25,929 nucleotides of DNA from a virus (IMGVR_UViG_3300036884_000080:1-25929), one strand, 5' to 3'. Counted from the first letter of the stretch, positions 1 to 25,929 are shown. Made by a program: numbers and translations. Notes: generated from the sequence alone by a model not told the origin.

Positions 1-420
1 CAGCACCCCGACCTTGCCCTGATCGCGGTCGACTACATCCAGCTCCTCTCCGGCACCGGCGAGAACCGGAACGTCGAGGTCGGCCAGATCAGCCGCGACC
101 TCAAACGTCTCGCCCGCGAGCTCATGGTTCCGATCGTCGCACTGTCGCAGCTGAACCGCGCCGTCGAGTCCAGGGCCGACAAGCGGCCGGCGCTCTCCGA
201 CCTCCGCGACTCAGGCAGCCTCGAACAAGACGCCGACCTCGTCGTCTTCCTCTACCGCGACGAGTACTACAACGAGGACAGCGTCCAGCAGGGCATCGCG
301 GAAGCCCACTTGGCGAAACACCGCAACGGGCCGACCGACATGGTCAAGCTCTCGTTCCAGAAGACCACGGCGAGCTTCAGCGACCTCGCCGGGCCCCACA
401 TGGCCGGAGTCGTCGGATGA
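1..420 (+). CDS. Replicative DNA helicase, DnaB type, C-terminal part (5' truncated)
   Basis: The gene enters from outside the window; 139 codons are visible. It would be the hexameric ATPase that unwinds DNA at the phage replication fork. The visible part matches the RecA-like C-terminal domain of DnaB: a Walker B strand (AVDYIQLL, residues 9-16 of the visible part), the SQLNRAVE segment that follows motif 3, the DLRDSGSLEQDADLV signature, and a KHRNGPT segment carrying the usual arginine region. The Walker A motif and the N-terminal domain lie upstream of the window. The stop overlaps the next start (ATGA), so the neighbouring replication protein is probably translationally coupled to it. 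The family call is firm. Confidence 0.95.
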   Translation, partial: QHPDLALIAVDYIQLLSGTGENRNVEVGQISRDLKRLARELMVPIVALSQLNRAVESRADKRPALSDLRDSGSLEQDADLVVFLYRDEYYNEDSVQQGIAEAHLAKHRNGPTDMVKLSFQKTTASFSDLAGPHMAGVVG

Positions 421-1019
421 CCGTCCCGGTCACGAAAGCGCTCGTCGACTCCCTCCAAGCCAAACGCGCCGACGCTGTCACGCCGAAGGTCGGCGCCGGC
501 GAGCAATGGCTCGTCATGGACCGCTGGGACGACTTCCAACACCCCGACGCTACCCGCACCGGCGTCCCTCCGTGGATCAAGACGTACACGCGTCTGCTCG
601 CCAACGACGAGTTCCTGACGCTCTCCCACCACCTCCGCGGCGTCCTCCTCGGCCTGTGGCTCGAATACGCGACAGCACGGCGACAACTCCGCGACAGCAC
701 AGTGGCGCTCTCTCGACGGCTCGGCCACAGAGTAACGACACACGACCTCGAAGCGCTCAACCATGCGGGCTTCATCCACTTCTCTGCAAGCAAACCTGCA
801 AGCAACCTTGCAAGCAAACCTGCAAGACCAGAGAAGAGAAGAGAAGAACAACCGCGCGCGAGCGCGCAACAACCAAAACCCCGCCCTCCCGAAAACGTCT
901 GCCCGATCTGCGGAGCCGACCGAGGCACCCCGAAGAAACTCCGAGAGCACCTCGACTACGTCCACAACCTCGAAGGCCCCGAGCTCGAAGCCGCACTCGC
1001 ACAAGCAGGCCAAACGTGA
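417..1019 (+). CDS. Replication initiator or helicase-loader-like protein with C-terminal zinc finger
   Basis: This 200-residue protein has an N-terminal segment (about residues 40-125, with PWIKTYTRLLANDEFLTLS followed by HLRGVLLGLWLEYA) resembling the winged-helix domain of phage replication organizers and DnaD-like proteins. A low-complexity linker follows, then a C2H2-type zinc finger at residues 162-183 (CPIC...H4xH spacing). It directly follows the DnaB-like helicase with an ATGA overlap, which fits a role in recognising the origin and loading the helicase. The linker is encoded by 12-bp tandem repeats that may themselves be the origin. Exact function is inferred; a structure comparison would settle the domain assignment. 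Confidence 0.6.
   Translation: MTVPVTKALVDSLQAKRADAVTPKVGAGEQWLVMDRWDDFQHPDATRTGVPPWIKTYTRLLANDEFLTLSHHLRGVLLGLWLEYATARRQLRDSTVALSRRLGHRVTTHDLEALNHAGFIHFSASKPASNLASKPARPEKRREEQPRASAQQPKPRPPENVCPICGADRGTPKKLREHLDYVHNLEGPELEAALAQAGQT
785..867 (+). repeat. Iteron-like 12-bp direct repeats with adjacent purine-rich tract and palindrome (possible replication origin)
   Basis: Three full copies of a 12-bp unit, TGCAAGCAAACC (785-796), TGCAAGCAACCT (797-808) and TGCAAGCAAACC (809-820), are followed by a partial copy (821-826). Next comes a purine-rich, relatively A-rich tract (828-848), then the inverted repeat GCGCGC-GA-GCGCGC (854-867), flanked on both sides by AACAACC-like sequence. In phage lambda, iterons plus an AT-rich tract inside the initiator gene O form the origin. 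The arrangement here is analogous, inside a replication-protein gene. The alternative is simply a repetitive protein linker. Confidence 0.5.
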
Positions 1020-1534
1020 GCCGCCACGACTACGACCACGCCGCCGCATTCGCGATCTACCTCACCCTCGAGCCGCCGAACCGGACATATGCGGAGGTCG
1101 CGCGCAGGATGGGCTGCAGCGCCACCTCGGTCGAGCGGTGGGCTCGGACGCTGAAGTGGGCGGAGAAGCTCCAAGCCGCCGACGAGCGCGCGATGGCGAA
1201 GTCGCTCAAGACGAGGGAGCAGCGTGTCGCCGATGTGCTGAAGCTGACAGACGGCCTCGTCGACCATTTCCTCGTGAACCAGGCGCCGAAGGCTGAGGCG
1301 GCGACGTTCCTCGATGTCGAGCGGATGGTGAAGCTGAGCGAGCTCCTCGTGGGTGAGGCGACGGACAGGGTGTCGTTGTCGGAGGCGCAGTCGTTTCTGC
1401 AGTTGGTGTTTGCGGCGGCGTTGGATTGGGCTGGCCGGGATGTGCCGGCGTCGGAGCGGCGGGCGGGGTTGAAGGGTGCGATCGACGAGCTCGTCGCAGG
1501 CATCGCAACCGAAGGAGGCGAAGGTGGCGCGTGA
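1016..1534 (+). CDS. HTH DNA-binding protein, possible terminase small subunit
   Basis: A 172-residue protein from a GTG that overlaps the previous stop (GTGA). Residues about 20-50 contain a helix-turn-helix with the pattern TYAEVARRMGCSATSVERW, followed by a basic/aromatic patch (ARTLKWAEKL) and long amphipathic helices. This order, N-terminal HTH then a helical oligomerisation region, is typical of phage small terminase subunits, which recognise the packaging site and form rings. It lies about 1.7 kb upstream of the large subunit rather than next to it, which weakens the call. A transcriptional regulator remains possible. Confidence 0.5.
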   Translation: MSRHDYDHAAAFAIYLTLEPPNRTYAEVARRMGCSATSVERWARTLKWAEKLQAADERAMAKSLKTREQRVADVLKLTDGLVDHFLVNQAPKAEAATFLDVERMVKLSELLVGEATDRVSLSEAQSFLQLVFAAALDWAGRDVPASERRAGLKGAIDELVAGIATEGGEGGA

Positions 1535-1685
1535 CTTGATCTCAGAGGGCGAGGCGCTCGCGGCCGAGTTCGAGCACAAGGCGGCTACGCGCTCGTGGCT
1601 CGTGCGGTGGTGGTATCGGAGTGCGGCCCGGTCGCTTCGCCGCGACCTCGAGCGGATCGCGGCGGAGGAAGGCGAGACGACGTGA
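1524..1685 (+). CDS. Small basic helical protein of unknown function
   Basis: A 53-residue protein from a GTG preceded by a strong Shine-Dalgarno AGGAGG at 1513-1518, which decides this start over upstream codons. It overlaps the end of the preceding gene by 11 bases. The sequence is rich in Ala, Glu and Arg, with a WLVRWWYRSAARSLRRDL segment that would make an amphipathic, strongly basic helix. No family is recognised. It opens a run of small genes, linked by GTGA overlaps, that leads into the sigma-like gene. Confidence 0.6.
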   Translation: MARDLISEGEALAAEFEHKAATRSWLVRWWYRSAARSLRRDLERIAAEEGETT

Positions 1686-1855
1686 CGGATCAGGCTCAAG
1701 CGATGGCACACCTTCGATCGCTCTCGCGGTGTCGTACGTGCGGCGCGGCGGCGACTGAGGCGCTCTACACGGGACGAAACGATCCGGTCGCGGTCTACTG
1801 CTCGAGGCACGCGAAGGCGGCGCTTCGAGCGTTCAAAAAAGGGCGGCAGTCGTGA
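1682..1855 (+). CDS. Small Cys-rich protein, probable zinc knuckle
   Basis: A 57-residue protein starting at the GTG of a GTGA overlap. It contains CRTC at residues 17-20 and YCSRH near residue 39, a CxxC...CxxH arrangement that could bind one zinc ion, followed by a basic C-terminus (KAALRAFKKGRQ). Small zinc-binding proteins like this are common in actinophage early regions, but no specific function can be assigned. Coupled translation with both neighbours is suggested by the overlaps. Confidence 0.55.
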   Translation: MTDQAQAMAHLRSLSRCRTCGAAATEALYTGRNDPVAVYCSRHAKAALRAFKKGRQS

Positions 1856-2073
1856 CCTGGTGGTTGCAGTGGCGCGACCGGCTGCCGCTCGACGCGCCTG
1901 AGCGATGGGTAGAGCCAGCGTGCCGCTACTGCAAGCCTGCCGAACCATGCTTGACGCACGACCAGCGACCGCGCACGCTCGCGCAGAACCGCGTCATCTT
2001 TGGGCCATCCTTCGGCTACGAACCGACCGACGCTGACCGCGCCGACGCCGCATTCCCGTGGGATATCGCGTGA
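1852..2073 (+). CDS. Small hypothetical protein with CxxC motif
   Basis: A 73-residue protein from GTG at a GTGA overlap. It begins with a Trp-rich stretch (MTWWLQWRDRLPL) and carries CRYCKPAEPCLTH, a Cys/His cluster that could bind a metal. The C-terminal half is acidic and Asp/Ala rich. No family is recognised. The stop overlaps the start of the sigma-like gene, so the two are probably translated together. Confidence 0.55.
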   Translation: MTWWLQWRDRLPLDAPERWVEPACRYCKPAEPCLTHDQRPRTLAQNRVIFGPSFGYEPTDADRADAAFPWDIA

Positions 2074-2769
2074 CTGCGATGCTCGCGTTCTGCGCCTGCG
2101 GCCATCTGCGCGACGAGCACCGCGGCGGCTGCGCGCATGTGAACGTCGGCCGCGGCAAACTCGCCGCACGAGGCAACGCTCGCTGCTCGTGCAGCGGCTT
2201 CCACCCGGACGACCGTCTGCGTGATAGCGAGGACTTCATCGGCAAGGTGCTCGAGAAGGTGCTCGCGAAGGAGGGGATCCCGGTCGAGCCGGTCGAACGT
2301 CAGGAGGCGTTGCAGGTGTTGCGGATCGCGTTGTGGAAGACCTCTCAGAAGTACGACTCGCGGTCGCACATCCGGTTCCGGGTGTACGCCTACTTCGAAC
2401 TGCTCAACGACGCGATCGACCATTTCAGGTCAGAGAGGGGGCGGCATGGGCAACACCGCGTCTACGACCAACGCGGACTCGACGCATGGGACGGCGACAG
2501 TGACGGGCCTGCTGGCAGTAGTGGACTGGGAGGCGTTGCCAGCATCGACCCGGGAGACGATCCGGACAGTTGGGCCGCTGATGGTGGAGGGCTGCTCGCA
2601 GAAGGAGACGGCACGCCGGCTGGGTGTGTCGGACGCGGCGGTCGCGGTGATGGTCGCGGAGATCAGGGGGGCGATCATCGCGCAGGCCGTCGCAGTGTGC
2701 GACTCGTTGGAGCCGCCGCTCCGCGGGCTCGTCGAGACGTTGCAGGCGAAGAACGCGAAGGCGGCGTGA
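2070..2769 (+). CDS. Sigma-70-like factor with Cys-rich N-terminus; region 2 and region 4 in different frames
   Basis: The reading starts at GTG 2070 (GTGA overlap). Residues about 8-50 form a Cys/His-rich domain (CACGH...GGCAH...CSCSGFHP). Residues about 75-125 match sigma-70 region 2, the core-RNA-polymerase and -10 binding part: ALWKTSQKYDSRSHIRF, RVYAYF, then a DHFRSERGR-like end. A region 4 helix-turn-helix (LPASTRETIRTVGPL, then EGCSQKETARRLGVSDAAV) follows at about 2535-2665, but in the +1 frame. Fused, the product would be about 232 residues, a normal sigma size. The junction lies between about 2436 and 2515. It may be a +1 frameshift (a G5 run is at 2437-2441), an indel error, or two proteins with region 4 starting at ATG 2446 behind GAGAGGGGG. 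A two-subunit sigma is known in Bacillus (SigO/RsoA). The first CGAAYCTAG element follows immediately. Confidence 0.75.
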
Positions 2770-2782
2770 CGGTTGTCGGAGG

Positions 2783-2791
2783 CGAACCTAG
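2783..2791 (+). promoter_or_regulatory. Start-associated element copy 1 (CGAACCTAG), putative late promoter
   Basis: CGAACCTAG followed by ATC and then the GTG start at 2795. There is no Shine-Dalgarno sequence between element and start. It begins 14 bases after the sigma-like gene stops and would launch the unit running through the large terminase. If transcription begins at G2795, the element occupies -12 to -4. Confidence 0.7.
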
Positions 2792-2794
2792 ATC

Positions 2795-3037
2795 GTGAGT
2801 ACCCGCCGGCAGCGCGAGCAGCATCACAAGGGCAAGAAGAGGCCGGGCCACTGGCATCAGGGCGCCGGGCTCGCCCGGGAGCAGGTGCCGCGCCTGGAGG
2901 CGCTCGCCGCCGCTGAGCAGCGCGGACGTACCGCCGACGACGAGCTGCGCGCGGTCGCGTCCCGCTACCACGAAGACATCGACGTGTGGCAGTCGCTCGC
3001 GCACGCGGCCCCGTTCGTGCCGAGGATCGCCTCGTGA
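2795..3037 (+). CDS. Small basic hypothetical protein, first gene of the terminase unit
   Basis: An 80-residue protein whose GTG start directly follows element copy 1, suggesting a leaderless message. The N-terminus is very basic and His rich (STRRQREQHHKGKKRPGHWH); the rest is charged and likely helical. No family is recognised. Its place just before the terminase suggests a DNA-packaging or nucleic-acid-binding accessory, but this is inference from position and charge only. Confidence 0.6.
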   Translation: MSTRRQREQHHKGKKRPGHWHQGAGLAREQVPRLEALAAAEQRGRTADDELRAVASRYHEDIDVWQSLAHAAPFVPRIAS

Positions 3038-3225
3038 TCGGCCGCACCCGCTGGCGCTGCCACGAAGCCCGCCTCGGCGACGACCCGTACCGGCGCGACT
3101 ACCCCGCCTGCGGCACCTACGAGGAATACCAGCACGAGGACGAGTCGTGGATCTGTGAACGTTGTGGGCATGTCGAGCTGCCGGCGGCGAAGCGGGCGAA
3201 GCGTCGGCAGCCCGCCCGCTCGTGA
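3034..3225 (+). CDS. Small zinc-ribbon-like protein
   Basis: A 63-residue protein from GTG at a GTGA overlap with the preceding gene. It has WRCHE and YPACGTY near the N-terminus and WICERCGHVEL near residue 42, giving spaced Cys/His pairs consistent with a zinc ribbon, then a basic tail (AKRAKRRQPARS). Function is unknown. It is coupled to the large terminase gene by another GTGA overlap. Confidence 0.6.
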   Translation: MIGRTRWRCHEARLGDDPYRRDYPACGTYEEYQHEDESWICERCGHVELPAAKRAKRRQPARS

Positions 3226-5057
3226 CCGCGCTCGCCCAGGCGGCGCAGGCCGCCGCACGCGAGCTCGAGCTCCAGTTCGCCCGCGCCGAGCAGCAAGAGA
3301 TCGAACTCACCGAAGCCGAACGCTGGGCCAGGGATCCGATCGGGTGGATCAACGCGCACGTCTGGATCGCGAGCGTGTTCGGCAGCGACGGCATCCGGGC
3401 GAAGGTGCGCGCCCTCCGGATGCGCCTCTTCCCGGACCAGGAGGCGACGATCGACGCGTGGATCGACCTCCCGCACTTGGCCGCCACGGGCGAGCTCGTC
3501 TTCCGGAACATCGACGCGGAGAAGTCCCGGCAGATCGGCGAGACGTGGCTGTTCGCCGCCGCCATCTGCTGGCTCCTGCACTACCACCGCAGCATCGTCG
3601 GCGGCTGCTTGCACACGGTCGGCGCCGAGATCGACGACGGCGGCGAACGCAACACGATCAAGAGCCTCTTCGGGAAGATCCGCTACATCGACCGCCGCCT
3701 CGACCGTGCCCGAACACCGGGTCTCGGCGACCTCCGCTTCTGGCCGTTGTCGAATCAGGGGCCCGCGAAGATCGAGAACCAGGCGAACGGCGCCGTCGTC
3801 TACGGGGAAGGGCAGAAGGACAACCCGTTCCGCGGCTCCACGCTCGACTTCGCGTTGATCGACGAGGCCGCGTTCGTCCGACACGGCGAGCAGGTGCACG
3901 CGGCGATCGACGACGCGTGCCCGGACGGGAAGGCGTACGTGTCGACGGTCAACGGCGACGACAACATCCACGCGCGCATCGCGGACGAGCGGCCGGAAGG
4001 GTGGACGGTGCTGCGGTTGCACTGGTCGAACCATCCCGTCTACTCGCAGGGTCTCCACGTCGCAGCGGCGCTCGAGCACGACGAGCGCGGCAGCGTGGTC
4101 GGTGTCGCCGAGCCGGGTGACCCCGAATGCGAGATGTGCGCCGGTGTGCTCGCCGGCGTCGAGTGGTCGCCGCGTGACCCGCGCGCGCACCGCTACCCCG
4201 GCAAGCTCGCGTCGCCGTGGTACGACCAGCGCGTCATCGGCAAGACGGACGAGCAGGTGGCGCGCGAGCTCGACATCGACCGTGAGGGCGCGCTCGGCGC
4301 CCGCGTCTACGGCGAGTTCCAAACCGAACGGCACGTCGTCGCGGCCGGCATTCCGCTCGACCCTTCCCTCCCGGTCGAGTTCGCGTGGGACTTCGGCCTC
4401 GACTGCACGAGCGTGATCGTGCTGCAGGACGCGCCGCACGAGCTCCGAGCGGTCGCGCTCCTCGAGATGGGCGACCTGTTCGGGACGACCGCGGTGCCCC
4501 AGCTCGTCGCGGCGGCGTTGCGGGAACTGCTTGTCTCGCTCGGCGTGCAGGCGCAACACACGACGCCGTTCTGGACGAAGAAGATGCAAGGCTGGGGCGA
4601 CCCGGCCGGCGACGGCCGCTCAACCCAGACGGGCATCTCGGACATTCAGGAGTATGCGAAGCAGGGGTTCTCGATCTTGACGCCGCCGAGGCGGTTGACG
4701 ATGCGGGTGGAGACGTCGATTGTGGCGGTGAAGCGGCTGCTGATCGGGACGCCGAAGCCGCTCGTGATCTGCGGCGTGAAGGCGGAGGGGTTGGCTCGCC
4801 ACTTTCGGAACAACACGTGGCCGGTCGACCCGATCTCGCAGAAGCGGCGGAAGGGTGCGACGCGGCCGCTCGACGACGTCCACAACCACTCGCTCCGGGC
4901 GTTCGCCTACTACGCGGTGGCGAAGTATCCGCCGCCGACCGAGTACGACGCGCAGGACGGCCCCACCGGCGACATCGGCGACGACGGCGACAATGTCCGT
5001 GAGCGGCGCAGCCGGCGCGGCGTCACCTCGACGCTCTCCTATGGCATGAAGTTCTAG
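3222..5057 (+). CDS. Terminase large subunit (DNA-packaging ATPase and nuclease)
   Basis: A 611-residue protein, the usual size for a large terminase, which powers genome packaging into the prohead and cuts the concatemer. The start is taken as the GTG overlapping the preceding stop. A Walker A-like segment carries K101 in AEKSRQIGETWL, the KSRQIG-type variant common in phage terminases. Walker B is DFALIDEAA (residues 209-217) with the catalytic Asp-Glu pair D214/E215. The RuvC-like nuclease domain begins at EFAWDFGLD (about 387-394), and a late acidic/His segment (RPLDDVHNHSLRAFAYY) fits its last motif. It precedes the portal, the standard order. Confidence is high. Confidence 0.95.
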   Translation: MTALAQAAQAAARELELQFARAEQQEIELTEAERWARDPIGWINAHVWIASVFGSDGIRAKVRALRMRLFPDQEATIDAWIDLPHLAATGELVFRNIDAEKSRQIGETWLFAAAICWLLHYHRSIVGGCLHTVGAEIDDGGERNTIKSLFGKIRYIDRRLDRARTPGLGDLRFWPLSNQGPAKIENQANGAVVYGEGQKDNPFRGSTLDFALIDEAAFVRHGEQVHAAIDDACPDGKAYVSTVNGDDNIHARIADERPEGWTVLRLHWSNHPVYSQGLHVAAALEHDERGSVVGVAEPGDPECEMCAGVLAGVEWSPRDPRAHRYPGKLASPWYDQRVIGKTDEQVARELDIDREGALGARVYGEFQTERHVVAAGIPLDPSLPVEFAWDFGLDCTSVIVLQDAPHELRAVALLEMGDLFGTTAVPQLVAAALRELLVSLGVQAQHTTPFWTKKMQGWGDPAGDGRSTQTGISDIQEYAKQGFSILTPPRRLTMRVETSIVAVKRLLIGTPKPLVICGVKAEGLARHFRNNTWPVDPISQKRRKGATRPLDDVHNHSLRAFAYYAVAKYPPPTEYDAQDGPTGDIGDDGDNVRERRSRRGVTSTLSYGMKF

Positions 5058-5095
5058 CCCGTGGTCTGACCGGTACGTGACCGGGCACGCCCGGT

Positions 5096-5104
5096 CGAAC
5101 CTAG
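5096..5104 (+). promoter_or_regulatory. Start-associated element copy 2 (CGAACCTAG)
   Basis: CGAACCTAG, then ACC, then GTG at 5108. It lies in the 50-base gap between the terminase and the short gene before the portal. A GC-rich inverted repeat (ACCGGGCACGCCCGGT, 5080-5095) abuts it on the 5' side and could act as a weak terminator or operator. Confidence 0.7.
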
Positions 5105-5107
5105 ACC

Positions 5108-5245
5108 GTGAAGGCTTTCCTCCGCGAGTTGTTCGTCACGCTCGACGTGCTGCTCGGCGCCGACCACAGCGCGCGAGGGCATCAGCCGCCCGAGTACGTC
5201 CTGCCGCCGACGCTCCCGCCGACGAAACCGAGGAACATCCCGTGA
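5108..5245 (+). CDS. 45-residue hypothetical protein upstream of the portal
   Basis: A short gene starting at GTG 5108 directly after element copy 2 and ending in a GTGA overlap with the portal start. The product begins KAFLRELFVTLDVLLGAD, likely a helix, and ends in a Pro-rich tail (PPEYVLPPTLPPTKPRNIP). No family is recognised. It may serve mainly as the leaderless entry point that couples ribosomes to the portal gene. Its position between element and overlap is the main reason to accept it. Confidence 0.55.
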   Translation: MKAFLRELFVTLDVLLGADHSARGHQPPEYVLPPTLPPTKPRNIP

Positions 5246-6672
5246 GGCTCGGCCCGCTCGCGATCCAGTTCGGCCGCGAGAACGTCGCGGAGGCGAGACG
5301 GCGCCTCGCGGCCGCCCCGTCACCGCCTGGCGGCGAGCTCGGCGTCGACTCCGACCACTGGCTGAACCGGTGGGCCGGCGGCGGCCCCGACCCGAACGTC
5401 ATCCTGACGGGGTCGCAGAAGTTCGGCGTCTACGACGAGATGGCCCTCTCGGACGCGACCTGTAAGGCGCTCTTGTGGATGATGAAGCTGCCGATGCAGG
5501 GCGCGGTCTGGGACGCCGAACCCGCGAGCGAAGACCCGGTCGACGTGCTGATCGCGAACGCTGTCCGCTGGAACTTCGGGCTCAACGACGAGGACGGCCA
5601 GTTGGATGTGACGTGGCGTGCGACGCTCGACCAGAAACTGTTGAAGCTGCGGTACGGGTGCATGTGGGAGGAGATCGTCTGGGGCGACCCCGTCACCTGG
5701 ACCGACAAGGAGACGGGCGCGTCACGTCTCATCCGGCCGATCGTCCGGCTCGCACCGCGGCTGCCGAAGACGGTGATCGACGTCAAGTACGAGAACGGCA
5801 AGGTCGCGGAGATCACGCAGAACCTCACGTTGGCGAAGCCGATCCCGGCGGAGAAGCTCGCCTACTACGTCCTCGACGCGCAGCCGGGACGGTGGGACGG
5901 CACGAGCATGTTGCGTGCGGCGTGGGGGCCGTGGGAGATGAAGAAGCAGCTGATGATCTCGGCCGGCATCGCGTGGGACCGGTGGGCGTCAGGGTTCCCG
6001 GTGATCCGGTATCCGCTCTCGGGTGGCCAGGCGGAGATCGACAAGGCCGAGGAGATGGGACGCAGCATCCGCAACCACGAGCGCGCCTACCTCGCGTTCG
6101 CCGGCCCGGAACCGACCGACCTCTCACCCGACGGGTGGGGAATCAAAATCGAGGGCGGGCCCGCCCACCTCCCGGACCCGGTGCCGCTCCTGAAGGAGTA
6201 CTCGTACATGATCCTGCAGGCCGGCCTGATGACGTTCATGGCGCTCGGGAACACGCCGTCGGCGTCAAGGGCGGTCGGCCAGGTGCAGGACGAGCCGTTC
6301 TACCTCGTCGTCGAAGCCGTCGCCATGGACCTCGGTTTGGAGATCCAACGGCAGGTGTGGCGCCGCTTCGTCGACGTCAACTTCGGCACCGAATATGCGA
6401 CACCGAACTGCAAAGCGTCGAAGATCATGTCGGAGGACACGGCCCAGTTGTCGTCGACGATGGCGGCGTTGAAGCTGGCCGGCTTCGACTTCTCCGATAA
6501 GCAGACGCAGGACGTCGTGCGTGAACGGATGCACCTTCCCGACCTCCCCGACGACTGGGCGTCGACGCCGACGGAAGGGTCAGGACTCCCCGCCGCACCG
6601 AGACCGCCGCCGGCGCCCGACCCGGCGAAGCCTGAGCAGTTGCCGCTGCCGACGGTAGGGGAGAAGTCGTGA
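5242..6672 (+). CDS. Portal protein
   Basis: A 476-residue protein forming the dodecameric ring at the capsid vertex through which DNA enters and leaves. The start chosen is GTG 5242, overlapping the previous stop; a longer upstream reading would run through element copy 2 and the short gene and is rejected. Characteristic segments include NRWAGGGPDPN, the LSDATCKALLWMMKLPMQGAVW stretch, WEEIVWGDP, and a conserved central helix region with LISAGIAWDRWASGFPVIRY-like sequence. It resembles the DUF935 / Mu gp29-like portal group of actinophages. The C-terminus is Pro rich. It lies between terminase and head morphogenesis genes as expected. Confidence 0.9.
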   Translation: MRLGPLAIQFGRENVAEARRRLAAAPSPPGGELGVDSDHWLNRWAGGGPDPNVILTGSQKFGVYDEMALSDATCKALLWMMKLPMQGAVWDAEPASEDPVDVLIANAVRWNFGLNDEDGQLDVTWRATLDQKLLKLRYGCMWEEIVWGDPVTWTDKETGASRLIRPIVRLAPRLPKTVIDVKYENGKVAEITQNLTLAKPIPAEKLAYYVLDAQPGRWDGTSMLRAAWGPWEMKKQLMISAGIAWDRWASGFPVIRYPLSGGQAEIDKAEEMGRSIRNHERAYLAFAGPEPTDLSPDGWGIKIEGGPAHLPDPVPLLKEYSYMILQAGLMTFMALGNTPSASRAVGQVQDEPFYLVVEAVAMDLGLEIQRQVWRRFVDVNFGTEYATPNCKASKIMSEDTAQLSSTMAALKLAGFDFSDKQTQDVVRERMHLPDLPDDWASTPTEGSGLPAAPRPPPAPDPAKPEQLPLPTVGEKS

Positions 6673-7172
6673 CACGTCTTCCTCTGCCGGGGCCGCGTGA
6701 CAGCGCGCGCATCCTTCGCGCCCGCCGCGCGGGCATCGTGAATCCGCTGATCGCCTGGCAGGAGGCCAAGCTCCTCGGGCTTCCGTTCGCGTTGCTGTGC
6801 GCGGTGCTCGACCAGGAGACGGGCGGCGGCCATAACGTGTTCGGACACGACCCCACCATCTGCGTCGGTGCGGGAGCGGTGACGAAGGCCAAGTATCTCG
6901 CGTACAGGGAGGCGCGCGGCACGACACACATGCAGGGTGTGGGGCCGATGCAGCTGACGTGGTGGAGCACGCAGGACAAGGCGGACGCGCTCGGCGGGTG
7001 TTGGCTGCCGCGGTGCAACATCCGCGTCGGCGCCGGCGCCCTGTCCTACAACGTGACACGGTACGGCCTGGACGCCGGAGTGGCCGCCTACAACGGCTCC
7101 GGGGTCGCAGCCACGAACTACGCCACCCGCGTGATCGCCCGCTACGACAAGTGGAAGCGGATCCTCCAGTGA
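6669..7172 (+). CDS. Lytic transglycosylase / lysozyme-like protein (SLT fold)
   Basis: A 167-residue protein from GTG at a GTGA overlap. It matches the soluble lytic transglycosylase fold: the likely catalytic Glu is E50 in LDQETGGGHNVFGHD, followed by VGPMQLTWW, NIRVGAGALSYN and GLDAGVAAYNGSG, the conserved order of this family. It would cleave peptidoglycan glycan strands. No signal peptide is obvious. Its location between portal and MuF genes, far from the lysis cassette, suggests a virion-associated enzyme that opens the cell wall during DNA entry rather than an endolysin, but that is inference. Confidence 0.8.
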   Translation: MTRLPLPGPRDSARILRARRAGIVNPLIAWQEAKLLGLPFALLCAVLDQETGGGHNVFGHDPTICVGAGAVTKAKYLAYREARGTTHMQGVGPMQLTWWSTQDKADALGGCWLPRCNIRVGAGALSYNVTRYGLDAGVAAYNGSGVAATNYATRVIARYDKWKRILQ

Positions 7173-7816
7173 CGACGTCTGGCCTGGACAAGGCCGTGAG
7201 CGCCACTCTGCAGACGTTCACCCTGGATGACCTCGCCCAGTTCACGCGGGAAGGCTCGTTCGACCCGCGCGACAGCACCGACTTCCGCACGTTTTACGTC
7301 GGCCGCGACGACGTGCACGGTGTCCTCAAGTATCTGCACTCCCGAGTGACCGTCTCCGAGAAGCTGTCGATGTTCGGCTTCGACGACGACGAGCTCGCCG
7401 CGCTGATCGTCGCGCTGATCCTCAGCGAGCACGTCTACTTCCAGGGGACGCTCGACAAGTCGCAGTCGGGCGGCAAGCACGAGAAGGCGATCCTCGCCGC
7501 GTTCGCGGCCGGCGTCCGTGCCGTCTTCGCGGTCGGGAACACCGCGAGCGGCCAGATCGAGCACACGAAGGGTGGCGTCCTCGACGGCGTCGTCGGCTTC
7601 GAAGGCTCGACGAACTGGTCGAACTCGGGGGAAGGCACAGGCATCGGCCTCCGCGGCGCAGCGAACCTCGCCGGCTACAAGGCGCAGGCAAACACGCTGG
7701 TCGTGTTCACAAACCCGGTCGAGATTCAGCGTTTCTCGACGCGGCTCGACGAGGAGCACGCGTCGATCGTGCAACGGCAAGCCACCAAGCCTGTTCCGCC
7801 GTCTGCTGCCGCGTGA
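7169..7816 (+). CDS. HKD phospholipase-D-like protein, head-module copy
   Basis: A 215-residue protein from GTG at a GTGA overlap. It contains one full HKD motif, HxKxxxxD with H132, K134 and D139 (HTKGGVLD), followed by GFEGSTN (N149), the phospholipase D superfamily signature. Single-HKD members such as the Nuc endonuclease act as dimers on phosphodiester bonds; other members cut phospholipids. An FYVGRDDVHGVL segment precedes a DDDEL helix and a TLDKSQSGGKHEKAI segment resembling the first half of the fold. A clear paralog lies at 24702-25340. The substrate cannot be told from sequence. Confidence 0.8.
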   Translation: MTTSGLDKAVSATLQTFTLDDLAQFTREGSFDPRDSTDFRTFYVGRDDVHGVLKYLHSRVTVSEKLSMFGFDDDELAALIVALILSEHVYFQGTLDKSQSGGKHEKAILAAFAAGVRAVFAVGNTASGQIEHTKGGVLDGVVGFEGSTNWSNSGEGTGIGLRGAANLAGYKAQANTLVVFTNPVEIQRFSTRLDEEHASIVQRQATKPVPPSAAA

Positions 7817-8595
7817 CCGTCCGCCAGATCGACCACGCCCGCGTCGAAGCGCGTATCGGCCGCCGCCTCACCGCCGCCGAACGCCACATCGACGTCGAGA
7901 CGATCGACGCGCTGCTCAACCAGGCGAAGGACTTCCTCGACGCGGAGATCCGCCGCGAACAGGCACGCCTCGCCGCGTTGGTCGCGGCCGGGCATGGCGG
8001 CCGGCTCGAGGTGACACCCAGGATGGTCGCGATCCTCGCCGACCTCCGCAAACACGGCCGCGCGCACGCGCTGAACGAGCTCGCGTCGATGGGCTACCCG
8101 GTCAGGGCGAACGAGCGCCGCTTCGCGGTACCTGCGCAACCGCCCGACGAGCCGCCGCCGCCGCGGCCGCACCTCGTCGTCCTCTCCGACTCGATCCTCG
8201 AAGGACGGCTACGCACGCGCCTCGGCGAGTTGACGATCAAAGTGCAGACCGAGGCGGTCGGCCTCGACCTCTCGAGCATGAGCGTCGCGGCGATCGAGAA
8301 GGCGCTCATCGACGTCCTCGGCGCACGCTCGATCGCCGCCGACCTCGTCGCGCCCGCCTTCAGTGCGGGCCTCGGCGACACGTTCGCGGCGCACCAGGAC
8401 CTGATCGACGGATGGGAATACTCGGCGGTCATGGACGGCGCCTCTACGTGCGACCCGTGCGCAGAGCTCGACGGCACGACGTACGCGACGACCGCCGACC
8501 TCATGGAAGTGCTACCCGACTTCGGCGGAAACCCGGACTGCGACGGTGGGACGCGCTGCCGCTGCCGCGCGATCCCTCTCCCGGCGGGCGGCTGA
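7813..8595 (+). CDS. MuF-like minor head / head morphogenesis protein
   Basis: A 260-residue protein from GTG at a GTGA overlap. The C-terminal part (about residues 196-257) is the typical MuF/SPP1 gp7 domain: WEYSAVMDG, then CDPCAELDGTTY, then LPDFGGNPDC and TRCRCRAIPL, with paired cysteines that probably bind metal. Such proteins associate with the portal inside the capsid and assist assembly or DNA ejection. The N-terminal half is helical. It follows the portal group as expected. A stand-alone relative of this C-terminal domain is encoded on the - strand at 25337-25576. Confidence 0.88.
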   Translation: MTVRQIDHARVEARIGRRLTAAERHIDVETIDALLNQAKDFLDAEIRREQARLAALVAAGHGGRLEVTPRMVAILADLRKHGRAHALNELASMGYPVRANERRFAVPAQPPDEPPPPRPHLVVLSDSILEGRLRTRLGELTIKVQTEAVGLDLSSMSVAAIEKALIDVLGARSIAADLVAPAFSAGLGDTFAAHQDLIDGWEYSAVMDGASTCDPCAELDGTTYATTADLMEVLPDFGGNPDCDGGTRCRCRAIPLPAGG

Positions 8596-8870
8596 TGGCA
8601 CACCGGAAACCACTCGGCTCGACGTGCTTCACAGTCGCGGACTGGCACTACGAGTTGCCCGAGTTGCACGACGCGCTGCGAACGGTCGCAGGGACGTGGT
8701 ACCGGATCGTCGGCGTCGAGGCGAAGGCGACCCCGGCAAGGGTCGGCCTCATGCTGGAACGGGTCGCGGGTCAGGAGCCGAGCGCCGACGGCGTGGTGAC
8801 GTGGTCTGACGGTTTCGCAGGTCTCGTGCATGAGTTCGAGTGGTACGCGCGCCATCGGCGGGCCGCCTGA
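8595..8870 (+). CDS. Hypothetical protein in the head module
   Basis: A 91-residue protein starting at ATG 8595, which overlaps the MuF gene stop (TGATG). It contains CFTVADWHYELPELHDALR and a central strand-rich stretch (TWYRIVGVEAKATPARVGLML). No family is recognised. The overlaps with both neighbours, and its position between MuF-like and gpG-like genes, suggest a minor structural or connector role. Confidence 0.6.
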   Translation: MAHRKPLGSTCFTVADWHYELPELHDALRTVAGTWYRIVGVEAKATPARVGLMLERVAGQEPSADGVVTWSDGFAGLVHEFEWYARHRRAA

Positions 8871-9340
8871 TGGCCGGCGGCTTCAACGTCACCGTCACCG
8901 GCGGCGAGGCTTATCAGCGGAAGCTCGCGCAACTCGAACTCCACCTCGCCGACCTCTCGAACTTCTGGCCGCTGCTCGTGCCGATCTTCATTGGCTGGAT
9001 GGGCGAGCAGTTCACGTCCGAGGGCGGCTGGGGCGGAACGCACTGGGACGCGTTGACGCCCGCCTACGCGGCCGAGAAGTCCCGCAAGTTCCCAGGCAAG
9101 AGCATCCTGATCCGCGAGGGTGATCTTCGGCAGGCGGCGAGCCGGCCGCGCCGCGAAACGACTCCGCGCACGTTGACGCTCTGGATCGACGACCCCGTCG
9201 CTGAATATCACCAGGACGGCACGACGACGATGCTGCCGCGCCCGCTGATCCCTGACCCGTTGCCGGAGTCGGCGCGCATCGAGGTAGAGGCTGCAGCGCA
9301 CGAATATGTGAGCGTGCTCGTCAGACAGCTCGGCCTCTGA
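8870..9340 (+). CDS. Phage virion morphogenesis protein, Mu gpG-like
   Basis: A 156-residue protein from ATG 8870 in a TGATG overlap. It has the pattern seen in Mu gpG / tail-completion proteins: an N-terminal helical part with FWPLLVPIFIGWMGEQFTSEGG, then W...LTPAYAAEKSRKFPGKSILIREGDLRQAAS, where the family usually reads W..L....a..K...g..iL..tG.L..s. An YHQDGTTTMLPRP segment follows, also typical (HQ.G....PaRp). Function is probably head-tail joining or tail completion. It ends the unit that began at copy 2. Confidence 0.75.
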   Translation: MAGGFNVTVTGGEAYQRKLAQLELHLADLSNFWPLLVPIFIGWMGEQFTSEGGWGGTHWDALTPAYAAEKSRKFPGKSILIREGDLRQAASRPRRETTPRTLTLWIDDPVAEYHQDGTTTMLPRPLIPDPLPESARIEVEAAAHEYVSVLVRQLGL

Positions 9341-9341
9341 C

Positions 9342-9350
9342 CGAATCTAG
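9342..9350 (+). promoter_or_regulatory. Start-associated element copy 3 (CGAATCTAG), upstream of tRNA-like RNA
   Basis: CGAATCTAG then GCT, then G9354, the first base of the predicted acceptor stem of a tRNA-like fold. With the spacing seen at the protein starts, transcription would begin at or next to G9354. This copy is the only one not followed by a credible start codon for a protein. Confidence 0.65.
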
Positions 9351-9353
9351 GCT

Positions 9354-9421
9354 GCGCCGTGGAGGAGGGCTCCTCGCCAGCCCCATAAGCTGGAGACCTC
9401 GGGACGAGACCCGGGCGGCGC
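9354..9421 (+). ncRNA. tRNA-like cloverleaf RNA with CAT anticodon loop, non-canonical
   Basis: A full four-arm fold can be drawn by eye. Acceptor GCGCCG (9354-9359) pairs with CGGCGC (9416-9421). The D-arm pairs GAGG (9362-9365) with CCTC (9372-9375) around loop AGGGCT. The anticodon arm pairs CCAGC (9377-9381) with GCTGG (9389-9393) around the 7-base loop CCCATAA, placing CAT at 34-36. A 5-base variable region follows, then a T-arm CTCGGG/CCCGGG-type stem around a 6-base loop ACGAGA. Oddities are a 6-bp acceptor with a T-stem extended to 6 bp, C instead of U at position 33, no TTC in the T loop, and no encoded CCA. It may be a degenerate tRNA-Met/Ile-like gene or a tRNA mimic. Confidence 0.5.
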
Positions 9422-9426
9422 TACTT

Positions 9427-9462
9427 CGGGGCGACTGTTGCTCGGACGAGTCAGCCGCCCCG
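9427..9462 (+). ncRNA. Stable hairpin downstream of the tRNA-like fold
   Basis: CGGGGCG (9427-9433) pairs perfectly with CGCCCCG (9456-9462); ACT (9434-9436) can extend the stem with AGT (9449-9451) across a 4-base bulge. It lies six bases after the tRNA-like fold. There is no T-run after it, so it is not a canonical intrinsic terminator; it may be a terminator of high-GC type, a processing signal or part of one larger RNA. Confidence 0.4.
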
Positions 9463-9471
9463 TTCATCGTC

Positions 9472-9520
9472 GCGGCGCCACGCATCACCGACCGAAGCTG
9501 CCGGTGGAAGCGAGCGCCGC
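9472..9520 (+). ncRNA. Second hairpin with two stems and symmetric internal loop
   Basis: GCGGCGC (9472-9478) pairs with GCGCCGC (9514-9520), and inside it CACCG (9486-9490) pairs with CGGTG (9502-9506) around an 11-base loop. The two stems are separated by 7 bases on each side. No start codon with good context and no open frame explains this stretch, so it is either RNA or a protein-binding site before copy 4. Confidence 0.35.
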
Positions 9521-9540
9521 GATCTATGTCTGACCTAGGT

Positions 9541-9549
9541 CGAACCTAG
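9541..9549 (+). promoter_or_regulatory. Start-associated element copy 4 (CGAACCTAG) with abutting palindrome
   Basis: CGAACCTAG then ACC then GTG at 9553. The perfect palindrome GACCTAGGTC (9532-9541) overlaps its first base, so the CTAG core occurs twice within 12 bases. The palindrome could be a dimeric repressor site or a decayed second copy. Confidence 0.7.
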
Positions 9550-9552
9550 ACC

Positions 9553-10086
9553 GTGGACCTCTTCGCGCCGCGGATCCGGACGACTCTCGCTTCGCTGCGG
9601 GCCGGCCTGCCCGCCCGGATCACCGTCTTCAACGGTGAAGGAAACGCGCAGCTCGCCCTCCCCGCCGACGACGCCGGCGCCCTTTCACCGCGCAGGCCGG
9701 GCCTCGGCTACATATTCGGCGGTCTCCCCCGTTACGGCGCAGGCGAGTTCCCCGTCATCGAGGTCGCGATCCCCGATGCCCAGGTCGACAACCTCTCGCT
9801 CGCTCACGTCGAGGGCGACTTGTCGTCGAGCATTGTCGTCGCGGTCTGGGCGGGCCGCACCTCGGGCGAGGATTTCCCGCAGTTGTACGAGACGGTGCTC
9901 GGCTACGCCAGGTGCGTCACCGAAGTGTTGCTCGTGCCGGGTGCGATCTACCCGTCCGAGACGGTGCAGCGGATCCGTTATGCGTTCGCTGCGAACCCTG
10001 ACCGGCGGGAGCGCGACGAGATGGAGACGTTCACGTTCGGCGGCTTCGTCTTCCTCACCACCGACGGGATCGCGGCGCGGCCCTAG
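9553..10086 (+). CDS. Probable head-tail connector or minor structural protein
   Basis: A 177-residue protein whose GTG start directly follows element copy 4. It has no recognisable enzyme motif. The pattern EFPVIEVAIPDAQVDNLS, then HVEGDLSSSIVVAVWAGR, then LYETVLGYARCVTEVLL resembles connector or tail-terminator proteins, which often carry a strand-rich core and a helix facing the connector ring. It is the only protein gene of its unit and converges with a - strand gene; their stop codons share CTAG. The functional call is from position and general pattern. Confidence 0.5.
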   Translation: MDLFAPRIRTTLASLRAGLPARITVFNGEGNAQLALPADDAGALSPRRPGLGYIFGGLPRYGAGEFPVIEVAIPDAQVDNLSLAHVEGDLSSSIVVAVWAGRTSGEDFPQLYETVLGYARCVTEVLLVPGAIYPSETVQRIRYAFAANPDRRERDEMETFTFGGFVFLTTDGIAARP

Positions 10087-10304
10087 CGGTCGAGCGCGCG
10101 GAGCGCATCGCACTCGACGCACTCGCCGTCTTCGTGGTCGGCGTGCGCTGACGGGTAGCCGCCGTCGGGATGTTCGCGCCGGATTTCGGCCATGCGCGCG
10201 GCGACTTCCTCATCGTAGGTCGGCATCTCACGCGTCTCCGGCGCGAACCACCATGTCCCGTCCTCGCGGTAGTTGAAGACGCTCTCGGTGATCGTCCTCG
10301 GCAT
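10083..10304 (-). CDS. Small acidic hypothetical protein on the minus strand (moron-like)
   Basis: A 73-residue protein read against the direction of the late genes. It starts at ATG 10304-10302; the sequence TACACT-TGCGCC-ATG places a TANNNT -10 box six bases before the start, the pattern of actinobacterial leaderless promoters. The product includes NYREDGTWWFAPETREMP, an acidic helix and ECVECDALRALDR with a CxxC. No family is recognised. Reverse orientation and its own host-type promoter suggest expression independent of the late programme, as for morons expressed in lysogens. Its stop shares CTAG with the convergent + strand gene. Confidence 0.6.
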   Translation of the reverse strand: MPRTITESVFNYREDGTWWFAPETREMPTYDEEVAARMAEIRREHPDGGYPSAHADHEDGECVECDALRALDR

Positions 10305-10316
10305 GGCGCAAGTGTA
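10305..10316 (-). promoter_or_regulatory. Host-type -10 box for the minus-strand gene
   Basis: On the minus strand TACACT (10316-10311) is followed by six bases and then the ATG at 10304, consistent with a leaderless sigma-70-type promoter. The -35 region would overlap element copy 5, so the two promoters in this 40-base divergent gap may interfere. No strong -35 box is visible. Confidence 0.45.
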
Positions 10317-10331
10317 GCCCGACGCGTCGGC

Positions 10332-10340
10332 CGAATCTAG
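10332..10340 (+). promoter_or_regulatory. Start-associated element copy 5 (CGAATCTAG)
   Basis: CGAATCTAG then ACCG then ATG at 10345. It is the exact T-type form, CGAATCTAGACCGATG, shared with copies 7 and 9, and it heads the protease/scaffold/capsid unit. No Shine-Dalgarno sequence separates it from the start. Confidence 0.72.
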
Positions 10341-10344
10341 ACCG

Positions 10345-11880
10345 ATGCCCGTCCTCGAGACCGTCACCATTCCCGCCGTCGAGGTGCTGAGCACCGGCGG
10401 CCCTGTGCATGGGCAAGGCTCACCGCCCGAGGGAGATTTTTGGTCGCGCGAGGATCTCGAGCGGATCGCCGCCGCGAATGTCGCGTTGGCCGCGGAGATC
10501 AAGGCGCCGATGAAGATCGGCCACTCGGACGCGCAGACCCTCGTCGCGAACAGCGCGCTCGCCGCACTGACACCCGGCGAGATGCCCGCGGTCGGCTGGC
10601 TCGACGGCAGCACGGCCCGCGTCGTCGACGACGGGGACGGGGCGAAGCTTGTCATGGACGCGAAGGCTGTCCCGCGCGCGTTCGGCGACCTGATCGACGC
10701 GGGCGCCTACCGCACCCGCTCGTCCGAGCTGTCGAGGGTCACGTCGCAGGTGAGCGGCACCGTGTACGACTGGGTCGTCACCGGACTCGCCTGGCTGGGC
10801 GCAAAGCTGCCGGCCGTGCAGACGCTCGACGACGTCGTCGCGTTGTACGCGTCCCGTTCGCTCGAGCGTGACGACCGGGTGCGCGCCTATGTCGTCTACG
10901 CGGCGAGCACGAGCCTGCCGGCCGGCGTGAAGGTCTGCTCGATGAAGGGCACGGCCGGCTACTCCGGGGGCGGCGCCTGCCACATGCACGACGGCACCGA
11001 CACTGGTAAGGCCGCGGCCATGAAGAAGGCGAAAGCGGATGCGGCCAAGCGTGCGAACGCCGCAGCCGACGGGACGCTCGTCTGGACGCCCGACTCGTCG
11101 TTCCAGGCGTTGCGCGACGACGTCAACGAAGCTTTGAACGGGCCGCCGACTGGGGGCGCGACCAATCCGCGCTTCTGGGTCGCCGACATCGCCTTGTCTG
11201 GGGATGCGGCGCTCGTGCAGGACTATTACGAGGACGGTGACGACGGCTGGGTCGTCCCATTCACGGTCAACGGGGACGGGTCGATCGCGATCTCGCCATC
11301 CTCGGATTGGCAGCCGGTCGAGCAGGGCTGGGTCGCCACGGCGAACGAGTACGCGGCCAAGTTTGGCCCTCGCGCCGAATCTAGGTCGATGGAGCTCACG
11401 CTCACCGACGAGCAGGCAGCCGAGGTTCGCACCACGCTTGGCCTCGAAGCCGACGCGGAGATCACCCCCGAGTCGCTCGTCGAGGCGTCGACTGCTCGCG
11501 CGAACGAGTTGGCCGCAGCGAAGACCGCAGCCGCCGACGCCGAGACGCGCAAGCTCGAGGCCAGCGACCTCGTCAAGACCGTCCGCAAGCTCGAGGCCGA
11601 CGTGAAGGTCGAGCAGACCCGCCGGTTCGAGCTCGAGCGCGACACCGACCTCACCGCGGCCGTCCGCGCCGGGAAGATCGACCCCGCGCAGCTCGACGAC
11701 TGGAAGAAGGACTATGAGGAGAACCAGGCCGGCACGCGCCGGATCCTGGAGCGCCTCAAGTCCGACCCCGATTTGGTGCGCGAGTTCGGCCGCGACGACG
11801 GCGAAGAGACCGGCGCGCAGACCGACGAGGAGTACCAGCGCGACTTCGAGCGGCGCCACGGCATGAAGGCGACGGTCTGA
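10345..11880 (+). CDS. Capsid maturation protease fused to scaffold domain
   Basis: A 511-residue protein starting at ATG after element copy 5. The N-terminal 170 residues resemble Mu gpI-like phage proteases, with APMKIGHSDAQ, EMPAVGWLDG, then AVPRAFGDLIDAGAYRTRSSEL. A middle section (about 190-345) contains a Cys/His patch (CSMKG...ACHMHDG), a basic Ala/Lys helix, and a domain with RFWVADIALSGD followed by DGWVVPFTVNGDG. Residues 349-511 are a charged coiled-coil scaffold beginning MELTLTDEQAAEV. Fusion of protease and scaffold, with a nested scaffold-only product, is known from lambda C/Nu3. It sits immediately before the decoration and capsid genes. Confidence 0.8.
   Translation: MPVLETVTIPAVEVLSTGGPVHGQGSPPEGDFWSREDLERIAAANVALAAEIKAPMKIGHSDAQTLVANSALAALTPGEMPAVGWLDGSTARVVDDGDGAKLVMDAKAVPRAFGDLIDAGAYRTRSSELSRVTSQVSGTVYDWVVTGLAWLGAKLPAVQTLDDVVALYASRSLERDDRVRAYVVYAASTSLPAGVKVCSMKGTAGYSGGGACHMHDGTDTGKAAAMKKAKADAAKRANAAADGTLVWTPDSSFQALRDDVNEALNGPPTGGATNPRFWVADIALSGDAALVQDYYEDGDDGWVVPFTVNGDGSIAISPSSDWQPVEQGWVATANEYAAKFGPRAESRSMELTLTDEQAAEVRTTLGLEADAEITPESLVEASTARANELAAAKTAAADAETRKLEASDLVKTVRKLEADVKVEQTRRFELERDTDLTAAVRAGKIDPAQLDDWKKDYEENQAGTRRILERLKSDPDLVREFGRDDGEETGAQTDEEYQRDFERRHGMKATV
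11376..11384 (+). promoter_or_regulatory. Start-associated element copy 6, inside the protease coding region
   Basis: CGAATCTAG then GTCG then an in-frame ATG at 11389. The surrounding codons read Ala-Glu-Ser-Arg-Ser-Met, so the element is kept inside coding DNA. This is the only copy lying well within a gene and would allow separate production of the scaffold. Confidence 0.7.
11389..11880 (+). CDS. Nested scaffold protein (in-frame internal start)
   Basis: A 163-residue product from the ATG that follows element copy 6, in the same frame as the protease gene (its residue 349). The sequence is highly charged and helical (KTVRKLEADVKVEQTRRFE, then an Asp/Glu-rich C-terminus), typical of scaffolds that organise capsid protein before maturation and are then degraded. 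Many more scaffold than protease copies are needed per prohead, which explains the benefit of a separate promoter. The start is inferred from the element; no Shine-Dalgarno sequence is seen. Confidence 0.65.
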   Translation: MELTLTDEQAAEVRTTLGLEADAEITPESLVEASTARANELAAAKTAAADAETRKLEASDLVKTVRKLEADVKVEQTRRFELERDTDLTAAVRAGKIDPAQLDDWKKDYEENQAGTRRILERLKSDPDLVREFGRDDGEETGAQTDEEYQRDFERRHGMKATV

Positions 11881-11881
11881 G

Positions 11882-12307
11882 ATGGCGAAGACCGGCGGAG
11901 TAGTCGAAGTCTTCCCGAGTGGCGCGCCCGCGTTCACCCGGACAGCGGCCGCAGCGATCACCGCGGGCACCCTCGTCGAGGTCGTCGCGACCGGCACCGT
12001 CCAGATGGCCGGCGCCACGTCGATCAAGGTCTGCGGCGTCGCATTGGAAGGCACCGACTTTGTCGGCACCGCCGACAAGATCGCGATCAAGAGCGGCGGC
12101 GTCTTCCTGCTCACCGCGTCCGGTGCGGTCACCGCGGGCGACAAGCTGATCACCGACAGCAGCGGCAGGGTCAAGACCCTTCCGGCTGTCGGCGGCGCCT
12201 GGTCTGCCGCCGACATCACGAACACGCGCGCCATCATCGGGATCGCGCTCGACTCGATCGCCGACACCGCCAAGGGCCGCGTCCTCCTCCAGACGGTCGG
12301 CGGCTAG
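11882..12307 (+). CDS. Capsid decoration-like protein (DUF2190-type)
   Basis: A 141-residue, strand-rich, Gly/Ala/Thr-rich protein starting one base after the protease/scaffold stop. The pattern AITAGTLVEVVATGTVQMAG, then VCGVALEG, GGVFLLTASGAVTAGDKLI and GIALDSIADTAKGRVLL matches DUF2190-type decoration or capsid-fibre base proteins, which sit on the outside of HK97-fold capsids. The position between scaffold and major capsid genes supports this. The call is from pattern, not a search. Confidence 0.7.
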   Translation: MAKTGGVVEVFPSGAPAFTRTAAAAITAGTLVEVVATGTVQMAGATSIKVCGVALEGTDFVGTADKIAIKSGGVFLLTASGAVTAGDKLITDSSGRVKTLPAVGGAWSAADITNTRAIIGIALDSIADTAKGRVLLQTVGG

Positions 12308-12311
12308 GTAG

Positions 12312-13256
12312 ATGCCTGCTTCCACGTATCCTGCTGGCTCCCCGGCGATCAGTGTTCAGGCGCTGCTCCAGCAGCCTGTCCGGATCAGCCGCGACCTCGC
12401 GAACCTCGTCTTCCAGCGCCTCGTCGCCTGGCAGATCTGCGTGCACGGCTCGCCGGACTCGGTTCGTGGTGGCGCCATGCAGTATCAGCAGGCCGAGAGC
12501 ATCTTCGTCGACGCCGGCACGGACGTCGAGGAGATCTCGCCTCGCGGCGACTGGCCTAGAGCGATCTGGTCGGAGGCCCTCAAGACGACGGCCGTCAAGC
12601 AGTTCGGCCTCGAGATCCCCGTCGACGCATTGGCGATCCGCCGCAACCAGATCGACCGGATCATCCGCGCCGAACGGAAGCTCGCGAACAACCTCGTCAA
12701 GTTCGTCGACACCTACGTGCTCTCCGTCCTCACCACCGACGCCGGTATCACCACGCAGGCCGCCTCGGCCGTTTGGACGACCGCCGGCACCGACATCATC
12801 AAGGACATCTCGCTGTGCCAGGAGTGGATCGAGAACAAGAACCTCGGCTACAACGGGTTCGAGAACGCCGTCCTCGTCCTCCACACGAAGCGCCGCGACG
12901 ACCTCCTGAACAACTCCGTCCTCCGCGCAGCGTTGCCGCGCGAGGACCACACCGGCCAGATCCAGTCCGGCACGATGGCCCCCTTCTTGGGCCTCCAGAA
13001 GATCCTCTTCACGTCGAACATCACCGAGACGACGGCGCTGCTGCTCGACACGACGATGGCCGCGACGATCGCGATCGAGGAGCCCGACGGCTCCGAAGGC
13101 TGGGCCTCCTACGACGCCGGCCCCGACACGCCGCCGATCTACGTGCAGGTGTACGACGAGAAGCGGACCAAGGGCAAGGTCGTCTCGGCCGGTACGTGGC
13201 CGGGTCTCGCGTTCACCGACCCGGGCGCGGCCGTCCTGATCACGGGTGTCGCCTAA
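12312..13256 (+). CDS. Major capsid protein (HK97 fold likely)
   Basis: A 314-residue protein directly downstream of protease/scaffold and decoration genes, the standard place for the shell protein. It has the usual features of this group: a mobile N-terminal arm, an early segment GGAMQYQQAESIFVDAG-like, a long spine helix (RNQIDRIIRAERKLANNLVKF), VLVLHTKRRDDLLNNSVLRAAL, and a late strand region (YVQVYDEKRTKGKVVSAGTW). The ATG start has no strong Shine-Dalgarno sequence, so coupling to the upstream gene (4-base gap) is likely. An internal CTAG near 12556 lacks the rest of the promoter element. Confidence 0.85.
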   Translation: MPASTYPAGSPAISVQALLQQPVRISRDLANLVFQRLVAWQICVHGSPDSVRGGAMQYQQAESIFVDAGTDVEEISPRGDWPRAIWSEALKTTAVKQFGLEIPVDALAIRRNQIDRIIRAERKLANNLVKFVDTYVLSVLTTDAGITTQAASAVWTTAGTDIIKDISLCQEWIENKNLGYNGFENAVLVLHTKRRDDLLNNSVLRAALPREDHTGQIQSGTMAPFLGLQKILFTSNITETTALLLDTTMAATIAIEEPDGSEGWASYDAGPDTPPIYVQVYDEKRTKGKVVSAGTWPGLAFTDPGAAVLITGVA

Positions 13257-13257
13257 C

Positions 13258-13512
13258 ATGACGCCCTCCGACGCGAAGACGGTCAAGGCGGTCGTCCTTC
13301 TCGACGGCTACGCCTACCACGAGGTCTCCGGGGACCCGAAGACGCCGCGTGTCGACGTCGTTCCGCCCGCGGGCACGTCCTCGGCGAAGGGTGTCGAGAT
13401 CGAGGTGTCGCAGGCCGAGTTCGACCGTGGCGCCGCGATGACGCCGCCCGGGTTAGCGAAGCCGAAGAGCGACGAGGCGAAGGCCGCCGCCGCTCCCGAC
13501 GACGACGCGTAA
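13258..13512 (+). CDS. Small structural-module protein of unknown function
   Basis: An 84-residue protein starting one base after the capsid gene stop. The N-terminal part (VKAVVLLDGYAYHEVSGDP) looks strand rich; the rest contains VEIEVSQAEFDRGAAM and an acidic, Ala-rich tail ending in DDDA. Small proteins in this position are often connector accessories, but no family is recognised. Confidence 0.6.
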   Translation: MTPSDAKTVKAVVLLDGYAYHEVSGDPKTPRVDVVPPAGTSSAKGVEIEVSQAEFDRGAAMTPPGLAKPKSDEAKAAAAPDDDA

Positions 13513-13527
13513 CCCCGGGGACGCCTG

Positions 13528-13569
13528 ATGGCGTACGCGGCCCTCTCTGAAGTCCCGGTGGCCGCATGA
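13528..13569 (+). pseudogene. 13-codon remnant resembling the start of a head-tail connector gene
   Basis: A short reading ATG...TGA encodes MAYAALSEVPVAA and ends in an ATGA overlap with the next gene. Both protein and DNA resemble the internal start of the connector domain at about 14508-14535 (AYASLSDVQARA; shared TACGCG, CCCTCTC and GA.GT). This suggests the connector once began here and was displaced when the following gene and an N-terminal domain were inserted. The alternative is a coincidental short frame. Confidence 0.35.
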
Positions 13570-14204
13570 CTGCGCATTCTGAGGTGTCGCCCACCGACCC
13601 GCGGCTTTCGGACGCCCGCACGCCGCTCGCCCATGCAGCGGCGCATGTATTGGGCGGCGCGGATGCGTTGGCGCTCGCGCAGTACGACAGGGACGAAGGT
13701 CTCCCCGGCCTGCTCATCCCGACCGGGCGAGGTTGGGGGCCGGTATTCGTCGCGTCGGTTGCCAATCGCGGTTTTGTCGTTCGCTTCGTGCCGTCGCGGG
13801 CGATGGCGATCACGCTCGCGGCCATCGCCGTCAACGTCGCAGCAGGGGTCGACGACCCCTGCGACGTGGGCGTCTACGACGCGAGCGGGCACCGGCTCGT
13901 GTCGTCGGGCGCGACGTCTGGACTGCTCAACTCGACCGGCTTGAAGACGATGACACTGGCGATCGGGCTGTCAGCAATGACCGTCTACTACGCGGCGTTC
14001 GCCTTCGGCACAGTTGGCGGGTCGGCGGCGCAGGTTGGCGGCGCGTCCTTTGGCTCGCTGTACCAAGAGCAAGCTTTTTCCGGGGCGGTTCCGAACGTGC
14101 TCGCGATGTTCAAGGATGCCGCATATCCGCTCCCTGCGACCCTCGCGGGCTTCTCGGCGTTAGCGGCCTCAGTTGCCTGTCCAGTCGCGTTGAGAGAGCG
14201 CTGA
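13566..14204 (+). CDS. Accessory structural protein, fibre/decoration-like
   Basis: A 212-residue protein from ATG 13566 (ATGA overlap with the short remnant). The N-terminus, TDPRLSDARTPLAHAAAHVLGGADAL, is the linker motif commonly found in phage fibre and appendage proteins. The rest is a Gly/Ala/Val-rich strand domain with VGVYDASGHRLVSSGATSG and TVYYAAFAFGT, a jelly-roll-like pattern. Lying between capsid and connector genes, it may be a head fibre. Base and codon use are less extreme (more TTG, TTT) than the neighbours, which fits later acquisition. Confidence 0.55.
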   Translation: MTAHSEVSPTDPRLSDARTPLAHAAAHVLGGADALALAQYDRDEGLPGLLIPTGRGWGPVFVASVANRGFVVRFVPSRAMAITLAAIAVNVAAGVDDPCDVGVYDASGHRLVSSGATSGLLNSTGLKTMTLAIGLSAMTVYYAAFAFGTVGGSAAQVGGASFGSLYQEQAFSGAVPNVLAMFKDAAYPLPATLAGFSALAASVACPVALRER

Positions 14205-14207
14205 CCG

Positions 14208-15008
14208 ATGATCTACGCCGCCCCGGGAGCAGCTACAGAGATCGTCGCGGACAACTTCGCGACCGGCCTCACCGGCACCATCGGCTACCGCGTCCGTGAC
14301 AACCAAGGCGCCGACTCGATCGCCCGCGCCACCGCCGGGATCACCGAAGACATCGCCGGATCCGGCATCTACCGGACCAGCTTCATTGCGCCCGGCACGG
14401 CAGGCCAATACACCATCGTCTGGGACTCCGGCGGCGCACCCCCGACCTACGCAACCGAAGACCTCGTCGTCACCTACACGCTCCCCGCCGTCGGCGACGT
14501 TGGCGCTGCCTACGCGTCCCTCTCGGACGTACAGGCCCGCGCCGGCGCGCTCCAGAACGCGTGGGCGGTAGGCTCGAAACCATCGACCGGCGACATCGTC
14601 CAGATGCTCGCCGATGTCGCCGCCGAGATCGACGCGTACATCGGTGCGCGCGGCCTCACCACCCCCGCAGTCGGGCCAGCAGCCGCCGCGCTGAAGAACG
14701 TGAACGCCGACGGCGCATTGGTGCTCGCGTTGGAGGCGACCTACCCGGAGGGGAAGGGGCCGGCGTCGGCGTCGGAGCAGATCGACGTCGTCAGGGCCCG
14801 GTACGACGCGACGATGGTCGCGCTCGCCGACGGGTCACATCCCGCGGTGATGCTGCTCGAGTCCGGCAACGTCGCGTCGAGGGCGTCGTCGTTCTGGGAG
14901 AACGAGCCCCTCTACGGCATCTTCCCGTTTGACCCGCGCCTCGACCCGTTGGCGCCGGACGCGAACCCGTACACGGCGCCGACGGTCGCGCGAGGACAGT
15001 CGCTATGA
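14208..15008 (+). CDS. Head-tail connector with extra N-terminal Ig-like domain
   Basis: A 266-residue protein. Residues about 1-100 (FATGLTGTIGYRVRDNQGAD...SGIYRTSFIAPGTAGQYTIVWD) form an Ig- or BppU-like beta domain. From residue about 101 (AYASLSDVQARAGAL) it becomes a helical gp6-like adaptor with DIVQMLADVAAEIDAYIGARG, typical of head-tail connectors that bind under the portal. The usual connector would begin near the AYASLSDV segment, so the N-terminal domain looks like a fusion. It ends in an ATGA overlap with an alternative upstream start of the next gene. Confidence 0.7.
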   Translation: MIYAAPGAATEIVADNFATGLTGTIGYRVRDNQGADSIARATAGITEDIAGSGIYRTSFIAPGTAGQYTIVWDSGGAPPTYATEDLVVTYTLPAVGDVGAAYASLSDVQARAGALQNAWAVGSKPSTGDIVQMLADVAAEIDAYIGARGLTTPAVGPAAAALKNVNADGALVLALEATYPEGKGPASASEQIDVVRARYDATMVALADGSHPAVMLLESGNVASRASSFWENEPLYGIFPFDPRLDPLAPDANPYTAPTVARGQSL

Positions 15009-15018
15009 CCGCTCGCGC

Positions 15019-15027
15019 CGAATCTAG
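15019..15027 (+). promoter_or_regulatory. Start-associated element copy 7 (CGAATCTAG)
   Basis: CGAATCTAG then ACCG then ATG at 15032. An alternative in-frame ATG at 15005 overlaps the connector stop, so the gene could be reached both by coupling from upstream and by new transcription from this element. It heads the tail module. Confidence 0.72.
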
Positions 15028-15031
15028 ACCG

Positions 15032-15367
15032 ATGGCAGCCAAGGACAAGGTGAAGGCGCTCGTGTTGGACGCGGAGGCGGCCGGCTACTCGGGCACCGAC
15101 GCGGTCCACTTCGGCGACTTTCCCGGCGTCTGGGCGCCCGGCCAGCCTGTCGCCGTGTCCGAGCTCGGGTTCGACACCGAGAAGGACGCGCTCGCGAGGG
15201 TGAAGGAGCTCGGGCTGCCGCTCCGCGAAGTCCAGGTCGACGCTGGCAGCGCTCGGATGCCTGACCGTCCGAACCACGCGCCGGCCGAGCCTGCCGCAGC
15301 CGAGGAACCCGCACCCGCACCTGCCCCGGAGCCGGAGCCTGCGCCTGTCGTCGAGGGTGACGCCTGA
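15032..15367 (+). CDS. Small protein at the head of the tail unit
   Basis: A 111-residue protein started at the ATG following copy 7; a 9-residue longer form from ATG 15005 is possible. It has a compact N-terminal part (VKALVLDAEAAGYSGTDAVHFGDFPGVWAPGQ) and a Pro/Ala/Glu-rich tail with alternating AP and EP. No family is recognised. The position just before the tail tube gene suggests a tail-completion or connector accessory. Confidence 0.6.
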   Translation: MAAKDKVKALVLDAEAAGYSGTDAVHFGDFPGVWAPGQPVAVSELGFDTEKDALARVKELGLPLREVQVDAGSARMPDRPNHAPAEPAAAEEPAPAPAPEPEPAPVVEGDA

Positions 15368-16617
15368 TGGCCGCCGTCGACTTCGCCCTGTTGCAGATCG
15401 AGGAGTCGCCGATCTACGAAGGCGCGATCGGCCTCAACACGACGCCGTACCGGGTCGCAACCGAGATGCTCTACCTTCCCGTCACGGCCGCGCTGCTGTC
15501 GCCGAATCCTGCGTACAAGGACCGCGCCGACGAGCTCCGGTCGATCGCCGGCGCCGTCCCGAAGATCATCGAGTCGTACGCGCCCGGCGGGTCGATCGCC
15601 GAGAACTGCTACGTCCACGACCTCACCTGGCTGCTCGAGCTCGCAGGCTTCGCCGGCACGTTCACGGCCGGCGGCGCGACCGTCACGGGGCCGGAGGCGA
15701 CGACCGCGACCGGCGTCAACGCGCTCAACTCGGTAACGATGAACGTCGGCTCGACCGTTGGTTTCCCGGCGGCCGGCACGTTCATCCTCGCCGGCGTCCC
15801 GACCGCCGTCACCTACACGGGTGTCACCCCGACGTCGTTCACCGGCTGCGGCGCCCATCCCGCCACGACGGGCGGCGAGGTCATCAACGACAACGTGCCT
15901 GCGGGCGCGTCGAAGTGGGTGTTCGCGAAGCGGACCGGGATCGTCGCACGGACGGCGCAGATCATCGCGAACTACGCCGACGAGGCGGTCAAGTTGCAGG
16001 AGAACGGTGCTGCGGTGTCGCAGCTCGCGCTGACCGCCGACGGCGCCCTGACCGCAACCCTGCTCGGGCTCGTGCTGAAGCGGCTCGCCGTCGACACGAC
16101 ATCGGTGCCCACCTATGCGACGTCGGCGAATCCGCCGGTCCGCCGCGGCGACCTCTCCCTCACATGGCTGACCGGCTCCGCCGTCCCCGGCGACTTCACC
16201 CTCTCGATCGCGAACCCGCTCTCCCCCGTCAGGACGCTGTCGGTGACGCCGCCGTCGAACTACCCGGACCAGATGGAGTTCGGCGACGCCCAGGCCGAGC
16301 TGACCGGGTCGATCCCGAAGCGGATCCTGTCGGCGACCGACTACGACGCGCTGATGGCCGCCACCACGTTCGCCGCGAAGGCGAGGTTCAAGACGTCGAA
16401 GGTGATCGGCGCGACCACGTACGCCTATACGGTCAGCGTTTCCATGCCGGCGTGCCAGTACACCGGCGGCGACGCTGACCCGGTCGCCAACAAGCGGCGC
16501 TTCGGTGCGAGCTTCAACTTCGCGGCAGCCTACGACGAGGTGACTGGCAAGGATGTGACGATCACCTTGGTCAACGACGTCACAGCCCTGGGCGTCTCGG
16601 TCGGCCTCCCGTTCTGA
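15367..16617 (+). CDS. Major tail tube protein
   Basis: A 416-residue protein from ATG 15367 in a TGATG overlap. It lies directly before the frameshifted tail chaperones, the standard place for the tail tube subunit. The first part has DFALLQIEESPIYEGAIGLN and PVTAALLSPNP; a central Gly/Thr/Val-rich insertion (about 95-170) looks like an added Ig-like domain; the C-terminal part contains SMPACQYTGGDADP and ITLVNDVTALGVSVGLPF. Length above the usual tail tube size fits the inserted domain. The call rests mainly on position and composition. Confidence 0.78.
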   Translation: MAAVDFALLQIEESPIYEGAIGLNTTPYRVATEMLYLPVTAALLSPNPAYKDRADELRSIAGAVPKIIESYAPGGSIAENCYVHDLTWLLELAGFAGTFTAGGATVTGPEATTATGVNALNSVTMNVGSTVGFPAAGTFILAGVPTAVTYTGVTPTSFTGCGAHPATTGGEVINDNVPAGASKWVFAKRTGIVARTAQIIANYADEAVKLQENGAAVSQLALTADGALTATLLGLVLKRLAVDTTSVPTYATSANPPVRRGDLSLTWLTGSAVPGDFTLSIANPLSPVRTLSVTPPSNYPDQMEFGDAQAELTGSIPKRILSATDYDALMAATTFAAKARFKTSKVIGATTYAYTVSVSMPACQYTGGDADPVANKRRFGASFNFAAAYDEVTGKDVTITLVNDVTALGVSVGLPF

Positions 16618-17150
16618 TGGGTTCGCCGTTCGATCTGCGGCGGTTCGCTCCGCCCGCGGAGACGACGTTCACGCTCCGGAAACACGGCGACTTCGTCTTC
16701 AGGGTCGACGGCGACCCCGAGGTCGACGACGTCGCGGTCATGCTCCGGATCGAGAACGTCGTCCGCGGCATCGAAGAGGGCAACGCGGCCGAAGCACTCA
16801 CGGAGGGGAAGCAGCTTTTGCTGCGGATGGTGCGCGAGTGTCAGCCCGACGTCGAAGAGATCAAGGTCGGCCCGCAAGAGCTGATCATCCTCTTCGCGCT
16901 GATCGTGAAGGGGCCGACCGTCGCCGAGGCGGTCATGGAGTCGATCACCGCATCCAACCTGGCCGAAGCCGAAGCGCTCGAACTGGGCGACGACGACGAG
17001 CGGGCAGCCAAGGAAGACGATGGGAGCGAGGGCGGAGCCGACGTCGCCCCTTTACCGTCTCGCACGCGTTCGTCGAGGCGGTCCTCCAGTTCGCCCGGCC
17101 GGTCGAGCTCGGAGGGTACGGCTGGCCTCCCGGCTACTGGCACGGGCTGA
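16617..17150 (+). CDS. Tail assembly chaperone, short form (G-like)
   Basis: A 177-residue product that begins at ATG 16617 (TGATG overlap with the tail tube gene). The N-terminal 125 residues are acidic and helical (AVMLRIENVVRGIEEGNAAEAL, then VGPQELIILFALIVKG), the usual pattern. After the CCCTTTA slippery site the unshifted frame turns into a Ser/Arg-rich tail before stopping. Tail chaperones coat the tape measure protein and recruit tube subunits. The short form is the main product; a minor fraction is extended by a -1 shift. Confidence 0.82.
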   Translation: MGSPFDLRRFAPPAETTFTLRKHGDFVFRVDGDPEVDDVAVMLRIENVVRGIEEGNAAEALTEGKQLLLRMVRECQPDVEEIKVGPQELIILFALIVKGPTVAEAVMESITASNLAEAEALELGDDDERAAKEDDGSEGGADVAPLPSRTRSSRRSSSSPGRSSSEGTAGLPATGTG

Positions 17151-17317
17151 AGTGGAGCGCGTTCTGTGCCCATCTCGCCTTCGCCGTCAAGCGCCGCCAC
17201 TCTGACCCCGGCGCGGGCTCGCAGGGGAAGCCTGCCCCGTTTGAACGCCCCACACGGGCCGATCTGCGCCTCGTCGAATGGGCCGACCCTGACGTTGACC
17301 CGCTCGAGGCGGGGTAG
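16617..17317 (+). CDS. Tail assembly chaperone, -1 frameshifted long form (GT-like)
   Basis: Slippage at C-CCT-TTA (17048-17054) moves ribosomes to the -1 frame, where the product continues FTVSHAFVEAVLQFARPVE, then GYGWPPGYWHGLKWSAFC, and stops at 17317 four bases before the tape measure start. The fused protein would be 233 residues. Nothing marks an independent start for the downstream part, which supports programmed frameshifting. This arrangement is conserved in long-tailed phages. Confidence 0.85.
17048..17054 (+). promoter_or_regulatory. Programmed -1 ribosomal frameshift site CCCTTTA
   Basis: A canonical X-XXY-YYZ heptamer in the right register: codons CCT and TTA in the incoming frame re-pair as CCC and TTT in the -1 frame. 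It lies at the only point where coding potential switches between the two chaperone frames. Confidence 0.85.
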
Positions 17318-17320
17318 CTG

Positions 17321-20300
17321 ATGGATCGCGTCGGCGTCGTTTTTGACGGCACATCGGTCGGCGCGATCGCTGCGGCCAAGGAGACGGTCGCAGCGATCGA
17401 CAAGGTCAAGCTCTCGGTCGACGAGCAGGCCCGGAACAACATCGTCGCGCGCGCCGAGGAGCGGAAGTCGCTCGAAGCCCTCGCGGCGCAATACACGCTC
17501 GTCGCGGAGCGGGCGGCGAAGGGATCAGAGGTTCAGGTTGCGGCCGCCCAACTTGCGGCCGACGCACAGAAGAAGCTCGCGGTCACGACGGTCGAGAGCG
17601 CAGACGCCAGCTCGGGTGCGTTCCGCGGGATGGGCAACTCGATGAGTGGCCTCGGCCGCTCGATGGTGGTCACCTCCGCCGCGTTTGTAGGCATCGGCGG
17701 GTTCGCCTGGGCCTTGAAGTCGTCGATCGACGTCGTGCTCGCGTCGCAGACGAGCATCGTCTTGCTTGACAGAGCGGTCACGAATGCGCACGCCTCCGTG
17801 AAGGCGCTGACGCCGATCCTCAACGAGCAGGCGGCGGCTGCGCGGCTGCTCGGCTTCAACGACAACGACACGCGTGACGCGGAGGCGAAACTCGTCACCG
17901 CGTTCGGCGCGACGAAGAAGGCGCTCGACGAACTCAATCAGGCCGAGAACCTCGCGCGCGCGAGCAGCATCCCTCTGGCTGATGCGGCCAAGCAGCTGAT
18001 CCTGCTGCAGGAGGGGAACGCGCGCGCCGCCAAGCAGTTCGGGATCGTGCTCCCCGATCTGACGAAGGCGCAGTGGGAGGCGAAGGCCGCCGCCGACGGG
18101 CTCACCTTGGCCCAGGAGAAGGGCAAGGTCATGTACGACGAGCTGCTGCCGCGGATCAAGGCGCAGGCGGCCGCGTACGCGGCTTCGCCGGCGGGGAAGA
18201 TCGCCGAGTTCCACGCTGAGGTGCAGCACTTGCAGGAGTCGATCGGCACCGGCCTGCTCCCGGTCGTCGACAAGTACCTGACCGAAGTCGACGCGTGGCT
18301 CGCGAAGTCGGACAACCAGAAGAAGGTGACCGACGACGTCAAGAAGGTCGTCGACGAGCTCGCCGCCGCGCTCAGGGACGCGAAGACGGCGACGGAAGAC
18401 GTACTGAAGGTCGCGGAGCCGGTCGTGAAGGCGCTCGGCGGCTGGAAGTCGGTGATCGAGGACTTGGTCGCGTTGAAGCTCGCCGCGACCATCTTCGGGT
18501 GGGCGGGCGCCGTCGGGAAGTTCGGACTGGCGATCAAGGCGATCCCTGCGCTTCTCGGTGAAGCCGGTTTGGCGGGCTCGATTGGTCTGTTCATGGCAAA
18601 CCCCGAGATCCAGGGTTCCTCGCCGTCATGGGTGGCATCGCGGTCCTCTCGAAGATGTGCGCTGGCGCTCTCGGCGGCGGCACGATGCCCGCCCAGATCG
18701 GCAGTCACAAGCTCCAGGAGACCGGCGCCGGGGCTGGCTACAAGGTCGGAAAACAGGTCGTCTCCTACGCCAATGGCGGCTGGTACGTCTCGGATGCCGA
18801 CACGAACGCGAACGGCAGGGACGTGTCGGCGGCTGAGGCGGCGAAGCTTCTGGGCGTCTCCGTGGCCAAGCTTCCCGGCGGTGGTAGCAGCACCGCCTTC
18901 CCCGGCGACAAAAACGCGAAGCCGCAGTCCGGCGGGACAGCGTTCGGGCTCGTCACCGCCGCCAAGGGACTCGGCGTCGGCTCCGGCGGCACCTACGCGA
19001 CCGGCGGCGGCCACAGCGGCATCGCGAAGCCGGGCACGAAGTTCGACTGCTCCGGCTACATCTACCAGGTCTTCGTCCAGAACGGCTTCAAGGATTTCCC
19101 CGGAACCTCGGAGACGCAGTGGTTCACCGACGCCGGCACCAACTGGACAAGCGACACGATCAACCCGTCAGACGCCAAGCCCGGCGACGTCGTCTTCATG
19201 GTCGGAAAAAGCTACGCATCGCCTGGGCACGTTGGCATCGTCACCGGCGGCTCCGGCATGGGCGCGACGGTGATGCAGTACTACTCGCCCGGGATGCCGC
19301 CCGACACGATCCTGCTCTCGAACATCGGCGATCTCGTCGGAATCAAGCGCTTCTACCTGATCGCGCAGACGAAGACGCCCTACGGGCCCGACCTGACGAA
19401 GACCGCGGGTAGCGCGAGCAGCGCTGCGGCGACAAAGCCGAAGAAGACTCCGTGGGTCGGTGCGACCCAGGCGACGATCATCAGCGCCCAAGGCGGCATC
19501 GCCGCAACCCTCAAAGGCCTCCCCGCCACCCTCGACCCCGTCGAGAAGAACGCGGTCGCCCACATCGAGGCGATCCAGGACTCCCTCCACATCCACATGA
19601 CCCCGGCCGCGCTCGCGCAAGACAAGGTCGAGCTGACGAAGTGGGGCAAGGTCCTGAACACCGAGATCACCGCGAACGCCAAGGTTGTCGCAGCCGCCGC
19701 CGCCGCAGCGAAACAAGTCTTCGACCGGGCGTTGTCGCTCGACGTGTCGACGATCCTGCGCAACTTCGACCAGAACTACGCGGCCCAGGTCAAGACGTTC
19801 AACACCGAGACGAGCCGAAACCTGAAGGACATGCAGACCGCGTTCTCGCTGCAGCAGGCCGCGTTCGACAAGGTGACCCAGACCGGGCTGCAGGGCTTCG
19901 TTGTTGCGCAGACGCCCGAGGAGAAGGCGCTCGCCGACTTCATCGCCGGCCGGGCGGCGACGGTGGCGACCGCAGCCGCGGTGCAGCGGACGACCGACCT
20001 CGCAACACAGCAGGCGGCGCTCTCGACGATGCAGCAGGTCGGCCTGGGCGGAACCGACGCGACGGGAACGATCGTCACGCAGGCGATGATCGACACGGCG
20101 GTCGCGGCCGTCGCCACGGCCCAGGACGCGATCAACCAGGCCAGCCTCGACTCGCAGCAGCAGGGACTCCAGGACGCCGCCGACGCGAGCCGCGTCGCGC
20201 AGGACGCGCAGACGACCGCGCAGCAGCAGGCATACCAGGACTCCCGCGACCTGCAGAAGCAGGCGCTCCAGGACAAGGAGACCGATCTCGAGCAGGCCTA

Positions 20301-20829
20301 CCAGGATCAGCGCGACGCGCAGGCGCAGGCTTTGCAGAACATCAACGACGACCAGAAGGTCGCGCTGCAGCAGCACCTCGACGACCTCGGATTGTCGCTC
20401 ACCAACCACCTGATCACGTGGCAGAACTACCTCGACGCGCTCGCGAAGCTGGGCGTCGACACGACCGGCCTTGTGAACCCGGTCACCGGCCAGGTCGGCG
20501 GCAGCGCCTCGACCTACGACAAGATCGTGAGCGGCGTCCTGCGCACCGCACCGTTCGGCACGAACATCGCGGCCGCCGCCGGCGGCAAGATCCCCGGCCA
20601 GTACGTCGGCCGCAACGACACGATCATGGCCCGTGTCACCCCAGGCGAGACCGTCCTCGACCGGAAGCTCACCGCCGCGCTCGAAGACATGGTCGCGAAC
20701 GGGGGCGGCGGCCCGAGCCACGTCGTCACCATCGTGAAGGTCAACGACCGCGTGATCGCCCAGGCGATCGGCCCGGCGATGACCGCTGAGCAGGCCCGCC
20801 AGATCGGCTACACCATCCAACGGGGCTGA
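17321..20829 (+). CDS. Tape measure protein with NlpC/P60 domain, encoded across a -1 frame change
   Basis: The first part (from ATG 17321) has long helices, SGAFRGMGNSMSGLGRSMVV, a hydrophobic stretch, and ends in PALLGEAGLAGSIGLFMANP. At AAACCCC (18598-18604) coding moves to the -1 frame and continues RDPGFLAVMGGIAVLSK. The joined product is about 1169 residues, which would predict a tail roughly 170-180 nm long at the usual 0.15 nm per residue. An NlpC/P60 peptidase domain is embedded: Cys codon 19048-19050 in KFDCSGYIYQ and His codon 19228-19230 in SPGHVGIVTG. The later part is a Gln/Ala/Asp-rich coiled coil. The unshifted frame stays open to 19273, but in Ser/Arg/Pro-rich shadow sequence. 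Confidence 0.82.
18598..18604 (+). promoter_or_regulatory. Candidate -1 frameshift site AAACCCC in the tape measure gene
   Basis: A perfect X-XXY-YYZ heptamer in register: incoming codons AAC and CCC can re-pair as AAA and CCC. It sits at the point where coding shifts from one frame to the other. A miscounted C run in the assembly would give the same picture. Confidence 0.55.
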
Positions 20830-20831
20830 CG

Positions 20832-22052
20832 ATGGCCGCGGTCGCTCGCGCCTCCTACAACGCGTACGTCTCCTGGAGCGCCTACAACGTCGGCCTCCTC
20901 AGCTTCGACCACTCCCTCTTCGACGGCACAGACGTCTTCGGCGTCTCACCGTTGGACGCATCGTTCGGCGGCACCTACGACGACGTCTCGAAGATCCTCG
21001 ACACCGCGACCGTCACCCGTGGCCGCTCGAACAAACTCGACACGATGCTCGCCGGCAGCGCATCCGTCGACCTGCGCGACCCCGCCGGCCTGTTCAACCC
21101 CGAAAATGCGTCCGGCCCCCTCTACGGCCAGCTCGAAGACCGGTTGCACCCGGTGAAGCTGACCGCAACCCAGGCCGGCGTCGGCACGTTCGGCCTCTTC
21201 TACGGCTGGGTCAACGACTTCGCGTGGCAGCCGTCCGGGCGGCGAGGCATCACACGCCTGAACTGTGTCGACCTGTTCTACTGGCTGCAGCGCGCGACCC
21301 CGATCATCGCCTCCACAGGTGTCACGACGACGGGGGCGGCGATAGGGAAGATCCTCGACGCGGTCGGCGCAACCGACATCGGGATGCGCGACCTCGGCGT
21401 CGGCGACTCGATCCCTGACTTTAGCGCGGACGGGACGAAGACCGGGCTCGACCTGATCCAGGGGCTGCTCGAGGCGGAGCGCGGCGTCTTCTTCGTCGCC
21501 GGGACAGGCAAGGCCACCTACCGGTCCCGCCTCGACCGGCTCACACGCACGTCGGTGCACACGTTCACGGACACGTTCACCGGCGCCGAGCCGGGCGTCG
21601 ACTGGAACCAGGCGTACACCCGCGTCGTCGTCACGCGTACCCAGACCGGCTACACCGCGACCGCGGTCAGCTCGGCCGGGGTCGCGAAGAGCGGGTACAA
21701 CGACCTCCCCGCGATCTCGACTCCTTACCTCTCGGCCGACTCGCAAGCCGACGCGCTCGCAGCCTGGGTCCTTTCCCAGAACGTCTCGCCGAAGCCGCCG
21801 ACGCGCGACTTCACAATCGACAACCGCACCGCCGACCTGCTCACGCAGGCGCTGACGCGCGAGCTCGTCGATCGGATCACCGCGACCGAGTCGCGCGGCG
21901 GCTCGAGCGGCGACTACCACATCGACTCGATAAGTCACACGATCGACAACCAGGGCGGCCACTCGGCGACGTGGCTCTTGTCGAAAGCGTCACCGCTCAC
22001 CCCGATCGTCTTCGACATGAGCGTCTTCGACGGCCCCAACACCTTCCTCTGA
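20832..22052 (+). CDS. Minor tail protein, baseplate-hub-like
   Basis: A 406-residue protein starting three bases after the tape measure stop. Elements include TVTRGRSNKLDTMLAGSAS, VDLRDPAGLFNPEN, LFYGWVNDFAWQP and VDLFYWLQRATP, a pattern common in actinophage minor tail proteins that form the hub at the tail tip. The start and end of the protein carry similar phrases (FDHSLFDGTDVFG and FDMSVFDGPNTFL). No separate distal tail or tail-associated lysin gene is seen, so this protein may combine roles. It ends the tail unit that began at copy 7. Confidence 0.7.
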   Translation: MAAVARASYNAYVSWSAYNVGLLSFDHSLFDGTDVFGVSPLDASFGGTYDDVSKILDTATVTRGRSNKLDTMLAGSASVDLRDPAGLFNPENASGPLYGQLEDRLHPVKLTATQAGVGTFGLFYGWVNDFAWQPSGRRGITRLNCVDLFYWLQRATPIIASTGVTTTGAAIGKILDAVGATDIGMRDLGVGDSIPDFSADGTKTGLDLIQGLLEAERGVFFVAGTGKATYRSRLDRLTRTSVHTFTDTFTGAEPGVDWNQAYTRVVVTRTQTGYTATAVSSAGVAKSGYNDLPAISTPYLSADSQADALAAWVLSQNVSPKPPTRDFTIDNRTADLLTQALTRELVDRITATESRGGSSGDYHIDSISHTIDNQGGHSATWLLSKASPLTPIVFDMSVFDGPNTFL

Positions 22053-22063
22053 CCGGCGCGCGC

Positions 22064-22072
22064 CGAATCTAG
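22064..22072 (+). promoter_or_regulatory. Start-associated element copy 8 (CGAATCTAG), longer spacing
   Basis: CGAATCTAG followed by AGACAG and then ATG at 22079. The spacing to the start is two bases longer than in the other T-type copies, so the transcript may carry a leader of one or two extra bases. Preceded by GCGCGC. Confidence 0.65.
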
Positions 22073-22078
22073 AGACAG

Positions 22079-22690
22079 ATGGCCGGCTACCTAGTACCGC
22101 CCGCAGTCTCCCCCGGGAACGTCCTCACCAGCGCGGGGTGGAACCTGATCCGTGACGACCTCGACTTCGGGATGGTCAGGCCGATCGCCGGCGCCGTCCT
22201 TGGCGGGTCGGCCGCGTCGATCGACTTCTCGAACATCCCGGCAACGTTCGCGCACCTCCAGCTCGTGCTCTCCCTCCGCTCGGACAACGCCGCGGCCGCC
22301 GTGAACATCTTAATGCGGTTCAACAACGACGGCGGCGCAAACTACGATTACCAGCTGGCGATCGCTGCCGCAGCCGCGACGACCTACGCAGAATCGTACG
22401 CCGGGACAAACCTCTACCTGGGCGACTGCCCCGGCGTCGGCTCGGCCGCATACCTGTACAGCAGCCACCAGATCTGGCTGCCCGACTACCTGAACGCCGG
22501 CAACAACAAGGCATGCACGGGGGTCGGATCCACGAAGGTCGGGACGACGACCGGCGGCCTTCGCGACTACCTGCTCGGCGGCTGGTGGCGCAACAGCGCC
22601 GCAATCAACCGGATCACGATCATATGCGGCGCCAGCGCGAACTTCGTCACCGGAAGCCGTGCCGTCCTCAACGGGATGGGCAGCACCTAA
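22079..22690 (+). CDS. Distal tail / appendage protein, possible receptor-binding protein
   Basis: A 203-residue protein that follows element copy 8. It starts GYLVPPAVSPGNVLTSAGWN, has a strand-rich Gly/Ala/Asn body (MRFNNDGGANYDYQLAIAAA) and ends in SRAVLNGMGST; similar phrases occur in phage appendage proteins with a jelly-roll or C-terminal tip domain. Placement between tail hub and lysis genes supports an exposed tail role. Host receptor cannot be guessed. Confidence 0.55.
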   Translation: MAGYLVPPAVSPGNVLTSAGWNLIRDDLDFGMVRPIAGAVLGGSAASIDFSNIPATFAHLQLVLSLRSDNAAAAVNILMRFNNDGGANYDYQLAIAAAAATTYAESYAGTNLYLGDCPGVGSAAYLYSSHQIWLPDYLNAGNNKACTGVGSTKVGTTTGGLRDYLLGGWWRNSAAINRITIICGASANFVTGSRAVLNGMGST

Positions 22691-23226
22691 TGGCTGACAA
22701 CACACCGGTCAAGGTCGCCGTCGACTGCTCCACCCCTGACCGTGACGCAGTGGTCGCGTACACGCAGGACCAGGTCGAGGCCGTCCTCAAGCAGCGCACC
22801 GACGGGAACATCACGAGCGAGGAAGCGGCAGCGACCCTCGTCGCGCTCGCCGACCAGGCCGTCGATGCAGCCGGGATCCCCGACCGCGTCACGGTCGTGC
22901 CGCTCGTCGCCGACGAGCTCACACAACGCGCCATCGACCAGGCCGCAGCCGAAGCCGCCGCCGCAGCCCCGGCGACCCCCGCGGAACTCGCAGCCGTCCC
23001 GGCACAGATGGCCGCCGCGAACCTCGCCGCCACGTTCACGACGACAGACGAGGTAGCCGCCGCAGCCGAGCAGCTCCACGCCGCAGCCAAGGCGGGTATC
23101 GCGAACTTCAAAGCCGACCTCGCCGCCTGGGCGACGCTGACGGACGCCCAGAAGCTCTCGCACGTCCAGGGGCTGATGCAGTCGATGGTCGCCGTCCTGC
23201 AGAACCTCACCGGCGACTACTCGTAA
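22690..23226 (+). CDS. Helical Ala-rich protein of the distal tail region
   Basis: A 178-residue protein from ATG 22690 in a TAATG overlap with the previous gene. It is almost wholly alpha-helical and Ala rich, with YTQDQVEAVLKQRTDGNITSEEA-like segments, a low-complexity Ala/Pro stretch at about 94-112 and LTDAQKLSHVQGLMQSMVAVL. No family is recognised; a chaperone or tail accessory for the preceding appendage protein is possible from position. Confidence 0.5.
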   Translation: MADNTPVKVAVDCSTPDRDAVVAYTQDQVEAVLKQRTDGNITSEEAAATLVALADQAVDAAGIPDRVTVVPLVADELTQRAIDQAAAEAAAAAPATPAELAAVPAQMAAANLAATFTTTDEVAAAAEQLHAAAKAGIANFKADLAAWATLTDAQKLSHVQGLMQSMVAVLQNLTGDYS

Positions 23227-23258
23227 CCGCGTTACACCACCTGGACAGCGGCCCGAGC

Positions 23259-23267
23259 CGAATCTAG
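23259..23267 (+). promoter_or_regulatory. Start-associated element copy 9 (CGAATCTAG), lysis cassette
   Basis: CGAATCTAG then ACCG then ATG at 23272, identical over 16 bases with copies 5 and 7. It lies in the 45-base gap before the endolysin gene and would start the lysis cassette as a separate transcript. Confidence 0.72.
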
Positions 23268-23271
23268 ACCG

Positions 23272-23916
23272 ATGCTCGCCACTCTGAAGAAGCTGGTCAC
23301 GCGCGACACGCGCGCCGGGATCGTGAAGTGGGCACGGGGATGGGGTGTCGCGAACGAGCCGCAGATCCACTACCGCGAGACGCGGCCGATGCCGCTCACC
23401 GCGACACTGCCGTTGACGACGGACTGTTCCGGCTTCGTGACGCTCTGCTACTTCCTCGCCGGCGCACCCGACCCGAACGGGCTCGGCTACAACGGGCAGG
23501 GCTACACCAGGACGCTGCTCGCCCACGGCAAGCACATCCCGCTCGCACAGGTGAAGCCGGGAGACGTGATCGTGTACGGGCCCGGGGCGGGATGGCACAC
23601 CGCCCTGATCGTCGAGGCAGGACCTGACCCGCTGACCGTCTCGCACGGCCAGGAGAAGGGTCCGGAGCTTGTCCGTGTCTCACAGGACGGCAGGCTTCCG
23701 CAGACGTATCTGCGGTTCCCGACGAACGCGCGGCAGGCGAAGAAGCATGTGCCGAACGCGCCGCCGGTCAAGCCGATCGTGCAGCCGGTGCAGCCGAAGG
23801 CGAACGTCACTCCGGCTGACCCCTACCCCGACGCGGCGCCATCCCAGAAGCCGTCGCGCCGGCGAAGGCGAACGTCACAAAAGGCGGACCACTACCCGGA
23901 CGCCAAGCCACAGTGA
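23272..23916 (+). CDS. Endolysin-like NlpC/P60 peptidase
   Basis: A 214-residue protein started at the ATG behind copy 9. Residues about 30-145 are an NlpC/P60 cysteine peptidase domain with likely catalytic C52 (TTDCSGFVTLCY) and H109 (GWHTALIVE), which would cut stem-peptide bonds in peptidoglycan; VKPGDVIVYG is also typical. The C-terminal tail has repeated segments (KANVTPADPYPDA and KADHYPDAKP) around an Arg-rich stretch. No signal peptide is seen, consistent with release by the holin encoded downstream. Confidence 0.8.
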   Translation: MLATLKKLVTRDTRAGIVKWARGWGVANEPQIHYRETRPMPLTATLPLTTDCSGFVTLCYFLAGAPDPNGLGYNGQGYTRTLLAHGKHIPLAQVKPGDVIVYGPGAGWHTALIVEAGPDPLTVSHGQEKGPELVRVSQDGRLPQTYLRFPTNARQAKKHVPNAPPVKPIVQPVQPKANVTPADPYPDAAPSQKPSRRRRRTSQKADHYPDAKPQ

Positions 23917-24368
23917 GCGTCGACCCTTCCCGCGTGGGTCCGCCGATGAGCGACTACGACCGCGGCCTCAAGGAGGGCCGTATTGACGCGCTCCTCGAGT
24001 CGCACACGAAGGGCATCGCGAGGATCAACGGGAGTATCGAACGGTTCGCCCAGTCTGTCGAGGCGTTGGAGGCGGCGGTCATCGAGGGCCTGGAGAAGCT
24101 CTCGTCCGCGGTCCGCACGTTGCAGGAGCAAGGCCGGGCAGCGGCGCTCGCGGTGCAGGTCGCCGCCGAGACGCTCGAGGCCGATGCTGCCCGTCGCCGC
24201 TTGGAACTTGAGACGAAGGCGACAGAGCTGGCGGCCACGGCGTCGGCGCTGGCGGCCACGGAGACGAAGTCAGACCGGAGCTTCTCGAAGCGGGAACGGT
24301 TCGCGGGGCTCGTGGTCGCCGTCGGCGCGGTCGTCGTCACCATCCTCACCGCTACCGGCCACCTCTAG
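23913..24368 (+). CDS. Coiled-coil protein with C-terminal membrane segment (lysis accessory)
   Basis: A 151-residue protein from GTG at a GTGA overlap. A long coiled coil (about residues 30-120, Ala/Glu/Arg rich) is followed by one hydrophobic segment near the C-terminus (FAGLVVAVGAVVVTILTA). This architecture resembles XhlA-type holin partners. It lies between endolysin and holin, so a role in membrane disruption or timing is likely, though tail attachment cannot be excluded. Confidence 0.65.
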   Translation: MSVDPSRVGPPMSDYDRGLKEGRIDALLESHTKGIARINGSIERFAQSVEALEAAVIEGLEKLSSAVRTLQEQGRAAALAVQVAAETLEADAARRRLELETKATELAATASALAATETKSDRSFSKRERFAGLVVAVGAVVVTILTATGHL

Positions 24369-24371
24369 AAG

Positions 24372-24467
24372 GTGAACGTCATCTACCCCGCCATCGTGTC
24401 GCAGCTCCTCGTCGTGATCGTCCCGCTCGCCGCCGCCGCCGCCCTCGTCTACACCTTCGCCCACTGA
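24372..24467 (+). CDS. 31-residue single-pass membrane peptide
   Basis: A very short gene from GTG 24372, four bases after the coiled-coil gene. The product is essentially one transmembrane segment (IVSQLLVVIVPLAAAAALVY) with short polar ends. AGAAGG lies immediately before the start, too close for a normal ribosome site, so coupling is more likely. Placed before the holin, it could be an antiholin or second lysis peptide; no family is known to me for it. Confidence 0.5.
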   Translation: MNVIYPAIVSQLLVVIVPLAAAAALVYTFAH

Positions 24468-24477
24468 AAGGAACCCC

Positions 24478-24705
24478 GTGACACCGTCCAAGACAACCCT
24501 CATCGACGCGGCAGAGCGCGCAGGCGCGACGTTCGCGCAGGCGTTCCTCGCCGCCGTCACGCTCGGCCACACCGTCGCACCCGCAGTCACCGACCTTAGA
24601 GCGCTCGAGCTCGCCGCCATCGCCGGCGCCTACGCAGTCGGCAAGTACCTCCTCGTCCAGGCGAACGCGTTCCTCGCCAAGCAGCCGGTCACGCCCGCGA
24701 AGTGA
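24478..24705 (+). CDS. Holin (r1t-like)
   Basis: A 75-residue protein from GTG preceded by the Shine-Dalgarno AAAGGA (24467-24472), one of the few clear ribosome sites in the late region. It has an N-terminal amphipathic region with AERAGATFAQAFLAAVTLG and a second hydrophobic stretch (LELAAIAGAYAVGKYLLV), matching the r1t-like holins common in actinophages. It would form membrane lesions at lysis and release the endolysin. It overlaps the next gene by GTGA. Confidence 0.78.
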   Translation: MTPSKTTLIDAAERAGATFAQAFLAAVTLGHTVAPAVTDLRALELAAIAGAYAVGKYLLVQANAFLAKQPVTPAK

Positions 24706-25340
24706 CCGGCAAGCCGGCGCCGAATCTGCTGACGTTCACGCTCGCAGACCTCGCACAGTTCAAGGACACCGGCTGCTACCCGCCGACCCAGTCCGAGAAC
24801 CACGCGCTCTTCTATGTCGGCCGAGACGACGTCCACGGCGTCCTCGCCTACCTCTTCTCACGGGTGACGCAGGCCGTCGACCTCAACATGTTCGGCTACG
24901 ACGACGACGAACTCAACGGCCTACTGATGGGGCTCGCGGAGAACCCGAAGGTCGCCGTCCAGGTCACCCTTGACAAGTCGCAGGCCGGTGGCGTGCACGA
25001 GCGGGCGATCCTCGCCTCCGATGTCGCCACCGACCCGGCCGCGTACAACTCGAGCTTCGCGGTCGGCACGTCCGCCACCCACCAGATCACGCACACGAAA
25101 GGCGGCGTCCTCGACAACGTCGTCGGCTTCGAAGGCTCGACGAACCTGTCCGGCTCCGGCGAGGGCGTCTTCGTCGTCGGCTCCGCGAAGGCCGGCGGTA
25201 CCGGCTTCAAAGCGCAGAACAACACGCTCATGGTCTTCACGGACGGCGGCACGATCAACAGCTTCCGCGAGGAGCTCCGCGCCGAGCACCGCACCGTGGT
25301 CGCGCAGGGCGGCGCGCTCGCCGCGAAAGCCGCCGCCTAG
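24702..25340 (+). CDS. HKD phospholipase-D-like protein, lysis-module copy
   Basis: A 212-residue paralog of the protein at 7169-7816, from GTG at a GTGA overlap with the holin. The HKD motif is complete (H131, K133, D138 in HTKGGVLD) and is followed by GFEGSTN (N148). Long shared stretches include FYVGRDDVHGVL and TLDKSQ.GG.HE.AIL; I judge identity at roughly half of positions by eye. Its position after the holin suggests action late in infection, on membrane phospholipid or nucleic acid. CGAATCT at 24721 inside the gene resembles the promoter element but lacks CTAG. Confidence 0.8.
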   Translation: MTGKPAPNLLTFTLADLAQFKDTGCYPPTQSENHALFYVGRDDVHGVLAYLFSRVTQAVDLNMFGYDDDELNGLLMGLAENPKVAVQVTLDKSQAGGVHERAILASDVATDPAAYNSSFAVGTSATHQITHTKGGVLDNVVGFEGSTNLSGSGEGVFVVGSAKAGGTGFKAQNNTLMVFTDGGTINSFREELRAEHRTVVAQGGALAAKAAA

Positions 25341-25576
25341 CCGACGCGGAGCGGCAGCGCCGTGCACGCGCACGGCCGCCGCGTACACGACGGATTCTCG
25401 TTGAAGCCGGGCAGGTGCTCGTAGACCTCAGCTAGGTTCGCGAACCGGCGGCCGTGCAACGCCCGGCCGACGGGGCAGGCTGTCTCGTGAGCCACGTACT
25501 CCCACACGAGCCCGTCCAGGTCGCCGGCGGCCTCCAGTTCGTCCCAGGTGCGGTAGCGTCTCAGCGGCCCGTTCAA
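25337..25576 (-). CDS. Stand-alone MuF C-terminal-like domain protein, minus strand
   Basis: A 79-residue protein that starts at TTG (25576-25574) since an in-frame stop lies just upstream. From DLDGLVWEYVAHETACPVG through LPGFNENPSC to CACTALPL it aligns with the metal-binding end of the MuF-like protein encoded at 7813-8595 (DLIDGWEY, CDPCAELDG, LPDFGGNPDC, CRCRAIPL), keeping most Cys positions. It lacks the N-terminal half. It converges with the HKD gene, and the two stop codons share CTAG. The function is unknown; the homology is by eye. Confidence 0.6.
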   Translation of the reverse strand: MNGPLRRYRTWDELEAAGDLDGLVWEYVAHETACPVGRALHGRRFANLAEVYEHLPGFNENPSCTRRPCACTALPLRVG

Positions 25577-25608
25577 ACGCGTGCTACGGCGTTAGCCGCA
25601 CGTGATCT

Positions 25609-25878
25609 TCACGGCGCCATACCGGGCTTCACCTCGAAGGCCGGGCTGCACCCCTGTTGCGCTGCGCCGGAGATCCACGGGATGCATTGTCCGACATCGG
25701 CCATCCGCTGCTGAGCATCCTTCGCCGCCGACCCACAGAGTATGGCCCCAGCGCCGTACTGGACGCACGTCGTGTAGTTGAGACCGACATGGGCGAGCCT
25801 TGTGTCCATGCGCCCCGACAGGTAGAGCGCGCCGACGGCGAGCACGACGACGACGAGGATGATGACGGGGCGCTTCAT
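25609..25878 (-). CDS. Small membrane-anchored Cys-containing protein, minus strand
   Basis: An 89-residue protein from ATG 25878. It has a basic start and one hydrophobic segment (VIILVVVVLAVGALYLSG), then an exported-looking domain with four cysteines (TTCVQYG, ILCGSAA, GQCIPW, QGCSPA) that could form two disulfides. On the minus strand TATGAT (25891-25886) lies seven bases before the start, a good -10 box for a leaderless host-type promoter; starts at 25890 or 25887 are alternatives. A cell-envelope or superinfection-related moron is possible but unproven. Confidence 0.6.
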   Translation of the reverse strand: MKRPVIILVVVVLAVGALYLSGRMDTRLAHVGLNYTTCVQYGAGAILCGSAAKDAQQRMADVGQCIPWISGAAQQGCSPAFEVKPGMAP

Positions 25879-25885
25879 GAGCACC

Positions 25886-25891
25886 ATCATA
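25886..25891 (-). promoter_or_regulatory. Host-type -10 box TATGAT before the minus-strand membrane protein
   Basis: TATGAT on the minus strand, seven bases before the ATG at 25878, near-consensus for bacterial sigma-70 and correctly placed for a leaderless message. No clear -35 box is visible. It contrasts with the CGAAYCTAG elements used on the plus strand. Confidence 0.5.
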
Positions 25892-25929
25892 TCGAGCGAT
25901 TGACCGGAGGCAGCCACGGGAGGACTGTT

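Follow-up and report, generated by a model that had tools for sequence, protein, structure and literature searches.

The word CGAAYCTA(G), which recurs along one strand of a viral DNA fragment, is probably a late, leaderless phage promoter made up of a -10 element only, which would be read by the products of two phage reading frames, ORF A and ORF B, with the host RNA polymerase. The fragment (IMGVR_UViG_3300036884_000080, 25,929 bases, all of it analysed and hereafter called the window) comes from IMG/VR and holds a siphovirus-type late region, with the end of a DnaB gene and genes for terminase, portal, protease, major capsid, tape measure, tail and holin proteins. An earlier sequence-only reading had proposed a phage-specific leaderless promoter here, and comparative tests, strand bias, spacing to starts and placement at tRNA 5' ends all speak for this putative promoter. 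That reading had noted neither the candidate sigma factor, nor the presumed scaffold start in frame within the protease gene, nor the dispensable ninth base, all described below. We infer the transcription start sites, the reading of the element by ORF A and ORF B, the late timing and the use of the host polymerase from the evidence below.

The element is over-represented and lies on one strand

CGAAYCTAG occurs ten times in the window, nine times on the plus strand and once on the minus strand. The comparison with shuffled sequence that had been suggested for this count gave a clear result, in that dinucleotide shuffles of the window held 0.15 copies on average over both strands and never ten. 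Each of the nine plus-strand copies that had been claimed was found exactly at its position. The claim that all copies lie on the plus strand was right for these nine and missed the tenth, CGAACCTAG on the minus strand at 25432–25440, which has no start codon close behind it and is probably due to chance; as a copy away from any gene start it is a point against the promoter reading. A selection effect in the choice of this 9-mer can be excluded, because an unbiased ranking of coding-strand 9-mers put CGAATCTAG and CCGAATCTA, which overlap by eight bases, at the top as the two most over-represented words, both in the window and in the related contig G001. A full-text literature search with the 9-mer returned unrelated papers only, among the matches listed.

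Besides the window, the element is carried by four related IMG/VR contigs, three long ones and a 4.1-kb fragment. Searches with the capsid and portal proteins found G001 (IMGVR_UViG_3300012008_000012, 43,371 bp), whose two ends appear to join when it is aligned to the window, G002 (IMGVR_UViG_3300011997_000022, 18,476 bp) and the 4.1-kb fragment L027. A scan with the element itself found G007 (L058; IMGVR_UViG_3300003324_000461, 24,992 bp), a more distant and true relative, with TerL 72% and capsid 58% identical. Pattern scans of IMG/VR with versions of the element that include a start codon gave mostly single-copy chance matches, and the copies in contig L116 were dropped because they resemble the T-loops of opposite-strand tRNA genes. 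No near-DNA match of the window to cultured phages was found. The capsid and portal proteins had no close relatives in the bacterial or archaeal genomes searched, and the capsid had only distant relatives (<31% identity) in actinophages and a Geobacillus phage among the matches listed.

G001 and G002 each carry ten copies on one strand, and those of G001 all fall within 2.2–22.2 kb, the late half of the contig. G007 carries three exact copies and four that deviate at the ninth base only (CGAAYCTAA/C); these four lie 3–4 nt before ORF starts, three of which are orthologues of element-bearing starts elsewhere. Since the four G007 start sites differ in the ninth base only, that base is dispensable and the core of the element is CGAAYCTA. 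The window, G001, G002 and G007 together contain 36 plus-strand copies of the core, 32 of them exact 9-mers. Frequent minus-strand copies in related genomes had been named as evidence that would speak against a promoter; in these four genomes, 36 of 37 core copies are on one strand.

The element is placed directly at starts

Of the 32 exact copies, 27 are followed after 3–6 nt by the ATG or GTG start of an ORF with 45 codons or more, a placement shared by 5.4% of random positions and 6% of other TAG triplets. Among the other five, three precede a tRNA or tRNA-like gene by 2–3 nt, and two (G001 8221 and G002rc 9438) stand before an orthologue that starts with ATC and count against the promoter reading. 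At orthologous sites, identity was 98% in the core, 38% in the 28 nt upstream and 55% in the 4 nt after the core. The suggested search of related genomes thus found the element both at orthologous genes and at newly swapped ones, nearly always 3–6 nt before the start.

The window itself illustrates this pattern. Eight copies had been described as preceding an ATG or GTG by 3 to 6 bases, and the gaps measured exactly 3, 4 or 6 nt, ahead of ORFs of 45–511 aa. The copy at 2783–2791 (CGAACCTAG) is followed by ATC and a GTG start at 2795, which opens an 80-aa ORF, the first late gene after the sigma-like ORFs; its positional counterparts at G001 2223 and G002 1864 each lie ahead of an unrelated small ORF. 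The copy at 5096–5104 (CGAACCTAG) is followed by ACC and a GTG at 5108, the start of a 45-aa ORF directly 5' of the portal gene, and has positional equivalents in G001, G002, G007 and L027. The element persists at this place although the gene that follows it is swapped: the window, G002 and L027 have a small ORF there, and G001 and G007 the portal gene itself. A third CGAACCTAG copy, at 9541–9549, precedes a GTG at 9553 (177 aa), again with ACC between, and is kept in G001, G002 and G007.

The other start-associated plus-strand copies have the form CGAATCTAG. ACCG separates the copy at 10332–10340, kept in G001 and G007, from the ATG at 10345 of the head maturation protease gene (10345–11880, plus strand; PHROGs phrog_3894, E=2.4e-26). 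The same four bases follow the copies at 15019–15027, before an ATG at 15032 (111 aa), and at 23259–23267, before an ATG at 23272 (214 aa), the latter kept in G001. At 22064–22072 the element is followed by AGACAG and an ATG at 22079 (203 aa), and G001 has an equal 6-nt gap. The copy at 11376–11384 lies within the protease gene and is followed by GTCG and an in-frame ATG at 11389, which opens the conserved C-terminal 163 aa of the protease (11389–11880), a presumed scaffold; the core is present at this internal site in all four genomes. A scaffold start inside a protease gene has a model in C/Nu3 of phage lambda.

The sequence-only reading had also stated that no ribosome site lies between the element and the starts. 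This agrees with the weak Shine-Dalgarno pairing at seven of the starts, and the site at 2783 has GGAGG just upstream, 12 nt from the GTG.

A binding site for a repressor, of the stoperator kind, or for another protein in the short gaps between genes could also recur in this way. The early proteins of G001 include an integrase, RecT, an SbcCD-like pair and DnaB, and with an integrase the phage is probably temperate; the stoperators of phage L5, moreover, are asymmetric and one-directional. Such a site is made less likely by the spacing to the start, which varies by no more than a base or two; the copy inside the protease gene lies precisely at the in-frame internal start, and the G001 copies cover the late half only. 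The L5/cluster A stoperator consensus GGTGGMTGTCAAG had two matches in the window at two mismatches against 0.73 expected, a number reached in 13 of 100 shuffles and hence at chance level. We therefore regard a repressor or similar binding site as a highly improbable explanation.

The element also marks the 5' ends of tRNAs

The remaining plus-strand copy in the window, CGAATCTAG at 9342–9350, had been described as preceding a tRNA-like fold, and a cloverleaf at 9353–9423 (plus strand) does begin after a 2-nt gap, GC. Alignment with the tRNA-Met of G001 gave this RNA a CAU anticodon, a mismatch at 1:72 and a 6-nt T loop; neither ARAGORN nor Rfam called it at 9353–9423. At the equivalent place, G001 has a true tRNA-Met(CAU), which starts 3 nt after the element (ARAGORN; Rfam RF00005, E=7e-12). 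The RNAs of the window and G002 share the CAU-anticodon cloverleaf, with D and T stems that are changed yet still pair, and the 6-nt T loop. The element thus stands at tRNA or tRNA-like 5' ends in three genomes. In the window and G002 the gap is 2 nt and the predicted start does not fall precisely on the tRNA +1, which counts against the promoter as the best reading.

These sites bear on whether the element acts in translation. According to the available text of the reports on cluster K mycobacteriophages, their start-associated sequences are short conserved words that stand directly at start codons in one orientation (PMC3203893, PMC11373665), and the element resembles them in both respects (PMC3203893). 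A purely translational signal is unlikely here, because the element also sits at tRNA 5' ends, a placement that the available text does not report for the start-associated sequences. That text gives their consensus as GGGATAGGAGCCC, with a ribosome-site core (PMC3203893), and places them mostly outside the structural module (PMC12699233). Our element has no AGGAG core, and Shine-Dalgarno pairing upstream of the starts that it marks is weak. The difference in sequence that had been noted earlier was borne out, as a search of the window for GGGATAGGAGCCC that allowed up to two mismatches found no match. A translation-initiation element of the cluster K kind is accordingly a very poor candidate.

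An RNA-processing site would in turn explain the fixed distance to both mRNA and tRNA 5' ends, the strand bias and the strict sequence, if a phage or host endoribonuclease cut a long late transcript just after CGAAYCUAG and left leaderless mRNAs and tRNA 5' ends. What makes processing less likely is that cleavage at the conserved internal site (11376 in the window and its equivalents in G001, G002 and G007) would destroy the protease message. RNase P already makes the tRNA 5' end, so that no extra enzyme is needed, and no other conserved feature lies beside the element, with the 28 nt upstream conserved at 38%. Taken together, we consider processing quite unlikely, though a little less so than the translational and repressor explanations.

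Predicted start sites place the element at -10

Under the promoter reading, the bases after the element point to a start site. The third base after the 9-mer is C and the fourth is G in 27 of 36 sites each, and the purine that lies 4 nt past the 9-mer would be the first base of the RNA, with the consensus C-1/G+1. The predicted +1 would be the first base of the GTG starts and the G just before most ATG starts, which puts the ATG at +2, and it would lie within 1–2 nt of the tRNA 5' end. The core would then span about -12 to -5, with the ninth base at -4, the place of a -10 box. Mycobacterial transcripts prefer a cytosine at -1, and ATG or GTG at +1 is common among their starts (PMC4633059); the C-1/G+1 of the element fits this preference. 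Here, too, ATG or GTG is predicted at or next to the transcript start, as in mycobacterial leaderless genes, which are host genes with host promoters, whereas in the phage a single phage-specific word would replace the host -10.

The sequence-only reading had seen no common -35 box, and none emerged from our count either: the best 6-mer, allowing 3 nt of drift, was present at 10 of 32 sites, compared with 6–12 for random sites. CGAAYCTA(G) would then be the whole recognition element, with no conserved -35 alongside. No sigma-70-type promoter was found within 8.8–15.4 kb. The strictness of the element, with all start-associated copies in the window, G001 and G002 matching at 9 of 9 positions, is unusual for a sigma site and counts against the promoter reading.

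ORF A and ORF B are candidate sigma-like factors

A candidate reader of the element is encoded just 5' of the late genes. ORF A (2070–2798, plus strand) has a Cys/His, zinc-ribbon-like N-terminus followed by sigma-70 region 2, and its orthologues in G001, G002 and G007 are 46–60% identical to the window's. Pfam Sigma70_r2 was matched by three of the four orthologues, with a best E-value of 3e-5 and 24.2 bits against a cut-off of 24. The 50 structural matches listed for ORF A were all to sigma region 2 or to scaffolds based on it, including SigI, WhiG, sigma-28 and T4 gp55, with a best Z of 8.8. A Z of about 8 for a helical fold is supportive, given a model of low confidence (pLDDT 61), and by sequence alone the similarity of ORF A to solved sigma factors was weak (FliA, E=0.55).

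ORF B (2446–2769, plus strand) overlaps ORF A in the +1 frame and encodes a helix-turn-helix protein that resembles sigma region 4. It matched Pfam Sigma70_r4_2 (E=1.1e-4, three of four members) and also KORA (E=1.4e-5), and its model (pLDDT 81) matched sigma-4 domains as well as response-regulator helix-turn-helix domains. The resemblance to KorA repressors weakens its identity as sigma region 4.

The two-frame layout is common to the four genomes, where it stands at the head of the late region. We rejected the idea that an assembly error produced the two frames, because four contigs share the layout, with ORF A 46–60% identical to that of the window. An ATG behind a G-rich stretch is a possible start for ORF B in three genomes, and G001 is without that ATG; the products may be two proteins or one protein made by frameshifting. 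The overlap of the two frames is too diverged for a substitution phase test of frame use.

Our proposal is that host RNA polymerase would be directed to the element by this sigma-like factor of the phage's own, with ORF A (region 2) reading the -10 and melting the DNA together with ORF B (region 4-like). A scan of the ten larger early proteins of G001 found no RNA polymerase. Alternatively, the reader of this leaderless late promoter might be an alternative sigma factor of the host or a different phage protein, with ORF A and ORF B regulating something else. ORF A scores close to the Pfam cut-off and ORF B has a second match, to KorA; furthermore, GCCGA is common to T-type sites (GCCGAATC) and the sigma-28 -10 consensus GCCGATAA (PMC2859248), so that a WhiG/FliA-like host sigma is conceivable. 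WhiG and sigma-28 also rank among the top structural matches for ORF A. The likeness to sigma-28/WhiG promoters is a lead only, and no sigma-28-type -35 (TAAA) or any other -35 is conserved, the 3' half of the element differs, and the candidate factor is short and split over two frames. Each of the four genomes has ORF A and ORF B where its late region begins, and G001 has no copy of the element in its early half. A reader other than ORF A and ORF B thus appears rather unlikely, though it deserves more weight than any of the explanations that dispense with a promoter.

Comparison with T4 late promoters and split sigma factors

T4 late transcription, which depends on gp55 and the co-activator gp33, is the nearest analogue in kind. 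The T4 late promoter is an 8-bp element, TATAAATA, at -13 to -6, which is read by gp55 with the host polymerase kept (PMC1524935). The phage described here would share the short, strict 8-bp element, the lack of a -35 and a phage factor with sigma region 2, and its element is predicted at -12 to -5. By analogy, ORF B could play a gp33-like part, which is speculation. The element is not a member of the T4 type, since both the sequence and the accessory ORFs are different: each of the four genomes has CGAAYCTA, which does not match the consensus TATAAATA, and the candidate factor has a Cys/His N-terminus and an overlapping region-4-like ORF. Unlike in T4, the transcripts are predicted to be leaderless, and the genome is of a temperate siphovirus type with a GC content of 68–72%. 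If the reading is right, a temperate, GC-rich phage of the siphovirus type has arrived at a T4-like mode of late transcription and combined it with leaderless translation. The candidate promoter word, the start base and the candidate sigma factor would then all be readable from sequence, with exact start predictions for about 36 sites and a compact candidate orthogonal promoter.

More tentatively, these genomes may represent a temperate phage lineage that combines 8-bp, -10-only leaderless late promoters with a two-polypeptide sigma factor from overlapping frames. The same promoter type would also express a CAU tRNA with an initiator-like 1:72 mismatch, which may favour start codons located at the 5' ends of RNAs.

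In Bacillus subtilis SigO/RsoA, sigma activity is split between a region-2 and a region-4 polypeptide. ORF A and ORF B, unlike these, overlap out of frame, and if they act as proposed they would offer a split sigma factor in which the cooperation of separate regions 2 and 4 can be studied.

Two sub-classes of the core site

The 36 plus-strand sites of the core CGAAYCTA fall into two sub-classes, CGAATCTA and CGAACCTA, and position 5 of the core is coupled with the base preceding it: the base before CGAATCTA is nearly always C, mostly as GC, while that before CGAACCTA is often A, G or T. A copy of the element CGAAYCTAG also lies on the minus strand of the window (25432–25440), close to the contig end, with no start codon behind it.

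An apparent ATC start and CAU-anticodon RNAs

Behind the element, the orthologue of window gene 9553 apparently has ATC as its first codon in two related phage contigs, G002 (reverse complement, 9450; gap of 3) and G001 (8237; gap of 7); the corresponding start is GTG in the window and in a third related contig, G007. A tRNA or tRNA-like RNA with a CAU anticodon was found in G001 (L017, 8140–8212), the window (9353–9423) and G002 (reverse complement, about 9194–9264). Position 1:72 is unpaired in all three (U-C, U-U, C-U), and a non-pairing 1:72 is a trait of initiator tRNAs. The T loop is shortened to 6 nt in two of them. Immediately 3' of the G002 RNA lies an additional tRNA-Gln(CTG) (L020, 9139–9211, minus strand).

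Overlapping sigma-like reading frames

Four diverged phages share a layout in which a sigma region 2 domain and a domain resembling region 4 occupy overlapping frames (ORF A, window 2070–2798; ORF B, 2446–2769, +1 frame; equivalents in G001, G002 and G007), possibly encoding a two-protein or frameshifted sigma factor. GGGGGCGG/GGGGGAGG stands 5' of the ORF B ATG in three genomes; among the four compared, G001 lacks this ATG.

Elsewhere in the window, a PLD-like gene segment, whose match to PLDc_2 is weak, is present twice (7433–7636 and 24951–25166), the copies being 71–80% identical and 17.5 kb apart.
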